Source: Winslowiella toletana (GTDB lineage Bacteria; Pseudomonadota; Gammaproteobacteria; Enterobacterales; Enterobacteriaceae). From it: a stretch of 64,000 nt of DNA. The stretch spans positions 3,844,001 to 3,908,000 of the forward strand of contig NZ_JAGGMQ010000001.1 in assembly GCF_017875465.1 (NCBI RefSeq), written 5' to 3'. Shown in pieces: positions 1 to 64,000 of this stretch. The translations under genes were made by a program, and so were the position numbers. Position 1 is the stretch's first letter; every line of letters begins with the position of its first letter. The notes under the pieces are model-generated. The model worked only from the letters and a program-made list of their open reading frames with translations, made no database searches and had not been told where the DNA came from.

Positions 1-8
1 GATCTAAA

Positions 9-26
9 GGTCAGGCGAAACTGACC
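9..26. terminator. Hairpin at the window edge, possible terminator of the large minus-strand gene
   Basis: A 6-bp stem (GGTCAG / CTGACC) with loop GCGAAA lies just past the stop codon of the minus-strand gene ending at 33. Read on the minus strand the hairpin is followed by only TTTA, so it would be a weak terminator. The gene left of it is outside the window. Confidence 0.4.
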
Positions 27-32
27 GCTGTG

Positions 33-3000
33 CTATTTTTGCTTAAAGTACTCTTCTTTACTGATGGGGATATATTGTTCTTTTTCCTTGTCATAACTAA
101 GTATCCTTGAGTTTAATTCTGGCTTATTGATTAGTGTATAGATATAACTTTTTTCCATGTGACTATATTTATTGGCTTCGATTTCAACCTCTCTGTGGTT
201 GCCAATTTTAATTATGTATATATCATTACGCGGGCCAATAAATGCAACACCTCGGGTAACCCCCCTACCTCCCCAGCCCAGACATACATCAAAACTAAAT
301 ACTCCTTTGTTGTATTTATGGGTGTTTAATTCGTGATCATTTTCACCTGTCTCCAGTTTACTTATTGCTTTATTTAACGGTTCTGTTAAGTCTTTATTGC
401 TAATATATCTCTCCCACATTTTATCAACATAGATTGTTCTTGTAATGCGTGGTTTTTCCTGCCCATCATTCAATATCTGCGTTTCTTTGACCGTAGTGGT
501 GTTGGGATTCTGTTGAATTTGTTCCATTTGTTCCATTCTGTAATTCGACCTCGGCGTATTATCGGGGGTAGTTCGAAATTCTTGTGCTAATGACTGATCT
601 GGCTTCAATAGCGTTTCATACTGCATCGATAGCTGTTCGTGGATTTCAACGGATGTAGTTTCAATACGCTTCAGTATCATATGAAGTGATCCATTAAGCG
701 AAACACTGATAGTCGGTTTTACCTTACCTGCCATAATGGTATTGCTAAGTTTAAAAATCCTGATAACCAATTCAGGTAGTTCATGGTGACTTATTTTTTG
801 CATGCAGTTGCAGATGCGAAAAAGTGAGCTTTCTAAATTTAACATCGGGGCATTTTTTAGTGGAGGTATTAACCAGCTTTCAATCTTGTCCAGGTACTGA
901 TTAATCCAGCCAACGGTTTCTGTGCTAACTTTGTCAACTAAGAAGCCTAGCATCACTTCCTGTACTTCAGGTGAAGCATTAAGAAAGCATTTTGGTTCCA
1001 TTATCCACTCTGTTTTACCAGGGGATTTATTATAAGCATTCACAAATATTTTCCAGGCATCTGGGCTGCTCGTCAAAAAAGTTGTTAATGCCTGCAGTTG
1101 TTTGTCATTTAAAGGTTCGGGCATTTTCGACGTGCCGGGATTGCCGCTATCGGGCGTCATCAGCATTTGCCGGTTCACGATGTCGGTAAACAATTCAAAT
1201 CTGCTCAGGTTGATCTTCTTTTTCGATGATTCAGCTAAGCGGCGCAATAAAAGATCTATGGGGATGCTTCCGAATGCGGTTTTAAGCAGCGTTTCCCGAA
1301 TCGCGTCGATTTTAGATTTTTCTACTACCTGAGCAATAATTTCAAGGAATGTGCGGTTTTTCTCTTCTGTCTCAACTTCAGTTTGCGCTGTGCGATTGTC
1401 TGTTAGCCATATTTTTAATTTTACCAGTGGCATGGTTATTTCTTTAAGCTCACCTATTGCCGAAAGGTTTCTGATAAGATTTTCTCGTAGTATAATTGCG
1501 TAAGAACTGACGGTGTGTTCCAATAACCTGATCTGAATTAATGACAGGTTGCGAAGTAACTGGTTGCAGGCAGTGTGATTTTTTTTCCTTGTTAATATGG
1601 CTAGCCTACTATCAACGTTTTCCTGTAAGCGATTATTCAGGCTGGTAATATTACCTGCCTTATTACCTTCAGCCTGTAAGCTGATATTAACAATTGATTT
1701 TATCAACTCCTCTTTTTGTATAGCCTGAGATAGTGAGCACAACCTCTCAACAAGAATAGGTGTGCAATCTTTATTGGTAATGACTATTTTTACAATGTTG
1801 TTTATTTTTTCGATAGTCCGTATCCCATCTTTATGGTCCAGCTTAGTACCCGCTACGTTATTAATTTTATTTTTATGGACAGGGAATATACCAGACTGAT
1901 TATGTATAAAACATGTTTCTTCCGAAATATTTTTATTAGTTGAGTTGAAGTATTCAATTTTCTGCCAAATATTTATAAAGTTTTCAATCGCCAGCTTATC
2001 ACTTTTTGCCTTATAGATAGTATTAGCCAATTCATCGTCAGATAGTGTTTTGACCATTAGTGCCGAGAGAGTTCTGATTGTGTTATTTGCTTTAATATAC
2101 TTTCCAATGAAAGAAGTTAATATTTCTTTCGCACGTTCAGGTGAAAACCTGATATTGGTATACTCGATAAGCTCTATACAGGCAAAAGGCAGATCCCCTG
2201 TTTGACCTAATTCATTGATAACTGTAAAGTAAAAATTAGTGATATATTCTGACCATTGGTCAGGGAAGGGGAGGCTGCTGGAGATAAATAACGCCAGCAG
2301 ACTATCAGTGATGCCATACTCGTTTTTGTAGGTGGGGTTTTTCAGGCTGTGAATGGTTTTGTTATAATTTGATTTTAATACAGGAAGTGATTCTTTAATA
2401 AAATCATCTGTCGACTTAGTGATAATAATAAAGGGTAATAAGTTTTCTCTGGCATGGTATTGTACCTCACTGCTAAAATTCGATTTTTTTAGTGCCTCAT
2501 CAAAGCGGTTGCATAAGGTTATTATCTTATTGCGAGTTTCGTCCCTGGTAATTGACTCTTCTTCCATCCCTCTGGAAATATGTTTTCTGACCATTTTAAA
2601 TACTTCCCGGGCGAAATCTGGTATTTCTTTTTTCTGTTCAACCTGATGCTTATATTTTTCTTCCTCTGTCAGACCCTCTTGCAACGATTTTTTAGGCTCC
2701 AGTATTGACAATACATCCTTGACTGCCTTATCCAGTATAAATATTTGATCGTCTGGTAGCCAGGTGGCCAGGGAATATAACCATTCGCCGATGCAACCGA
2801 GACGATTTGCTGCTCCGGAGTCGCTGCAGAAAAGGCCCAACATATTGTCGTTAAGTGCATGTAACAGCTCTGGCTCAGGTAAACCAAAAATTTCAAGCAC
2901 CAGCGCTGTTATATTGAAACAAGATTCCGGTTGTTGTTGCAAATGTTTTTCCATAGTCCTGAATAAACTTTTTCTGAAAATCATGCCTGCGGTGCCCGGC

Positions 3001-4079
3001 TTCGCAAACTTTGCAGCTAATTCGTTACAGGTTTTATATGAACTATCTAATATTGCCCAATATGTCTTTGCCCAGGACGGATTTTCTCTTGCTGCCTTCG
3101 CATGTTTTAGCTCCGATTTCACCAGACCAGCATAACTTTTCATACCAGCTTCAATATAGTTGGTGGTTGCAGGTTGAAAAATCGCGCAAATTTCCTCTCC
3201 ATCTTTTACTCCCAGTATATGTTGTGGGATTCTCTTTAGCAGTTCGGCGGGGTTATTGGTAACCGTGGTGTAGTCACTATCTGTCCCTGCGGTGCGCAAA
3301 CCAACTATAATTTTTGATTCTTCCTTCCGGATCAGCAGCGCATCCGGGAAAATTTCTCGATTGTCTTGATTACCCAATTCAAGCCCCGAGGAAAACACCT
3401 GAAGTCCGGCAACGCTCTGGTAAATTACCGGCAATTTGATGAGACAGGAAACAGTACTGGCTAAATATACTTTTGCCATGTTAATCGCATTTTCCTGCTG
3501 CTGACTCAGTGTTAACTGGTTAAAATCACTCTGAGGGGAAACGGGTATTTTCCTGGCTTCTGAGGTGCTGGCAGAGATTCGCTGACTGACAGCTACCTCA
3601 GAAACTGAACCCTTTTGTAAGCCCATTTTCAATGCCTCGGCGAGCTTGCCATTGGCGTCCTGCAATGTCTTAGCAGCTGGCGTATTTTTCACGTAATCTT
3701 GCACGTTTTTTTTCGGTTCACTCGTGACACTGCGTAACGGAGTTTGTTGTTGTTGATCAATATTGGAGATACTTTTTATCTCCTCGGGCAGTTGCGGCTG
3801 CTGAAGTTGAGCTGATTGTGAAGCAAAAGCTTGTAGCTCAGATAACTTGTCTGGTTTAGCGTGGATATCGGCAGATTGTGTATACGATATGAAAGGCGCC
3901 GCTGCAGTATGTGCTGAGGGGGTTTCTGGCCGGACACTTATATCTTTGGCTAAAGAAGTATTTCCGACCGCGCCAGGGGGCGGCATTAGTGACTTTGATG
4001 TCGTTTTTATTGATGTTGTCAACGTTGACGCCCCGCTTGTGGTAACCTGAACTATATCTCTTTTTTGTGTCGGATCCAT
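33..4079 (-). CDS. Very large hypothetical protein (1348 aa), candidate effector/toxin-like
   Basis: I do not recognise the family. The start ATG (4077-4079) is preceded by a good AAGGA ribosome binding site, and the frame is open for 1348 codons. Residues 1 to about 200 are rich in Ser, Thr, Pro and Gln and look disordered. Residues from about 200 to 1190 look mostly helical, with no transmembrane segment or signal peptide. The last ~136 residues (about 1213-1348) look different: a helical start, then beta-rich sequence with a glycine/arginine turn (GGRGVTRG, about 1270-1277) and GNHREVE (about 1293-1299). That pattern faintly recalls RelE/ParE-type toxins, which is inference only. Base composition is clearly more AT-rich than the chiP-ctb genes next door, which suggests horizontal acquisition. 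A type III or other secreted effector is possible because the N-terminus is Ser/Thr-rich, but no secretion gene is in the window. No immunity gene is visible next to it. Confidence 0.75.
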   Translation of the reverse strand: MDPTQKRDIVQVTTSGASTLTTSIKTTSKSLMPPPGAVGNTSLAKDISVRPETPSAHTAAAPFISYTQSADIHAKPDKLSELQAFASQSAQLQQPQLPEEIKSISNIDQQQQTPLRSVTSEPKKNVQDYVKNTPAAKTLQDANGKLAEALKMGLQKGSVSEVAVSQRISASTSEARKIPVSPQSDFNQLTLSQQQENAINMAKVYLASTVSCLIKLPVIYQSVAGLQVFSSGLELGNQDNREIFPDALLIRKEESKIIVGLRTAGTDSDYTTVTNNPAELLKRIPQHILGVKDGEEICAIFQPATTNYIEAGMKSYAGLVKSELKHAKAARENPSWAKTYWAILDSSYKTCNELAAKFAKPGTAGMIFRKSLFRTMEKHLQQQPESCFNITALVLEIFGLPEPELLHALNDNMLGLFCSDSGAANRLGCIGEWLYSLATWLPDDQIFILDKAVKDVLSILEPKKSLQEGLTEEEKYKHQVEQKKEIPDFAREVFKMVRKHISRGMEEESITRDETRNKIITLCNRFDEALKKSNFSSEVQYHARENLLPFIIITKSTDDFIKESLPVLKSNYNKTIHSLKNPTYKNEYGITDSLLALFISSSLPFPDQWSEYITNFYFTVINELGQTGDLPFACIELIEYTNIRFSPERAKEILTSFIGKYIKANNTIRTLSALMVKTLSDDELANTIYKAKSDKLAIENFINIWQKIEYFNSTNKNISEETCFIHNQSGIFPVHKNKINNVAGTKLDHKDGIRTIEKINNIVKIVITNKDCTPILVERLCSLSQAIQKEELIKSIVNISLQAEGNKAGNITSLNNRLQENVDSRLAILTRKKNHTACNQLLRNLSLIQIRLLEHTVSSYAIILRENLIRNLSAIGELKEITMPLVKLKIWLTDNRTAQTEVETEEKNRTFLEIIAQVVEKSKIDAIRETLLKTAFGSIPIDLLLRRLAESSKKKINLSRFELFTDIVNRQMLMTPDSGNPGTSKMPEPLNDKQLQALTTFLTSSPDAWKIFVNAYNKSPGKTEWIMEPKCFLNASPEVQEVMLGFLVDKVSTETVGWINQYLDKIESWLIPPLKNAPMLNLESSLFRICNCMQKISHHELPELVIRIFKLSNTIMAGKVKPTISVSLNGSLHMILKRIETTSVEIHEQLSMQYETLLKPDQSLAQEFRTTPDNTPRSNYRMEQMEQIQQNPNTTTVKETQILNDGQEKPRITRTIYVDKMWERYISNKDLTEPLNKAISKLETGENDHELNTHKYNKGVFSFDVCLGWGGRGVTRGVAFIGPRNDIYIIKIGNHREVEIEANKYSHMEKSYIYTLINKPELNSRILSYDKEKEQYIPISKEEYFKQK

Positions 4080-4482
4080 TTTCTGTCCTTAAATCAATTT
4101 TTATGATTAACAATAACAGCACCTTGCGCTATAAATGTTGAATGCATTTTTTGTAAATAATTGATGTAAGTCAATGATATTGTTATATTGCTTAATGCTC
4201 TATAAATAATCGCTGATTAAATTCTATTCACTGCTGATGTTATAATGATTAGCTATTTTAATATCATCATCTATTTTAGATTAGCATTATATTTAATTCA
4301 TTATTAATTATTTTAATCTTCGTGTTTGTTATTGTTGAAATATCGCTGCGGCGACGATCATATTTATTTGACTTTATATTGATAATTTCCTGTCGCAAAA
4401 ATAGTATGACGTCTTAATCACCGGACGCGATTAAGCCGTACTTATCGCTAATTATTATCGCCTGAATATAAAAGGGAATTTT
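4080..4482. promoter_or_regulatory. AT-rich divergent intergenic region, large gene / chiP
   Basis: This 403-bp gap separates two divergent start codons and must hold promoters for both. It is strongly AT-rich for most of its length and becomes more balanced from about 4390. No open reading frame of note is present. I could not pick one promoter with confidence. The stretch at about 4449-4472, just before chiP, is an AT-rich imperfect palindrome around a GC core, where a NagC operator would be expected by analogy with E. coli chiP. That assignment is a guess. Confidence 0.5.
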
Positions 4483-4484
4483 AT
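4470..4484 (+). promoter_or_regulatory. chiP ribosome binding region, candidate ChiX sRNA pairing site
   Basis: The segment AAAAGGGAATTTTAT spans the Shine-Dalgarno and the start codon of chiP. In E. coli and Salmonella the sRNA ChiX silences chiP by pairing with its ribosome binding region (AAAGAGGAAUUUCAU-type). The segment here matches that target except for one missing A and one C-to-U change that still allows G-U pairing. The sRNA itself is not in the window, so regulation is inferred. Confidence 0.45.
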
Positions 4485-5886
4485 GTCTGCAACTAATGGA
4501 ATGCGCAAAGCGGTGGCCTTTGCTACCGCCTGTATTACTGCTTCGCCGGTAATGGTGATATCTGCAGAAGCCAGAGCCGAAGGCTTTATTGAGGACTCAT
4601 CATTAACCGGTGGCCTCTATTACTGGCAGCGCCAGCGAGATCGCAAAAACCTTGAACCCGTCAGCGACCACTATGGCCAGTATCAGAACAACCTGCACCA
4701 CTCAACCTTTAACGGCAGTCTGGATTTCAGTTCCGGCTATGCTGGCGAGGTGGTGGGTGTCGATCTTGGCATCTATGGCGCAGTTGAAATGGCTAACAGC
4801 GGCCCGGCCGCACCCGATGAAATCGGCTTCAGTAAGGCGCGAACGCGCTGGGATGAGCAGTGGGCTGGTGATAAGGGCGGCATCAGTTTTTATCAGGCGG
4901 CGATGAAACTGAAGCTTGATGATTACTGGCTGCGCGGCGGCTATCTGCAGCCGACCGGCCAGACGCTAATGACTCCGCACTGGAGTTTTCTGCCGGGCAC
5001 TTATCGCGGTGCCGAAGCCGGTGTAACGCAGGATTATGGCGACAGCGGCGCTATCTCACTCTCCTATATGTGGGCTGACGCGTATAAAGCGCCCTGGTAT
5101 CAGCATCTTTACCGCTTCCGTAAAGCTGATGGGCTAACAGAAGTGCCTTATCTGCACTCGTTTGGCGCTAAATATGACTTTAAAAATAACCTGACGCTGG
5201 AAGCTGCGGTTGGTCAGGCAGCGCACTATGTTGACCAGTACTTTGCCAAAGCATCATATGCTTTTCCGCTTGCCAGTAACGATCTGCGCGCCAGCTACCA
5301 GTTCTATGGCGCGCGCGATAAAGAGCGCGGCGGCGCGGCGAATAGCAATGATATCTATGATGGGCTGGCCTGGTTGCAGGCATTAACCTTTGGGTATACC
5401 AGCGGCCCGTTTGATTTTCGCCTTGAAGGCAGCTGGGTAAAAGCCGAAGGTAACCAGGGCTATTTTCTGCAGCGCATGACACCCGGCTACGCCAGCTCTA
5501 ATGGCCGCCTTGATATCTGGTGGGATGCACGTTCTGACTGGAACGCCAATGGCGAAAAGGCGCTGTTTGCCGGTGTAATGTATGACCTGAAAGAGTGGCA
5601 GCTGCCGGGATGGCAGATGGGAACCTCATATGCCTGGGGCTGGGATGCTAAACCCGCCAGCAATCCGCAATGGGACCAAAGCCAGCGGCTGAAGGAGTCG
5701 GCATGGAGTATGGATCTGCTCTATACCATTCAGCAGGGGCGTGCGGAAGGTACGATGTTCAAACTGCATTACACCCAGTATAACAACCACAGTTCGCTGC
5801 CCAGCTACAGCGGCGGCTACGGCAATATGTTCCAGGATGAGAAAGATGTGAAGTTTATCGTAACCGCGCCTTTTACCATTTTTTAA
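4483..5886 (+). CDS. chiP: Chitoporin ChiP (OprD-family outer-membrane channel)
   Basis: ChiP is the outer-membrane porin for chito-oligosaccharides. The 467-aa product has a cleavable signal peptide ending in the conserved EARAEGF junction (about residues 29-35). It continues with [11 protein letters not shown], has [20 protein letters not shown] mid-protein, and ends in APFTIF, a typical C-terminal aromatic beta-strand for BAM recognition. All are hallmarks of enterobacterial ChiP. The ATG at 4483 has an AAGGGAA ribosome binding site; a second ATG at codon 7 is possible. The chitobiase gene follows after 43 bp in what looks like one operon. In Serratia and E. coli the lipoprotein gene chiQ normally comes next, and it is missing here. 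Confidence 0.95.
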
Positions 5887-5929
5887 CCAGTGCCAATCTT
5901 AACCGCAGGCAATGACAGGAGGTAACGAC

Positions 5930-8605
5930 GTGAAACGACGTAAATCAGGGATGATGGTGGCAGCACTAAGCGGGCTACTGACATGTGGCAGTAGTATGGC
6001 GAGCGATCAACAGCTGGTCGATCAAATCAGCCAGTTTGGCGTAAAGTATCAGGTGACAGATAATCATGCGGCGCAGCATGGCGTTGACTGCGCGGCGCTG
6101 GGGGCCGACTGGGCCTCCTGTAATCGCGCGGTGATTACGCTAAGCAATCCCGGCCCGGCATTAAGCGGGCAGAACTGGGCAATCTATATCAGCAGTATCC
6201 GCCAGATATTAAAGGTCGACAGTGACCAGTTCCGGATTACGCATATTATTGGCGATCTGCATAAACTGCAGCCGACGGAAAAATTTAGCGGTTTTGCTGC
6301 CGGAGAGAACGTCAGCATCCCGATTATTAACGAATACTGGCAGCTGGCGCTAAGTGATGTGATGCCACGCTGGTATGTCACCGCCGGTGATGCGCACGCC
6401 AGAGTGATCAGCAGTACCGATACTGAAGATCTGTCGCAGTTTGTCGCACCGCTGGATAAGCAGTGGAAGCGCACCCCCGATGATAAAAATGTGCTGATGA
6501 CCGCACAAACCCGCTTTGAAAAAAATCGTGATATCAAAAAAATGACCACCGCCAGTTTGCGCGGGCAGATCACCCCGACGCCGCTGACGCTGAGGCTGCA
6601 CCCGCAGGATGTCGATTTGCAGCCGGGGGTAAAACTCGATCTGCTGTCGCTGCCGCAAGATAAAGCTGAGGTTATCCGCGAGCATTTTGCCCGCGCGGGC
6701 ATTAGCGAGCAGCAGGATGGCTATCCGATCACGACCCGTATTGCGCGCAGCGATTTTGATGGCGAGCAGGCGCATTCCGGTGCTTACCGTTTAATCATTG
6801 GCGAGCAGGGAGCGGAAATTAGCGGTTTCGATGCAACTGGGGTGTTTTATGGCCTGATGTCGATCCTTTCGCTGGTGCCCTCTGAGGGGGATAAAAAGAT
6901 TGCCACCCTTGATGTCAGTGATGCCCCCCGTTTTGCGTACCGTGGCGTCGCCGTTGATGTGGCGCGTAATTTTCACAGTAAAGACGCGATAAAACGCCTG
7001 CTCGATCAGATGGCGGTGTGGAAGATGAATAAGCTGCATTTCCATCTGACGGATGACGAGGGCTGGCGCATTGAAATTCCCGGTTTGCCAGAGTTAACCC
7101 GCGTCGGTGGCCGACGTTGCCACGATCCGGACGAGCAAACCTGCCTGATGCCGCAGCTGGGATCGGGGCCGGACAGCGACAATCATGGCAGTGGCTACTT
7201 TAGTCGCGCGGACTATATTGAGATCCTGAAATACGCAGGCGCGCGGGCCATTGAAGTGATCCCGGAAGTGGATATGCCCGCCCATGCGCGCGCGGCGGTA
7301 ATCGCTATGGAAGCGCGCTATCAGCGTTTAATGCAGCAGGGGAACGCGACCGAGGCCAGCCGCTACCGCTTGCTGGATCCGGACGATAACTCAAACACCA
7401 CTTCGGTGCAGTTTTATGACCGCACCAGTTATCTTAATCCCTGTCTGGACTCCTCAAAACGCTTTGTCGACAAGGTGATCACTGAGTTCCGCCTGATGCA
7501 TCAGGATGCGGGGCAGCCGCTTACCCGCTGGCATTTTGGTGGCGATGAAGCGAAGAATATCCGTCTGGGAGCCGGGTACACCGACAGCCGTCAACCGGAA
7601 GCCGGGAAGGGGGTTATCAATCGTCAGCGGGAGGACCAGCCGTGGGCGAAATCCCCAGCCTGTCAGCGTAGGGTGCAGCAGGGCGCCGTGGCGGATATCA
7701 GCCATCTGCCGGGCTGGTTTGCCGTCGAGGTAAGCCGACTGGCAAAGGCCCAGGGGATTGATCAGATGCAGGCATGGGAGGATGGGCTGAAGGCGGTCGA
7801 CAGTGCCAGCGCTTTCGCCACCGGTCGCGTGGCGGTGAATTTCTGGGACACTCTCTACTGGGGCGGTTTCGCCAGCGTGACCGACTGGGCCAGCAAAGGT
7901 TACGAGGTGGTGGTCTCTAATCCGGACTATCTGTATATGGACTTCCCCTATGAAGTCAATCCGCTGGAGCGCGGCTATTACTGGGGCACGCGCTATAATG
8001 ATGAGCGCAAAATGTTTAGCTTTGCGCCGGATAACTTGCCGCAAAATGCCGAAACCTCGGTTGATCGCGATGGCAACAGTTTTAGCGCCAAATCCGACAA
8101 ACCCTGGCCAGGGGCGAGCGGTATTTCAGCACAGCTATGGAGCGAAACGGTACGTAGCGATCAGCAGATGGAGGAGATGATTTTCCCGCGCCTGCTGTCG
8201 GTTGCCGAGCGTGGCTGGCACCGTGCCGGATGGGAGCTGGACTATCAGGCCGGCCGCGAATATCAGCAGGGCAAAACCCACTGGGTGGATACCGAAGTGT
8301 TGCGCCGGGACTGGCAGCGTTTTGCCAATCTGCTGGGTCAGCGTGAGTTAGCCAAAATGGATAAACAGGGAATTGCCTGGCGTCTGCCGCCAGCAGGCGC
8401 GCGTATCCATCACGGCATGCTGGAGGCGAACAGCGCGCTACCGGGGATTGATATTCAGTTTTCCACCGATGGCAGGCAGTGGCAGGCTTATAACGATCAG
8501 GCGCGACCACGCATCACGAGTGAAGTCTGGGTGCGTACCGTCAGTGCCGATGGCAAGCGCTTTAGCCGGGCAGAGCATCTGCAGGCGCCGCTTTCCGCAG
8601 ATTAA
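5930..8605 (+). CDS. ctb: Chitobiase / beta-N-acetylhexosaminidase (GH20)
   Basis: This enzyme cleaves chitobiose and short GlcNAc oligomers in the periplasm after uptake through ChiP. I chose the GTG at 5930 over the in-frame ATG at 5912 because AGGAGGT lies between them, ideally spaced for the GTG; that start also gives a clean signal peptide ending near SSMAS. The 891-aa product follows Serratia marcescens chitobiase from end to end: N-terminal carbohydrate-binding-like domain (CAALGADWASCN), GH20 barrel with LHFHLTDDEGWRIEI, and the catalytic pair in HFGGDEAKN. From the GTG the pair is Asp539-Glu540, the same numbering as the Serratia enzyme, which supports the start. A C-terminal Ig-like domain completes it. 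It is probably cotranscribed with chiP. Confidence 0.95.
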   Translation: MKRRKSGMMVAALSGLLTCGSSMASDQQLVDQISQFGVKYQVTDNHAAQHGVDCAALGADWASCNRAVITLSNPGPALSGQNWAIYISSIRQILKVDSDQFRITHIIGDLHKLQPTEKFSGFAAGENVSIPIINEYWQLALSDVMPRWYVTAGDAHARVISSTDTEDLSQFVAPLDKQWKRTPDDKNVLMTAQTRFEKNRDIKKMTTASLRGQITPTPLTLRLHPQDVDLQPGVKLDLLSLPQDKAEVIREHFARAGISEQQDGYPITTRIARSDFDGEQAHSGAYRLIIGEQGAEISGFDATGVFYGLMSILSLVPSEGDKKIATLDVSDAPRFAYRGVAVDVARNFHSKDAIKRLLDQMAVWKMNKLHFHLTDDEGWRIEIPGLPELTRVGGRRCHDPDEQTCLMPQLGSGPDSDNHGSGYFSRADYIEILKYAGARAIEVIPEVDMPAHARAAVIAMEARYQRLMQQGNATEASRYRLLDPDDNSNTTSVQFYDRTSYLNPCLDSSKRFVDKVITEFRLMHQDAGQPLTRWHFGGDEAKNIRLGAGYTDSRQPEAGKGVINRQREDQPWAKSPACQRRVQQGAVADISHLPGWFAVEVSRLAKAQGIDQMQAWEDGLKAVDSASAFATGRVAVNFWDTLYWGGFASVTDWASKGYEVVVSNPDYLYMDFPYEVNPLERGYYWGTRYNDERKMFSFAPDNLPQNAETSVDRDGNSFSAKSDKPWPGASGISAQLWSETVRSDQQMEEMIFPRLLSVAERGWHRAGWELDYQAGREYQQGKTHWVDTEVLRRDWQRFANLLGQRELAKMDKQGIAWRLPPAGARIHHGMLEANSALPGIDIQFSTDGRQWQAYNDQARPRITSEVWVRTVSADGKRFSRAEHLQAPLSAD

Positions 8606-8616
8606 GCAGGCATAAA

Positions 8617-8646
8617 AAAACCGGTGAAAAATCACCGGTTTTGTTT
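8617..8646. terminator. Bidirectional terminator between ctb and fur
   Basis: A 9-bp perfect stem (AACCGGTGA 8619-8627 / TCACCGGTT 8632-8640) is flanked by an A-run on the left and TTTGTTTT on the right. It can therefore terminate both the rightward chiP-ctb operon and the leftward fur transcript. Confidence 0.85.
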
Positions 8647-8662
8647 TACTGCATAGCAAAAT

Positions 8663-9106
8663 TTATTTGTCGTGCAGCGTGTCGTCTTCGCGGCAATCGC
8701 CCAATGCACAGTGACCGTAAAGGTACAGGCTGTGGTTGGTAAGCTTAATACCGTGGCGAGTGGCAATCTCACGCTGACGCGTCTCAATTGATTCATCACT
8801 AAATTCGATCACTTTGCCACAATCGAGGCAAATCAGGTGATCGTGATGATGCTGTTGCGTAAGTTCGAAGACAGATTTGCCGCCCTCGAAATTATGACGG
8901 GTAACGATCCCCGCATCATCAAACTGGTTCAGGACGCGGTAAACCGTCGCCAGACCAATCTCTTCGCCCATATCAATCAGGCGCTTATACAAGTCTTCCG
9001 CACTGACGTGATGGCCCTCTGGTTCCTGAAGCACTTCCAGAATTTTCAGTCGGGGAAGCGTGACTTTCAGGCCGGCCTTCTTTAATGCGGTGTTATTGTC
9101 AGTCAT
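8663..9106 (-). CDS. fur: Ferric uptake regulator Fur
   Basis: Fur is the global Fe(II)-dependent repressor of iron uptake genes. The 147-aa product has the N-terminal winged helix (LKVTLPRLKILEVLQ; GLATVYRVLNQFDDAGIV), the metal-site motif HHHDHLICLDCGKV and the C-terminal CALGDC. Both zinc cysteine pairs are present. The ribosome binding site (AGGAC) is weak, as in E. coli, where fur translation is coupled to the upstream small ORF uof. A comparable small ORF overlaps the fur start here. Confidence 0.98.
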   Translation of the reverse strand: MTDNNTALKKAGLKVTLPRLKILEVLQEPEGHHVSAEDLYKRLIDMGEEIGLATVYRVLNQFDDAGIVTRHNFEGGKSVFELTQQHHHDHLICLDCGKVIEFSDESIETRQREIATRHGIKLTNHSLYLYGHCALGDCREDDTLHDK

Positions 9107-9170
9107 GCGGATATTGTCCTGTTACTTTGCTAGTCACAATGTGGCTGAGTGGCTGAAAAGCCCTGAACAT
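9099..9170 (-). CDS. uof: Candidate uof, 23-codon upstream ORF of fur
   Basis: An ATG at 9168-9170 opens a 23-codon frame (MFRAFQPLSHIVTS..., ending in HD) whose TGA at 9099-9101 overlaps the first codons of fur. In E. coli a short ORF in this place, uof, couples translation to fur and is the target of RyhB. Position, length class and overlap fit. I did not compare the peptide sequence with known Uof, and the Shine-Dalgarno is poor. Confidence 0.4.
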   Translation of the reverse strand: MFRAFQPLSHIVTSKVTGQYPHD

Positions 9171-9476
9171 CGGTCAACGCGAAATCTTAGTGCGTCTCAT
9201 TATAGAACTCGTACTTCGAAATGAAAACCGCAAGGAGAGCGTGAAACAACTGCAGGTTGTAATGAGGTACGTCCCTGAGAAGTCCATGACCCGGAGCCTG
9301 TCCCATTACAGATACTGTGCTAAACCCTTCACTTTACTTATAAAACTTCAATAGCAGTGTGACCGATGGGGGTATTGTACAGATTTGCAGGTAAAAGTTA
9401 CAAACATGTATCTATTATTTCTATAGGAAAAACCACTTACTCAATGTGAGATTGCGCTCACATTGAGTTTTTCATC
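9107..9476 (-). promoter_or_regulatory. fldA-fur intergenic region with fur promoter
   Basis: The 370-bp gap between fldA and fur carries a perfect minus-strand -10 hexamer TATAAT (9199-9204), with a weak TTTTCA 17 bp upstream, which I take as the fur promoter. About 30 bp separate it from the candidate uof start. The sequence around the -10 (TATAATGAGACGC) is only partly Fur-box-like, so autoregulation cannot be claimed. The fldA-proximal end holds the hairpin at 9439-9468. Nothing else is recognised from about 9230 to 9430. Confidence 0.5.
9439..9468. terminator. Hairpin downstream of fldA
   Basis: A 12-bp perfect stem (ACTCAATGTGAG / CTCACATTGAGT) with a 6-nt loop lies 8 bp past the fldA stop. 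On the minus strand a T-run follows after about 6 nt. On the plus strand TTTTT follows immediately. It probably ends or attenuates the fldA transcript; part may read into fur, as in E. coli. Confidence 0.6.
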
Positions 9477-10007
9477 CTAGGCTTCGATGATTTCTTTCAA
9501 ATGAAGTTCATCAAAAATTTGCTTAACCCAGCGATCAACGCGCTCATTGGTCAGCTCTGGTTGACGATCTTCATCAATCGCCAGGCCGAGGAAGTGGTCA
9601 TCGTCCGCCAGACCTTTTGATGCTTCGAAGTTATAACCTGCGACCGGCCAGTGACCAACGATAATCGCGCCATTTGGCTCAATGATATCGCGGATGGTGC
9701 CCATCGCATCACAGAAGTACTCCGCGTAATCTTCCTGATCGCCACAACCAAACAGCGCAACCAGTTTACCGTTAAAGTCGATCTCTTCCAGCGTCGGGAA
9801 GAAGTCATCCCAGTCGCACTGCGCTTCGCCATAGTACCAGGTCGGGATGCCGAGCAGCAGAATATCAAAAGCCTCAAGATCTTCTTTAGCGCACTTGGCG
9901 ATATCATGAACCTCAGCAACCTCTGTACCCAGTTGCTTTTGGATCATCTTTGCAATGTTTTCCGTATTGCCAGTATCGCTGCCAAAGAAAATGCCTACGA
10001 TTGCCAT
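9477..10007 (-). CDS. fldA: Flavodoxin I
   Basis: FldA is a small FMN electron carrier in the cytoplasm that feeds pyruvate-formate-lyase activation, methionine synthase reactivation, IspG/IspH and biotin synthesis. The 176-aa product is full length. The FMN phosphate loop GSDTGNTE is at residues 9-16, the first isoalloxazine loop is PTWYYGE, and the second contains [12 protein letters not shown]. It lies between fur and ybfE, the usual enterobacterial order. Confidence 0.98.
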
Positions 10008-10135
10008 GAGCTTAATAACCTCTTGAAACTTAATGATATGGTGAATGCTACAGATACACAGTTACTGGCAATGATAGCAGACAGTACCGGGGCGAGGAAC
10101 TTCAAATGCCGCCGGATTTGTCGCATTGTGCGTTC

Positions 10136-10159
10136 AAAGCCGCGGATTAGCGCGGCTTT
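10136..10159. terminator. Hairpin between ybfE and fldA
   Basis: A 9-bp stem (AAAGCCGCG / CGCGGCTTT) with a 6-nt loop starts 15 bp past the ybfE stop on the minus strand. There is no long T-run beyond the stem, so termination may be partial. Confidence 0.45.
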
Positions 10160-10173
10160 TAGCAGGTGGGCGA

Positions 10174-10452
10174 TCAGCCGTTAGCGTTAAGCTGCGCCAG
10201 AATCATCTCTTCAATCAGCTCGCTGCGGCTCATATTACGCTCTTCAGCCATCTGATTGAGTGCATCAACCGCGTCGCTGCCGATTTTCAGTTCGACACGG
10301 CGCAACCCACGACTTTTGTCGCGTTTTAACTGATTGCGTTTATTAATGCGCAGCTGTTCATCACGCGTTAGCGGATTGGTTTTTGGTCGTCCCGGGCGAC
10401 GTTCGTCTGCGAACAGATCGATCGTTGTGCGGTCGGTGTTTTCTTTTGCCAT
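10174..10452 (-). CDS. ybfE: YbfE, small DNA-binding-like protein (LexA-regulon member in E. coli)
   Basis: The 92-aa product starts MAKENTDRTTIDLFADE, the same N-terminus as E. coli YbfE, so I used the ATG at 10452 and not the longer frame opening at 10575. It has a basic RRPGRPKTN stretch, a lysine/arginine-rich RINKRNQLKRDK segment and a C-terminal ribbon-helix-helix-like part (RRVELKIGSDAVDALNQMAEERNMSRSELIEEMI compatible). E. coli ybfE is SOS-induced. I see no clear CTG-N10-CAG LexA box upstream here. The molecular role is unknown. Confidence 0.88.
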   Translation of the reverse strand: MAKENTDRTTIDLFADERRPGRPKTNPLTRDEQLRINKRNQLKRDKSRGLRRVELKIGSDAVDALNQMAEERNMSRSELIEEMILAQLNANG

Positions 10453-10674
10453 AGAATCGTGATACTGAATGAGCGTCCGCGTTTGCAACGCCAGGGGTTC
10501 TGACTTAATGGGCCGGTATGCCGTTAACAATAACACCGCGCCCCTCAGGCTGAATATTTCACCTGTTACAGCCAATGGTCGGCGTGGTGAACAGCGCCAA
10601 AATTTTAGCGCGCCATCATACCCCAGTGAAAGTCGTCACGACAATCATTTCCCCACACCAGCAACTATTTGCTT

Positions 10675-11439
10675 TTAAAGCGCAAAAAAGCGGCGGATTG
10701 CGCGCAAAACCGCATCAGGTTTTTCGGCATGCACCCAGTGTCCGGCACCAGCAATCACATGCGCGCGCGCCTGCGGGAACTGGCTGATCACCGCCTGACG
10801 ATGGATATCATCGAGATAAGGCGACAATTCACCGCGAATAAACAGCGCCGGATGCGGCCAGGCGGGCAGCACTTCCCAGCCGGAAATGGTGGTGTAGTTG
10901 TCCCACAGCACCGGCACATTAAAGCGCCACTCACCTTCGTGGAACGATTTCAGCAGAAATTGAATCACGCCCTCTTCATCGACATGGCCGCGCATCACTT
11001 CCGCCGCCTGGGATCGCAGGGTAACGCCCGCCGCAGTGACTGCATTGATGGCGGCAAAAATGGCGTCATGGCGACGCGTCTGATAATCCACCGGGGCAAT
11101 ATCGATCATCACTAACTGTTCGACGCGTTGCGGCGCCAGCGCAGCCAGCGTCATGGCGATTTTGCCGCCCATCGAATGGCCCACCACCGACACCTTATCG
11201 ATGCCCTGCGCATCCAGCGTATCCAGCATATCCTGCGCCATCACGCGGTAGTTCATCTGCTCGCTGCGCGCCGAAAGGCCATGATTACGTACATCTACCT
11301 GCAAAACCGGACGGTCGGTTTTCAGTCCGCGCGCCAGCCCTCCCAGATTATCGAGACTGCCAAACAGGCCATGGATTAGCAGAATCGGGTTAGCGGCAGC
11401 GACAGATTGTTCAGTTTGCAGGCGAGCATTCAAATTCAT
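10675..11439 (-). CDS. ybfF: Esterase YbfF (alpha/beta hydrolase)
   Basis: A cytoplasmic alpha/beta hydrolase; the E. coli enzyme hydrolyses acyl-CoA and short esters in vitro. I placed the start at ATG 11439, giving MNLNARLQTEQ, which aligns with E. coli MKLNIRAQT; the longer frame from 11541 adds 34 residues without family support. The 254-aa product has the oxyanion motif HGLFGSLDN (about 23-31), the nucleophile elbow GHSMGG with Ser89, and the catalytic His in AGAGHWVHAEKP near the C-terminus. It is divergent from seqA, with a 248-bp shared promoter region. Confidence 0.93.
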   Translation of the reverse strand: MNLNARLQTEQSVAAANPILLIHGLFGSLDNLGGLARGLKTDRPVLQVDVRNHGLSARSEQMNYRVMAQDMLDTLDAQGIDKVSVVGHSMGGKIAMTLAALAPQRVEQLVMIDIAPVDYQTRRHDAIFAAINAVTAAGVTLRSQAAEVMRGHVDEEGVIQFLLKSFHEGEWRFNVPVLWDNYTTISGWEVLPAWPHPALFIRGELSPYLDDIHRQAVISQFPQARAHVIAGAGHWVHAEKPDAVLRAIRRFFAL

Positions 11440-11687
11440 GGCAAAGTTCTTACAGTGGAAACCAAAGCTTAGGTTATCATGGATTTCTGCATTCTTGCCG
11501 GGCAAAAGCTGCCGGATGAAAGCACATTGTGGTTCACGCACTTTTTGCGGCTTATTCTGACTTTTGCCTGCAAAAGGTGGTGGCGCTACACTGCGGCAAG
11601 ATTTAACTTTATAATCCTTAATGTCAGATCCGGGTCATATTTTAAACCTCCCCGGCTCTGCAACATGCAATAACCGTACGGATAAAG

Positions 11688-12224
11688 ATGAAAACGATTG
11701 AAGTCGACGAAGAGCTCTACCGCTATATTGCCAGCCATACTCAACACATTGGTGAAAGCGCATCTGATATTTTGCGGCGTATGCTGAAGTTTACCGCCGG
11801 TCAGAGTGCGCCTGCGACGCCGCAGGCATCGCCAGCGAAAGAAGCGGTGGCGGTGAAAACCGAATCACGTCCGCAAGACCGTGTACGCGCGGTGCGTGAG
11901 CTGCTGCTTTCCGATGAGTATGCGGAGCAGAAGCGGGCGGTTAATCGCTTTATGTTGATTCTGTCGACCTTATATACACTGGATCCGAAAGCGTTTGCCG
12001 ATGCGACTGAGTCACTTCATGGCCGCACCCGCGTCTACTTTGCGGGTAACCAGCAAGTCCTGATCCAGAATGGCACCCATACCAAGCCGAAGCATGTGCC
12101 CGGCACGCCGTATTGGGTGATAACCAATACTAATACAGGTCGCAAATGCAGCATGATTGAACACATTATGTTGTCGATGCAGTTCCCGGCGGAACTGACT
12201 GAGAAGGTTTGCGGCACCATCTAA
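11688..12224 (+). CDS. seqA: Replication initiation negative regulator SeqA
   Basis: SeqA binds hemimethylated GATC and sequesters newly replicated oriC. The 178-aa product has the N-terminal oligomerisation domain (MKTIEVDEELYRYIASHT...), a variable Pro/Ala linker (about 40-60) and the C-terminal DNA-binding domain with GRTRVYFAGNQQVLIQNG and TNTNTGRKC, where methylated adenine is recognised. It ends 24 bp before pgm, its usual operon partner. Confidence 0.98.
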   Translation: MKTIEVDEELYRYIASHTQHIGESASDILRRMLKFTAGQSAPATPQASPAKEAVAVKTESRPQDRVRAVRELLLSDEYAEQKRAVNRFMLILSTLYTLDPKAFADATESLHGRTRVYFAGNQQVLIQNGTHTKPKHVPGTPYWVITNTNTGRKCSMIEHIMLSMQFPAELTEKVCGTI

Positions 12225-12248
12225 CTGAAGCGTCAGGGAGAAGCGCCA

Positions 12249-13889
12249 ATGGCCAGTCACCCCCGTGCCGGGCAGCCAGCCCAGCAGAGCGATTTGATTA
12301 ACGTTGCACAATTAACATCCCAGTATTATGTGCTGCAGCCGGATCTGGCTAATGCAGAACATGCGGTGAAATTTGGCACCTCCGGCCATCGTGGCAGCTC
12401 AGCGCGTCACAGCTTTAATGAATCACATATTCTGGCGATTGCGCAGGCGATTGCCGAAGAGCGCAAAAAGAATGGCATCACCGGCCCGTGCTATGTTGGT
12501 AAAGACACCCATGCCCTCTCCGAACCGGCGATTATTTCGGTGCTGGAAGTGCTGGCGGCCAACGGTGTGGATGTGATCGTGCAGCAGGACAATGGCTATA
12601 CGCCAACGCCAGCGATCTCTAACGCAATCCTTGAGCACAACAAAAACGGCGGCGCGCTGGCTGACGGCATTGTGATTACGCCATCACATAACCCGCCGGA
12701 AGATGGTGGCATTAAATATAATCCACCGAACGGCGGTCCGGCAGACACCAATGTCACCAAAGTGGTGGAAGATCGCGCCAACCAGCTGATTCAGGGCGGC
12801 CTGCAAGAGGTCAAACGTCTGGCGCTGGATAAAGCCTGGGCGACAGGCCATATTCAGGAACAGGATCTGATCCAGCCTTATATTGAAGGTCTGGCGCAGG
12901 TGGTGGACATTGCGGCGATTCAGAAAGCCGGTCTGAAGATTGGCGTTGATCCGCTTGGCGGCTCCGGTATTGCTTACTGGCAGCGTATTGCTGAGTTCTA
13001 TCATCTCGATCTGACCATTGTTAATGATGCGGTCGATCAGACCTTCCGCTTTATGCATCTGGATAAAGATGGCGTGATCCGGATGGATTGCTCGTCTGAA
13101 CCGGCGATGGCGGGTCTGCTGGCGCTGCGTGATAAGTTCGATCTGGCCTTTGCCAACGATCCGGATTATGACCGTCACGGCATCGTTACCCCTGCGGGTC
13201 TGATGAATCCAAACCACTATCTGGCGGTGGCGATTAACTATCTGTTCCAGCATCGTCCGCAGTGGGGCAAAGATGTTGCTGTCGGCAAAACGCTGGTTTC
13301 CAGCGCGATGATCGACCGGGTGGTGAACGATATTGGCCGTAAGCTGGTGGAAGTGCCGGTGGGCTTTAAGTGGTTCGTTGACGGCCTGTTTGACGGCAGC
13401 TTTGGTTTCGGTGGTGAAGAGAGCGCTGGCGCCTCCTTCCTGCGCTTTGACGGCACTCCATGGTCTACTGACAAAGATGGCATCATTATGTGTCTGCTGG
13501 CGGCGGAAATTACTGCTGTAACCGGTAAGAACCCGCAGCAGCACTATGATGAGCTGGCTGAGCGCTTTGGCGCGCCAAGTTATAACCGTTTGCAGGCTTC
13601 GGCTACCTCGGCGCAGAAAGCGGCGCTGTCTAAGCTGTCACCAGAGATGGTCAGCGCCGATACGCTGGCGGGTGATCCGATCACCGCACGTCTGACTGCC
13701 GCGCCGGGCAACGGTGCGTCGATTGGCGGTCTGAAAGTGATGACAGAGAACGGCTGGTTTGCCGCGCGTCCGTCAGGTACGGAAGACGCCTATAAAATCT
13801 ACTGTGAAAGCTTCCTCGGTGCTGAGCACCGTGAAAAGATTGAAAAAGAAGCGGTAGAAATTGTCAGCGAAGTACTGAAGAACGCGTAA
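12249..13889 (+). CDS. pgm: Phosphoglucomutase
   Basis: Pgm interconverts glucose 1-phosphate and glucose 6-phosphate in the cytoplasm. The 546-aa product starts [17 protein letters not shown] like E. coli Pgm. It has the substrate loop FGTSGHRG, the phosphoserine loop VITPSHNP with Ser146, the metal loop DPDYDRHG and the C-terminal phosphate-binding RPSGTED. A strong terminator follows. Confidence 0.98.
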
Positions 13890-13900
13890 CGATGTGACAC

Positions 13901-13925
13901 GGGCGGCGTTAGCGCCGCCCTTTTT
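13901..13925 (+). terminator. Rho-independent terminator of seqA-pgm
   Basis: Stem GGGCGGCG (13901-13908) / CGCCGCCC (13913-13920), loop TTAG, followed by TTTTT. The stem resembles one flavour of the palindromic repeat family seen elsewhere in the window, but the CCCTAC/GTAGGG flank is absent. Confidence 0.9.
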
Positions 13926-13934
13926 ACACCCCGG

Positions 13935-14612
13935 CTACGGCATAAAGCGATAACCAATCCCGGTTTCGGTAATCAGATGCTTTGGTTGCGCCGGTTCCGC
14001 TTCCAGCTTCTGGCGTAAATGCCCCATATAGATACGCAGATAGTGGCTGTGTTCCACCGCGTTCGGTCCCCACACCTGATTAAGTAACTGGCGTTGAGTC
14101 AGCACTTTCCCCGGATTATTCAGCAAAATCACCAGCAGGCGAAATTCAATCGGCGTCAGATGCAGCGGCTGATCGTCACGCGTGACGCGGCGGGCGGCGA
14201 TATCCACCGTTACGCCGGAAAAGGTGATCACCGAAGCCTGTGGCTGCGTTGCGCCGTGACGGCGCAGGGCGACACGGACTCGCGCCAGTAACTCGCCCAC
14301 GCCAAAAGGTTTCGCCAGAAAGTCATCAGCGCCGGCATCCAGCGCATCAATTTTATCCTGCTCGTCGCTACGCGCGGAGAGCACCACAATCGGCATCGCA
14401 CTCCACTGGCGCACTTCGCGGATAAAATCAATGCCGTCACCATCGGGCAGCCCGAGATCGAGGATCACCAGATCGGGTTTGCGCGTCGCGGCTTCAATCA
14501 GACCGCGCTGCAGCGTTTCACTGTCAAATACGCGTAAAGACTCACCCTCCAGCGCAATGCGCAGGAAGCGGCGGATCTCTTTTTCATCTTCAACAATCAG
14601 GACAGTGGTCAC
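13935..14612 (-). CDS. kdpE: Response regulator KdpE
   Basis: KdpE is an OmpR-type transcription activator of the kdp operon. Receiver domain residues 1-120 with phospho-acceptor Asp52 (VILDLGLPDGDG), switch residues SARSDEQDKI and Lys in AKPFG; the winged-helix domain fills 130-225 and ends YRFMP. The ATG overlaps the kdpD stop by 4 bp (ATGA), so translation is coupled. It converges on pgm. Confidence 0.98.
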   Translation of the reverse strand: MTTVLIVEDEKEIRRFLRIALEGESLRVFDSETLQRGLIEAATRKPDLVILDLGLPDGDGIDFIREVRQWSAMPIVVLSARSDEQDKIDALDAGADDFLAKPFGVGELLARVRVALRRHGATQPQASVITFSGVTVDIAARRVTRDDQPLHLTPIEFRLLVILLNNPGKVLTQRQLLNQVWGPNAVEHSHYLRIYMGHLRQKLEAEPAQPKHLITETGIGYRFMP

Positions 14613-17278
14613 ATTTCCTCAATCTGTTCGGGATCCCACGCGGGCAGCTCATCCTGCGGCAGTCGCAGATGGAAGCTGGCGCCACCGGATGGCCGGTTTG
14701 TCGCCACGATTTCGCCCTGATGCAGAGTGACTATCGCCTGGCAGATCGCCAGACCCAGGCCGACACCGGGAATCGCTGACTCTTTGCTACCGCGGGTAAA
14801 TTTATCAAATATCTGCTGTTCCTGCCCGGGTAAAATACCCGGGCCGCTGTCCCACACTTCAATATCGAGAATATTCTCCTGACGCCGTGCGCGAATACCG
14901 ATTTGCGCCTGCGGACCGGCATACTTCAGCGCATTCTCCAGCAGATTGGTCAGCACCCGTTCGATCAGCGGACCGTCAACCTGCACCAGCAGTAGCCCAT
15001 CAGGTAAATCGAGATCAATACGCCGCTCATTTAGCAGCGGGGCCATCGCGTTCAGCGTACTGCCAATAATCTCTTCCAGCGTCAGCCACTCTCTGCGCAG
15101 CACAAAACCGCCGGACTGAATGCGCGCCATATCCAGCAGATTATTCACCAGCCGGGTGGTATTAATAATATGCTGGCGGATCTGATTCGCCTGCGGTGCA
15201 TGGGGCGAGCTGGCGGCGGCTAAATCCAGCGTCAGAATTTCCGCCATGCCAAACAGCACCGTCAGCGGGGTGCGCAAATCATGGGACAGCGCCGCCAGCA
15301 GCGAGTTACGCAGCTGCTCGCTTTCCGCCGCGAAGCGCGCCTGCTCTTCCGATTGCGTCAGCGCCAGCCGCTCAAGGGCGGTGGCAATCAGCACCATAAA
15401 GGTTTCAATCAGCCGCTGCTGTTCGGGGATCATTAACTGACGCAGGCTGGAGGGCTGGATAATCAGCAGGCCCCAGCTTTTCTCCTGCATCACTAACGGC
15501 AGAATCTGATAGGGCACGCCGGGCAGGGTATCGGTACCCGCGCCGGCTGGCTGGCGGTTATCAAAGCTCCAGCGGGCGATAGCCGGATCCGCCTGGCGCG
15601 GCAGCGGCAGCTGGCCCTGTGCATCGGGCAGCAGCAGCTCGCTGTTGGCGCGGAAGCTGTTATCGATAAAGTGCTGGCTGACGCTGATAATATCCTGCGA
15701 ATTACGCGTGCGGCTCAGCGCTTTCGACATTTCATACAGCTGGCGCACACGCCCTTCACGGTAGTGCGCCACCCGCGCCTGATAGCGCATACTGGCGGTC
15801 AGGTTACCAATAATAATACCCACTGCCAGCATAATGCCGAAGGTCAGCAGATACTCGAGGTCGGATACCGCGAGGGTGCCGCGCGGGGCAATAAAAAACA
15901 GGTCAAAGCTGGCGACGTTGATCACCGAAGCCAGCACCGACGGCCAGCGGCCATACAGCAAGGCGACAATCACTACGCCGAGCAGATAGAGCATCACCAG
16001 GTTGGCATCGGCCACCTGTGGGAACAGCCAGCTGGCGCCGAGGGTAGTCAGCGCGCAGAGCGCCACCGCCAGCGCGCAGCCTTCCAGCGGCTTACGCCAT
16101 TTTTCCGCGCTGCTTTTCGCGCTCAGCGGACGGGCGGGCAGGGCAGTATCCGCCTCATCGCGTGCGACAATAATCAGATCAAGATCCGGCCCCAGCTTGC
16201 CCAGCCGGTTGGCGAAACCGTCGCGCTTCCAGCGCTGTGCGGCGCGGCGGCCAATCACAATTTTGCCGAGATCATGTTCGCGCGCATAACGCAGTACCGA
16301 CTGCTCTTCATCGGTGTCGGAGAGGGTGGCGGTTTCCGCGCCGAGATCCTGCGCCAGTTTCAGTGCCTGCAGAATACGCCGCCGCTGTTCCCCCGGTAAT
16401 TTATGCAGCCGTGGCGTTTCGACATATACCGCGTGCCAGGGCGCGTCGAGCCTGGCGGCCAGACGTGCGGCGGTGCGCACCAGCTTCTCATTGCCGCTAC
16501 CCGCGCCGATACACAGCAGAATCGCATCGCGGGTATGCCAGACTTTTTCCCGCCCTTTATGGTCGCGCCAGGCGCGCATCTGATCGTCAACCCGGTCGGC
16601 GGTGCGGCGCAGCGCCAGTTCACGCAGGGCAATCAGGTTACCTTTACGGAAAAAGTGTTCAATGGCGCGCTCCGCCTGTCCGGCGATATACACTTTGCCT
16701 TCGGCCAGCCGTTGCCGCAGATCGTCAGGTGTCAGATCGACCAGCACGATCTCATCAGCCATGTCGAAAATCGGATCCGGCACCGTTTCGCGCACCTGAA
16801 TCCCGGTGATGCTGCTGACCACATCGTTCAGGCTTTCCAGGTGCTGCACATTCACGGTGGTCAGCACATCGATACCGGCATTCAGCAGCTCCTCGACATC
16901 CTGCCAGCGTTTTGGGTGACGCGCGCCGCTGATATTGCTGTGCGCCAGTTCATCGATCAGGATAATCGCCGGCGCACGGGCGAGAGCGGCGTCGAGATCA
17001 AACTCCTGATACTGACGGCCCTGTTGTGTGTAGCGCTTCATCGGCAACACATTCAGCCCATCAAGCAGCGCTGCGGTTTCGCGCCGTCCATGCGTCTCCA
17101 CCACGCCAATCAGCACATCCAGCCCCTGTTCGCGCAGGCGGCGTCCCGCCTGCAACATGGCATAGGTTTTACCGACGCCCGCGCAGGCGCCGAAAAAGAT
17201 CTTCAGTTTGCCGCGCGGCGCAGCGGCAAGCTGCTGCAACAGCTTCTCCGGTGACGGACGCTGTAGCTCATCGTTCAT
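14609..17278 (-). CDS. kdpD: Sensor histidine kinase KdpD
   Basis: KdpD senses K+ limitation and salt stress and phosphorylates KdpE. The 889-aa product (E. coli 894) shows the N-terminal KdpD domain with Walker A GACAGVGKT (30-38), a Usp-like domain (about 250-370), four closely spaced transmembrane segments (about 400-500), a GAF-like region, the H-box SHDLRTPLT with His666, and an HATPase domain (NLLENALKYA, DSGPGI, GVGLGLAI). Its AAAGGAT ribosome binding site lies directly beside a palindromic repeat that fills the gap to kdpC. Confidence 0.98.
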   Translation of the reverse strand: MNDELQRPSPEKLLQQLAAAPRGKLKIFFGACAGVGKTYAMLQAGRRLREQGLDVLIGVVETHGRRETAALLDGLNVLPMKRYTQQGRQYQEFDLDAALARAPAIILIDELAHSNISGARHPKRWQDVEELLNAGIDVLTTVNVQHLESLNDVVSSITGIQVRETVPDPIFDMADEIVLVDLTPDDLRQRLAEGKVYIAGQAERAIEHFFRKGNLIALRELALRRTADRVDDQMRAWRDHKGREKVWHTRDAILLCIGAGSGNEKLVRTAARLAARLDAPWHAVYVETPRLHKLPGEQRRRILQALKLAQDLGAETATLSDTDEEQSVLRYAREHDLGKIVIGRRAAQRWKRDGFANRLGKLGPDLDLIIVARDEADTALPARPLSAKSSAEKWRKPLEGCALAVALCALTTLGASWLFPQVADANLVMLYLLGVVIVALLYGRWPSVLASVINVASFDLFFIAPRGTLAVSDLEYLLTFGIMLAVGIIIGNLTASMRYQARVAHYREGRVRQLYEMSKALSRTRNSQDIISVSQHFIDNSFRANSELLLPDAQGQLPLPRQADPAIARWSFDNRQPAGAGTDTLPGVPYQILPLVMQEKSWGLLIIQPSSLRQLMIPEQQRLIETFMVLIATALERLALTQSEEQARFAAESEQLRNSLLAALSHDLRTPLTVLFGMAEILTLDLAAASSPHAPQANQIRQHIINTTRLVNNLLDMARIQSGGFVLRREWLTLEEIIGSTLNAMAPLLNERRIDLDLPDGLLLVQVDGPLIERVLTNLLENALKYAGPQAQIGIRARRQENILDIEVWDSGPGILPGQEQQIFDKFTRGSKESAIPGVGLGLAICQAIVTLHQGEIVATNRPSGGASFHLRLPQDELPAWDPEQIEEM

Positions 17279-17295
17279 TGGTTATCCTTTTAACA

Positions 17296-17347
17296 CCGGC
17301 GGCGATAACGCCGCCCCTACGGCAGGGGAGCCGTTATCGGCTCCCGT
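17296..17347. repeat. Palindromic repeat pair inside the kdp operon (copy 1)
   Basis: Two adjacent palindromes: GGCGGCGATAACGCCGCC ending in CCTAC (17296-17320, minus orientation) and GGGGAGCCGTTATCGGCTCC followed by CGT (17321-17347, plus orientation). The same two modules recur at 39264, 43103 and 52048. Here they fill almost all of the kdpD-kdpC gap and run into kdpC: the last codons of kdpC (Gly-Ser-Arg-stop) are repeat sequence. In mRNA they would form strong hairpins between kdpC and kdpD. Confidence 0.85.
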
Positions 17348-17903
17348 CCAACGCCAGATTCAGCATAAGGACATTTACCGTTGCTTCGCCAGTAAATTTG
17401 ATTAATGGCGTATTAATCTGGCTGGCAATCAGCTGGTTAAGCTGCTGCAGCGGAATACCACGGGCTTCCGCCACCCGTGGCGCCTGCCAGTAAGCGGCGG
17501 CTGGCGAGATCTGCGGATCAAGGCCGCTGGCGGAGGCGGTCACCAGATCCAGTGGAACTGGCCCGGTGGACAACGGATTGGCGGCGCGCAGAGCCGCCAC
17601 CCGCTGCGCAATCAGCTTATCCAGCGCCGGATTACTGGCCGCCAGATTACTGCCCGCTGACGCCAGCGCGTTATAAGGTGACTCGGCGGTGGCCGACGGA
17701 CGGCCATGAAAATCGGCCGGGCCGTCAAACGCCTGACCGATCAGCTCAGAACCGCGGACTTTACCGGCGACGCTAATCAGCGAACCGTTGGCCTGCCACG
17801 GAAATATCGCCTGCGACAGGCCGGTGACTAACAGCGGATAGGCTGCGCCAGTAATCAGCGATAACAGGATAAATACCAGCAACGCCGGACGTAAAATGGA
17901 CAT
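17334..17903 (-). CDS. kdpC: Potassium-transporting ATPase subunit KdpC
   Basis: KdpC is a single-span inner-membrane subunit that stabilises the KdpFABC pump. The 189-aa product has one N-terminal membrane helix ([21 protein letters not shown]) and a periplasmic domain with [23 protein letters not shown] and [16 protein letters not shown]. Its C-terminus ends NLALDGSR, whereas E. coli KdpC ends NLALDKLDE. The final Gly-Ser-Arg-stop comes from the repeat at 17321-17347, so the original end appears to have been replaced. The core is intact and function is probably kept. Confidence 0.97.
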
Positions 17904-17912
17904 AACAGTTCC

Positions 17913-19961
17913 TTAAACCAGACCGGTAACGGTTAACAACAGGTCGATAACTTTAATGCCGATAAACGGCACCACAATGCCGCCAGCGCCATAAATCCAC
18001 AGGTTGCGACGCAGCAGGGCGGCGGCGCTTAATGGCCGGTAACTGACGCCTTTTAACGCCAGTGGGATCAGAAACACGATAATCAGCGCGTTAAATATCA
18101 CCGCTGACAGAATCGCCGACGCTGGTGAATGCAGCTGCATAATATTCAGCGCATTCAGCTGCGGCCAGGTGACGGCAAACGCCGCCGGAATAATGGCGAA
18201 GTATTTCGCCACATCGTTGGCGATACTGAAGGTGGTCAGCGAGCCACGGGTCATCAGCATCTGTTTGCCGATATGCACCACTTCAATCAGTTTGGTAGGA
18301 TTGGAGTCGAGATCGACCATATTGCCCGCTTCTTTTGCCGCCTGGGTGCCGGAGTTCATCGCCACCGCCACATCGGCCTGCGCCAGCGCCGGGGCATCGT
18401 TAGTGCCGTCACCGGTCATCGCCACCAGCCGGCCTTCTGACTGGTACTGGCGAATCAGCGCCAGCTTGGCTTCCGGCGTGGCTTCAGAAAGAAAGTCGTC
18501 GACACCGGCTTCGGCGGCAATCGCTGCGGCGGTTAACGGGTTATCACCGGTGATCATCACGGTTTTAATCCCCATGGTGCGCAGCTCGGCAAAACGTTCT
18601 TTTATGCCGCCTTTAACGATATCTTTTAACGCTACCACCCCCAGCGCCACACTGCCTTCCGCCACCACCAGCGGTGTTCCGCCGGTGCGCGCCACCTGTT
18701 CCACCAGCGCCATGACTTCTGGCTGCAACTGACCGCCGTTGGCTTCAACATGACGCTTAATCGCATCCACCGCCCCTTTGCGAATCATTCGCTGCTGAAT
18801 ATTGACCCCGCTCATGCGGGTTTGCGCTGAGAACGGCACAAAGGTGGCGTTTAGCGCATGCAAATCACGTTCGCGCAGATTAAAGCGTTGCTTCGCCAGC
18901 ACCACAATGCTGCGGCCTTCCGGGGTTTCATCCGCCAGGGAAGCCAGCTGGGCGGCATCCGCCAGCTGCTGTTCATTCACGCCTGGCGCTGGCAGGAATT
19001 CTGACGCCTGCCGGTTACCCAGGGTGATGGTGCCGGTTTTATCCAGCAGCAGCACATTGATATCACCGGCGGCTTCCACCGCGCGACCGCTGGTGGCGAT
19101 TACATTGGCCGCCAGCATGCGGCTCATCCCGGCGACGCCAATTGCCGACAGCAGGCCGCCAATGGTGGTGGGGATCAGACAGACCAGCAGCGCCACCAGC
19201 ACCGTGACGCTAATCGCCTCGCCGCCATACAGCGCAAACGGATAAAGCGTGGCGGTGGCAAACAGAAATACCAGCGTCAGCGCCACCAGCAGAATGGTAA
19301 GGGAGATTTCGCTTGGTGTTTTGCGGCGCTTAGCGCCTTCCACCATGGCGATCATCCGGTCGAGAAAGGTTTCGCCCGGGTTGGCGCTGCACTGAATCAC
19401 CAGCCAGTCCGATAACACGCGCGTACCACCGGTCACTGAAGCGAAGTCACCACCCGATTCACGGATCACCGGCGCTGACTCACCGGTAATCGCGCTTTCA
19501 TCAACCGAGGCGCCCCCCTCAATCACTTCGCCGTCACAGGGAATAATGTCGCCAGCCGACGCCAGCACAATATCGCCTTTGCGTAGCGACTCTGCCGGAA
19601 CGCTGTCGATGGCGGCATCATGATGCGGCGCGGCGAGCTTGTTTGCCCAGCTGGTTTTTTTCATCCCTTTCAGTGAGCTGGCCTGCGCCTTACTGCGCCC
19701 TTCAGCAATTGCCTCCGCGAAGTTGGCAAACAGCACGGTAAACCACAGCCAGACAGCGATGGCGGCGGTAAAACCGGCGCTGCCGCTGCTGTAACCGAGG
19801 GCCATCGCCAGCGCGATGCCGCTGGTGAGAATTGAGCCGAGATACACCACGAACATCACCGGATTACGCCACTGTACGCGCGGATCGCATTTTTTCAGCG
19901 CACCGGCTAACGCCTGTTGCGTGATGGCCGCATCAAATAGAGGTTGTTGCTTGCGAGTCAT
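17913..19961 (-). CDS. kdpB: Potassium-transporting P-type ATPase catalytic subunit KdpB
   Basis: KdpB hydrolyses ATP to drive K+ import. The 682-aa product carries the actuator motif AITGESAP (TGES), the phosphorylation motif DKTGT with Asp307, the GDNPLTA segment and the hinge [16 protein letters not shown]. The gene order kdpF-A-B-C-D-E is the enterobacterial one. Confidence 0.98.
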
Positions 19962-19976
19962 TATCTACTCCGGCAC

Positions 19977-21662
19977 TTAATGATTCAGTAATTGAAGGTG
20001 TTCAGCGACCGGTCCGATCGCCAGCACCGGTACAAAGGTCAGGGCGGCCACCAGCAGCACAGTGCCGATCAGCAGGCCGATAAACAGCGGACCATAGCTG
20101 GGCAGGGTGCCTGCACTTGCCGGTTGCGCTTTTTTCACCACCAGTGAACCGGCAATCGCCAGCACCGGCAGAATGATGGCAAAGCGGCCGACAAACATCG
20201 CCAGCGCCAGCAGCAGGTTCCAGAACGGCGTGTTGACGCTGAGTCCGGCAAAGGCACTGCCATTGTTATTGGCGGCGGAGGAGAGGGCATACAGCACCTC
20301 GCTAAAACCGTGCGCTCCCGGATTAAGAATCCCCGCGCGTCCTGCATCGGTGGTAATCGCCAGCGCAGTGCCGATCAGCACCAGCGTCGGTGTAACCAGA
20401 ATCGCCAGCGCGGTCATTTTTATTTCGCGGATTTCGATCTTTTTACCGAGATACTCCGGTGAGCGACCAATCATCAGTCCGGCGATAAACACCGCCAGCA
20501 GCACAAACAGAATCATGCCGTACAGACCCGAACCGACACCGCCAAAAATCACTTCACCAATCTGCATCAGCAGCATTGGCACCATGCCGCCGAGTGCGGT
20601 AAAGGAGTCGTGCATCGCATTAACCGCGCCACAGGAGGCGGCAGTGGTCACTACCGCATACAGCGCAGAATTCAGAATGCCGAAGCGCGTCTCTTTGCCT
20701 TCCATATTCAATGGTGAGGCGGCGCCAGCTGAGAGCAGATGCGGATTACCGTTAAACTCGGCCCAGATCACCACAATGGCGGCGAGAATAAACATCAGCG
20801 TCATCGCGGCCAGCAGCGCATGTCCCTGACGGCGATCGCGCACCGCTTCACCAAAGGTGAAACAGAGGGCGGCCGGGATCAGCAGAATCGCCAGCATCTG
20901 CACAACGTTGGTCAGCGCGTTGGGGTTTTCAAAGGGATGCGCCGAGTTAACGCCGAGAAAGCCGCCGCCATTGGTGCCCAGCAGCTTGATCGATTCCTGT
21001 GAGGCGATCGGCCCCATCGGTAACGTCTGACTGTGACCCGCCAGTGTCAACACGCTTTGATAGTCATTAAGGTTTTGCAGCACGCCCTGACTGACAAAAA
21101 ACAATGCCAGCAGCAGTGACAGCGGCAGTAACAGATAGAGGGTAATGCGCAGCAGATCCTGCCAGGCGTTGCCGAGCGTCTGTACGCTATGGCGGGAAAA
21201 AGCGCGGATCAGCGCAAAAGCGACGGCAATGCCGCTGGCGGCGGAGAGGAAATTTTGCACCGTCAGGCCAGCCATCTGGCTAAAGTAGCTAAGGGTATTT
21301 TCGCCGCTGTAAGCCTGCCAGTTAGTGTTGGTGACAAAACTGATGGCGGTATTCAGCGCCAGGTGCCAGCTCATCGGGGCAAAATGTTGCGGATTAAGCG
21401 GCAGACGATCCTGCAGCATCAGGATGGCGAACAGCACCAGCACGCCGAGCAGGTTGATGGCCATTATCGCCCAAAAATAACTCAGCCAGCCCATCTCCTG
21501 CTGACGGATCCCGCACAGCCACCACAGACGCCGCTCAAATCCGGCGCGCAGCGGACCGGGATCGCCATCCACCAGTTTCGCCATGCTTTTGCCTAACGGC
21601 TGCGCCAGAATCAGCAACAGCACCACAAAGCTAAACAGTAACATGCTTGCTGACGCAGCCAT
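19977..21662 (-). CDS. kdpA: Potassium-transporting ATPase subunit KdpA
   Basis: KdpA is the channel-like K+-binding subunit, related to SKT transporters. The 561-aa product has about ten membrane segments and the selectivity-filter-like loops [36 protein letters not shown] and [11 protein letters not shown]. Its ATG overlaps the kdpF stop codon by one base (TGATG). Confidence 0.98.
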
Positions 21663-21751
21663 CAGAAGGCCTCCGCATAAAGCAGGGCATAAATCAGATA
21701 GCCCGTCAGCAACGCAACCAGCAGTACGCCAGCGACAATCGCAACACTCAC
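21662..21751 (-). CDS. kdpF: KdpF, 29-aa stabilising peptide of the Kdp pump
   Basis: This 29-codon gene starts with GTG (21749-21751) after a GGAGG ribosome binding site (21756-21760). It encodes [29 protein letters not shown] in full, i.e. a single membrane helix with the AEAF end of E. coli KdpF. It stabilises the KdpABC complex. Its stop overlaps the kdpA start. Confidence 0.95.
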
Positions 21752-22055
21752 ACTACACCTCCAGAGGGGGTTATTCAGATAAGTGCAGGGTAATCATTAG
21801 TGTGCAAAGAAGGTGTATAGAAAGCAGGACGCGGTATAAAGAAAGTATAAAAATGGTGATTAACAAACCTGATTACTTGAATTAACAAATATGTAACCCA
21901 ATTACAGTAATTGGTAAAAACTGCGATTTTTTTCGTCAGAAAGTGGTCGGATGAGTAGTAAAATTACCAAACGCGGCGTAAGATAGTGGTCAGATTACAC
22001 ACAGCACCCATTTTAATGTGATCTGTATCGAACTGACTAACGGAGGGCGTGGGCC
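21752..22055. promoter_or_regulatory. Divergent kdpF / ybfA promoter region
   Basis: The 304-bp gap holds the kdp promoter and KdpE operator near 21814-21855. From about 21860 to 21960 it is AT-rich. Towards ybfA there is a GGAGGGCG ribosome binding region just before 22056. I did not find a convincing ybfA promoter. Confidence 0.6.
21833..21855 (-). promoter_or_regulatory. KdpE operator upstream of kdpF
   Basis: On the minus strand this reads CATTTTTATACTTTCTTT then ATACC, nearly identical to the E. coli KdpE site (TTTATA-N5-TTTACA type). A TATACA hexamer at 21814-21819, 13-14 bp closer to kdpF, is a candidate -10. This supports KdpE-controlled expression of kdpFABCDE from this point. Confidence 0.8.
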
Positions 22056-22256
22056 ATGTATCAAAACTATTCATTGCTTAAAATCATCCTGCGTCGCACA
22101 GCGGCGATGGTGGTTGGCTTACTGGCGTTGCCAGTGATGTTATTTCGCGCGGACCGGGCGCGTTTTTACAGCTATCTGCATCGATACTGGAGCAAAACCA
22201 GTACGCAGCCAGTATGGCTGGCGCAGTCTGAAGCCGCCGGTGGCGATTTCTGGTAA
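22056..22256 (+). CDS. ybfA: YbfA, small membrane-associated protein of unknown function
   Basis: The 66-aa product has one hydrophobic helix (about residues 14-30) followed by the conserved [17 protein letters not shown] and ends GGDFW, aligning with E. coli YbfA ([17 protein letters not shown]). The function is unknown. It sits divergent from kdpF, as in E. coli, and is followed by a strong terminator. Confidence 0.9.
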
Positions 22257-22270
22257 TCATCAATTTGAAA

Positions 22271-22297
22271 AATCCCGCGCTTAGCGGGATTTTTTTT
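22271..22297 (+). terminator. Terminator of ybfA
   Basis: Stem AATCCCGC (22271-22278) / GCGGGATT (22284-22291) with a 5-nt loop, continuing into an unbroken T-run. Confidence 0.92.
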
Positions 22298-22393
22298 GCC
22301 TGAATTTCACGCCATCACGATCCTTTTTAGCGCCAATCATATCAGTTTCAGCTACACTTAAAACCTATACAGAATTTAAGAGGCTGTACAACT

Positions 22394-23356
22394 ATGAGCG
22401 AGAAAATTCCGGTTGGAATCAGTGCCTGTCTGCTCGGGGATAACGTCCGCTTCGACGGCGGCCATAAACGCTTTGCCTTTGCGACTAACGAACTCGCTCC
22501 TTTTGTACGCTTTGAACCGGTCTGCCCGGAGATGGCGATTGGTCTGGCGACGCCGCGTCCGGCATTGCGGCTGGTAAAAGATACTGAAGCTGAAGATCAG
22601 GTTGCGCTCTGCTTCAGTAAAGAGGGGGGTGAGGATGTGACGCAGCTGATGCAGAGTTACTCCGCAGAAAAAGTTACCCATATGCATCATCTCTGCGGCT
22701 ATATCGTCTGCGCCAAATCCCCCAGCTGCGGCATGGAGCGGGTGCGTATCTATGAATCTGCTACCAATAACAATCGCAAGGCGGGCGTCGGTATATTTAC
22801 CCGTGAACTGATGCGCGAGATCCCCTGGCTGCCGGTGGAAGAGGACGGACGTCTGCATGATGACGCGATCCGTGAGAATTTTGTCGCCCGCGTCTATACC
22901 CTGTATGAATTTAATCAGATGTGTAAAGCGGGCCTTAGCCGCTTCAGTCTGATGGCGTTTCACAGCCGCTACAAACTGCTGCTGCTGGCCCATTCACAGC
23001 CGCAATATCGCGAGCTGGGGCGCTTTGTCGCCGCCATGGACCAGTGGGATTCGCTGGAAGCCTATGCCGTGGAGTATCGCCAGCGCCTGATGAATCTGCT
23101 GTCGCAACCCGCCACCCGCAGCAATCACACCAATGTGCTGATGCATGTGCAGGGCTATTTCCGCCGTCAGCTGACCTCAGCACAGCGCCAGGAGCTGGCG
23201 GCTCTGATTGATCGCTATCGTCAGGGGATCCAGCCGCTGCTGGCACCAATCACCCTGCTCAAACACTATATGGCTGAATATCCGGATGCGTATCTGACGC
23301 AACAACGCTATTTCGAGCCATACCCGGAAGCGCTGCGTCTGCGCTACGGTTACTAA
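22394..23356 (+). CDS. ybgA: YbgA, full-length DUF523-DUF1722 protein
   Basis: The 320-aa product joins two domains. Residues 1 to about 150 are DUF523, with three cysteines in conserved contexts: SACLLG (Cys12), EPVCPE (Cys44) and KSPSCGM (Cys112). DUF523 proteins of the TudS type use such cysteines to hold a [4Fe-4S] cluster and desulfurate thiouracil. Residues about 190-310 are DUF1722 (FMAFHSRYKLLLLAHSQ compatible, VLMHVQGYF). E. coli K-12 YbgA (169 aa) has only the second domain. It lies 15 bp before phrB, a common pairing. A role in thiolated-base metabolism or light-damage repair is inference. Confidence 0.88.
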   Translation: MSEKIPVGISACLLGDNVRFDGGHKRFAFATNELAPFVRFEPVCPEMAIGLATPRPALRLVKDTEAEDQVALCFSKEGGEDVTQLMQSYSAEKVTHMHHLCGYIVCAKSPSCGMERVRIYESATNNNRKAGVGIFTRELMREIPWLPVEEDGRLHDDAIRENFVARVYTLYEFNQMCKAGLSRFSLMAFHSRYKLLLLAHSQPQYRELGRFVAAMDQWDSLEAYAVEYRQRLMNLLSQPATRSNHTNVLMHVQGYFRRQLTSAQRQELAALIDRYRQGIQPLLAPITLLKHYMAEYPDAYLTQQRYFEPYPEALRLRYGY

Positions 23357-23371
23357 TTTTTCAGGAGTTTT

Positions 23372-24793
23372 ATGGCCACCCATTTGGTATGGCTGCGCAA
23401 TGATTTGCGCGTCAATGATAATACTGCTTTATATGCCGCCTGCCGTGATAAGCAGGCGAAGGTCATTGCCCTGTTTATCGCCACGCCGCAACAGTGGCAA
23501 CAGCATCAGATGGCACCGCGTCAGGCGGCGTTTATTTATGACAATCTGCAATTGCTGCAACAGGCGCTGGCAGAGCGCGGCATCCCGCTGCACTACCATC
23601 AGTGTGACGATTTTACCGCCTCGGTGGCCTTTATCACCGGGTTCTGTCAGCAGCAGCAGGTGGATCAGCTGTTCTACAATTATCAGTATGAAGTGAATGA
23701 GTTACAGCGTGATGCCTTAGTGGAAAAAGCGCTGTTCTGGCAGGATATTGTGGTGCAGGGTTTTGATGACAGTTTGCTGTTGCCGCCAGGCAGCGTGCAG
23801 ACCGGCAATCGCGAAATGTATAAAGTGTTTACGCCATTTAGCAAAGCCTTTGTTAAACGTCTGCAACTCGGTTTACCGGAATGTGTGCCGGCGCCCGCCG
23901 CGCGTGACGGCGCGCCGCTGCAAAAACTGCCAGCGCTGGAACCTTTCGACTATCCGCGCCAGCCATTCGACCAGCAGCTGTTTCCCGCCGGTGAGCAGGC
24001 GGCGATTAAGCAGCTGCGCCACTTCAGTAAACAACCGGTAATGGATTACCCCAGCCAGCGCGATATTCCGGCGCTGGACGGCACCAGCCGGCTGTCGGTC
24101 TATCTGGCGACCGGTGTGCTGTCGCCGCGTCAGTGCCTGCACCGTTTGCTTAAAGATCATCCCAATGCACTGGCGGGTGACGACAGTTTTATCTGGCTGA
24201 ATGAGCTGATCTGGCGCGAGTTTTATCGTCATCTGCTGGTGGCCTGGCCGGCGCTATGCCGTCATCAGCCGTTTACCCGCTGGACGCGCAATGTGCAGTG
24301 GCAGGTGGATGATCAACAGCTGCAAGCCTGGCAGCAGGGTAAAACCGGCTATCCGATTGTTGATGCGGCGATGCGCCAGCTGAACAGCCTTGGCTGGATG
24401 CACAATCGCCTGCGGATGATCACCGCCAGTTTCCTGGTGAAAGACCTGCTGATCGACTGGCGCGCGGGCGAGCGATATTTTATGTCGCAGCTTATCGATG
24501 GCGATCTGGCGGCGAATAACGGCGGCTGGCAGTGGGCCGCGTCTACCGGCACCGACGCCGCGCCCTATTTCCGCATCTTTAATCCGACCACCCAGGGCGA
24601 ACGCTTTGACGCGCAGGGCAAATTTATTCGTCACTGGCTGCCGGAATTACGCGATGTACCGGACGCCGACATCCATCAGCCCCAGTTGTGGGCAAAGAAA
24701 AATCAGCAAACACTCGATTATCCGCAGCCAATGGTAGACCATAAGGAAGCACGTAAGAGGACACTGGAAGCCTTTGAGGCCGCACGAAAATAG
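23372..24793 (+). CDS. phrB: Deoxyribodipyrimidine photolyase
   Basis: PhrB repairs cyclobutane pyrimidine dimers using blue light. The 473-aa product has the antenna-binding N-terminal domain (HLVWLRNDLRVNDNTAL) and the C-terminal FAD domain with WLNELIWREFYRH, GYPIVDAAMRQL, GWMHNRLRM and the class I signature NGGWQWAASTGTDA. It is full length and follows ybgA closely. Confidence 0.97.
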   Translation: MATHLVWLRNDLRVNDNTALYAACRDKQAKVIALFIATPQQWQQHQMAPRQAAFIYDNLQLLQQALAERGIPLHYHQCDDFTASVAFITGFCQQQQVDQLFYNYQYEVNELQRDALVEKALFWQDIVVQGFDDSLLLPPGSVQTGNREMYKVFTPFSKAFVKRLQLGLPECVPAPAARDGAPLQKLPALEPFDYPRQPFDQQLFPAGEQAAIKQLRHFSKQPVMDYPSQRDIPALDGTSRLSVYLATGVLSPRQCLHRLLKDHPNALAGDDSFIWLNELIWREFYRHLLVAWPALCRHQPFTRWTRNVQWQVDDQQLQAWQQGKTGYPIVDAAMRQLNSLGWMHNRLRMITASFLVKDLLIDWRAGERYFMSQLIDGDLAANNGGWQWAASTGTDAAPYFRIFNPTTQGERFDAQGKFIRHWLPELRDVPDADIHQPQLWAKKNQQTLDYPQPMVDHKEARKRTLEAFEAARK

Positions 24794-24805
24794 TCGGGGA
24801 AAACC

Positions 24806-25549
24806 ATGCGCAATTTTGAACTGGAACATATTGTTAACCAGCAACTCAACACCGCGAGCTTTAGTGACTACGCACCGAATGGCTTGCAGGTGGAAGGGCG
24901 CGCTGAAGTGAAGAAAATCGTTACCGGCGTTACTGCCTGCCAGGCGCTGCTGGATGAGGCGGTGCGTTTGCAGGCCGATGCGGTACTGGTACACCATGGC
25001 TACTTCTGGAAAAGCGAGTCTCCGGTGGTCAAGGGGATGAAGCGCAACCGGCTAAAAACCCTGCTGGCCAACGATATCAATCTGTATGGCTGGCATCTGC
25101 CGCTCGACGGTCATCCGCAGCTCGGTAATAACGCGCTGCTGGCGAAAGACCTGGGGATAGAGGTGCGCGGTGAAATCGCCCTGTTACTGCCCTGGGGTGA
25201 GCTGGATGATGCCCTGACCGGCGAAGCGCTGGCGCAACGTATCACGGATAAACTGGGACGCACGCCACTGCACTGTGGTGATAATGCGCCAAAACTGATT
25301 CGCCGCGTCGCCTGGTGTAGCGGTGGCGGACAGAGCTATATTGATGAAGCGGCGGAATTTGGCGTGGATGCGTTTATCTCCGGCGAAGTGTCAGAAAAAA
25401 CCATCCACAGCGCGCGTGAAAACGGCGTGCACTTTTTTGCCGCCGGTCACCATGCCACCGAACGCGCCGGGATCCGTGCCTTAGGCGACTGGTTAGCGGA
25501 AAGCTATGGCTTAGATGTGACCTTTGTCGATATCGATAATCCTGCCTGA
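24806..25549 (+). CDS. ybgI: Nif3-like dinuclear metal protein YbgI
   Basis: A NIF3/DUF34 family protein of 247 aa. The metal ligands are present: His63-His64 in LVHHGYFWK, Asp101 in HLPLDGHPQ, and the C-terminal GHHATER with His and Glu. E. coli YbgI is a hexameric toroid; its substrate is not settled. It is the last gene before a 171-bp gap ahead of pxpB. Confidence 0.93.
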   Translation: MRNFELEHIVNQQLNTASFSDYAPNGLQVEGRAEVKKIVTGVTACQALLDEAVRLQADAVLVHHGYFWKSESPVVKGMKRNRLKTLLANDINLYGWHLPLDGHPQLGNNALLAKDLGIEVRGEIALLLPWGELDDALTGEALAQRITDKLGRTPLHCGDNAPKLIRRVAWCSGGGQSYIDEAAEFGVDAFISGEVSEKTIHSARENGVHFFAAGHHATERAGIRALGDWLAESYGLDVTFVDIDNPA

Positions 25550-25560
25550 CCTTCCTGCCT

Positions 25561-25584
25561 GCTCCCCCACACGGTCGGGGGAGC
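25561..25584 (+). terminator. Hairpin after ybgI
   Basis: Perfect 8-bp stem GCTCCCCC / GGGGGAGC with an 8-nt loop, 11 bp past the ybgI stop. No T-run follows, so it may be an mRNA 3' end or a weak terminator. Confidence 0.5.
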
Positions 25585-25591
25585 AAAGTGA

Positions 25592-25620
25592 TTGACACTC
25601 AACCCATTGTTAAGCATAAC
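25592..25620 (+). promoter_or_regulatory. Predicted sigma-70 promoter of pxpBCA
   Basis: A perfect -35 TTGACA (25592-25597) is followed by 17 bp and CATAAC (25615-25620), a 4/6 match to TATAAT. It lies about 100 bp upstream of the pxpB start and just after the ybgI hairpin. Confidence 0.6.
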
Positions 25621-25720
25621 TGTCTGCCTTAAATGAATAAGCAGATACCTGATGTCGCTGGCGTTACCCTCTGCCCGGCGATACAGGATATTTGCCTTTT
25701 AGTCTGTCAGGAGGTGCATA

Positions 25721-26377
25721 TTGCAACGAGCACGCTGTTACCTGTTAGGGGAACGCGCTGTAGTGCTTGAGTTGGATCCCCCGGTTTCCCTCGCCAGCCA
25801 GCAGCGGATTTGGGGACTGAGTGAGCGCCTGAAAAGCAATCCGCAAGTCGTTGAAACCATTCCGGGGATGAACAATCTGACCCTGGTATTAGCCGATCCG
25901 CAGCATACTGCGCTGGATGCCATTGAGCGTTTACAACGCTGGTGGGAAGAGAGTGAGGCGCTGCTGCCCGAATCGCGCCAGGTGGAGATCCCGGTGATTT
26001 ACGGCGGTGAAGCCGGCCCCGATCTTGATGAAGTGGCGCGTCACAGCCAGCTGACGCCACAGCAGGTGGTGGAGCTGCACGCCTCGGTTAATTACGTGGT
26101 CTATTTTATTGGTTTCCAGCCCGGTTTCCCTTACCTCGGTGGCCTGGATGAGCGCCTGCATACGCCGCGCCGCGCTGAACCGCGCCTGCTGGTGCCGGCC
26201 GGGTCGGTGGCGATTGGCGGCAGCCAGACCGGTATCTATCCGTTAGCCACCCCAGGCGGCTGGCAGCTGATTGGCCGCAGCGATCTCACGCTGTTTAATC
26301 CCCAGCATCAACCGCCTACCTTGCTGCGCCCGGGCGACAGCATCCGTTTTGTGCCACAGAAGGAGGGCGTGTGCTGA
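25721..26377 (+). CDS. pxpB: 5-oxoprolinase subunit PxpB
   Basis: PxpB is the KipI-like subunit of the ATP-dependent PxpABC 5-oxoprolinase, which opens 5-oxoproline to L-glutamate. Translation starts at TTG 25721, after an ideal AGGAGG (25709-25714). The 218-aa product contains [43 protein letters not shown] compatible and [17 protein letters not shown], as in the family. Its end overlaps pxpC. Confidence 0.95.
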
Positions 26378-27303
26378 CGATTATTCGTGCCGGAATGAGC
26401 ACCTCAATTCAGGACGCAGGCCGCTTTGGCTGGCGTCAGTACGGTATCGGCCTCAGTGGCGCGCTGGATATTCCGGCGATGAAAACCGCTAATCTGCTGG
26501 TGGGTAATCCACAGGAGAGTGCGGTACTGGAAATTACGCTTGGCCAGTTTAGCGCTGAATTTGGCCGTGACGGCTGGATCGCGCTGACCGGTGCAGGCTG
26601 TCATGCTGAGATTGACGGCAAAGCGGTGTGGACCGGCTGGCGTACTGCGGTTAAAGCCGGACAACGGCTGACGCTGGCGATGCCGCAGCGCGGCATGCGC
26701 AGCTACCTGGCGCTGGATGGCGGTTTCGATCTGCCGTCGCTGCTCGGTTCGTTAAGCACCGATCTGAAAGCCGGATTTGGCGGTCAGCACGGCCGCCGGA
26801 TTGAGGATGGCGACCAGCTGCCATTACTACCTGCGACGCGTCAGTTCACTAAGCCCGCGGGCGTTCGTCAGCTGCTATGGGGCAACCGTATTCGCGCCTT
26901 GCCTGGCCCGGAGTATCATGAATTCAGCCGTGAATCGCAGGAAGCTTTCTGGCGCAGTTCATGGAAGCTGAGCCCGCAAAGTAACCGTATGGGCTATCGC
27001 CTGCACGGGCGTACCTTAACCCGCAACAGCAGCCGCGATATGCTGTCACACGGCCTGCTGCCGGGCGTGGTGCAGGTACCGCCAAATGGCCAGCCGATTG
27101 TGCTGATGTCCGATGCGCAAACCACCGGCGGCTATCCGCGCATTGCCTGTGTGATTGAAGCGGATCTCTACCATCTGGCGCAGATTCGTCTGGGGGAGCC
27201 GATGCACTTTGTTCACTGCACGCTGGATGAGGCATTGCAGGCCAGACAGCAGCAGCAACGTAGTATCGATCAAATGGTATGGGGATTAGAAAATGAAAGT
27301 TGA
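26371..27303 (+). CDS. pxpC: 5-oxoprolinase subunit PxpC
   Basis: PxpC is the KipA-like (biotin-dependent carboxylase-like) subunit of PxpABC. It starts at GTG 26371 after AAGGAGG and overlaps pxpB by 7 bp. The 310-aa product has [22 protein letters not shown], the NRMGYRLHG segment and [13 protein letters not shown] near the C-terminus. Its 3' end overlaps pxpA by 11 bp, so the three genes are translationally linked. Confidence 0.95.
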
Positions 27304-28030
27304 TCTCAACGCCGATCTCGGCGAAGGCGGTGGCAGTGATCGTCAGTTGTTGCAGCTGGTGACTTCCGCCAATATTGCCTGCGGTTTTCACGCCGGTGAT
27401 GCGCAAACCATGCTGCAGTCAGTGCGCTGGGCAATGGAATCTGGTGTCGCTATTGGCGCCCATCCAGGCTTCCCGGATCGTGAGAACTTTGGTCGTACTG
27501 CGATGCAGTTGCCGCCGGAAACCGTTTATGCGCAGGTGATTTACCAGATCGGCGCGCTGAAGGCGATAACTGAAAGCGAAGGCGGCAGGCTGGTACATGT
27601 AAAACCGCACGGCATGCTGTATAACCAGGCGGCGCTGGATACCGAACTGGCAGAGGCGATCGCCCGCGCGGTAAAAGCGGTGGATCCGACGCTGATACTG
27701 GTGGGTCTGGCTAACAGCGAACTGATTCGCGCCGCTGAACGCCTCGGCCTGGCCAGCCGTCAGGAAGTCTTCGCCGACCGCGGTTATCAGGCGGATGGCA
27801 CGCTGGTGCCGCGCAGCCAGCCTGCGGCGATGATTGAAAGTGACCAGCAGGCGATTGAGCAGACGCTGAGCATGGTGCAGCACGGTAAAGTGCGCGCTGT
27901 CAGCGGTGAAGAGGTGGCAGTGCGCGCGGACAGCGTCTGTCTGCATGGCGACGGCGCGCATGCGCTGCAATTCGCCAGCCGGCTGCGTGAAGCTTTCGCC
28001 GCGCAGCAGATTAACGTCACCAGCCAGTAA
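27293..28030 (+). CDS. pxpA: 5-oxoprolinase subunit PxpA
   Basis: PxpA (LamB/YcsF family) acts on 5-oxoproline in the PxpABC complex. The 245-aa product starts [12 protein letters not shown], the family signature, followed by [11 protein letters not shown] and [26 protein letters not shown] and [17 protein letters not shown] follow. A terminator separates it from the membrane genes downstream. Confidence 0.96.
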
Positions 28031-28047
28031 CATCCCCTGTTTATTCT

Positions 28048-28076
28048 CTCCGGCCGTCAGGGCCGGAGATTTTTTT
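28048..28076 (+). terminator. Terminator between pxpA and the DUF969 gene
   Basis: Stem CTCCGGCC (28048-28055) / GGCCGGAG (28061-28068), 5-nt loop, followed by ATTTTTTT. Some read-through is likely, because the next gene starts only about 20 bp further on and I see no separate promoter. Confidence 0.85.
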
Positions 28077-28096
28077 ATTACTCCTGGAGAGTCACC

Positions 28097-28825
28097 ATGG
28101 ACAACGCTGTCAATCTCTGGCCGCTTATTGGTATCGCGGCGATTATTATCGGCTTCTTACTGCGTTTTAACCCGGTGCTGGTGGTGATCGCCTCCGGTAT
28201 TATTACCGGCATTGCCGCCAATATGCCGATCGAGTCGATTCTGGAAAAACTCGGTTCCGGCTTCCTCAATACCCGTAACCTGGCGTTAATTCTGTTACTG
28301 CCGCTGGCGGTGATTGGTCTGGTGGAACGTCACGGTCTGAAAGAGCGTGCGCAGGGCTGGATTGCTCATATTAAAAGCGCCACGGCCGGACGTCTGCTGA
28401 TTGTCTATCTGTTTGTGCGCGAAGCGACGGCGGCGCTGGGTTTAACCAGTCTCGGCGGTCATCCGCAAATGGTGCGTCCGCTGCTGGCGCCAATGGCGGA
28501 AGGGGCGGCGGAAAGTCGTTATGGCGAGTTGCCGCCGCAGGTACGTTACCGTCTGCGCGCTATGTCGGCCGCCACCGATAACGTCGGGCTGTTCTTTGGC
28601 GAAGATATCTTTGTCGCCTTTGGCGCGATTATCTTTATGCATAACTTTATGCTCGAGTCCGGTGGTATTCAGACTGAGCCGCTGCATATTGCGTTGTGGG
28701 GCATTCCGACCGCAATTTGCGCCTTTATCATTCATGCGGTGCGATTACACCGTCTGGATAAAACCCTTGCCGCTGAACTGGCATCCATTAATGCGCAGGC
28801 GTTGCAGGCGAAGGGAGCAAAGTAA
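28097..28825 (+). CDS. DUF969 membrane protein, likely half of a 5-oxoproline-linked transporter
   Basis: The 242-aa product is hydrophobic, with several membrane helices (for example LWPLIGIAAIIIGFLLRF and VLVVIASGIITGIAANM). It contains ERHGLKERAQGWI, EATAALGLTSLGGHPQMVRPLL and AATDNVGLFFGEDIFVAFGAIIF. DUF969 and DUF979 proteins occur as pairs beside pxp and pcp genes in many bacteria, so a role in moving 5-oxoproline or pyroglutamyl peptides is inferred from context. A GGAG ribosome binding site precedes the ATG. Confidence 0.88.
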   Translation: MDNAVNLWPLIGIAAIIIGFLLRFNPVLVVIASGIITGIAANMPIESILEKLGSGFLNTRNLALILLLPLAVIGLVERHGLKERAQGWIAHIKSATAGRLLIVYLFVREATAALGLTSLGGHPQMVRPLLAPMAEGAAESRYGELPPQVRYRLRAMSAATDNVGLFFGEDIFVAFGAIIFMHNFMLESGGIQTEPLHIALWGIPTAICAFIIHAVRLHRLDKTLAAELASINAQALQAKGAK

Positions 28826-29841
28826 TGTTTCAACAACAATATCTGTTCTGGCTGGCAGGCGTCATCCTGCTGATTGTCGGGGTGATGTCCTGGCGTGATA
28901 AAGCTAACCCACGTCGTTTAACCACCGGTCTGTTCTGGGCGCTGTATGGCCTGGTATTCCTGGTCGGCGACTGGACTTACTCACTGATGAGTCAGTTTGC
29001 CGGTTCCGACGCCGAAGGGCAGCGCAGCCTGCATATTGTGGTCGGCGTGCTGGTGGTGGTGATGGCGCTGGTAGCCGGTCTGGGCGGAGTTAAACTCGGC
29101 AGCTATCATCAGCGCACCGAAGAGCAGCGTAAAGAGAGCGCCACCCGTCTGGGCAACAAACTGTTTCTGCCCGCGTTATCGATTCCGGTAGTCACCGTGG
29201 TGGGCGTACTGGCGTTTAATAATATCCCGGCGCTGCAACAGGCGGTATTTGGCGCCGGTAATCATTCGACTCTGATCACCCTGTTCTCGATGACGGTCGG
29301 CTGTCTGGTCGGCTGGCTGGTGGCGCTGAAACTGACGCGTGAAGCACCGGCACAATCGTTACAGGAGACGCGTCGCCTGCTGGATTCAATTGGCTGGGCA
29401 TTTATTCTGCCGCAAATCCTCGCCACCCTCGGCCTGCTGTTTACCACCGCCGGTGTCGGTGTCGCTATTTCGCATCTGACTGAAACCTATCTGGCGGTGG
29501 ATAACCGTCTTGTCGCGGTGGCAACCTATACCATCGGTATGGCGTTGCTGACCATGGTGATGGGCAATGCCTTTGCTGCCTTCCCGATTGTGACTGCCGG
29601 TATCGGTATTCCGATTCTCGTTCTGCAACACGGCGGTAATCCGGCGGTAATGGCGGCGATTGGCATGTTCTCCGGTTATTGCGGTACGCTGATGACGCCG
29701 ATGGCGGCGAACTTCAATATTGTGCCTGCCGCACTGCTGGAGCTGCCGGATCGTAACGCAGTGATTAAAGCTCAGGTGCCGACCGGCGTGCTATTGTTAA
29801 TGGTTAACGTGTTTCTTCTCTACTTCCTGATGTTCCTGTGA
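28825..29841 (+). CDS. DUF979 membrane protein, partner of DUF969
   Basis: The start codon overlaps the DUF969 stop (TAATG), so the pair is translationally coupled. The 338-aa product has about eight to nine membrane segments and conserved loops [18 protein letters not shown] and [19 protein letters not shown] near the C-terminus. These polar and glycine-rich hairpins resemble re-entrant loops of secondary transporters. The substrate is inferred, from pxpBCA and pcp on either side, to be 5-oxoproline or a pyroglutamyl compound. Confidence 0.88.
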
Positions 29842-29848
29842 GGTTTTA

Positions 29849-30496
29849 ATGAAAACGGTATTGATCACCGCCTTTGACCCCTTTGGTGGCGAACAGGTAA
29901 ACCCATCATGGGAAGCGGTACGTCAGCTAAATGAGCATATTATCGGCGGGGCGAAAGTGGTCGCCCGCCAGCTGCCGACGGTGTTTGGCGAAGCGCTGAC
30001 CACCCTGTATGCGGCGATGGATGCGCTGCAACCTGAGCTGGTGATTGCGGTCGGCCAGGCCGGTGGGCGTGCGGATATCAGTATTGAGCGTATTGCGATC
30101 AATGTTGATGATGCGCGTATCCCGGATAACCAGGGCAAGCAGCCGATTGATGAGCCAGTCGTGGCTGGCGGCCCGGCGGCTTACTTCTCCACCTTACCGA
30201 TTAAAGCGCTGGTTGAAGGCATCCGCGAAGCAGGCATTCCCGCAACGGTTTCGCAAACGGCGGGCACCTTTGTCTGTAACCATGTGATGTACGGCCTGCT
30301 GCACCGGCTGGCAGAGCAGGGCGGGGAAGTGCGCGGCGGCTTTATTCATATTCCGTATCTGCCGGAGCAGGCGGCGAAACTGCCGGTTGCGCCGAGCATG
30401 TCAGCACAGACCGTGATCCTGGCGCTGGAGATGGCCATCTCTATCGCCCTGCGCACGGAGCAGGATTTGCGTCTGGTGGGCGGCGCGACGCATTAA
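29849..30496 (+). CDS. pcp: Pyroglutamyl-peptidase I
   Basis: Pcp removes N-terminal pyroglutamate from peptides and releases 5-oxoproline. The 215-aa product has the complete C15 triad at standard positions: Glu80 ([10 protein letters not shown]), Cys143 ([12 protein letters not shown]) and His167 ([10 protein letters not shown]). It starts 8 bp after the DUF979 gene. Its product is the substrate of PxpABC encoded just upstream. Confidence 0.97.
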
Positions 30497-30511
30497 CTAC
30501 CGGGAGTTACT

Positions 30512-31303
30512 ATGCCAGAAGGTCCCGAGATTCGGCGGGCGGCAGATCAGCTGGAGCAGGCGATTCTGGGGAAGACGCTAACCGACGTCTGGTTTGCCTT
30601 CCCCGAATTGAAAACGTACGAACCGGCGCTGCTGGGTGAGACAGTGACAGCGATTGAAACGCGCGGCAAAGCGCTGCTGACACACTTTTCCAACGGCCTG
30701 ACGCTCTACAGTCATAACCAGCTGTACGGCGTCTGGCGCGTGGTAAACAGTGGCGAGACGCCGCAAACCAATCGCGTGTTGCGGGTACGGCTGGCGACGG
30801 ACGAGCGGGCAATTTTGCTCTACAGCGCTTCCGATATCATGCTGCTGAACAGCGAGACGCTGGCAAGCCACCCCTTTCTGCAGCGTGTCGGCCCCGATGT
30901 GCTGGATATCACTCTGACAGCGCAACAGGTGCGCGAGCGCCTGTTGTCCGCACGTTTTCGCCGACGGCAATTTAGTGGCCTGTTACTCGATCAGGCATTT
31001 CTCGCCGGGCTGGGTAACTATCTGCGGGCGGAGATTCTCTGGCAGGCGCAGCTGCTGCCACAGCATAAAGCGCAGGATCTTTCACCCCAGCAGCTGGCAA
31101 TCTTTGCCGATGCGCTGCTGGCGATCCCGCGTCACTCCTACCAGATGCGCGGCACCATGGATGAGAAGCGTCATCACGGCGCGGCGTTTCGCTTTAAGGT
31201 GTTTCATCGCAGTGGTAAACCCTGTGAACGCTGCGGCACGCTGATTGAGAAAAGCACACTCTCATCGCGACCTTTTTACTGGTGTCCGGGGTGTCAGTTT
31301 TGA
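30512..31303 (+). CDS. nei: Endonuclease VIII (Nei)
   Basis: Nei is a bifunctional DNA glycosylase/AP lyase for oxidised pyrimidines. The 263-aa product begins [12 protein letters not shown], placing the catalytic Pro2-Glu3 at the mature N-terminus. It has the helix-two-turns-helix segment [12 protein letters not shown] and a C-terminal zinc finger (CERCG...WCPGCQF). In E. coli nei is close to gltA; here about 21 kb of accessory genes separate them. Confidence 0.97.
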
Positions 31304-31341
31304 CTGCACGCTGACGCGCAGATATCCGCTGGCAAGCAACT

Positions 31342-31376
31342 TCATCCGATCATGAATATGACTCATGTTCGGGTGA
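31342..31376. repeat. Imperfect 14-bp inverted repeat between nei and mesX
   Basis: Left arm TCATCCGATCATGA (31342-31355) and right arm TCATGTTCGGGTGA (31363-31376) pair at 12 of 14 positions around a 7-nt centre. No T-run follows, so a terminator is less likely than a protein-binding site. It is centred about 75 bp upstream of the start predicted from the sigma-54-like promoter at 31408, a normal distance for an enhancer-binding protein. Confidence 0.5.
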
Positions 31377-31407
31377 AATTAAATCACTTTTACTCAATCA
31401 ATGAGTC

Positions 31408-31423
31408 TGGCATAAAGTATGCA
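31408..31423 (+). promoter_or_regulatory. Candidate sigma-54 (-24/-12) promoter of mesX-mesD
   Basis: TGGCATAAAGTATGCA matches the TGGCACG-N4-TTGCW consensus, with the GG and GC dinucleotides at the required spacing. Differences are at CG (TA here) and the first T of TTGC. Transcription would start near 31435 and give a leader of about 115 nt. The prediction rests on this match alone. Confidence 0.35.
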
Positions 31424-31450
31424 CTGCTATTCGCTTTAGACAATATGAAG

Positions 31451-31519
31451 AAAACTGAATAAAAAAACCAGAAAAGAAAACGTTAAGATACTGGGAAAGC
31501 AAGAAGTAAATTCAGTTTT
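31451..31519 (+). other. Structured leader of mesX (long-range inverted repeat)
   Basis: AAAACTGAAT (31451-31460) and ATTCAGTTTT (31510-31519) are perfect reverse complements 49 nt apart, followed by more T residues. Between them CCAG (31468-31471) can pair with CTGG (31491-31494). The element lies in the presumed mRNA leader just before mesX and ends in a T-run, so it could act as an attenuator. The remaining sequence of the 247-bp nei-mesX gap shows nothing else. Confidence 0.35.
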
Positions 31520-31550
31520 TTTATATCAGAAATCAGGATGCCAAATCGCG

Positions 31551-32528
31551 ATGAATAATGAATTTACATTTACCATTAAAAGCATTTCTTTCGATGAAAA
31601 TTATAACCCTTCCGAAAATACGCGTATCACTACCAACTTCGCTAATCTGGCCAGAGGCGAGAAACGCCAGCAGAACTTGCGCAATGCGTTAACGATGATT
31701 GACGATCGTTTCAATACTCTGGCGCATGGTGATAATCCGGAAGGGGATCGTTACGCCGTTGAACTTGAAATCATTTCCGTTGCGATGGATGTTGAAGGCA
31801 AGAGCGTTAGCTTTCCAGTGATTGAAATATTGAAAACAAATATTATTGATCAAAAAACCAACGAGCGCATTGAAGGTATTGTGGGGAATAATTTTTCCTC
31901 TTACGTGCGAGATTATGACTTTAGCGTATTATTGTCCGAGCACAACAAGAATAAAACCGAATTCAGCACGCCGGATAATTTTGGCGACCTGCATGGAAAG
32001 TTATTTAAATGCTTCGTTAATTCAGCTGATTACAAAGCGAATTTTACTAAGCCGCCAGTTATATGCCTGAGTGTTTCAAGTAAAAATATCTATCATCGGA
32101 CTGAGTATCAGCATCCTGTTCTGGGCATCGAATACCAGCAAAATGAATCTTCGATGACGGATCACTATTTCAAAAAAATGGGATTACAGGCGCGTTATTT
32201 TATGCCGCAAGGGAGTGTTGCGCCTTTGGCGTTTTATTTTGCGGGTGATTTAACTGGCGATTATACCCATCTTGAACTGATCAGCACCATCAGCACGATG
32301 GAGACTTTTCAAAAGATTTACCGGCCTGAGATTTACAATGCTAACTCTGCCGCTGGAAAAGAGTATCAGCCAGACCTGAATCATCAGGATTATGCATTAA
32401 CGCAAATTGTTTATGATCGAGAAGAGCGCAGCCAGCTGGCTATTGAACAGGGAAGGTTTACTGAGGAGCACTTTATCAAACCCTACCGAACTGTTCTCGA
32501 GCAATGGTCCGCTAATTACGTTCTTTGA
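31551..32528 (+). CDS. mesX: MesX (DUF1852), partner of the methionine synthase MesD
   Basis: The 325-aa product matches the DUF1852 family as I recall it, starting with FTFTIKSISFDENYNPSENTRITTNFANLARG-type sequence. The gene is invariably beside a short MetE-like gene, as here. In Acinetobacter baylyi such a protein, MesX, is required for the core-MetE enzyme MesD, and the pair depends on oxygen (Price, Deutschbauer and Arkin). No signal peptide or membrane helix is visible, so it is cytoplasmic. The Shine-Dalgarno is weak (AGGA 14-18 bp upstream). The gene is clearly AT-richer than nei and dgcN, which suggests transfer. Its TGA overlaps an alternative ATG of mesD. Confidence 0.88.
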   Translation: MNNEFTFTIKSISFDENYNPSENTRITTNFANLARGEKRQQNLRNALTMIDDRFNTLAHGDNPEGDRYAVELEIISVAMDVEGKSVSFPVIEILKTNIIDQKTNERIEGIVGNNFSSYVRDYDFSVLLSEHNKNKTEFSTPDNFGDLHGKLFKCFVNSADYKANFTKPPVICLSVSSKNIYHRTEYQHPVLGIEYQQNESSMTDHYFKKMGLQARYFMPQGSVAPLAFYFAGDLTGDYTHLELISTISTMETFQKIYRPEIYNANSAAGKEYQPDLNHQDYALTQIVYDREERSQLAIEQGRFTEEHFIKPYRTVLEQWSANYVL

Positions 32529-32554
32529 TGAATCTATACACAAGGTTATCTGTT

Positions 32555-33586
32555 ATGAAAATATTATTACCTACTTCAACGGCGGGCAGTTTGCCTAAAC
32601 CCTCCTGGCTTGCACAACCGGAGACTCTCTGGTCACCCTGGAAATTGCAGGATAAGACGTTAATTGAGGGCAAACAGGATGCGCTGCGTTTGTGCCTGCA
32701 AGATCAACAACAGGCAGGTATTGATATTGTCAGTGATGGCGAGCAAACACGTCAGCATTTTGTTACGACATTTATTGAGCACCTTAGCGGCGTTGATTTC
32801 GAGAAACGTGAGGTCGTAAGAATTCGCAATCGTTATGATGCGAGTGTACCGACAGTTGTTGGTGCGGTGAGTCGCCAGAAGCCGGTTTTTGTTGAAGATG
32901 CGAAGTTTTTACGTCAGCAAACCAGCCAGCCGATTAAATGGGCGCTGCCAGGCCCGATGACGATGATCGATACGCTCTATGACAGCCACTATAAAAGTCG
33001 CGAAAAACTGGCCTGGGAATTCGCCAAAATTCTTAATCAGGAAGCCAGAGAATTAGAGGCTGCTGGTGTCGATATTATCCAGTTTGATGAGCCCGCATTT
33101 AATGTTTTCTTTGATGAGGTGAATGACTGGGGGATTGCCGCTTTAGAAAGAGCCATTGAAGGGCTTAAGTGCGAAACGGCTGTCCATATTTGTTATGGCT
33201 ACGGCATCAAAGCCAATACAGACTGGAAAAAGACGCTGGGATCAGAATGGCGGCAATATGAGGAAATTTTCCCTAAACTGCAAACATCTGGTATCGATAT
33301 CATCTCACTGGAATGTCAGAACTCGCGTGTGCCGATGGATCTTATTGAACTCATCCGCGGTAAAAAAGTCATGGTAGGGGCTATTGATGTGGCAACCAAT
33401 ACCATTGAGACACCAGAGGAAGTCGCCAGTACGCTACGCAAAGCACTGCAGTTTGTCGATGCTGACAAGCTCTATCCTTCTACTAACTGTGGCATGACCC
33501 CGTTATCCCGTCGGGTAGCCAACGGCAAGCTCCAGGCGTTAAGTGCAGGCGCAGAAATTGTCCGCAGAGAACTGCTGGCTAAATAA
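32555..33586 (+). CDS. mesD: MesD, core-MetE methionine synthase
   Basis: The 343-aa product corresponds to the catalytic C-terminal half of cobalamin-independent methionine synthase and lacks the N-terminal folate-interacting half of full MetE. I chose ATG 32555 (MKILLPTSTAGSLPKPSWLA) because AAGG precedes it at good distance and the family starts there; an ATG at 32528 overlapping the mesX stop would add 9 residues. Zinc ligands are conserved: His211 and Cys213 (VHICYGYG), Glu253 (SLECQNS) and Cys312 (NCGMTPLS). QFDEPAF is the homocysteine region. MesD-type enzymes make methionine from homocysteine with a methyl donor other than methyl-tetrahydrofolate; the natural donor was unknown to me. 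It acts with MesX. Confidence 0.88.
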   Translation: MKILLPTSTAGSLPKPSWLAQPETLWSPWKLQDKTLIEGKQDALRLCLQDQQQAGIDIVSDGEQTRQHFVTTFIEHLSGVDFEKREVVRIRNRYDASVPTVVGAVSRQKPVFVEDAKFLRQQTSQPIKWALPGPMTMIDTLYDSHYKSREKLAWEFAKILNQEARELEAAGVDIIQFDEPAFNVFFDEVNDWGIAALERAIEGLKCETAVHICYGYGIKANTDWKKTLGSEWRQYEEIFPKLQTSGIDIISLECQNSRVPMDLIELIRGKKVMVGAIDVATNTIETPEEVASTLRKALQFVDADKLYPSTNCGMTPLSRRVANGKLQALSAGAEIVRRELLAK

Positions 33587-33610
33587 CCTCGCCAGAGAGT
33601 CGATCATGTG

Positions 33611-33690
33611 CAGGGAACTCAGTCCGGGTTAAGCGAGCTGATCAATCGCCAAAACTCCCCAATTACCCACCGGACTGAGCGATTTCCCTG
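33611..33690. repeat. 80-bp inverted-repeat element after mesD (MITE-like or terminator)
   Basis: CAGGGAA-CTCAGTCCGG (33611-33627) is mirrored by CCGGACTGAG-CGAT-TTCCCTG (33670-33690). The arms match over 17 bp with a 4-nt insertion in the right arm, around a 42-nt centre. It begins about 25 bp past the mesD stop. It could be a small non-autonomous element or an unusually long hairpin. There is no T-run. The rest of the 228-bp gap to dgcN shows only the GGAG ribosome binding site of dgcN. Confidence 0.6.
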
Positions 33691-33814
33691 CCTCATGTAA
33701 GCCGCTCCCCGTAACCCGCTTATAACCTCAGGCTATACCCCCCCACCAAACAAGCATTCGCCAACCCCCTCCCCAGATGAAATAGTCAGATCAGCCTAAA
33801 TCTGGAGAAACATC

Positions 33815-34822
33815 ATGCTGATCCCACAACCCTATTTATTATTCCTTGGCGACGTAACCGACCCGCTGGCAGCGAAAACCGCGCGCGGCATTCAGGTATG
33901 GCGTCCGGAGCAGTGTGTCGGCGAGCTGCGCCTGCCGGGCTGCACCGTCTCCCTTGGTCTTGAAGAGCTGGATATCGCCACCGCCGTCGCGCGCGGCGCG
34001 AAAACCCTGGTGCTGGGCACCGCCAATGCCGGTGGTTTTCTGCCGCAGCACTGGCTGGGGACGGTACGCGACGCAATTAGCGCAGGCATGAACGTCGCCA
34101 GCGGTCTGCATCATCGTCTGGCGGATGAGCCGGAGCTGGTGGCGCTGGCTGCGGCCCATAACGTTGAGCTATTCGATATTCGTCATATGCGTCCGAAACT
34201 GTCGGTTGGCAGCGGCAAAAAACGCAGCGGCAAGCGCATCCTGACCGTCGGCACCGACTGTTCGGTCGGCAAAATGTACACCTCGCTGGCGCTGGAAGCG
34301 GCGATGCGGGAGATTGGCCTGAAAGCTGATTTCCGCGCCACCGGCCAGACCGGCATCCTGGTCGCGGGTGAAGGTATCGCCATCGATGCAGTGATCGCTG
34401 ACTTTATTGCTGGCGCCGCTGAAGCGCTTTCACCGGCTAACGAAGACGATCACTGGGATATCGTAGAAGGTCAGGGTTCACTGTTCCACCCGTCCTACGC
34501 CGGTGTCAGCATGGGTCTGATCCACGGTGCGCAGCCACACTGGCTGGTGATGTGTCATGAAATGGGGCGTCCGCATATGCGTCATCTGCCGCACTCACCG
34601 ATGGTCAGCCTGGCGGATTGCGTGGAAGCTAATATCCGTGCCGCGCATGTCACCAGCGACAACGTCCAGCTGGCCGGTTTTGCCATCAATACCTCCAATT
34701 ACAGCGAAGAAGAAGCGCGTGCTTATTGCCAGCAGGTCAGCGCAGAGTTTGGCGTGCCAGCCACCGATCCGGTGCGTTTTGGTATCAATGATATCGCCGC
34801 GTTGCTGAAAGAGCGGGGCTAA
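33815..34822 (+). CDS. dgcN: DgcN family (DUF1611), probable D-glutamate N-acetyltransferase
   Basis: The 335-aa product is a DUF1611 protein: an N-terminal Rossmann-like half (about 1-125) and a C-terminal P-loop half with GTDCSVGK (146-153), followed by FRATGQTGILVAGEGIAIDAV compatible and EGQGSLFHPSYAGVS. In marine proteobacteria and haloarchaea DgcN acetylates D-glutamate and DgcA racemises the product to N-acetyl-L-glutamate. The two genes are adjacent here too (1 bp apart). A GGAG ribosome binding site supports ATG 33815. The older assignment of this family is unknown; activity on D-Glu is inferred from family and pairing. Confidence 0.82.
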   Translation: MLIPQPYLLFLGDVTDPLAAKTARGIQVWRPEQCVGELRLPGCTVSLGLEELDIATAVARGAKTLVLGTANAGGFLPQHWLGTVRDAISAGMNVASGLHHRLADEPELVALAAAHNVELFDIRHMRPKLSVGSGKKRSGKRILTVGTDCSVGKMYTSLALEAAMREIGLKADFRATGQTGILVAGEGIAIDAVIADFIAGAAEALSPANEDDHWDIVEGQGSLFHPSYAGVSMGLIHGAQPHWLVMCHEMGRPHMRHLPHSPMVSLADCVEANIRAAHVTSDNVQLAGFAINTSNYSEEEARAYCQQVSAEFGVPATDPVRFGINDIAALLKERG

Positions 34823-34823
34823 C

Positions 34824-35789
34824 ATGCGTCGCATGCATTTTGAAGCGGTGGAACTGCCGCTGGCGCGGCCCTTCGCCATTGCACGCGGCACACGTACTGC
34901 GGTCACCGTAGTGCGTGTCACGCTGGAAGAGCAGGGGTTTATCGGCCTTGGCGAATGTACGCCAACGCCGCATTACAACGAAAGCGCGGAAAGTGTCACC
35001 GCGCAACTTAGCGCGCTGCAGGCGCAGGTCGAAGCCGGTCTGAGCCGTGAGGCGCTGCAAAGTCTGCTGCCAGCCGGTTCCGCGCGTAATGCGCTGGACT
35101 GTGCGCTGTGGCGGCTTGAGGCGGCATTAAGCCAAAAAAGTCTGTGGCAGCTGCTCGATCTGCGCGCGCCGGAGTCGGTGATTACCGCTGAAACCCTGAG
35201 TCTCGATAGCGTAGAAAATATGGCTAACGCAGCGGCGGACGCGGTATCACGCGGCGCCATCCTGCTGAAAATCAAACTGGACCGCGATGCGATTCTGGAA
35301 AAGGTCGCCGCCATCCGTCAGGCCGCGCCAAAAGCCACGCTGATTATTGATGCCAATGAAGCCTGGTCGGGCATCGATCTTGGCAGCCTGTTCGATGCGC
35401 TGACGCACTACAACATCGCGATGATCGAGCAGCCGTTACCGGCAGGCAGCGATGGCGATCTGCAGCGTTTCCCGCATGTGATCCCGGTCTGCGCCGACGA
35501 AAGCTGTCACCAGCGCGGCGATATTGCCGGTCTGCGTAATCGCTACGAGATGATCAATATCAAGCTCGATAAATGCGGAGGTCTGACCGAAGCGCTGGCG
35601 ATGGTGACCGAGGCGCAGCAGCAGGATATGCGCGTAATGGTCGGCTGTATGCTCGGCTCTTCGCTGGCGATGGAAGCGGCGCTGCCGGTGACCCTGACCG
35701 CGGAGCATGTCGATCTTGACGGCCCGATCTGGCTGGCGGCCGACAGTTCACCATTCCTCTCTTATCACAACGGCCATATCTGGCTCTAA
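34824..35789 (+). CDS. dgcA: Enolase-superfamily racemase: N-acetyl-D-Glu racemase DgcA or L-Ala-D/L-Glu epimerase
   Basis: The 321-aa product has the full muconate-lactonising-type active site: Lys149-x-Lys151 (LLKIKLD), metal ligands Asp176 (DANEAW), Glu202 (IEQPLP) and Asp225 (ADES), and general acid/base Lys247 (INIKLDK). These positions equal those of E. coli YcjG, the L-Ala-D/L-Glu epimerase. Pairing with dgcN argues for N-acetyl-D-glutamate racemase. Either activity fits a pathway that turns D-Glu from peptides into L-Glu. A second ATG at codon 4 is possible. Confidence 0.85.
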   Translation: MRRMHFEAVELPLARPFAIARGTRTAVTVVRVTLEEQGFIGLGECTPTPHYNESAESVTAQLSALQAQVEAGLSREALQSLLPAGSARNALDCALWRLEAALSQKSLWQLLDLRAPESVITAETLSLDSVENMANAAADAVSRGAILLKIKLDRDAILEKVAAIRQAAPKATLIIDANEAWSGIDLGSLFDALTHYNIAMIEQPLPAGSDGDLQRFPHVIPVCADESCHQRGDIAGLRNRYEMINIKLDKCGGLTEALAMVTEAQQQDMRVMVGCMLGSSLAMEAALPVTLTAEHVDLDGPIWLAADSSPFLSYHNGHIWL

Positions 35790-35807
35790 CCCTATCCCGG
35801 AGTGACG

Positions 35808-37688
35808 ATGACGGATATCACGCTAACTTCTCCTGACACCGCCGCGCCCTCCGGTTCTTTCACGACGCCAGTACTGGCCGTGAACGATCTGAGCGTCAGT
35901 TTCCACGGACGCAGCGGCCGCAATCTGGCGCTGAAAGGCGTCTCTTTTACGGTAAATAAAGGTGAAATTGTCGCCGTAGTCGGCGAAAGCGGCTCCGGCA
36001 AATCGGTGACCTCGCTGGCGGTTATGGGACTGCTGGCAAACTCCGCCACTATCGAGCGCGGTGGCGTGCAGTTTACTGGCCGCGACGGTAATACCCGCGA
36101 TCTGCTGAGCCTGAACGGCGAACAGCGCCGCCAGCTGCGCGGGCGCGATATGGCGATGATTTTTCAGGAGCCGATGACTTCGCTGAACCCGGTGCTGAAA
36201 GTTGGCGATCAGCTGACTGAAGCGCTGCGCGATCATCAGCTGTGCGATAAACAAGCCGCCGATATTAAAGCGCGTGAATTGCTGCGCCAGGTGCGCATTG
36301 CTGATGTCGATCGCGTTATGAAAAGCTACCCCCATTCGCTGTCCGGCGGTATGCGCCAGCGTGTAATGATTGCGCAGGCGCTGGCCTGCGATCCGCAATT
36401 ACTGATTGCCGATGAGCCGACCACGGCGCTGGATGTCACCGTACAGGCGCGCATTCTGCAAATTTTGCGCGACCTGCAACAGCAAACCAATATGGCGGTG
36501 ATGTTTATCACCCACGATATGGGTGTGGTGGCGGAAGTCGCTGACCGTGTGGTGGTGATGTATCGCGGCGAGGTGGTGGAGCAGGGCAGTGTCGAACAAA
36601 TTTTTACCGCGCCACAACATGCTTACACCCAGTCGCTGCTGGCGGCGGTGCCGCGCCTCGGTGATATGCGCGACAGCCGCTGGCCGAAACGCTTTCCGCT
36701 GCTGGGCCAGCAGAGCGAAAACGCCGGTGACCAGCAGATCACCGCCCGCTACGAAGAGAAACCGCTGCTGGATGTGCGTGGACTGCGCGTCTACTACCCG
36801 GTGCGCAGCGGCGTATTCTCTGCGCTGACCCATCGCGTGCATGCGGTGGAGCAGATTGATTTCAGCCTGTGGCCCGGTGAAACGCTGGCGATTGTCGGTG
36901 AGAGCGGCTGCGGCAAATCCACCACCGGCCGCGCACTGCTGCGGCTGATCGACAGTCAGGCCGAAAGTATTCTGTTCCACGGCGAGGAAATCTCCCATCT
37001 GAAAGAGCAGGCATTTCAGCCGCTGCGGCGTGAAATGCAGATGGTGTTTCAGGATCCCTATGCCTCACTGAATCCACGCTTAACCGTCGGCTTTACCATT
37101 GCCGAACCGCTGTTGCTGCATGGACTGGTGAAATCGCTGGAAGAAGCGACGCCGCAAGTAGAAGAACTGCTTAAAAGCGTTGGTCTGTTGCCGGAGCATG
37201 CCAGCCGCTATCCCCATGAGTTTTCTGGCGGTCAGCGCCAGCGTATCGCCATCGCCCGCGCGATGTCGTTGCAGCCGCAGGTGATTATCGCCGATGAGGC
37301 GGTCTCGGCACTGGATGTGTCGATTCAGGCGCAGGTGGTCAATCTGATGATGGATCTGCAGAAGAGCACCGGTGTGGCATGGATCTTTATCTCCCATGAT
37401 ATGGCGGTGGTTGAACGTATCGCTAATCGTGTGGCGGTGATGTACCTCGGGCAGATTGTCGAAATCGGCCCACGTCAGTCGGTATTTAATAATCCACAAC
37501 ATCCTTATACCCGACGTCTGCTGTCATCGGTGCCGGTGGCCGATCCGCTGAATCGTGCGCTGCGCACCTTCGATGACAGCGAAATCCCTTCACCGCTGCG
37601 CAAAGCTGGCACAGAGGTGGAGAAAACCCGTTATCGCCAGGTGGCCGGGCAGCACTGGGTTGCCGAAGGCGCATTTTCGCAAGCATAA
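35808..37688 (+). CDS. Duplicated ABC ATPase of a peptide importer (GsiA-like)
   Basis: One 626-aa chain contains two complete Opp/Dpp-type ATPase domains. Domain 1 has Walker [10 protein letters not shown]-loop [10 protein letters not shown], signature LSGGMRQR and Walker [10 protein letters not shown]. Domain 2 (from about residue 320) has [26 protein letters not shown] and [12 protein letters not shown]. This fused layout is that of E. coli GsiA (glutathione importer). I used ATG 35808, six bases after a GGAG, not the GTG at 35802. It follows dgcA by 18 bp and precedes the binding protein. Context suggests D-residue peptides as substrate; glutathione remains possible. Confidence 0.92.
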
Positions 37689-37709
37689 CTTTTCATCAGG
37701 AGAGACACC

Positions 37710-39251
37710 ATGAAAGCCATACTTCGCCGTTCTGCCGTCGCCCTCGGGCTGTCATTGTGTCTGGCGGCTGTTGCCCAGGCACAGGATTTACGTATTTCGG
37801 CCTATGTCGATATTACCGGGATGGACCCGCACGATACTTCCGACAACGCCAGTTATTCGGTGCAGAGCGGGGTGTTTGAGCGTCTGTTCCAGTTCGACAG
37901 CCAGATGAAACTGACGCCATGGCTGGCGACCGATTACACCAGCAATGAAAATGCCACCGAGTTTGTGATTAATCTGCGCAGCGGTGTGAGCTTCCAGGAT
38001 GGCACGCCGTTTGATGCGGCAGCGGTGAAAACCAACCTTGAACGGCTGGCCGATCAGAGCAAAGGTCTGAAGCGTAACAGCCTGTATAAAATGATTAAAA
38101 CCGTCACCGTGGTATCGCCAACGCAGGTGAAAGTGGAGCTTAACCAGTCGTTTGGCGCCTTTATTAACACCCTGGCGCATCCTTCGGCGGTGATGTGGAG
38201 CCCGGCGGTGCTGGCGCAATATCCGGAAGAGACGCAGCTGCGTCTGCACCCGGTCGGTACCGGTCCGTTTAAATTTGTTGAGTGGCAGCCAGGCAAACTG
38301 GTGAAGCTGATTAAAAACGACAAATACTGGAAGCAGGGCTGGCCAAAAGTGGACAGCGTGACCTTTACGCCAAGTCCGGAAGATGCCACCCGCGTCGCGG
38401 CTCTGAAATCGGGTCAGGTGGATGCCATCTATCCGCTGCCTGCCGATCTGCTGGCTACCGTACAGAACGACAGCAAACTGGCGGTACAGCGTGACCCGAG
38501 TATTTATCTCTATTATATGTCACTGAATACCCAGCATAAGCCGCTGGCTGATGTGCGTGTCCGTCAGGCGCTGAACTACGCGATTAATCGCGATCTGTTC
38601 CTGAAAGTGGGTTTTGGCGGTATGGGTAAACCCGCGACATCGGCAATGCCGTCAGGCGTGCAGTTCTATCAGAAACAGACCGATGTTGATTACAGCTACA
38701 ACCCGGAAAAAGCCAAAGCGCTGCTGAAAGAGGCCGGTTATGGCAATGGCCTGGATCTGAAACTGTGGAGCACCAATACCACCGTCGCGGTGCGTGTGGC
38801 GCAGTTCCTGAAACAGCAGCTGGGCGCGGTCGGTATTCGTGTCACCGTTACGCCAATGGATTCCGGTTCGCGTAACGCCAAACTGTGGGGCGTGAAGGAT
38901 CCGAAGCAGGCGGAATACGATCTCTATTACGGCGGCTGGTCTACCTCTACCGGTGATGCTGACTGGGCGCTGCGTCCGCTGTTTGCCACCGAATCCTGGG
39001 TGCCAACCTCGTATAACGTCTCTTACTACAGCAATCCGGCGGTCGATAAAGCGATAGCGGGCGGTCTGGAAACCGCCGATCCGGCGAAACGTGCGCAGGC
39101 TTATGCCGAAGCACAGAAGCTGTTGTGGAAAGATGCTCCAATCGCTTTCCTTGGCACGCCGGATAATCTGGTGGGTAAAACCAAAAAGCTGGAAGGCGTA
39201 TCGATGCTGGCGGATGGCAACCTGCTGTTTACCCAGGCCGAGTTTAAATAA
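37710..39251 (+). CDS. Periplasmic peptide-binding protein (GsiB/DppA-like)
   Basis: The 513-aa product is an SBP_bac_5 family protein with a Sec signal peptide ending AVAQAQDL (about residue 25). It includes the conserved FERLFQFDSQMKLTPWLA, LRSGVSFQDGTPFDAAAVK, GTGPFKFVEW and DVRVRQALNYAINRD. It delivers peptides to the permease pair encoded downstream. A repeat element lies between it and the first permease gene. Confidence 0.93.
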   Translation: MKAILRRSAVALGLSLCLAAVAQAQDLRISAYVDITGMDPHDTSDNASYSVQSGVFERLFQFDSQMKLTPWLATDYTSNENATEFVINLRSGVSFQDGTPFDAAAVKTNLERLADQSKGLKRNSLYKMIKTVTVVSPTQVKVELNQSFGAFINTLAHPSAVMWSPAVLAQYPEETQLRLHPVGTGPFKFVEWQPGKLVKLIKNDKYWKQGWPKVDSVTFTPSPEDATRVAALKSGQVDAIYPLPADLLATVQNDSKLAVQRDPSIYLYYMSLNTQHKPLADVRVRQALNYAINRDLFLKVGFGGMGKPATSAMPSGVQFYQKQTDVDYSYNPEKAKALLKEAGYGNGLDLKLWSTNTTVAVRVAQFLKQQLGAVGIRVTVTPMDSGSRNAKLWGVKDPKQAEYDLYYGGWSTSTGDADWALRPLFATESWVPTSYNVSYYSNPAVDKAIAGGLETADPAKRAQAYAEAQKLLWKDAPIAFLGTPDNLVGKTKKLEGVSMLADGNLLFTQAEFK

Positions 39252-39263
39252 ACCATCGCTATC

Positions 39264-39346
39264 GTAGGGGAGCCGTTTTCGGCTCCCGTCTGGATGACGG
39301 CTACGGTGCAAACCATTGGCACGGGCGGCGATAACGCCACCCCTAC
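39264..39346. repeat. Palindromic repeat pair inside the peptide ABC operon (copy 2)
   Basis: GTAGGGGAGCCGTTTTCGGC continuing TCCCGT (39264-39289, plus) and, 31 bp on, ACGGGCGGCGATAACGCCAC continuing CCCTAC (39321-39346, minus). They are the same two modules as in the kdp operon, arranged facing each other. They occupy the gap between the binding-protein and permease genes, a place where mRNA hairpins often protect the abundant binding-protein message. Confidence 0.85.
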
Positions 39347-39379
39347 AGTGATAAAATTTTTAACCGACGAGAAATCACC

Positions 39380-40300
39380 ATGTTTGCTTATATTGTCCGA
39401 CGTCTGTTGGAAATGATCCCGGTACTGCTGGTGGTCTCGCTATTAGTATTTGGTTTTATCAAATTATTACCGGGCGATCCGGCGCGTATTTACGCCGGTC
39501 CGGACGCCACCATTGAAGCAATAGAAGCGGCGCGCCTGCACCTCGGGCTTAACGATCCGCTGCCGCAACAATATATTCACTGGCTTGGTGGCCTGTTTAA
39601 AGGCGACTTAGGCGTCACTTTCCGCACCCAGCAGCCGGTGACCGAAGTGATTGCCCAGGGCTTTATGCCCACCATGCTGCTGGCGCTGGCCGGTTTTGCC
39701 TGGTCAGTGATCCTCGGGCTGATTATCGGCGTGATTGCGGCGCTCAAACGGGGTAAATGGCAGGACTGGACGCTGATGAGCTTCGCTGTCGGCGGTATCT
39801 CAATGCCGCCATTCTGGCTCGGTCTGCTGCTGGTACAGTTTGTCGCCATGCCGTTTGGCCTGTTCTCGGTCAGCGGCTTTAATCAACCCAGCGATATTAT
39901 TCTGCCCGCGTTAACCCTCGGCGCCTCGGTGGCGGCGGTAATGGCGCGCTTTACCCGCTCGGCGTTCCTCGAAGTGGCGCAGGAGGACTATGTGCGCACC
40001 GCCAAAGCCAAAGGGCTGCGCAGCCGGCTGGTTACGTGGAAACATGTGATGCGTAATGCGCTGATCCCGGTGATCACCATGCTCGGCCTGCAATTTGGCT
40101 TTTTGCTCGGAGGCTCGATTGTGGTGGAGAGCGTATTTAACTGGCCCGGCCTCGGCTGGTTGCTGATTGAATCGATCAAATCGCAGGACCAGCCGGTGAT
40201 TCAGGCGCTGGTGATGCTGTTTGTGTTTGAATTTATTGTGATTAACCTGCTGGTGGATCTGCTGTACGCGGTGGTCAACCCGGCGATTCGTCTGCGTTAG
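39380..40300 (+). CDS. Peptide ABC transporter permease (GsiC/DppB-like)
   Basis: A 306-aa inner-membrane protein with six predicted spans. It starts MFAYIVRRLLEMIPVLLVVSLLVF-like and has LPGDPARIYAG, the EAA-type coupling loop (EVAQEDYVRTAKAKGLRSR) and the family end VESVFNWPGLGWLLIESI. It pairs with the next gene, 6 bp downstream. Confidence 0.94.
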   Translation: MFAYIVRRLLEMIPVLLVVSLLVFGFIKLLPGDPARIYAGPDATIEAIEAARLHLGLNDPLPQQYIHWLGGLFKGDLGVTFRTQQPVTEVIAQGFMPTMLLALAGFAWSVILGLIIGVIAALKRGKWQDWTLMSFAVGGISMPPFWLGLLLVQFVAMPFGLFSVSGFNQPSDIILPALTLGASVAAVMARFTRSAFLEVAQEDYVRTAKAKGLRSRLVTWKHVMRNALIPVITMLGLQFGFLLGGSIVVESVFNWPGLGWLLIESIKSQDQPVIQALVMLFVFEFIVINLLVDLLYAVVNPAIRLR

Positions 40301-40306
40301 GAGCTG

Positions 40307-41206
40307 ATGATGACTTTGCCAACTGAACCGGTGATCCCGGTGGTGACAGAGAAAAACACTATCCGCTCGCCGGGTCGCGATTTTCTGCACGCTCTGGTGC
40401 GCAACCCGCTGGCGCTGGTCTCCGGTGGTTTTGTGCTGTTACTGCTGCTGGTGGCGATTTTTGCCCCGTGGCTGGCGCCGTGGAATCCGATGGAGCCGGA
40501 CTGGATGGCGCTGTCGTCGCCACCTTCCGCCGCCCACTGGATGGGAACGGATGACCTTGGACGTGATGTGCTGAGCCGGATTATTTATGGTGCGCGTATC
40601 TCGCTGTATATCGGCGTGCTGTCGGTAACGATGGGTATGCTGGTGGGGATCGTTCTCGGCCTGCTGGCGGGCTATTACGGCCGCTGGGTCGATATGCTGA
40701 TTATGCGCGCTTCCGACGTGCTGTTCGCCTTTCCGGGCATGTTGCTGGCGATTGCAGTGGTGGCGATCCTCGGTCCGGGGCTGAATAACGTGATTATTGC
40801 GGTGGCGGTATTTAGCGTGCCGGTGTTCGCCCGTATTGTGCGTGCGTCCACGCTGTCGCTGAAACAGGCGGCCTATGTTGAAGCGGTACGCTGCGCCGGT
40901 GCGCCGGATCGCGTGATTCTGCTGCGCCATATTCTGCCAGGCACCCTGTCGAGTGTGATTGTCTATTTCACCATGCGTATCGGCACCAGCATTCTGACCG
41001 CGGCGGGACTGAGCTTTATCGGTCTCGGGCCGGAGCCGGATGTGCCGGAGTGGGGCAATATCCTGGCGATGAGCCGCAATATGATGATGGCTGGTCTGTG
41101 GCACGTTAGTGTGTTTCCTGGCCTGGCGATTTTTATTACGGTGCTGGCCTTCAACCTGTTGGGTGATGCACTGCGTGATACACTCGATCCGAAACTGAAA
41201 AGCTGA
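40307..41206 (+). CDS. Peptide ABC transporter permease (GsiD/DppC-like)
   Basis: A 299-aa inner-membrane protein: an N-terminal cytoplasmic extension, a first span (ALVSGGFVLLLLLVAIFAPWLAP-like), MGTDDLGRDVLSRIIYGARISL, the coupling loop (LKQAAYVEAVRCAGAPDRVI) and a C-terminal FNLLGDALRDTLDPKLKS. These are hallmarks of the DppC/GsiD group. It ends 8 bp before the peptidase gene. Confidence 0.94.
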   Translation: MMTLPTEPVIPVVTEKNTIRSPGRDFLHALVRNPLALVSGGFVLLLLLVAIFAPWLAPWNPMEPDWMALSSPPSAAHWMGTDDLGRDVLSRIIYGARISLYIGVLSVTMGMLVGIVLGLLAGYYGRWVDMLIMRASDVLFAFPGMLLAIAVVAILGPGLNNVIIAVAVFSVPVFARIVRASTLSLKQAAYVEAVRCAGAPDRVILLRHILPGTLSSVIVYFTMRIGTSILTAAGLSFIGLGPEPDVPEWGNILAMSRNMMMAGLWHVSVFPGLAIFITVLAFNLLGDALRDTLDPKLKS

Positions 41207-41214
41207 GAAAAGTG

Positions 41215-42255
41215 ATGGATTTTCAACAGATGCAGCGCGATTTGCTGCTGCAACGCTGGCGCGCCACGCGCAGCCTCGGGCAGCCGCGGATGGCCTGCGG
41301 GCCACGTAATACGCTGGCCGATGTGCCGGGGGTACGCGTCGGGCACAGCACCCTTGATGCCGGTGAAATTCAGACTGGCGTGACCGCGATTGTGCCGCCG
41401 GGCGATAACCTGTTTACTCAGCCGTTGCCCTGTGCTGCGGCGGTGCTGAATGGTTTTGCCAAACCAGTGGGGCTGGTGCAGCTGGAAGAGCTGGGCGTGC
41501 TGCAGACGCCGATTCTGCTGAGCAATACGCTGGCGGTCGGCACGCTGTTTACCGCGCTGGTGCGTGATGCCATCAGCCGCAATCCGGAACTGGGCCGCAG
41601 TTTGCCGACCGTCAATCCGCTGGCGCTGGAGTGCAATGACGGCTGGCTGAATGATATTCAGGCGCTGGCGATCACCGATGAGATGGCGCAGCAGGCCTTG
41701 TATACCGCATACGCGGAGTTTGCCCGCGGCAGCGTCGGCGCCGGACGCGGCATGAGCTGCTTCAGCCTGAAGGGCGGAATTGGTACGGCTTCACGGCTGA
41801 TCCCTGCCCTGAATGCCACCCTCGGCGTGCTGGTACTGGCGAACTTTGGCGCGTTAAATGCGCTGACGCTGGATGGCGTGCGCGTTGGCGAAGCGATTGA
41901 GCCGCTGCTGCCGGAGCTGACGCCGCAGCGTGATGCCGGTTCAATCATCATCATTATGGCCACCGATGCCGCACTGGATGCGCGTCAGTTAAAGCGTATT
42001 GCGAAACGCGCTGGCGCCGGATTAGGGCGTCTGGGTAGCTACTGGGGTCACGGTTCCGGTGATATCGCCGTGGCGTTTTCCACTCAGCCGCAGCCAGCAT
42101 CGCTGGCGGATGCGGCACTGGAACCGCTGCTGGCGGCAGCGGCCGACGCCACGGAACACGCGGTGCTGGATGCCTTATTGAGCGCGGAAGCGGTGACCGG
42201 TTTCCGGGGGCATTCCCGTCCGGCGTTACGCGAGATTCTCGATAGCCTTTGCTGA
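41215..42255 (+). CDS. P1-family peptidase (DmpA-like aminopeptidase)
   Basis: Family P1/S58 self-processing hydrolase, related to Ochrobactrum DmpA (L-aminopeptidase D-Ala-esterase/amidase) and beta-aminopeptidases. The 346-aa chain from ATG 41215 has the DVPGVRVGHSTL start, SVGAGRGMSCFSLKGGIGTA in the middle and the cleavage/nucleophile motif DAG-SIIIIMATDA. The predicted autocleavage lies before Ser243, which becomes the N-terminal nucleophile of the beta subunit. No signal peptide, so cytoplasmic. In the operon it follows the importer and would hydrolyse imported peptides. DmpA-type enzymes accept D-amino-acid substrates, but I cannot tell D from beta specificity here. Confidence 0.9.
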   Translation: MDFQQMQRDLLLQRWRATRSLGQPRMACGPRNTLADVPGVRVGHSTLDAGEIQTGVTAIVPPGDNLFTQPLPCAAAVLNGFAKPVGLVQLEELGVLQTPILLSNTLAVGTLFTALVRDAISRNPELGRSLPTVNPLALECNDGWLNDIQALAITDEMAQQALYTAYAEFARGSVGAGRGMSCFSLKGGIGTASRLIPALNATLGVLVLANFGALNALTLDGVRVGEAIEPLLPELTPQRDAGSIIIIMATDAALDARQLKRIAKRAGAGLGRLGSYWGHGSGDIAVAFSTQPQPASLADAALEPLLAAAADATEHAVLDALLSAEAVTGFRGHSRPALREILDSLC

Positions 42256-42266
42256 AGGAAGTAACC

Positions 42267-43088
42267 ATGAAAATTTTTATCTCTGCCGATATTGAAGGCA
42301 TTGCGGGTGTAATGCGTCCGGAGCAGTGCAGCCCGGGCACCGCCGAGTACCAGCTGGCGCGCGCGCTGATGGAACAGGAAGTGAATGCCGCGATTGACGG
42401 CGCTTTTGCTGGCGGCGCCAGCGAAGTGGTGGTGGCCGACAGTCATGCGGCGATGACCAATCTGCGTGCCGAAAATATTGATAGTCGTGCGCGACTGGTG
42501 CAGGGCAAACCACGCGGTTTATCGATGGTGGAAGGCCTGGAACAGCAGCAGTATGACGGCATGATGTTTATCGGTTATCACAGTGCGGCGGGCGAGTCTG
42601 GCGTGCTGGCGCATACCATCAACGGGCGTGCGTTTTACCGGGTAAAAATCAACGGTCAGGTGATGGGCGAGAGTGATATCTACGCCGCCGCCGGTGCTGA
42701 GCAGGGCTCGCCATTGTGGCTGGTCAGCGGTGACGATACCTTGCAGACGTGGATCAATCAGTACTATCCGTCGGTCAATTACGTCGGCGTTAAGCGGGCA
42801 ATTTCCCAGACTTGCGCCGAATCGTTAAGCCCGGTGGCGGCGCGCGAGGCAATTCGCGAAGCGGCTGCCAGCGCGGTGCGTCAGGCAAGTCAGGTGGCGA
42901 CGACGCGGATTTCGGCGCCTTATCAGCTGGAATTGATGGTAGCGAAACCGGTACTGGGAGATCTGTTCTGTTTGATACCCGGCACAGAGCGGATTGATGC
43001 CATTACGGTGGGTTATCGCGCGGATAATATGGCGACGATGGTCAGTCTGCTTAGCGCGTTCTCGTATCTGGCGACAACGCAGAACTAA
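42267..43088 (+). CDS. M55 family D-aminopeptidase (DppA-like)
   Basis: A zinc D-aminopeptidase of the B. subtilis DppA family, which removes N-terminal D-residues. The start at ATG 42267 follows AAGGAAG; the frame opens 18 bp earlier with a TTG. The 273-aa product has zinc ligands Asp8 and Glu10 (MKIFISADIEG), His60 (VVADSHAAM), a His at about 105 (IGYHSA) and the downstream Glu in GESDIY or nearby. This enzyme is not the periplasmic dipeptide-binding protein that shares the name DppA in E. coli. It ends the operon; a palindromic repeat follows. Confidence 0.92.
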   Translation: MKIFISADIEGIAGVMRPEQCSPGTAEYQLARALMEQEVNAAIDGAFAGGASEVVVADSHAAMTNLRAENIDSRARLVQGKPRGLSMVEGLEQQQYDGMMFIGYHSAAGESGVLAHTINGRAFYRVKINGQVMGESDIYAAAGAEQGSPLWLVSGDDTLQTWINQYYPSVNYVGVKRAISQTCAESLSPVAAREAIREAAASAVRQASQVATTRISAPYQLELMVAKPVLGDLFCLIPGTERIDAITVGYRADNMATMVSLLSAFSYLATTQN

Positions 43089-43102
43089 GATCGCTCTGCT
43101 TG

Positions 43103-43167
43103 GTAGGGGCGGCGTTCTCGCCGCCCGTGCCGATGGTTGCAGCGGGAGCCGATAACGGCTCCCCTAC
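43103..43167. repeat. Palindromic repeat pair at the convergent junction (copy 3)
   Basis: GTAGGGGCGGCGTTCTCGCC continuing GCCCGT (43103-43128, plus) and GGGAGCCGATAACGGCTCCC continuing CTAC (43144-43167, minus). It fills the 89-bp gap between two converging operons and could act as a shared mRNA 3'-end structure. No T-run is present. Confidence 0.85.
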
Positions 43168-43177
43168 ATTATCCGGG

Positions 43178-44686
43178 CTAACGCACATACTTCACTATCC
43201 GGCTGCGATTCAGCAGTAAGCGAATGCCATCCTCTTCCAGCTGGATCACAAAGCGTTTTTCCCATGGACCATCCTGCGCAGTGGCCAGCACCCGGCCTTT
43301 GCCCAGAGATACCAGGCTGGCGGTAATCGATGCCGGACCAATCCCCATCAGCAAGCTGTCGCCGTCGATATCAATCACGCTGCGATATGCCGCCAGCTGC
43401 CAGCGGCCCTGCAGCTGTTGCAGTGTGTTATCCGCCACCACCGGCACAAAGCGCCGTGCCGCCAGACCAATTTCACCGGCAATCGCCGCGCCGTCATGCG
43501 CCAGACGTATCGGAAAAGTTGACGATAACGAAACCGCTTCACCCGGTATATTACTGCGGTACAGGGTTTCACCGGCGCCCAGCCAGGTGGCGGTCACCCC
43601 GTTAATCTCCAGCCAGTCGCTGCCTTCTTCCGCCGCATACAGCCCGGGTTGCAGATCATGACCTTTTTCCGGCAGGGATTCATCCAGCAGCGCCGCCATG
43701 ATTTTTAAGGCGTTTTCAAAGGTGGTGACATCTTCGCGGTTAGCAACCAGCGCCAGTCCGACCTTCAGTTCAGGATGCAGCAGGAAATAGCTTTTGTAAC
43801 CGGCATGGGAACCGCCGTGACCCACCAGCCGGTGGGCGCCAATCTGCGAATGCGCCACACCAAGGCCATAACCGCTTTCACGGCCATCGGCTAAGTAGCG
43901 CGGTGCACTCAGGCGCGCCAGTACGCCTGCGCCCGGTCCCTGATCCGCCAGTACCGACTGTAACCAGCGGCTGAGATGGTTAGCGCTGCCGGTGACGCTA
44001 CCGGATGCTGAGAGATGCAGTCCGGCGCTGGCCAGCTGCCACTGACTGCCCTGGCGCCAGTAACCTGGGACCAGGCCCGGCACAATATCAAACCAGCTTT
44101 CCGGCGCAATCAGGCGAATATCCAGCGGCTGGCAGATATGCTGTTGCAGCAGATCGTTAAACAGTACCCCTTTGGCTTTCAGCGCCTCTTCCACCAGGCG
44201 ATAGCCGGTATTGGAGTAGGAGACTTCGCTGCCGCAGGGATAGCTCAGGTCGCCATTGCTGGCGACAAAATCCAGTAATGAGGCGGCGCTGGTGGCGTTA
44301 TACACCGACAAACCGAGCAGCGACAGGGTTTCACGTACGTCCGGCAGACCAGAGGTCATATCCAGCGCCTGGCCGACGGTGACCTTGCCTGCATCGCCAG
44401 TCAGCTGCGGCAGATGCTGCGCCAGACTGTCCTGCAAATTCAGCCGGTCGCTGGCCGGACCGGTGACCATGGTGGCGAACAGATGTTTAGTCACTGAGGC
44501 GAAACGCACCACGCTGTCGGCGCTGAAGGGCGTCTGCTGCGCGAGATCCGCGAGGCCACCGGCGTGGGTGGCGTGGATCTTTTCACCATCAAACAGGGTG
44601 ACAGCGCCACCCGGTGCGCCGGGCTGGTTCCAGCTGGCGGCCAGTTGGGCGGCAATATCGCTGGCATGTTGCCAGTTTAGCTTCAT
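43178..44686 (-). CDS. S12 serine hydrolase, D-aminopeptidase (DAP)-like
   Basis: A penicillin-recognising-fold hydrolase of 502 aa. The catalytic residues are Ser64 and Lys67 (ASVTK), Tyr157 (SYSNTGY) and an HGGS motif in RLVGHGGSHAG. The spacing and the long C-terminal half (about residues 330-502, two beta-barrel-like domains) resemble Ochrobactrum D-aminopeptidase DAP (Ser62, Lys65, Tyr153), not a class C beta-lactamase. No signal peptide is visible, again like DAP and unlike cell-wall enzymes. It is the last gene of the second peptide operon, and its ATG overlaps the preceding ATPase gene. Confidence 0.85.
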   Translation of the reverse strand: MKLNWQHASDIAAQLAASWNQPGAPGGAVTLFDGEKIHATHAGGLADLAQQTPFSADSVVRFASVTKHLFATMVTGPASDRLNLQDSLAQHLPQLTGDAGKVTVGQALDMTSGLPDVRETLSLLGLSVYNATSAASLLDFVASNGDLSYPCGSEVSYSNTGYRLVEEALKAKGVLFNDLLQQHICQPLDIRLIAPESWFDIVPGLVPGYWRQGSQWQLASAGLHLSASGSVTGSANHLSRWLQSVLADQGPGAGVLARLSAPRYLADGRESGYGLGVAHSQIGAHRLVGHGGSHAGYKSYFLLHPELKVGLALVANREDVTTFENALKIMAALLDESLPEKGHDLQPGLYAAEEGSDWLEINGVTATWLGAGETLYRSNIPGEAVSLSSTFPIRLAHDGAAIAGEIGLAARRFVPVVADNTLQQLQGRWQLAAYRSVIDIDGDSLLMGIGPASITASLVSLGKGRVLATAQDGPWEKRFVIQLEEDGIRLLLNRSRIVKYVR

Positions 44687-45423
44687 GCGGGTTCCTCAAG
44701 AGTGATACTTAAGTCGAACAGTTCTGCGGTGTGCGGATGCTGAATGCGCCGCGCACGCAGATCGTCAGAGCTGAGCTGCTCCACCATCTGTCCATGCTGC
44801 ATGACGCCGATGCGCTGGCAGAGATGGGTCACTACCGCCAGATTATGGGTCACCATAATATAGGTGAGCTTACGCTCTTCCCGCAGATCGCTAAGCAAAT
44901 TCAGAATTTCCGCCTGTACCGAAACGTCCAGCGCCGAGGTCGGTTCATCCAGCAATAATACTTCCGGTTCGGCAATCATCGCGCGCGCAATCGCCACGCG
45001 CTGACGCTGTCCACCGGAAAGCTGATGCGGATAACGAAAACGTACCGCGGCAGGCAGACCGACTTCCTGTAATGCTGTCGCGATGCGCTGTTCGGCGCGA
45101 TCGAGGCGGTGCACCAGCAGCGGCTCATGCAAAATGCGGTCGATAGTCTGGCGTGGATGCAGCGAGCCATAGGGATCCTGGAATACCATCTGCACCTGAC
45201 GGAAGAAGTTGCGGCCACGATGGGCGGTGAGCTGCGTACCGCCAAATTCCACCTTGCCCTGCCACTCATTATTCAGCCCGGCCAGTACGCGCAGAATAGT
45301 GGATTTGCCCGATCCGCTCTCGCCGACGATGCCGAAGCTTTCGCCATTACCAACCTGAAAACTGACGCCTTTAACCACTTTATGCGAGCCAAAGGCGATA
45401 TGTAATTTATCGATATCAATCAT
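44683..45423 (-). CDS. ABC ATPase of the second peptide importer (DppF-like)
   Basis: A 246-aa ATPase with Walker [10 protein letters not shown]-loop FQDPYGSLHPR, signature LSGGQRQR, Walker B VLLLDEPTSALD and switch His (VTHNLAVV). I used ATG 45423, which overlaps the upstream gene's stop (ATGA) and has GGGAAG in front; an ATG 15 bp earlier is less likely. Its stop overlaps the start of the S12 hydrolase gene. Confidence 0.93.
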   Translation of the reverse strand: MIDIDKLHIAFGSHKVVKGVSFQVGNGESFGIVGESGSGKSTILRVLAGLNNEWQGKVEFGGTQLTAHRGRNFFRQVQMVFQDPYGSLHPRQTIDRILHEPLLVHRLDRAEQRIATALQEVGLPAAVRFRYPHQLSGGQRQRVAIARAMIAEPEVLLLDEPTSALDVSVQAEILNLLSDLREERKLTYIMVTHNLAVVTHLCQRIGVMQHGQMVEQLSSDDLRARRIQHPHTAELFDLSITLEEPA

Positions 45424-46253
45424 ATTTCTTCCCGCCATGCAGCTTCACGTTTCATCACCGGCAGCCGATCGCGTGGATGGCGCAGTGAGGGCAGGCAGGC
45501 AAGTAAACCTTTGGTGTAAGGATGTTGCGCCTGTTGCAGCTGGCCCGCGTCCAGCATTTCGACAATCCGTCCGGCATACATCACCGCCACACGGTCGCAG
45601 AAGTGGGAAACCAGTGGCAGATCGTGGCTGATCAAAATCAGTCCCATACCGCGCTGTGACACCAGTTCATCAATCAGCTTCAGGATTTCCGCCTGCACGG
45701 TGGCATCCAGCGCACTGGTCGGTTCATCGGCAATCAGCAGTTCCGGATCCGGCGCCAGCATCATGGCGATCATCACACGCTGACCCATGCCGCCGGAGAC
45801 TTCATGTGGATAGCGTTTTGCCACCCGTTCCGGATCGCGGATTTTCACCTGCTGAAGCAGATCAATCGCCGCCGCCATCGCCGCTTTTTTGCTGCCGCCT
45901 TTATGCTCGCGCCAGGCTTCGGCAATCTGCTGGCCGATGGTCATTACCGGATTAAGTGAGTATTTCGGATCCTGCAAAATAAAGCCGACGCGTTTGCCAC
46001 GAATTTTGCGCAGGGTTTTCTCGCTGGCGCCGCGTAAATCGATGCCGTCAAAGCTTAGCTTGTCGGCCTGCACCCGGGCGTTGCCGGGTAGCAACTGCAT
46101 CAGACTACGCGCGGTCAGTGATTTGCCGGAGCCACTTTCGCCGACAATGGCGAACTTCTCTTTGCCGACGCTGATGGAGACACCGCGAACAGCCTCGAAA
46201 CTCTCGGTGCGGCTGGTAAAGGTAATGCGCAGGTTTTCAATTTCGACCAGCAT
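45420..46253 (-). CDS. ABC ATPase of the second peptide importer (DppD-like)
   Basis: A 277-aa ATPase: Walker [10 protein letters not shown]-loop LQDPKYSLNP, Walker [13 protein letters not shown] and a C-terminal Opp/Dpp extension (HPYTKGLLACLPSLRHPRD). Its signature reads VSGGMGQR in place of the usual SGGMRQR, with one Arg replaced by Gly; this is tolerated in the family. It is adjacent to the permease genes and partners the DppF-like ATPase. Confidence 0.92.
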   Translation of the reverse strand: MLVEIENLRITFTSRTESFEAVRGVSISVGKEKFAIVGESGSGKSLTARSLMQLLPGNARVQADKLSFDGIDLRGASEKTLRKIRGKRVGFILQDPKYSLNPVMTIGQQIAEAWREHKGGSKKAAMAAAIDLLQQVKIRDPERVAKRYPHEVSGGMGQRVMIAMMLAPDPELLIADEPTSALDATVQAEILKLIDELVSQRGMGLILISHDLPLVSHFCDRVAVMYAGRIVEMLDAGQLQQAQHPYTKGLLACLPSLRHPRDRLPVMKREAAWREEI

Positions 46254-47153
46254 CTAGCGCTCCTTAGGATCGAGGACGTCCCGCAGGCCATCGCCAAGGA
46301 AGTTGAACGCCAGTGAAGTGAGGAATATCGCGATACAGGGCATCAGTGGCACCCACCATTCGCTAAACAGGAAGCGACGGGCGGTGGCAATCATGGTGCC
46401 CCATTCCGGTGACGGTGGCTGCGCGCCCATGCCGAGGAAGCCAAGGCTGGCGGCGGTAATAATAATTGAGCTCATATCCAGCGTGACGCGCACAATCAGG
46501 CTCGGCACACACAGTGGCATCACATGGCGCAAAATAATACGCAGCGGTGACGCGCCGGTGATACGGCTGGCGGCGATAAAATCACTGTTTCGAAACTGCA
46601 GGGTTTCGGCGCGCGCCAGCCGGGCGTAGGGCGGCCAGGCTGTCAGCGCAATCGCCAGCACCGCACTTTCCACGCCCGGTTTCAGCGCGGCGACAAACGC
46701 CAGCGCCAGAATCAGTCGCGGGAAGGCGAGGAAAATATCGGTCAGACGCATCAGGGTTTTGTCTAACCAGCCGCCGACATAACCGGCAATACAGCCAATC
46801 AGCAGGCCCAGCGGCGCGGTCAGCAGCACCACGGCAATTACCATGCCCAGCGTGGTGCGTCCGCCAAAGATAATCCGCGTCCAGACGTCGCGTCCCAGCT
46901 CATCGGTGCCCAGCCAGTGCTGCAGAGAGGGTGCGGCAAGGCGGTTGGTCAGATCCTGGCTGCCTGGCGTGTAAGGCGTCAGCAGCGGGGCGAGCAGCGA
47001 CAGCAGCAGCACCGCCAGAATCACCAGCAGCCCGGACATCGCCAGCGGGTTTTCGCGCAGGCCAAGCCATAAACGATAGCGTCGGCCCCACACCGCCTGA
47101 CGGCGGGTGGCGGGAGTTTCATCGAGCAACCATGCTCTTGTCAGAGATTTCAT
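46254..47153 (-). CDS. Permease of the second peptide importer (DppC-like)
   Basis: A 299-aa membrane protein with an N-terminal cytoplasmic extension and GTDELGRDVWTRIIFGGR. It has a coupling loop with FRNSDFIAASRITGASPLR, and ends FLGDGLRDVLDPKER. The start is set at ATG 47153 because it overlaps the upstream permease stop (ATGA); the frame extends 18 bp further upstream. Confidence 0.92.
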   Translation of the reverse strand: MKSLTRAWLLDETPATRRQAVWGRRYRLWLGLRENPLAMSGLLVILAVLLLSLLAPLLTPYTPGSQDLTNRLAAPSLQHWLGTDELGRDVWTRIIFGGRTTLGMVIAVVLLTAPLGLLIGCIAGYVGGWLDKTLMRLTDIFLAFPRLILALAFVAALKPGVESAVLAIALTAWPPYARLARAETLQFRNSDFIAASRITGASPLRIILRHVMPLCVPSLIVRVTLDMSSIIITAASLGFLGMGAQPPSPEWGTMIATARRFLFSEWWVPLMPCIAIFLTSLAFNFLGDGLRDVLDPKER

Positions 47154-48160
47154 TTTACGCGCGGATCCCAAAGTCGGTAGAGGAGGTCGGCGAGCTGGTT
47201 CAGCAGGACGTAGGTCGCCCCGACCAGCAGCGTAGCGCCAACCACCGGATTCATATCAGCATTCATCAGTGAAGTGGTGAGGTATTGACCGAGCCCCGGC
47301 CAGGCAAAGACATTTTCCGTTACCACCGCGCCTTCCAGTAGCCCGGCGTAAGTCAGCGCCAGCACCGTGACCAGCTGCACCGCCACGGTAGGGAAGGCGT
47401 GACGCCAGATCACCCGTCGCGATGACAGCCCTTTCGCCCGTGCGGTAATCACAAATTCGCCGCTCAGGGCATTCAGCATAAAGGTGCGCGTCATACGCGT
47501 GATATAGGCCATGCTGAAGTAGGCAAGGATCAATACTGGCTGCGCCATATGCGCCAGCGCATCGCGGAAAGCGTCATAATCCCCGGCCAGCAGTGAATCG
47601 ACGGTCAGCAGGCCAGTGACCTGCGGCACCATATCCTGGAAGATAATATCCTGACGTCCCGGACCTGGGGCGATGCCGAGTACCGCATAGAAGATCAGCA
47701 GGCTCAGCAGCGCCAGCACAAAGACCGGCAGTGAGTGTCCGGCAAGACAGACCACGCGGATAACCTGATCGAGGGTTTTGCCCTGACGCACCGCCGCCCA
47801 GACGCCGAGTGGAATGCCAACAATCGCCGCAATAATAATCGCCGCCGTCGCCAGTTCCAGCGTCGCCGGGAAGAAACGGGCGATATCAGTGGTCACTTCG
47901 TTATGGGTCAGCACTGAACGACCTAAATCGCCGTGCAGCAGTTGATTGAGATAGTGGCCAAATTGCATGTACAGGGGCTGATCCAGCCCCATTTCTTGTC
48001 TGACACGTTCTACGACCGACTGCGGTGCGTTATCACCCACCGCAGCCAGTACCGGATCGGTCGGCATGACCCGACCAATAAAGAACGTTAACACTGACAA
48101 ACCAAACAGCGTCAGCACCAGGCTGCTCAGCGTGCTGAGTAAACGTTTAAACGACGACAT
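47150..48160 (-). CDS. Permease of the second peptide importer (DppB-like)
   Basis: A 336-aa inner-membrane protein with the family N-terminus (LLSTLSSLVLTLFGLSVLTFF-like), MPTDPVLAAVG, DQPLYMQFGHYL and the coupling loop around NALSGEFVITARAKGLSSR. It ends in VTENVFAWPGLGQYL and LADLLYRLWDPRVK. Its ATG overlaps the stop of the binding-protein gene (TAATG). Confidence 0.93.
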   Translation of the reverse strand: MSSFKRLLSTLSSLVLTLFGLSVLTFFIGRVMPTDPVLAAVGDNAPQSVVERVRQEMGLDQPLYMQFGHYLNQLLHGDLGRSVLTHNEVTTDIARFFPATLELATAAIIIAAIVGIPLGVWAAVRQGKTLDQVIRVVCLAGHSLPVFVLALLSLLIFYAVLGIAPGPGRQDIIFQDMVPQVTGLLTVDSLLAGDYDAFRDALAHMAQPVLILAYFSMAYITRMTRTFMLNALSGEFVITARAKGLSSRRVIWRHAFPTVAVQLVTVLALTYAGLLEGAVVTENVFAWPGLGQYLTTSLMNADMNPVVGATLLVGATYVLLNQLADLLYRLWDPRVK

Positions 48161-49761
48161 TACGCTTTTTTCACCTGCTCAAACGGGTTGTCGCGCAGTA
48201 CAGTCATATGCACGCCGGTGATGTTTTTACCGCAGGCGATGTTTTTCATATCCTGCATCATCTCAATAAACGGACTTTTTTCACGGTGTTCGCGCTGAAT
48301 CTGCTCATACAAAGCGATACGCTTCGCCGGATCGGCTTCATGCAACGCGGCGACGGTCATTTTGTTAAATGCATCGTCAGACCAGCCGCAACGCCAGGCG
48401 AGCGTACGGTTACGCGCACCGCTGCTGTTGTCGGTATTAACGCAGAACGCTTCGGTGTTGGAGTTAGGATCGAAATAGTCCGCGCCCCAGGCAGTCAGCG
48501 CCAGCTGATGGGTACGGGCGCGCATTTTGGTCAGCACCTGACGGTTTTCAGAAGAGATCAGCGACACTTTGATGCCCACTGCGCCCAGCTGGGTTTGCAG
48601 CGCCTGCGCGATATCCGGGTAAGGCTGCGCCGAGTAGTGATCGAGGGTGATTTCAAAGCCATCCGCATAGCCCGCTTCCGCCAGCAGCGCCTTGGCTTTG
48701 GCGACATCGACTTTAAACGGCTGATCGTCCAGCGCCGCCGGGAAGCCGGAAGGCAGGAAGCTCTGATGCACTTTATGCGTCAGCGGCAGAATATTTTGCT
48801 GGATGCTGTTGTAGTCGATAGCCCACTTCAGCGCCTGCCACACCTGTGGCTTTTGCAGATGCTCATTAGTGGTATTGCATGACATCAGCATGATGGTGGA
48901 AACATCCGTCTTATAGACGTTGAAGTTTTTATCACCCTGCAACGGTTTCAGCTGTTCGGTGGTCAGATCGCGCGCGATATCGACATCGCCTTTCTGCAGC
49001 ATCAGCAGCTGAGCGGAAGGATCGACGATATGTTTGATAATTACGCGTTTGGTGCTGGTTTTCGACGGGTTATGCGGGTTTTTCTCGAGAATAATGCTTT
49101 CACTGGCTTTCCATGCGCGCAGGGTGAACGGGCCGGAACCGGCGCTCTGCTGTTTCATCCAGCCATTACCCAGATCGCCGGTTTGCTGATTGGCTAGCGC
49201 CGCTTTTTTCTGCACGATGCTACCTACCGGCGCCGACAGGCAATACAGCAGGAAGGTTTCTGCTGCCGGTTCGGCGAGGTTCAGCACCAGCGTTTGGGCG
49301 TCTTTCGCCACAATCATCTGCTCAACGTTATCTTTGGTAAAACCGAACTGGTTGATAATAAACGCCGGGCTTTTATCCAGTTTAACGACGCGCTGCAAAG
49401 AGAAGGCGGCATCTTCAGCGGTCAGCGGGCTGCCATCGGAGAATTTCACCGACGGGTCGAGATGGAAAGTAAAGGTCTTGCCGTCGCTGCTGACTTCCCA
49501 GCTTTTTGCCAGCTCGCCGCGGATTTCACTGGGTTTTTCCGGGTTTGGCATTACCAGCCGTTGATAGAGGTTGCCCGTCACTTCAGAGCCAATCGCCTCA
49601 AAGCTTTCTGCCGGATCCAGACTGGTCATATTGTCGATCTGCATCGCCATCACCAGCATGCTGGCCGGGGTGGCGGCAAAGGCGCTGCTGCTGTTCAGGC
49701 TAAGATAAGAAAGAAACGGAACCGCTGAGCATCCTGCAAGAAAACGTCTTCTGGTAACCAT
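48160..49761 (-). CDS. Tat-exported peptide-binding protein of the second importer
   Basis: A 533-aa SBP_bac_5 protein. Its N-terminus, MVTRRRFLAGCSAVPFLSYL-like, has a twin-arginine motif (TRRRFLA) before a moderate hydrophobic core and an AFA-AT cleavage site, so Tat export is likely; most peptide-binding proteins use Sec. The family segments DGKTFTFHLDPSVKFSDGSP, SGPFTLRAWK and YNSIQQNILPLTHKV follow. The LAGC at residues 8-11 lies too early to be a normal lipobox. First gene of the leftward operon, divergent from the M19 dipeptidase. Confidence 0.92.
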   Translation of the reverse strand: MVTRRRFLAGCSAVPFLSYLSLNSSSAFAATPASMLVMAMQIDNMTSLDPAESFEAIGSEVTGNLYQRLVMPNPEKPSEIRGELAKSWEVSSDGKTFTFHLDPSVKFSDGSPLTAEDAAFSLQRVVKLDKSPAFIINQFGFTKDNVEQMIVAKDAQTLVLNLAEPAAETFLLYCLSAPVGSIVQKKAALANQQTGDLGNGWMKQQSAGSGPFTLRAWKASESIILEKNPHNPSKTSTKRVIIKHIVDPSAQLLMLQKGDVDIARDLTTEQLKPLQGDKNFNVYKTDVSTIMLMSCNTTNEHLQKPQVWQALKWAIDYNSIQQNILPLTHKVHQSFLPSGFPAALDDQPFKVDVAKAKALLAEAGYADGFEITLDHYSAQPYPDIAQALQTQLGAVGIKVSLISSENRQVLTKMRARTHQLALTAWGADYFDPNSNTEAFCVNTDNSSGARNRTLAWRCGWSDDAFNKMTVAALHEADPAKRIALYEQIQREHREKSPFIEMMQDMKNIACGKNITGVHMTVLRDNPFEQVKKA

Positions 49762-49974
49762 GATTTCTCCAACTGGTTGATATTTAATATTATTTTTAAG
49801 TTTAAGTGTTGTTTTCGCCTTGACTTCTGTTAAAAGGCGGTGGTTAATATTGTCAGGAGCAACTTATTTTCTCCGGCGACAAAAAGATGCCTCTTTTCAG
49901 TGCAAGCGCCTGTGCGTCTGCGCTTTTATGATGCATCGTCTTCTACCGCTTATCCGTTTACGGGACTTCAATTT

Positions 49975-51051
49975 ATGTCTGATACGCTATTTTCTGACGC
50001 CGACCTTGTGCCGGTTTTTGACGGTCACAATGATGTGCTGCTGCGCCTGTGGCGCTCACACGCTGCCGATCCGGTTGGTGCTTTTCTTAATGGTCCTGCC
50101 GCGGGTCAGATGGATTTACCGCGTATCAGACAGGGCGGTATGGCCGGTGGTCTTTTTGCGACTTATGTCCCAACGGGGGGAGTTAAGGCAAGAAGTGTGC
50201 CAGGCAAGTTAAATTTCAGCGATGTGCCTGAAACGCCTTCAATTGAAGAAGCGCGCAATATCACTTTTTCGCTGCTCAATACCTTAATTCGCATTGAAAA
50301 AAATTCTAATGGCCAGGCGAAAATCTGCCGCACCGCTGCGGATATTCGTCACAGTATTGAGAACAAAGTCCTGGCGATGGTGATGCACATTGAAGGTGCA
50401 GAGGCGCTGGATGCCGATCTTGAGTTGCTGGAGGTGTTATACGCTGCCGGGCTGCGCACCCTTGGCCCGTTGTGGAGCCGTCCGAATATTTTTGGCGATG
50501 GCGTGCCGTTCCGCTTCCCCTCATCACCCGATATTGGCGCGGGTCTGACGGAGGCCGGATTACGTCTGGTGCGCGCCTGCAACCAGCTGCGCATTATGGT
50601 TGATCTGTCGCATATGGATGAGAAGGGCTTCTGGCAAACCGCCGCCATCTCCGACGCGCCGCTGGTGGCCAGCCACTCCAATGCCCATGCGCTCTGCGCG
50701 CAGTCGCGCAATCTTACCGATAAGCAGCTGGCGGCTATCCGCGAGAGCAACGGCTTTGTCGGGGTGAATTTTGGCACCATGTTCCTGCGTGAAGATGGCA
50801 AAAAGAGTCCTGATGCCACCGTTAATGAGATCGTACGCCATGTCGATTATCTGCTGGAAAAAGTGGGCGAAGATGGCGTCGGCTTTGGTTCCGATTTCGA
50901 CGGCACCACGATTCCACCGGATATGAAAGATGTCGCCGGTCTGCCGCTGTTAGTGAAGGCGCTGGCGCAACGTGGTTACGACCGCGCGTTGCTGGAGAAG
51001 ATCTGTTACCGCAACTGGATAAGAGTGCTGGAAGCCAGCTGGGGGGAATAA
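49975..51051 (+). CDS. M19 family membrane-dipeptidase-like enzyme
   Basis: A 358-aa zinc dipeptidase of the renal-dipeptidase family, which often accepts a D-residue at the C-terminal position. I chose ATG 49975 (MSDTLFSDADLVPVFDGHND) because the 45 extra codons upstream are out of family. Metal and active-site motifs: His18-x-Asp20 (DGHND), bridging Glu in MHIEGAEA, SHSNAHALC with the second metal-site His, and GFGSDFDG. No signal peptide is visible, so it is cytoplasmic and would act on imported dipeptides. It is divergent from the second importer, with a 213-bp promoter region. Confidence 0.9.
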   Translation: MSDTLFSDADLVPVFDGHNDVLLRLWRSHAADPVGAFLNGPAAGQMDLPRIRQGGMAGGLFATYVPTGGVKARSVPGKLNFSDVPETPSIEEARNITFSLLNTLIRIEKNSNGQAKICRTAADIRHSIENKVLAMVMHIEGAEALDADLELLEVLYAAGLRTLGPLWSRPNIFGDGVPFRFPSSPDIGAGLTEAGLRLVRACNQLRIMVDLSHMDEKGFWQTAAISDAPLVASHSNAHALCAQSRNLTDKQLAAIRESNGFVGVNFGTMFLREDGKKSPDATVNEIVRHVDYLLEKVGEDGVGFGSDFDGTTIPPDMKDVAGLPLLVKALAQRGYDRALLEKICYRNWIRVLEASWGE

Positions 51052-51126
51052 ACACCAGACGGATGCGGGTTCGGCACTATCCTTGCATTGCTTATGCTCA
51101 GGATTAGTTAAGCGAGCCATAAACTC

Positions 51127-52041
51127 ATGCGATTGCGTCATATCGAAGTTTTTCAGGCCATTGTGCAGAGCGGCACCATCAGCGGCGCGGCGCGCTTGTT
51201 AAATGTGTCACAACCGAATGTCAGTCGCGTGCTGAATCACGCTGAGCAGCAGCTGGGCTTTGCGCTGTTTGAGCGCCGTGTGCAGGGGATGGTGGTTACT
51301 GCCGAAGGACGCCGGCTGCTGCCGGAAGTGGATGAGCTGTATCAGCGTCTGCAAGTTATCAGTCAGCTTACCGATCAGCTACGGCGCGGCGAAGGGCAGA
51401 TCGTGCGTCTCGGCGCTGCGCACGCCTTTGGCCAGATGGTGCTGGCGCCGGCGCTGGTAGCTTATCGTCAGCAGGCTTCGTCGGTAAATGTGGAACTGGT
51501 GACCGAGCATTTCAGCGCCTTGTGCCACAGTCTGCTAAACGACGAGCTCGATTTTGCGCTGGCCTTTGGTCAGCAGGTGCACGCTGATTTACTGGCGGAG
51601 CCACTGTTTCAGTCGTCGATGGTGGCATTATTGCCGCTGAACAGCCCGCAAAACGGCGCGGTGACGCTGGAGTGGCTGTGTCAGAACAACCTGTTAATGA
51701 TGCAGCAGCAGGATCCGCTGGGGCGTGTGTTGCATCGCGCGCTGCGTGACAAAGCGCTGCAACCGGCGGTGTCGCTGTCGATTAAAACCTATTCGGTGAT
51801 TGCTGATATGACGCTGGCGGGTGGCGGCGTGGGGATTGTCGATCTGTTTACCGCCTGTCGCTATGTCGGACAGCTGAAAATTCTGCCGATTGCGCAGCCG
51901 TTGCCATTTGAAGTCATGCTGATTAGTCGTCGCGATCGGCCACAATCGCAGTCTGTATTGCAGCTGAAGCAGGTAATCCGCCAGAAGCTGTGGGATATTG
52001 CGCGCCAGTGCGAGACGCTGTTTTTAACCCCGGCGGTGTAA
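51127..52041 (+). CDS. LysR-type transcriptional regulator
   Basis: A 304-aa regulator with the N-terminal helix-turn-helix (RLRHIEVFQAIVQSGTISGAARLLNVSQPNVSRVLNHAE, residues 1-40) and a C-terminal effector domain. The HTH is closest in feel to the OccR/NocR subgroup. It starts 75 bp after the dipeptidase gene on the same strand. I infer that it controls the dipeptidase and/or the divergent peptide importer, since it ends the cluster. No binding site was assigned. Confidence 0.9.
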   Translation: MRLRHIEVFQAIVQSGTISGAARLLNVSQPNVSRVLNHAEQQLGFALFERRVQGMVVTAEGRRLLPEVDELYQRLQVISQLTDQLRRGEGQIVRLGAAHAFGQMVLAPALVAYRQQASSVNVELVTEHFSALCHSLLNDELDFALAFGQQVHADLLAEPLFQSSMVALLPLNSPQNGAVTLEWLCQNNLLMMQQQDPLGRVLHRALRDKALQPAVSLSIKTYSVIADMTLAGGGVGIVDLFTACRYVGQLKILPIAQPLPFEVMLISRRDRPQSQSVLQLKQVIRQKLWDIARQCETLFLTPAV

Positions 52042-52047
52042 TACAAA

Positions 52048-52156
52048 AGGGCGACGAAAACGCCGCCCCTACACCCGATCTGTAGGGGCGGCGTTCTCGC
52101 CGCCCGTATTACGGATTGATCCCTGACCTGATGGCAGCGTTCTCGCTGCCCCTGCA
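52048..52156. repeat. Triple palindromic repeat at the LysR/gltA junction (copy 4)
   Basis: Three palindromes in 110 bp: AGGGCGACGAAAACGCCGCC continuing CCTAC (52048-52072, minus), GTAGGGGCGGCGTTCTCGCC continuing GCCCGT (52082-52107, plus), and a variant GGCAGCG-TTCT-CGCTGCC (52133-52150). They fill the convergent gap between the regulator and gltA and could end both transcripts. Confidence 0.85.
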
Positions 52157-52164
52157 TCACCGTA

Positions 52165-53454
52165 TTAGTTGTCCTGCTTCAGCTGCGAAGCGAATTCACG
52201 CTTATCGTAACCGGTATAAAGCTGACGCGGACGGGCAATTTTAATGCCGTCGTCATGCATCTCTTTCCAGTGTGCAATCCAGCCGACGGTACGCGCCATA
52301 GCGAAGATCACGGTAAACATCGACGACGGAATACCCATCGCTTTCAGAATAATACCAGAGTAGAAATCGACGTTTGGATAGAGTTTACGCTCGATAAAGT
52401 ACGGGTCGTTCAGCGCGATGTGCTCCAGCTCCATGGCCACTTCCAGCAGGTCATCTTTCATACCCAGCTCGTTCAGCACTTCATGGCAGGTTTCACGCAT
52501 GACGGTGGCGCGCGGATCATAGTTTTTGTAAACGCGATGGCCAAAGCCCATCAGACGGAAAGAGTCATTTTTGTCTTTCGCACGTTTCACAAATTCAGGG
52601 ATATGATCGACGCTGCTGATCTCTTCCAGCATACGCAGACAGGCTTCGTTGGCGCCGCCATGCGCCGGTCCCCACAGCGAGGCGATGCCCGCCGCGATAC
52701 AGGCAAAAGGATTGGCGCCAGAGGAACCGGCGGTACGCACGGTTGAGGTCGAGGCGTTCTGTTCGTGATCGGCATGCAGTACCAGAATACGGTCCATGGC
52801 GCGTTCCAGCACCGGATTGACCACGTACTCTTCGCACGGGGTAGAGAACATCATATTCAGGAAGTTACCCGCGTAGGAGAGGTCATTACGTGGATAGACA
52901 AACGGCTGGCCAATCGAATATTTGTAACACATCGCGGCGACCGTCGGCATTTTCGACAGCAGACGGAATGCGGCGATTTCGCGGTGGCGTTCAATGTTGA
53001 CATCTAATGAGTCGTGGTAAAATGCCGCCAGCGCGCCGGTGACGCCGCACATCACCGCCATTGGGTGTGAGTCGCGACGGAAGCCCATAAACAGACGGTT
53101 AATCTGCTCATGAATCATGGTGTGGCGGGTGACGGTGGTACGGAATTCATCAAACTGCGCCTGCGTCGGCGCTTCGCCGTTCAGCAGGATATAGCACACT
53201 TCCAGGTAATTAGAGTGCAGGGCGAGTTGGTCAATTGGAAAACCGCGGTGCAGCAGAATGCCTTCATCGCCATCAATAAAGGTGATTTTGGATTCGCAGG
53301 ACGCCGTCGAGGTAAAGCCCGGGTCAAACGTAAACAGACCATGCGAACCCAGGGTCCGGATATCAATTTCGTCTTCTCCAAGCGTACCTTGCAGCACGTC
53401 TAGCTCAATAGGAGCTTCGCCATCTCGGGTTAGCGTCGCTTTTTTATCAGCCAT
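52165..53454 (-). CDS. gltA: Citrate synthase (type II)
   Basis: GltA condenses oxaloacetate and acetyl-CoA, the entry step of the TCA cycle. The 429-aa product is nearly E. coli-like throughout: [50 protein letters not shown] and [12 protein letters not shown] with the catalytic histidines, and [10 protein letters not shown] with the catalytic Asp. Length and start match the NADH-inhibited hexameric enterobacterial enzyme. Transcribed away from sdhC. Confidence 0.98.
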
Positions 53455-54091
53455 TACAGTCTCCTTAGCGCCTTATTTGTAGGGATCTTTGACACCTTGA
53501 CTGGCTATCATACCCGGATTGCTTGCGTAGAGATGCAGTCTATCGACTCTGTGGCATGGTAAATCTTGCAGGGTACAGAGCGATGGGCGCTTACAAGCGA
53601 GGGTCCGTCAGGCATGACATGCTGCGTTACACGGTTGTTAAAGATCCGGTCTGGACATTATTGTTCTCGTAACCATTTCCTGATGCTTTCGGGTGGCTCA
53701 CCCAATCAATGTTACATAACTTACGCTTAGGGGAAAGTGTATCCCCATAACTTTTGTGCATCATAGGGTTTTCAATTGTTCGTTTGTAACAGGAATGTTG
53801 AACTTTTGTCAAATCAGATAATTAAATTTGTATAAATTGTGAAAATCGTGAGGTTGATCACTGTTCAACCTAAATGTTCCCAAACAGTTTGTAGGGGAAT
53901 TGTAATAAGAATGTGATCCCCCTATACTTCGGCCAGGTCTCCGGAATACCCTGCTGTAGGAGCCACCCAGCGTTTCATACGCGTCGTTTTGACACTGGAC
54001 GTTGCAGTTTTAGTGCCTGGCGCTGTGCTTTCGATTGTTAACGCTGTCTGACCCCCTTCAGGACCGGAGGAAGCAAAATAAGAAAGGCTGT
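53455..54091. promoter_or_regulatory. gltA / sdhC divergent control region
   Basis: A 637-bp gap, long as in E. coli. Rightward, TTGTAA (53900-53905), 17 bp and TATACT (53923-53928) form a strong sdh promoter with a leader of about 155 nt. Leftward, TTGACA (53807-53812) and TACAAA (53783-53788), 18 bp apart, could be a gltA promoter with a leader of about 320 nt. A CRP-like site lies between them at 53847-53862. AT-rich stretches at 53815-53840 could bind ArcA, but I see no clean ArcA box. A 61-codon minus-strand frame at 53627-53812 is not supported as a gene. Confidence 0.65.
53847..53862. promoter_or_regulatory. Candidate CRP site between gltA and sdhC
   Basis: CGTGAGGTTGATCACT has the GTGA-N6-TCAC core at the correct spacing, 8 of 10 consensus half-site bases. 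It is about 80 bp upstream of both predicted transcription starts. Confidence 0.5.
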
Positions 54092-54481
54092 GTGGGCAAA
54101 ACCGTGAAAAAACAAAGACCTGTCAACTTGGATCTCACTACGATCCGGTTTCCCGTTACTGCGATAGCGTCCATTCTCCACCGCGTCTCCGGCGTGATCA
54201 CTTTTGTGGCTGTCGGTATTCTGCTCTGGCTACTGGGTCTCTCTCTCTCCTCACCCGAAGGCTTCCTGCAGGCATCTGCCGTTATGGACAGCTTTTTTGT
54301 TAAATTCATCGTATGGGGCATTTTAACTGCACTGGCTTATCATATTGCCGGTGGCATTCGCCATATGCTGATGGATTTTGGTTTTCTTGGTGAAACGCTG
54401 CAAATTGGTACGCGTTCCGCTCAGATAACTTTTGGTCTCACCGTCGTGCTTTCAATTCTGGCAGGAGTCCTCGTATGGTAA
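54092..54481 (+). CDS. sdhC: Succinate dehydrogenase cytochrome b556 subunit SdhC
   Basis: A membrane anchor of complex II. I set the start at GTG 54092, preceded by AGAAAGG, giving 129 aa as in E. coli; the longer open frame from 54035 has no family support. Quinone-site Ser27 and Arg31 (SILHR) and haem ligand His84 (LAYHIAGG) fall at E. coli positions. Three transmembrane helices. sdhD follows with a 7-bp overlap. Confidence 0.97.
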
Positions 54482-54822
54482 GCAATGCTTCTGCTCTGGG
54501 GCGTAATGGTATACATGACTGGCTGCTGCTACGTGCCGCAGCCATGGTTATTACTCTCTATGTGCTTTATATCCTCGGTTTCCTCGTGGTGTCAGATACC
54601 CTGACCTACGATATCTGGCGTGGATTTTTTGCCTCCTCCTTTACCAAAGTGTTCACCCTTCTGACGCTGTTATCCATTCTGGTGCATGGCTGGATTGGGA
54701 TGTGGCAGGTGCTGACTGACTACGTTAAACCGGTTGGCTTGCGACTGATGTTGCAGCTGGTGGTGGTGCTGGCGTTGTTGGTGTATGCATTTTATGGAAC
54801 TGTTGTGGTGTGGGGTGCTTAA
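54475..54822 (+). CDS. sdhD: Succinate dehydrogenase membrane anchor SdhD
   Basis: A 115-aa membrane subunit with three helices. Haem ligand His71 (SILVHGWIG) and ubiquinone-site Asp82-Tyr83 (VLTDYV) are in place. The stop overlaps the sdhA start (TAATG). Confidence 0.98.
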
Positions 54823-56588
54823 TGAAATTGCCAGTCAGAGAATTTGACGCCGTTGTGATCGGCGCTGGCGGTGCAGGCATGCGTGCTGCGCTGCAGATTT
54901 CCCAATCGGGCAAAACCTGTGCCCTGTTGTCAAAAGTTTTTCCTACCCGTTCCCATACCGTGTCTGCGCAGGGGGGGATTACCGTTGCGCTGGGTAACAC
55001 CCATGAAGATAACTGGGAATGGCATATGTACGATACCGTCAAAGGTTCCGACTATATCGGTGACCAGGACGCGATTGAATATATGTGTAATACCGGCCCG
55101 GAAGCGATTCTGGAACTGGAGCATATGGGGCTGCCGTTTTCCCGTCTCGACGATGGCCGCATTTATCAGCGTCCGTTCGGCGGCCAGTCGCTGAACTTTG
55201 GCGGCGAGCAGGCGGCGCGTACCGCCGCTGCGGCTGACCGTACCGGTCACGCCTTGCTGCACACTCTGTATCAGCAGAACCTGAAAAACAAAACCACTAT
55301 CTTCTCCGAATGGTATGCGCTGGATCTGGTGAAAAACGCCGATGGCGCAGTGGTCGGTTGCACCGCGCTGAATATCGAAGATGGCGAAGTGGTCTATTTT
55401 AAAGCGCGCGCCACAGTGCTGGCCACCGGCGGCGCCGGTCGTATTTATCAGTCCACTACCAATGCGCATATCAATACCGGTGACGGTGTCGGTATGGCGC
55501 TGCGCGCTGGCGTGCCGGTGCAGGATATGGAAATGTGGCAGTTCCACCCAACCGGTATCGCCGGCGCGGGGGTGCTGGTCACGGAAGGTTGTCGTGGTGA
55601 AGGGGGTTACCTGCTGAATAAGCATGGCGAGCGCTTTATGGAGCGTTACGCCCCGAATGCCAAAGATCTTGCCGGTCGTGACGTGGTGGCGCGTTCGATT
55701 ATGATCGAAATCCGTGAAGGGCGTGGCTGTGATGGCCCATGGGGTCCGCACGCGAAACTGAAACTCGATCATTTAGGTAAAGAGGTGCTGGAATCGCGTC
55801 TGCCGGGCATTCTGGAGCTGTCGCGTACTTTTGCGCACGTCGATCCGGTGAAAGAGCCGATTCCGGTGATCCCGACCTGTCACTATATGATGGGCGGCAT
55901 TCCGACCCGTGTGACCGGTCAGGCGCTGACGGTCAATGAGCAGGGCGACGATGTGGTGGTGCCGGGTCTGTTTGCCGTCGGTGAAATCGCCTGCGTATCA
56001 GTACATGGCGCTAACCGTCTGGGCGGCAACTCGCTGCTGGATCTGGTGGTGTTTGGTCGTGCTGCGGGTCTGCATCTGCAGGAATCGATTGAGCAGCAGG
56101 GTGAACTGCGTGATGCCAGCGAAGCGGAAATCGACGCTTCACTGGCGCGCCTCAATCGCTGGAACAATAATGTTACTGGCGAAGATCCGGCGGAGCTGCG
56201 CAAAGCGTTGCAGGCCTGTATGCAGAACAACTTCTCGGTATTCCGTGAAGGCGATGCGATGGCCAAAGGTCTGCAGGAGCTGAAACTGCTGCGCGAGCGC
56301 CTGAAAAATGCGCGTCTGGATGACCGTTCCAGCGACTTTAACACCCAGCGCGTTGAGTGCCTGGAGCTGGATAACCTGATGGAAACGGCATATGCCACAG
56401 CAGTCTCCGCTAACTATCGTACCGAAAGCCGTGGCGCTCATAGCCGCTTCGACTTCCCGGATCGTGATGATGCCAACTGGTTGTGCCACAGCTTGTATCT
56501 GCCTGATAGCGAGAGCATGACGCGCCGTGAAGTGAATATGGCGCCGAAGCTGCGTGAAGCCTTCCCGCCGAAAGCGCGTACTTACTAG
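54822..56588 (+). CDS. sdhA: Succinate dehydrogenase flavoprotein SdhA
   Basis: The catalytic subunit oxidising succinate to fumarate. From ATG 54822 it is 588 aa, the E. coli length; the frame extends 12 bp further upstream. It has the FAD-binding [10 protein letters not shown], the covalent FAD ligand His45 ([11 protein letters not shown]), and the substrate-site segments [21 protein letters not shown] compatible and [10 protein letters not shown]. Confidence 0.98.
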
Positions 56589-56604
56589 TTGCGGAGATAA
56601 GACG

Positions 56605-57321
56605 ATGAGACTCGAATTTTCTATTTATCGTTACAACCCGGATGTTGATAACGCTCCGCGCATGCAGGAATACACGCTGGAGAGTGATGAAGGACGCGAC
56701 ATGATGTTGCTGGACGCGCTAATGCGTCTGAAAGAGAAGGATCCGACGCTGGCGTTCCGCCGCTCCTGCCGTGAAGGGGTGTGCGGCTCCGACGGTCTGA
56801 ATATGAACGGCAAGAATGGCCTTGCCTGTATCACGCCGGTGTCGGCGCTGGGCAATGGCACAAAGAAAATTGTTATCCGTCCGCTGCCGGGATTGCCTGT
56901 CATTCGCGATCTGGTAGTAGACATGAGCCAGTTCTACACTCAATATGAGAAGATTAAACCTTACCTGTTGAATAATGGAGAGAATCCGCCTGCACGCGAA
57001 CATCTGCAGGAACCGGAGCAACGTGAAAAGCTGGATGGCCTGTACGAATGTATTCTTTGTGCGTGCTGTTCAACCTCATGCCCGTCATTCTGGTGGAACC
57101 CGGACAAGTTTATCGGTCCGGCAGGGTTACTGGCGGCGTACCGTTTCCTGATTGACAGTCGTGATACGGAAACCGATGCGCGTCTTGACGACCTGAACGA
57201 TGCTTTCAGCGTATTCCGCTGTCACAGCATTATGAACTGTGTGAGCGTATGTCCGAAGGGACTCAATCCGACGCGCGCCATCGGCCATATCAAGTCGATG
57301 TTGTTGCAGAGAGGCGCTTAA
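56605..57321 (+). CDS. sdhB: Succinate dehydrogenase iron-sulfur protein SdhB
   Basis: Carries the [2Fe-2S], [4Fe-4S] and [3Fe-4S] clusters that pass electrons to quinone. From ATG 56605 it is 238 aa, as in E. coli. The first cluster motif is Cys55, Cys60, Asp63, Cys75, with the natural Asp substitution; the others are CILCACCSTSCP and the CHSIMNCVSVCPKGLNP region. A hairpin follows before sucA. Confidence 0.98.
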   Translation: MRLEFSIYRYNPDVDNAPRMQEYTLESDEGRDMMLLDALMRLKEKDPTLAFRRSCREGVCGSDGLNMNGKNGLACITPVSALGNGTKKIVIRPLPGLPVIRDLVVDMSQFYTQYEKIKPYLLNNGENPPAREHLQEPEQREKLDGLYECILCACCSTSCPSFWWNPDKFIGPAGLLAAYRFLIDSRDTETDARLDDLNDAFSVFRCHSIMNCVSVCPKGLNPTRAIGHIKSMLLQRGA

Positions 57322-57331
57322 CAGCGAGTTT

Positions 57332-57355
57332 TCCGGGAACCTCAGGGTTCCCGGA
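57332..57355 (+). other. Strong hairpin between sdhB and sucA
   Basis: Perfect 10-bp stem TCCGGGAACC / GGTTCCCGGA with loop TCAG, just after sdhB. No T-run, so read-through into suc is expected; it may set relative sdh/suc mRNA levels or protect the 3' end of sdh mRNA. The rest of the 208-bp gap to sucA shows no clear promoter. Confidence 0.7.
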
Positions 57356-57529
57356 TATTCAGGAAGCCTTTATAAACGTTTGCGCGCGCGGCGATCGTTT
57401 TTAAAGGTTCCCTTACGGGCCGGGCGCCGATCGCGCACAGTGCTCGTATCGAACTTGTACTACGGCAAGCCGTTAACCCGGCAAAAAATGAAACCTCGAA
57501 AAAAAGCATAAAATGCTTAAGGGATCACA

Positions 57530-60337
57530 ATGCAGAACAGCGCGATGAAGCCCTGGCTGGACTCCTCCTGGCTGGCCGGCGCGAACCAGTCCTACATAGA
57601 GCAGCTCTATGAGGATTTTCTAACCGATCCTGACTCTGTTGATGCTGCATGGCAGTCGTTATTCCAGCAGCTTCCTGGCACTGGGGTTAGACCTGAGCAA
57701 TTCCACTCTGCAACGCGTGACTATTTCCGTCGTCTGGCGAAAGATGCTTCGCGTTACACCTCCTCTGTTACCGATCCGGAAACCAACTCCAAGCAGGTTA
57801 AAGTTCTGCAGCTGATTAACGCGTTTCGTTTTCGCGGCCATCAGAGTGCCAGACTTGATCCGCTGGGCCTGTGGAAACAGGAAGCGGTGCCGGATCTCGA
57901 TCCGGCTTTCCACGATCTGACTGACGCGGATTTCCAGGAGACCTTTAACGTTGGCTCCTTTGCCATCGGTAAAGAGACCATGAAGCTCGCCGATCTCTTC
58001 GAGGCGCTTGAGCAGACCTATTGTGGATCGATCGGTGCAGAGTATATGCACATCACCAATACTGAAGAGAAACGCTGGATCCAGCAGCGTATCGAATCGG
58101 TAGTGGGGCACGCCAGTTTCACCAATGAAGAGAAGAAAGGCTTTCTGAAACAGCTGACCGCTGCGGAAGGTCTGGAGCGTTATCTCGGGGCGAAATTCCC
58201 CGGCGCTAAACGCTTCTCGCTTGAAGGCGGTGACGCACTGGTGCCGATGCTTAACGAAATGATTCGTCATGCCGGTAAGAGCGGAACCCGTGAAGTGGTA
58301 TTAGGTATGGCGCACCGTGGTCGTCTGAATGTCCTGATTAACGTGCTCGGTAAAAAGCCGCAGGATCTGTTCGACGAATTCTCCGGTAAGCATAAAGAGA
58401 CGCTCGGCACCGGTGACGTTAAGTACCATATGGGCTTCTCTTCCGACGTGGAAACCGAAGGCGGTATGGTGCATCTGGCGCTGGCGTTTAACCCGTCGCA
58501 CCTGGAGATCGTCAGCCCGGTGGTGATGGGCTCGGTACGCGCCCGTCTCGATCGTCTCGACGAACCGAGCAGCAATAAAGTATTGCCAATCACCATTCAT
58601 GGTGATGCCGCCGTCACCGGCCAGGGCGTGGTGCAGGAAACCCTGAACATGTCACAGGCGCGCGGTTATGAAGTTGGCGGTACCGTTCGTATCGTGATTA
58701 ACAACCAGGTGGGATTCACTACCTCTAACCCGAAAGACGCCCGTTCCACGCAGTACTGTACCGATATCGGTAAAATGGTGCTGGCGCCGATTTTCCACGT
58801 GAATGCTGACGATCCTGAAGCGGTGGCCTTTGTTACCCGTCTGGCGTTGGATTTCCGTAACACCTTCAAACGCGACGTATTTATCGATCTGGTCTGCTAC
58901 CGTCGTCATGGTCATAACGAAGCGGATGAGCCAAGCGCCACCCAGCCACTTATGTACCAGAAGATCAAAAAGCACCCGACGCCGCGTAAGTTGTATGCTG
59001 ACAAGCTGGAAAGCGAAAAAGTCGCCAGCCTGGAAGATGCCACGGAAATGGTCAACCTGTACCGCGATGCGCTCGATGAGGGCGAATGTGTGGTGCCAGA
59101 ATGGCGTCCGATGAGCCTGCACTCCTTCACCTGGTCGCCGTATCTGAATCATGACTGGGACGAAGCTTACCCGGCATCGATGGATCTGAAACGTCTGCAG
59201 GAACTGGCTAAACGTATCAGCCATGTGCCGGAGAATGTCGAAATGCAGTCGCGTGTGGCGAAAATCTACAACGATCGCGCGTCGATGGCCGCCGGTGAGA
59301 AAGCATTTGACTGGGGCGCGGCGGAAAACCTCGCCTACGCCACGCTGGTTGATGAAGGCATTCCGTGCCGTCTCTCCGGTGAAGATATGGCGCGCGGCAC
59401 TTTCTTCCACCGTCATGCGGTGATCCACAACCAGGCCAACGGCTCGACCTATACCCCGCTGCAACATATCCATAACGGGCAGGGTGTATTTAAGGTGTGG
59501 GACTCGGTGTTGTCGGAAGAAGCGGTACTGGCGTTTGAGTATGGTTATGCCACCGCTGAGCCGCGCACCCTCACCATCTGGGAAGCGCAGTTTGGTGATT
59601 TCGCCAACGGCGCACAGGTGGTTATCGACCAGTTTATCAGCTCCGGTGAACAGAAATGGGGCCGGATGTGTGGCCTGGTGATGTTGCTGCCGCACGGCTA
59701 CGAAGGCCAGGGGCCGGAGCACTCCTCCGCGCGTCTGGAACGTTATCTGCAATTGTGCGCCGAGCAGAATATGCAGGTTTGCGTGCCTTCAACCCCGGCG
59801 CAGGTATATCACATGTTGCGCCGTCAGGCGCTGCGCGGCATGCGTCGCCCGCTGGTGGTCATGTCGCCAAAATCTCTGCTGCGCCATCCGCTGGCGATTT
59901 CCACGCTGGAAGAACTGGCGACCGGTGGCTTTAAACCGGCAATCGGCGAGATTGATGACCTTGATCCGCAAGGGGTTAAACGCGTCGTGCTATGTTCTGG
60001 TAAGGTTTACTATGACCTGCTAGAGCAGCGTCGCAAAAACGAACAAACTGACGTGGCTATTGTACGTATTGAGCAGCTGTATCCATTCCCGCATAAAGCG
60101 GTACAGGAAGCGTTGCAGCCTTATTCACATGTACATGATTTCGTCTGGTGTCAGGAAGAGCCGCTAAACCAGGGCGCCTGGTATTGCAGTCAGCATCACT
60201 TCCGTGAAGTTGTGCCTTTTGCAGCTTCATTACGTTACGCCGGGCGTCCAGCATCCGCTTCGCCGGCCGTTGGCTACATGTACGTTCACCAGAAACAGCA
60301 GCAAGACCTGGTTAATGACGCGCTGAACGTTGATTAA
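57530..60337 (+). CDS. sucA: 2-oxoglutarate dehydrogenase E1 component
   Basis: A thiamine-diphosphate enzyme that decarboxylates 2-oxoglutarate and loads the succinyl group on SucB. The 935-aa product (E. coli 933) has MAHRGRLNVLINVLGK, the GDAAVTGQGVVQETLNMSQ region and the YRRHGHNEADEPSATQPLMY cofactor loop, and ends YMYVHQKQQQDLVNDALNVD. AAGGGAT precedes the ATG. Confidence 0.98.
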   Translation: MQNSAMKPWLDSSWLAGANQSYIEQLYEDFLTDPDSVDAAWQSLFQQLPGTGVRPEQFHSATRDYFRRLAKDASRYTSSVTDPETNSKQVKVLQLINAFRFRGHQSARLDPLGLWKQEAVPDLDPAFHDLTDADFQETFNVGSFAIGKETMKLADLFEALEQTYCGSIGAEYMHITNTEEKRWIQQRIESVVGHASFTNEEKKGFLKQLTAAEGLERYLGAKFPGAKRFSLEGGDALVPMLNEMIRHAGKSGTREVVLGMAHRGRLNVLINVLGKKPQDLFDEFSGKHKETLGTGDVKYHMGFSSDVETEGGMVHLALAFNPSHLEIVSPVVMGSVRARLDRLDEPSSNKVLPITIHGDAAVTGQGVVQETLNMSQARGYEVGGTVRIVINNQVGFTTSNPKDARSTQYCTDIGKMVLAPIFHVNADDPEAVAFVTRLALDFRNTFKRDVFIDLVCYRRHGHNEADEPSATQPLMYQKIKKHPTPRKLYADKLESEKVASLEDATEMVNLYRDALDEGECVVPEWRPMSLHSFTWSPYLNHDWDEAYPASMDLKRLQELAKRISHVPENVEMQSRVAKIYNDRASMAAGEKAFDWGAAENLAYATLVDEGIPCRLSGEDMARGTFFHRHAVIHNQANGSTYTPLQHIHNGQGVFKVWDSVLSEEAVLAFEYGYATAEPRTLTIWEAQFGDFANGAQVVIDQFISSGEQKWGRMCGLVMLLPHGYEGQGPEHSSARLERYLQLCAEQNMQVCVPSTPAQVYHMLRRQALRGMRRPLVVMSPKSLLRHPLAISTLEELATGGFKPAIGEIDDLDPQGVKRVVLCSGKVYYDLLEQRRKNEQTDVAIVRIEQLYPFPHKAVQEALQPYSHVHDFVWCQEEPLNQGAWYCSQHHFREVVPFAASLRYAGRPASASPAVGYMYVHQKQQQDLVNDALNVD

Positions 60338-60351
60338 ATAAAGGATAGATA

Positions 60352-61575
60352 ATGAGTAGCGTAGATATTCTCGTTCCCGACCTGCCTGAATCTGTTGCCG
60401 ATGCCTCTGTGGCAACCTGGCACAAAAAACCGGGCGACAGCGTCCAGCGCGATGAAGTGCTGGTTGAAATTGAAACGGATAAAGTGGTGCTGGAAGTTCC
60501 GGCTGCTGTCGACGGTATCCTTGAAGCCATTCTGGAAGATGAGGGCGCTACCGTAACGTCTCGTCAGGCGCTGGGTCGTCTGAAAGAGGGCAACAGCGGT
60601 GGTAAAGAGACTTCAGCAAAATCTGACACCAAAGAGTCAACCCCAGCGCAGCGTCATACTGCCGGGCTGGAAGAAGAGAGCAACGATGCGCTTAGCCCGG
60701 CGATCCGTCGCCTGATTGCCGAGCACGATCTGGATGCTTCTGCGATTAAAGGCAGCGGTGTTGGTGGTCGTCTGACGCGTGAAGATGTGGAAAAACATCT
60801 GGCCAACAGCAAAGCGGCGCCGAATAAAGCAGAAGCGAAACCTGCCGCTGCCGCGCCTGCGCCAGCACTGGCTGGTCGCAGTGAAAAACGCGTGCCAATG
60901 ACGCGTCTGCGTAAGCGTGTCGCCGAGCGTCTGCTGGAAGCGAAAAACAGCACCGCAATGCTGACCACCTTCAACGAAGTGAACATGAAGCCAATTATGG
61001 ATCTGCGTAAGCAGTATGGCGACGCGTTCGAGAAACGCCACGGTGTGCGTCTGGGCTTTATGTCCTTCTACATCAAAGCGGTGGTTGAAGCGCTGAAACG
61101 CTATCCGGAAGTGAATGCCTCAATTGATGGTGAAGAGGTGGTGTACCACAACTACTTCGACGTCAGCATCGCCGTTTCCACGCCACGTGGTCTGGTTACG
61201 CCGGTACTGCGTGATGTCGATGCGCTGGGCATGGCCGATATCGAGAAAAAAATCAAAGAACTGGCGGTGAAAGGTCGCGACGGCAAACTGACCGTTGAAG
61301 AACTGACCGGCGGTAACTTCACCATCACCAATGGTGGTGTGTTTGGTTCACTGATGTCGACCCCGATTATCAACCCGCCGCAGAGCGCGATTCTGGGTAT
61401 GCATGCGATCAAAGATCGTCCAATGGCGGTCAATGGTCAGGTGGTGATCCAGCCAATGATGTATCTGGCGCTTTCTTACGATCACCGTTTGATCGACGGT
61501 CGTGAATCCGTTGGTTATCTGGTGGCGATCAAGGAGTTGTTGGAAGATCCGACGCGCCTGCTGCTGGATGTCTGA
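60352..61575 (+). CDS. sucB: Dihydrolipoyl succinyltransferase (E2)
   Basis: The core of the 2-oxoglutarate dehydrogenase complex. The 407-aa product has a lipoyl domain with Lys44 ([14 protein letters not shown]), a peripheral-subunit-binding domain ([20 protein letters not shown] compatible), an Ala/Pro linker and the catalytic domain ending with [12 protein letters not shown], which holds the active-site His and Asp. Starts 14 bp after sucA. Confidence 0.98.
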
Positions 61576-61582
61576 CCCCGTC

Positions 61583-61604
61583 GGGCACGGCGATGATCGT
61601 GCCC
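61583..61604 (+). other. Hairpin between sucB and sucC
   Basis: A 7-bp stem GGGCACG / CGTGCCC with an 8-nt loop, just after the sucB stop in a 131-bp gap. No T-run; probably an mRNA-processing or stability structure. Confidence 0.5.
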
Positions 61605-61706
61605 AACCCTATGTGTGGCCGCATATCCGCGTTGTTACCGCCTGAAAGGGCAGGGTGACAATGCGAATTCGGCCAAATCTTTTCAGCTCTGAATGGATAG
61701 AACATC

Positions 61707-62873
61707 ATGAACTTACACGAATACCAGGCGAAACAGCTGTTTGCACGGTATGGCCTGCCGGCACCTACCGGTTACGCCTGCACCACGCCACGTGAAGCGG
61801 AAGAAGCAGCCTCAAAGATTGGCGCAGGTCCGTGGGTGGTTAAATGTCAGGTTCATGCCGGTGGCCGCGGTAAAGCGGGCGGTGTGAAAGTGGTTAACAG
61901 TAAAGAAGAGATCCGTACGTTTGCGGAAAACTGGTTAGGCAAGCGTCTGGTGACCTATCAGACTGACGCCCATGGCCAGCCGGTAAACCAGATTCTGGTT
62001 GAATCCGCGACCGATATTGATCAGGAACTGTATCTCGGCGCAGTAGTGGACCGTGGCACCCGTCGCGTGGTGTTTATGGCGTCCACCGAAGGCGGCGTGG
62101 AAATTGAGAAAGTGGCGGAAGAGACCCCGCACCTGATCCATAAAATGGCGCTCGATCCGTTGACTGGCCCACAGCCGTATCAGGGCCGTGAACTGGCGTT
62201 TAAACTGGGGCTTACCGGTAAGCAAGTTGGTCAGTTCACCAAGATCTTTATGGGGCTGGCGACGCTGTTCCTTGAGCGCGATCTGGCGCTGGTAGAGATC
62301 AACCCGCTGGTCATCACCAAACAGGGCGATCTGGTGTGCCTTGATGGCAAACTGACTGCCGATGGCAACGCGCTGTTCCGTCAGCCGGAACTGCGTGAAA
62401 TGCGTGATCCAAGCCAGGAAGACTCCCGTGAAGCGCACGCAGCGCAGTGGGAACTGAACTACGTGGCGCTGGAAGGCAATATCGGCTGTATGGTCAACGG
62501 CGCAGGTCTGGCAATGGGCACGATGGACATCGTCAAACTGAGCGGCGGCCAGCCAGCTAACTTCCTTGACGTTGGCGGCGGCGCGACCAAAGAACGTGTC
62601 ACCGAAGCCTTTAAGATCATCCTGTCTGATGACGCGGTTAAAGCGGTATTCGTTAACATTTTCGGCGGCATCGTGCGCTGCGACCTGATTGCGGATGGCA
62701 TCATCGGCGCGGTGGCGGAAGTGGGTGTCAACGTACCGGTAGTGGTACGTCTGGAAGGTAACAATGCCGAGCTGGGCGCGCAGAAACTGGCGGACAGCGG
62801 TCTGAATATTATTGCAGCAACCAGCCTCAGCGACGCGGCGCAGCGCGTTGTTGCTGCAGCGGAGGGTAAATAA
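61707..62873 (+). CDS. sucC: Succinyl-CoA synthetase beta subunit
   Basis: SucC, with SucD, makes ATP (or GTP) from succinyl-CoA. The 388-aa product begins [18 protein letters not shown] and has the ATP-grasp segment [17 protein letters not shown], the metal-binding LVEINPLV and [18 protein letters not shown]. The stop overlaps the sucD start (TAATG). Confidence 0.98.
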
Positions 62874-63745
62874 TGTCTATTTTGATCGACAAAAACACCA
62901 AAGTGATCTGCCAGGGTTTCACCGGCGGTCAGGGTACTTTCCACTCCGAGCAGGCGCTGGCGTATGGCACGCAGCTGGTTGGCGGTGTTACCCCAGGTAA
63001 AGGCGGTACTGAGCATCTGGGTCTGCCGGTCTTTAATACCGTGCGTGAAGCCGTTGAAGCCACTGGCGCAACCGCATCGGTAATCTACGTTCCGGCGCCA
63101 TTCTGCAAAGACGGTATCCTCGAAGCGATTGAAGCTGGCATCAAGCTGATTATCACCATTACCGAAGGGATTCCTACCCTCGATATGCTGACCGTCAAAG
63201 TGAAGCTGGATGAAGCCGGTGTGCGCATGATCGGGCCAAACTGCCCGGGTGTGATCACCCCTGGCGCCTGTAAGATTGGTATTATGCCAGGTCACATTCA
63301 TAAACCTGGCCGTATCGGTATCGTTTCACGTTCCGGCACCCTGACCTATGAAGCCGTTAAGCAGACCACTGATATCGGCTATGGCCAGTCAACCTGCGTC
63401 GGTATCGGCGGTGACCCAATTCCAGGCTCTAACTTTATCGATATTCTGCAGCTGTTCCAGGACGATCCACAGACTGAAGCGATCGTGATGATCGGTGAGA
63501 TCGGTGGCAGCGCGGAAGAAGAAGCGGCGGCATTTATCAAGCAACACGTGACCAAGCCGGTCGTCGGCTATATCGCTGGTGTAACCGCGCCGAAAGGTAA
63601 GCGTATGGGCCATGCCGGTGCGATTATCGCCGGTGGTAAAGGCACCGCAGACGAGAAGTTTGCTGCGCTGGAAGCGGCCGGTGTGAAAACCGTCCGCAGC
63701 CTGGCGGATATCGGTGATGCGGTAAAAGCGGTACTGCCAGCGTAA
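62873..63745 (+). CDS. sucD: Succinyl-CoA synthetase alpha subunit
   Basis: The CoA-binding and phospho-histidine subunit. The 290-aa product has [41 protein letters not shown] and the phosphorylated His247 (His246 without Met) in [18 protein letters not shown]. It is the last gene of the sdh-suc operon. Confidence 0.98.
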
Positions 63746-63780
63746 TAATCTCGCGCGCAAACCGTTTCGTAATAATCAAG

Positions 63781-63808
63781 CCACCCATCAGATGGGTGGT
63801 TTTTTTTT
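63781..63808 (+). terminator. Terminator of the sdh-suc operon
   Basis: Stem CCACCCA (63781-63787) / TGGGTGG (63793-63799) followed by nine or more T residues: a textbook intrinsic terminator 35 bp past sucD. In E. coli the sRNA SdhX is released from the 3' end of this operon; the 3' UTR here (about 63746-63808) is the place to look for an equivalent. Confidence 0.93.
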
Positions 63809-64000
63809 GCTGCGAAAGCGGCATTTATGCCGACCACAAGCTATCCTTACTCAGTACAAGGTTAAATCAGTTCACTGTACGGGTAAAATATTTGTGAAAT
63901 AAACGAACGTTAATATCCAGAACAGAATAACAATGCCGATAACCGTTTTTAAAAGAATAAACTAATAGCGCGGAAAAACTTTTAGCGTATTGCTACGCTA
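63809..64000. other. Non-coding tail after the suc terminator
   Basis: AT-rich 190 bp with no open frame, probably the upstream region of the next operon, outside the window. In related species cydAB often lies here. I see no clear promoter element. Confidence 0.4.

Follow-up and report, generated by a model that had tools for sequence, protein, structure and literature searches.

What might bring two complete peptide ABC importers, four peptidases of unrelated folds and enzymes of the D-glutamate-processing families together between nei and gltA in Winslowiella toletana? Peptides with D-residues are abundant, both as cell-wall debris and as nonribosomal peptides, and are resistant to ordinary peptidases. 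We analyzed a 64,000-nucleotide stretch of this genome (hereafter the window), in which these genes occupy positions 33815-52041 (the island). The reading that we favor, and consider reasonably likely, is that the island serves the nutritional salvage of short peptides containing D-residues.

Organization of the island

The island consists of module A (dgcN-dgcA-gsiABCD-like-P1-M55), module B (S12-ABC-ABC-permease-permease-SBP) and then an M19-LysR pair, in that order and with every gene an open frame (Table 1). The gaps between the genes of module A are of 1-21 bases, except for the 128 between gsiB and gsiC, and neighboring genes of module B overlap or abut. The domain scan recovered two SBP_bac_5 proteins, one for each importer. 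All the genes and families listed in the initial annotation are present, as judged from open frames together with domain and NCBIfam scores; two corrections apply. In module A, the first ATP-binding protein proves to be two ATPases fused into one and, judging from the reading frame, the ATG at 49975 is a more probable start of the M19 gene than position 49840.

Table 1. Features of the island, with positions in the window and the evidence for each (scores in bits, with model cut-offs where given)
Feature	Position	Strand	Evidence
17-bp palindrome TATAACCTCAGGCTATA, candidate LysR-type operator (T-N11-A) of module A	33721..33737	.	sole match of at least 14/17 in window, plus-strand scan
dgcN, D-glutamate N-acetyltransferase family (DUF1611)	33815..34822	+	NF041892 524 > 480; PDB 7xrj, E 2e-108
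dgcA, N-acetyl-D-Glu racemase / Ala-D/L-Glu epimerase family (enolase superfamily)	34824..35789	+	NF042940 431 > 400; PRK15129 386 > 343
Fused double ATPase of peptide ABC importer, GsiA-like	35802..37688	+	two ABC_tran stretches; PRK10261 (GsiA) 834 < 1077; PRK11308 (dipeptide ATPase, broad model) 575 > 408
Periplasmic peptide-binding protein, GsiB-like	37710..39251	+	PRK15413 478 < 594; 44% to genome's true GsiB
Permease, GsiC-like	39380..40300	+	55% to genome's true GsiC
Permease, GsiD-like	40307..41206	+	59% to genome's true GsiD
P1/S58 aminopeptidase (DmpA/BapA family)	41212..42255	+	PF03576 346 vs 23.9; Gly-Ser of presumed autocleavage site aligned to PDB 2drh and 1b65
M55 D-aminopeptidase family, DppA-like	42267..43088	+	PF04951 321 vs 25; aligned to DppA 1hi9
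S12 three-domain DAP-like hydrolase, candidate D-aminopeptidase	43178..44686	-	PF00144 144 vs 27; model pLDDT 86; 1EI5 TM 0.75, rmsd 5.5
Second-importer ATPase, DppF/OppF-like	44683..45438	-	ORF conserved with S12; label from sequence, unscanned
Second-importer ATPase, DppD/OppD-like	45420..46253	-	as above
Second-importer permease	46254..47171	-	as above
Second-importer permease	47150..48160	-	as above
Second peptide-binding protein, apparent twin-arginine signal	48160..49761	-	PF00496 284; N-terminus MVTRRRFLAG
M19 (renal-dipeptidase family) dipeptidase	49975..51051	+	PF01244 326 vs 26; PDB 3ly0/3fdg, E about 1e-118
LysR-type regulator	51127..52041	+	PF00126/PF03466

Module A: a Gsi-paralogue importer with members of D-glutamate enzyme families and peptidases

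DgcN passes the cut-off of its equivalog model. DgcA likewise passes the model NF042940, which does not separate DgcA from YcjG, for the YcjG paralogue encoded at another locus of the same genome passes it as well (425 > 400); the island protein nevertheless favors the DgcA model (431 vs 386), whereas YcjG favors the other (613 vs 425). As ycjG sits in its own mppA-mpaA-ycjG-tpx-like locus (with mppA and tpx as putative labels), the identification of the island DgcA as the standard murein epimerase was rejected. So too was the notion of DgcN as an obligate partner of DgcA: in seven sampled genomes (L170, L172-L176, L182) module A has dgcA without dgcN, which is encoded elsewhere in four of them and absent from three.

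By sequence, the importer of module A is a paralogue of the glutathione importer Gsi. It is not simply a glutathione importer, a candidate that we rejected because its GsiA and GsiB equivalents miss the equivalog cut-offs and the true gsi locus lies elsewhere; the genuine GsiB of the genome scores 1051 bits, and the true iaaA-gsiABCD locus, like that of ycjG, is outside the island. Since the importer is a Gsi paralogue, however, isopeptide salvage has to be weighed as a rival: module A would be a second iaaA-gsiABCD-type copy for the uptake of peptides with gamma-glutamyl or beta-aspartyl bonds (glutathione-like, beta-peptides), P1 a beta-peptidyl aminopeptidase, and D-stereochemistry incidental. 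BapA does belong to the P1 family. Moreover, module A loci of many relatives hold iaaA, a beta-aspartyl-peptidase homologue, inside or adjoining them (the one scanned scored 493 bits against a cut-off of 567), and four loci of the family (L185, L187, L190, L193) have iaaA-gsiABCD-P1-M55 without dgcN or dgcA. Taken together, the Gsi-paralogue importer and the iaaA of many relatives indicate isopeptides as much as D-residues. Against this stand the missed GsiB model, the position of dgcN and/or dgcA at the head of the module A loci of the window type, and the association with S12, M19 and, beyond Enterobacterales, a D-amino-acid transaminase. We regard isopeptide salvage as rather unlikely.

The candidate D-peptide peptidases

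Three of the island peptidases belong to families from which a D-aminopeptidase could be drawn. In P1, the S58 domain is present and its Gly-Ser is presumably the site of autocleavage. The alignment of M55 to 1hi9 spans residues 1-261, including those of the metal site, whose identity as metal ligands we assume; the protein nonetheless falls below the NCBIfam DppA equivalog (170 < 430). For S12, the best fold match of the predicted model is the three-domain DAP 1EI5 (TMq 0.75, TMt 0.73, rmsd 5.5, E 5e-25) at a sequence identity of 20%. Its SxxK, YxN and HxG motifs, which presumably have their usual S12 roles, are intact, with S64, K67, Y157, N159, H290 and G292 invariant in 21 sequences. The protein scores far under the NCBIfam D-aminopeptidase cut-off (93 < 443), and its relatives, where the source gives a name, are mostly called 'serine hydrolase' or 'beta-lactamase family protein'.

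Recurrent association across genomes

Among 246 genomes of the family, M55 occurs in 35 and S12 (E <= 1e-100) in 24, with both in 17, where 3.4 would be expected (P 1e-11 by Fisher's test, with kinship ignored and without control gene pairs, and over a list whose small genomes of 0.5-2 Mb, all kept in the counts, inflate the contrast). By genus, M55 is also found in 12 of the 16 genera with S12 (P 8e-9, again ignoring kinship and without control gene pairs). The excess over expectation implies that the grouping is not due to chance, because these are rare families that yet recur together across genera. The S12 match in one of the genomes (G348) spans half the model. Across the order, M55 exceeds its cut-off in six and the S12 subfamily (E <= 1e-100) occurs in one of 197 genomes, too few for a co-occurrence test.

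At the level of loci, M55 or P1 accompanies S12 at 31 of 61 enterobacterial loci, and 59 of the full set of 80 loci include M19. Of the 19 non-enterobacterial loci, seven have a homologue of D-amino-acid transaminase about 2.5 kb or less from S12; both of those scanned exceed the PRK06680 cut-off of 320, with 403 and 426 bits. Of the loci labelled Serratia, 13 of 14 have S12 without the rest of the island on the stretch; at the one examined (L061), S12 adjoins hut genes.

That the two halves are merely unrelated peptide operons, chance neighbors in a variable nei-gltA interval, is an explanation to which the same survey speaks. Of the 17 genomes with both peptidases, nine have M55 and S12 apart, on no common stretch (four of the nine are drafts in which the two genes fall in different contigs); each also occurs alone, M55 without S12 in 18 of 35 genomes and S12 without M55 in 7 of 24. 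The genes are thus separate in some relatives, yet co-occur far above expectation, contrary to the separate occurrence without co-occurrence that would have refuted the initial annotation. They are also linked in other genera, on stretches whose flanks of 10 kb showed no gltA, and M19, LysR and transporters are exchanged between the modules. We therefore consider chance adjacency very unlikely.

Re-assortment and patchy inheritance

Modules A and B recombine. In Biostraticola, on a stretch listed as both L079 and L207, dgcN-dgcA-P1 lies beside module B without gsi or M55; another genome (G215) has dgcN-dgcA-P1-M55-LysR without gsi, and module B on a separate contig; in a third (G186), M19 and LysR are inside module A, as dgcN-dgcA-gsiABCD-P1-M55-iaaA-M19-LysR. 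In Microvirga arabica (L073), S12, the D-amino-acid transaminase, M19, gsiABCD and M55 share a single stretch. S12 lacks an adjacent module B transporter in 2 of the 17 genomes with both peptidases (G199, G216).

The island is patchily inherited, even within the genus. It is present in W. arboricola, also beside gltA, and absent from both of the other congeners sampled (G308, G407), where about 1.4-1.7 kb of other sequence, with different genes, lies between nei and gltA. The earlier view that the island replaces the nei-gltA interval thus holds for both; the variability of the interval is also a point in favor of chance adjacency. Patchiness would suit a protective role as well, namely the breakdown of competitors' D-residue antibiotics or signals (nonribosomal peptides) rather than nutrition. 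Two importers, however, would carry such toxins into the cell, and genes of the DgcN and DgcA families in the same operon would be hard to reconcile with defense; we judge this role highly improbable.

A candidate operator for module A

Exactly one orthologue of the LysR regulator occurs in 16 of the 17 genomes with M55 and S12, adjoining M19 in nine and M55 in six, and in two (G301, G354) of the six S12-only genomes searched, G348 having been left out of this search of 23 genomes. Upstream of module A, the palindrome TATARCCTNAGGTTATA is matched at no fewer than 14 of 17 positions at 35 of the 36 loci with room for it, the sole miss being L194. This count takes in neither stretches ending before or within the first gene nor the gsiA-first loci, five of which have no motif (the four without dgcN/dgcA and that of M. 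arabica) and two of which are cut (L164, L165), nor the Biostraticola stretch, whose best match to the consensus is 13/16; L046 and L176 are apparently one and the same contig. LysR probably controls module A through this palindrome before its first gene. In 66 intergenic regions between the second peptide-binding protein and M19, the best matches to the palindrome did not rise above shuffles (lowest shuffle count, 11 of 100). An operator common to module B was accordingly rejected, and the result lends common control of both modules no support.

Relationship to known systems

The initial annotation knew of no described pathway combining all these genes. A literature search, with subscription papers mostly outside its scope, likewise found no description of the combination, but systems of this kind are known. 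In Bacillus subtilis, dppABCDE combines an M55 D-aminopeptidase with an ABC importer for peptides, as in the island but in simpler form, and the neighboring ykfABCD contributes an Ala-D/L-Glu epimerase related to DgcA; neither is known to include P1, S12, M19 or DgcN. The dpp system has one importer to the island's two, and the island M55 is below the DppA equivalog. The E. coli-type iaaA-gsiABCD shares with module A the fused ATPase and the gsiABCD order and has a paralogue in the same genome; the island genes are 43-59% identical to the genome's own gsi, with dgcN-dgcA and P1-M55 added. The S12 protein shares its three-domain fold with the DAP of Ochrobactrum anthropi (1EI5) but is distant from it in sequence and misses the D-aminopeptidase cut-off; DmpA (1b65), presumably from the same organism, has the Gly-Ser cleavage site of the island P1.

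A simpler neighborhood of the same kind surrounds Pab87 (CubicO) of Pyrococcus abyssi. This D-stereospecific S12 peptidase has an ABC importer for dipeptides, an aminotransferase and a D-aminoacylase as genomic neighbors, and a role in processing D-residue peptides was proposed (PMC2651629). That enzyme is archaeal and octameric, and the parts of the account available to us mention no M19, P1, dgcN-dgcA or second importer (PMC2651629). As in D-glutamate catabolism, both Dgc families are adjacent in the island; the DgcN-DgcA papers, as far as available to us, are about marine bacteria and free D-Glu (PMC10845958, PMC12363236, PMC11747546), whereas the island pair appears to share an operon with genes for peptidases and a peptide importer. 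The parts are known; what looks new is their combination, together with its modular logic and its operator.

A proposed route for D-peptides and its implications

For the favored reading of D-peptide salvage, we advance the following scheme. Peptides with D-residues would enter the cytoplasm through the two ABC importers; P1, M55 and S12 would remove N-terminal residues left by ordinary L-aminopeptidases (D-Xaa- or otherwise blocked), and M19 would split L,D-dipeptides. Freed D-Glu might then be N-acetylated by DgcN and racemized by DgcA to N-acetyl-L-Glu, and freed D-Ala could pass to DadA, which is encoded outside the island (741 bits vs a cut-off of 383); two further D-amino-acid-transaminase homologues are encoded elsewhere in the genome. 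Gene content, conservation, co-occurrence, re-assortment of the modules and the predicted S12 fold are observed, whereas the substrates, the D-specificity, the sequence of steps and the binding of LysR are inferred. The recurrent association, the transaminase near S12 and the folds support the D-peptide salvage proposed at the outset; the accompanying suggestion of peptidoglycan is plausible, and we consider peptidoglycan or murein peptides the likeliest source, with a little less than even confidence.

More tentatively, the island may exemplify a dedicated, horizontally moving D-peptide regulon. Its two importer-peptidase modules, whether adjacent or at separate places on the chromosome, would be interchangeable; one LysR would travel with either and read the TATAACCTNAGGTTATA operator; the four peptidases would divide D-peptides by position; and DgcN/DgcA would drain D-Glu. 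The conserved island, with two importers, four peptidases and a D-Glu outlet, would offer a genetically testable system for the consumption of D-peptides, would give a role to uncharacterized S12 and P1 enzymes, and provides, in its operator and regulator, concrete handles for searches. If the regulon is real, plant- and insect-associated enterobacteria could draw nutrients from the cell-wall peptides of other bacteria.

Organization of the island and its flanks

The island lies in an enterobacterial genome of 5.3 Mb, and of the loci fetched, the most similar in this region with a species name is that of W. arboricola (94–100% protein identity across the island). The gene order in the window runs from nei through mesX and metE-like genes and the island to gltA. 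The initial annotation's account of the island's gene content and order was confirmed, and its proposal that the island stands in place of a short nei–gltA interval is likewise borne out: two sampled congeners have about 1.4–1.7 kb of different sequence there, and both lack M55 and S12. Gene content between nei and gltA thus seems variable; in one congener (G308) it holds a presumably Rhs-like open frame and in the other (G407) a different frame. The mesX stretch has a G+C content of 44% as against 58% for the modules and is perhaps a separate insertion. Of the three gaps that hold short REP-like palindromic repeats (GTAGGGG...CCCCTAC), two are at module borders.

Features of the island, its flanks and related loci
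Feature	Location	Strand	Content or position
Island	window 33815–52041		modules A and B, M19, LysR
Module A		+	dgcN, dgcA, fused double ATPase, binding protein, two permeases, P1/S58, M55
Module B		-	S12, two ATPases, two permeases, binding protein
M19, LysR		+	after module B
mesX stretch	window 31551–33586		mesX (PF08908), short methionine-synthase-like gene; between nei and island
REP-like repeats	window 39264–39346		gsiB–gsiC gap
REP-like repeats	window 43103–43167		M55–S12 gap
REP-like repeats	window 52066–52088		LysR–gltA gap
G308 frame	L200, about 6920–8089		nei–gltA interval
Serratia proteamaculans locus	L061, 7639–11515		S12 gene directly behind hutI and hutG
W. toletana importer locus	L228 (G000:C1:571000–590900)		Gsi-like importer, D-amino-acid transaminase, amidohydrolase, carbon-nitrogen hydrolase, LysR-like gene

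Co-occurrence and re-assortment of the modules

Separate occurrence of these genes in relatives with no co-occurrence would have counted against a joint function; instead, of 246 family genomes 35 encode M55, 24 encode S12 and 17 encode both, against 3.4 expected (Fisher P 1e-11, ignoring phylogeny). Counted by genus, M55 also occurs in 12 of the 16 S12 genera (P 8e-9, again ignoring phylogeny). The two genes lie within about 20 kb in 8 of these 17 genomes and are not so linked in nine, in four of which they are on different contigs of drafts. Among the S12 profile loci (best 80 of 266 confirmed; 61 of the 80 enterobacterial by title), M19 is present on 59 of 80, and M55 or P1 shares the stretch with S12 in 31 of the 61, including Pantoea, Erwinia, Dickeya, Brenneria, Klebsiella indica, Symbiopectobacterium, Acerihabitans, Hafnia psychrotolerans and Biostraticola, among others. 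In the Rahnella and Rouxiella loci, as in one of two from Ewingella, three of four from Microvirga and those of two environmental members of the genus Brucella, the stretch carries module B but no module A.

What argues most strongly for a single pathway is the exchange of parts among loci. In Biostraticola, dgcN–dgcA–P1 adjoins a complete module B, with neither the gsi transporter nor M55; genome G215 has dgcN–dgcA–P1–M55–LysR without gsi, and module B on another contig; genome G199 has dgcN–dgcA–P1–M55 without gsi, and S12 without the module B transporter; and G186, from another family, has module A followed by M19 and LysR. A single stretch of Microvirga arabica (L073) carries S12, a D-amino-acid transaminase, M19, gsiABCD and M55; P1 was not found there. 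P1 is directly 5' of M55 in the tabulated M55 loci except L073 and L197 (leaving out L030 and L041, whose stretches are cut at M55). Of the 19 non-enterobacterial loci, 7 (L066, L073, L096, L098, L102, L103, L104) encode a transaminase homologue no more than about 2.5 kb from S12; the two homologues scanned both exceed the PRK06680 cut-off. Three of seven tested genomes whose module A is without dgcN have no DgcN match genome-wide. Four family loci (L185, L187, L190, L193) carry iaaA–gsiABCD and then P1–M55, without dgcN/dgcA; they form a second type of importer operon with peptidase genes, closer to gsi than the first.

The LysR regulator and a candidate operator

Exactly one LysR orthologue (E ≤ 1e-65) is present in 16 of the 17 genomes with M55 and S12, and none at that threshold in the other. 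It is beside M19 in nine (in two as inferred from coordinates slightly beyond the end of the sequence fetched), beside M55 in six (in G304 the match is interrupted by a stop) and elsewhere in one; several genomes that lack S12 also have LysR 3' of module A. Upstream of module A, the 17-bp palindrome TATARCCTNAGGTTATA, whose T-N11-A form is that expected of LysR sites, occurs with at least 14/17 matching positions in 35 of the 36 loci that extend far enough, 78–249 bases before the first gene, whether dgcN or dgcA. When the plus strand of 2.6 Mb of fetched DNA was scanned at 15/17 or better, 34 loci yielded 36 matches: one precedes module A in each, and the two extra ones (L172, L175) are farther on in those stretches. 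No site above shuffles was found in 66 module B promoter regions, and hence the scan lends no support to direct control of module B through this operator.

Enzymes and known systems

The predicted S12 model (pLDDT 86) has as its best solved match the D-aminopeptidase DAP (1EI5; whole chain aligned, TM 0.75, rmsd 5.5), and S12 falls below the sequence-model cut-off for that enzyme. P1 aligns through the cleavage site with DmpA and the Pyrococcus-type hypothetical D-aminopeptidase 2drh, M55 aligns with DppA, and the closest solved structures to M19 are the dipeptidases 3ly0 and 3fdg. The role of DgcA is ambiguous: the protein scores higher on the N-acetyl-D-Glu racemase model, but the models overlap, and the three genomes mentioned above have no DgcN match.

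Bacillus dpp/ykf is a system of comparable kind. Pab87, an S12 peptidase of Pyrococcus, is D-stereospecific, and its gene neighbours include those for a dipeptide importer, an aminotransferase and a D-aminoacylase; its authors proposed that D-residue peptides released from bacterial debris are used (PMC2651629). In marine bacteria DgcN–DgcA is described as a route for D-Glu (PMC10845958, PMC12363236), and growth on D-Glu and on peptidoglycan is reported for the organism of PMC11747546. Thus, the initial annotation's view that no such pathway had been described goes too far for the kind of system, which is already known; the joint island, the module exchange and the operator were not found described in the open-licence library searched.

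Proposed pathway and genomic setting

By eye, no signal sequence was seen in any of the four island peptidases, and both binding proteins have one, the second apparently of the twin-arginine type. Because of this distribution, the natural reading is that peptides would be imported by the island transporters and then hydrolysed in the cytoplasm. We lean towards the originally proposed import and breakdown of D-residue peptides as the probable function, with isopeptide salvage as its main rival; peptidoglycan, the suggested source of the D-residue peptides, is plausible.

Elsewhere, the genome encodes DadA and carries the L228 locus (transaminase 375 bits against a cut-off of 320), which gives a second hint that W. 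toletana handles D-amino acid derivatives; from its gene content, L228 looks like a locus for the use of N-substituted D-amino acids. It also has a separate iaaA–gsiABCD locus (GsiB 1051 bits against a cut-off of 594) and one reading mppA–mpaA–ycjG–tpx (YcjG 613 bits against 343; M14 domain in the MpaA-like frame; mppA and tpx named from sequence). The island is therefore an addition to this organism's standard glutathione and murein-recycling equipment rather than part of it.
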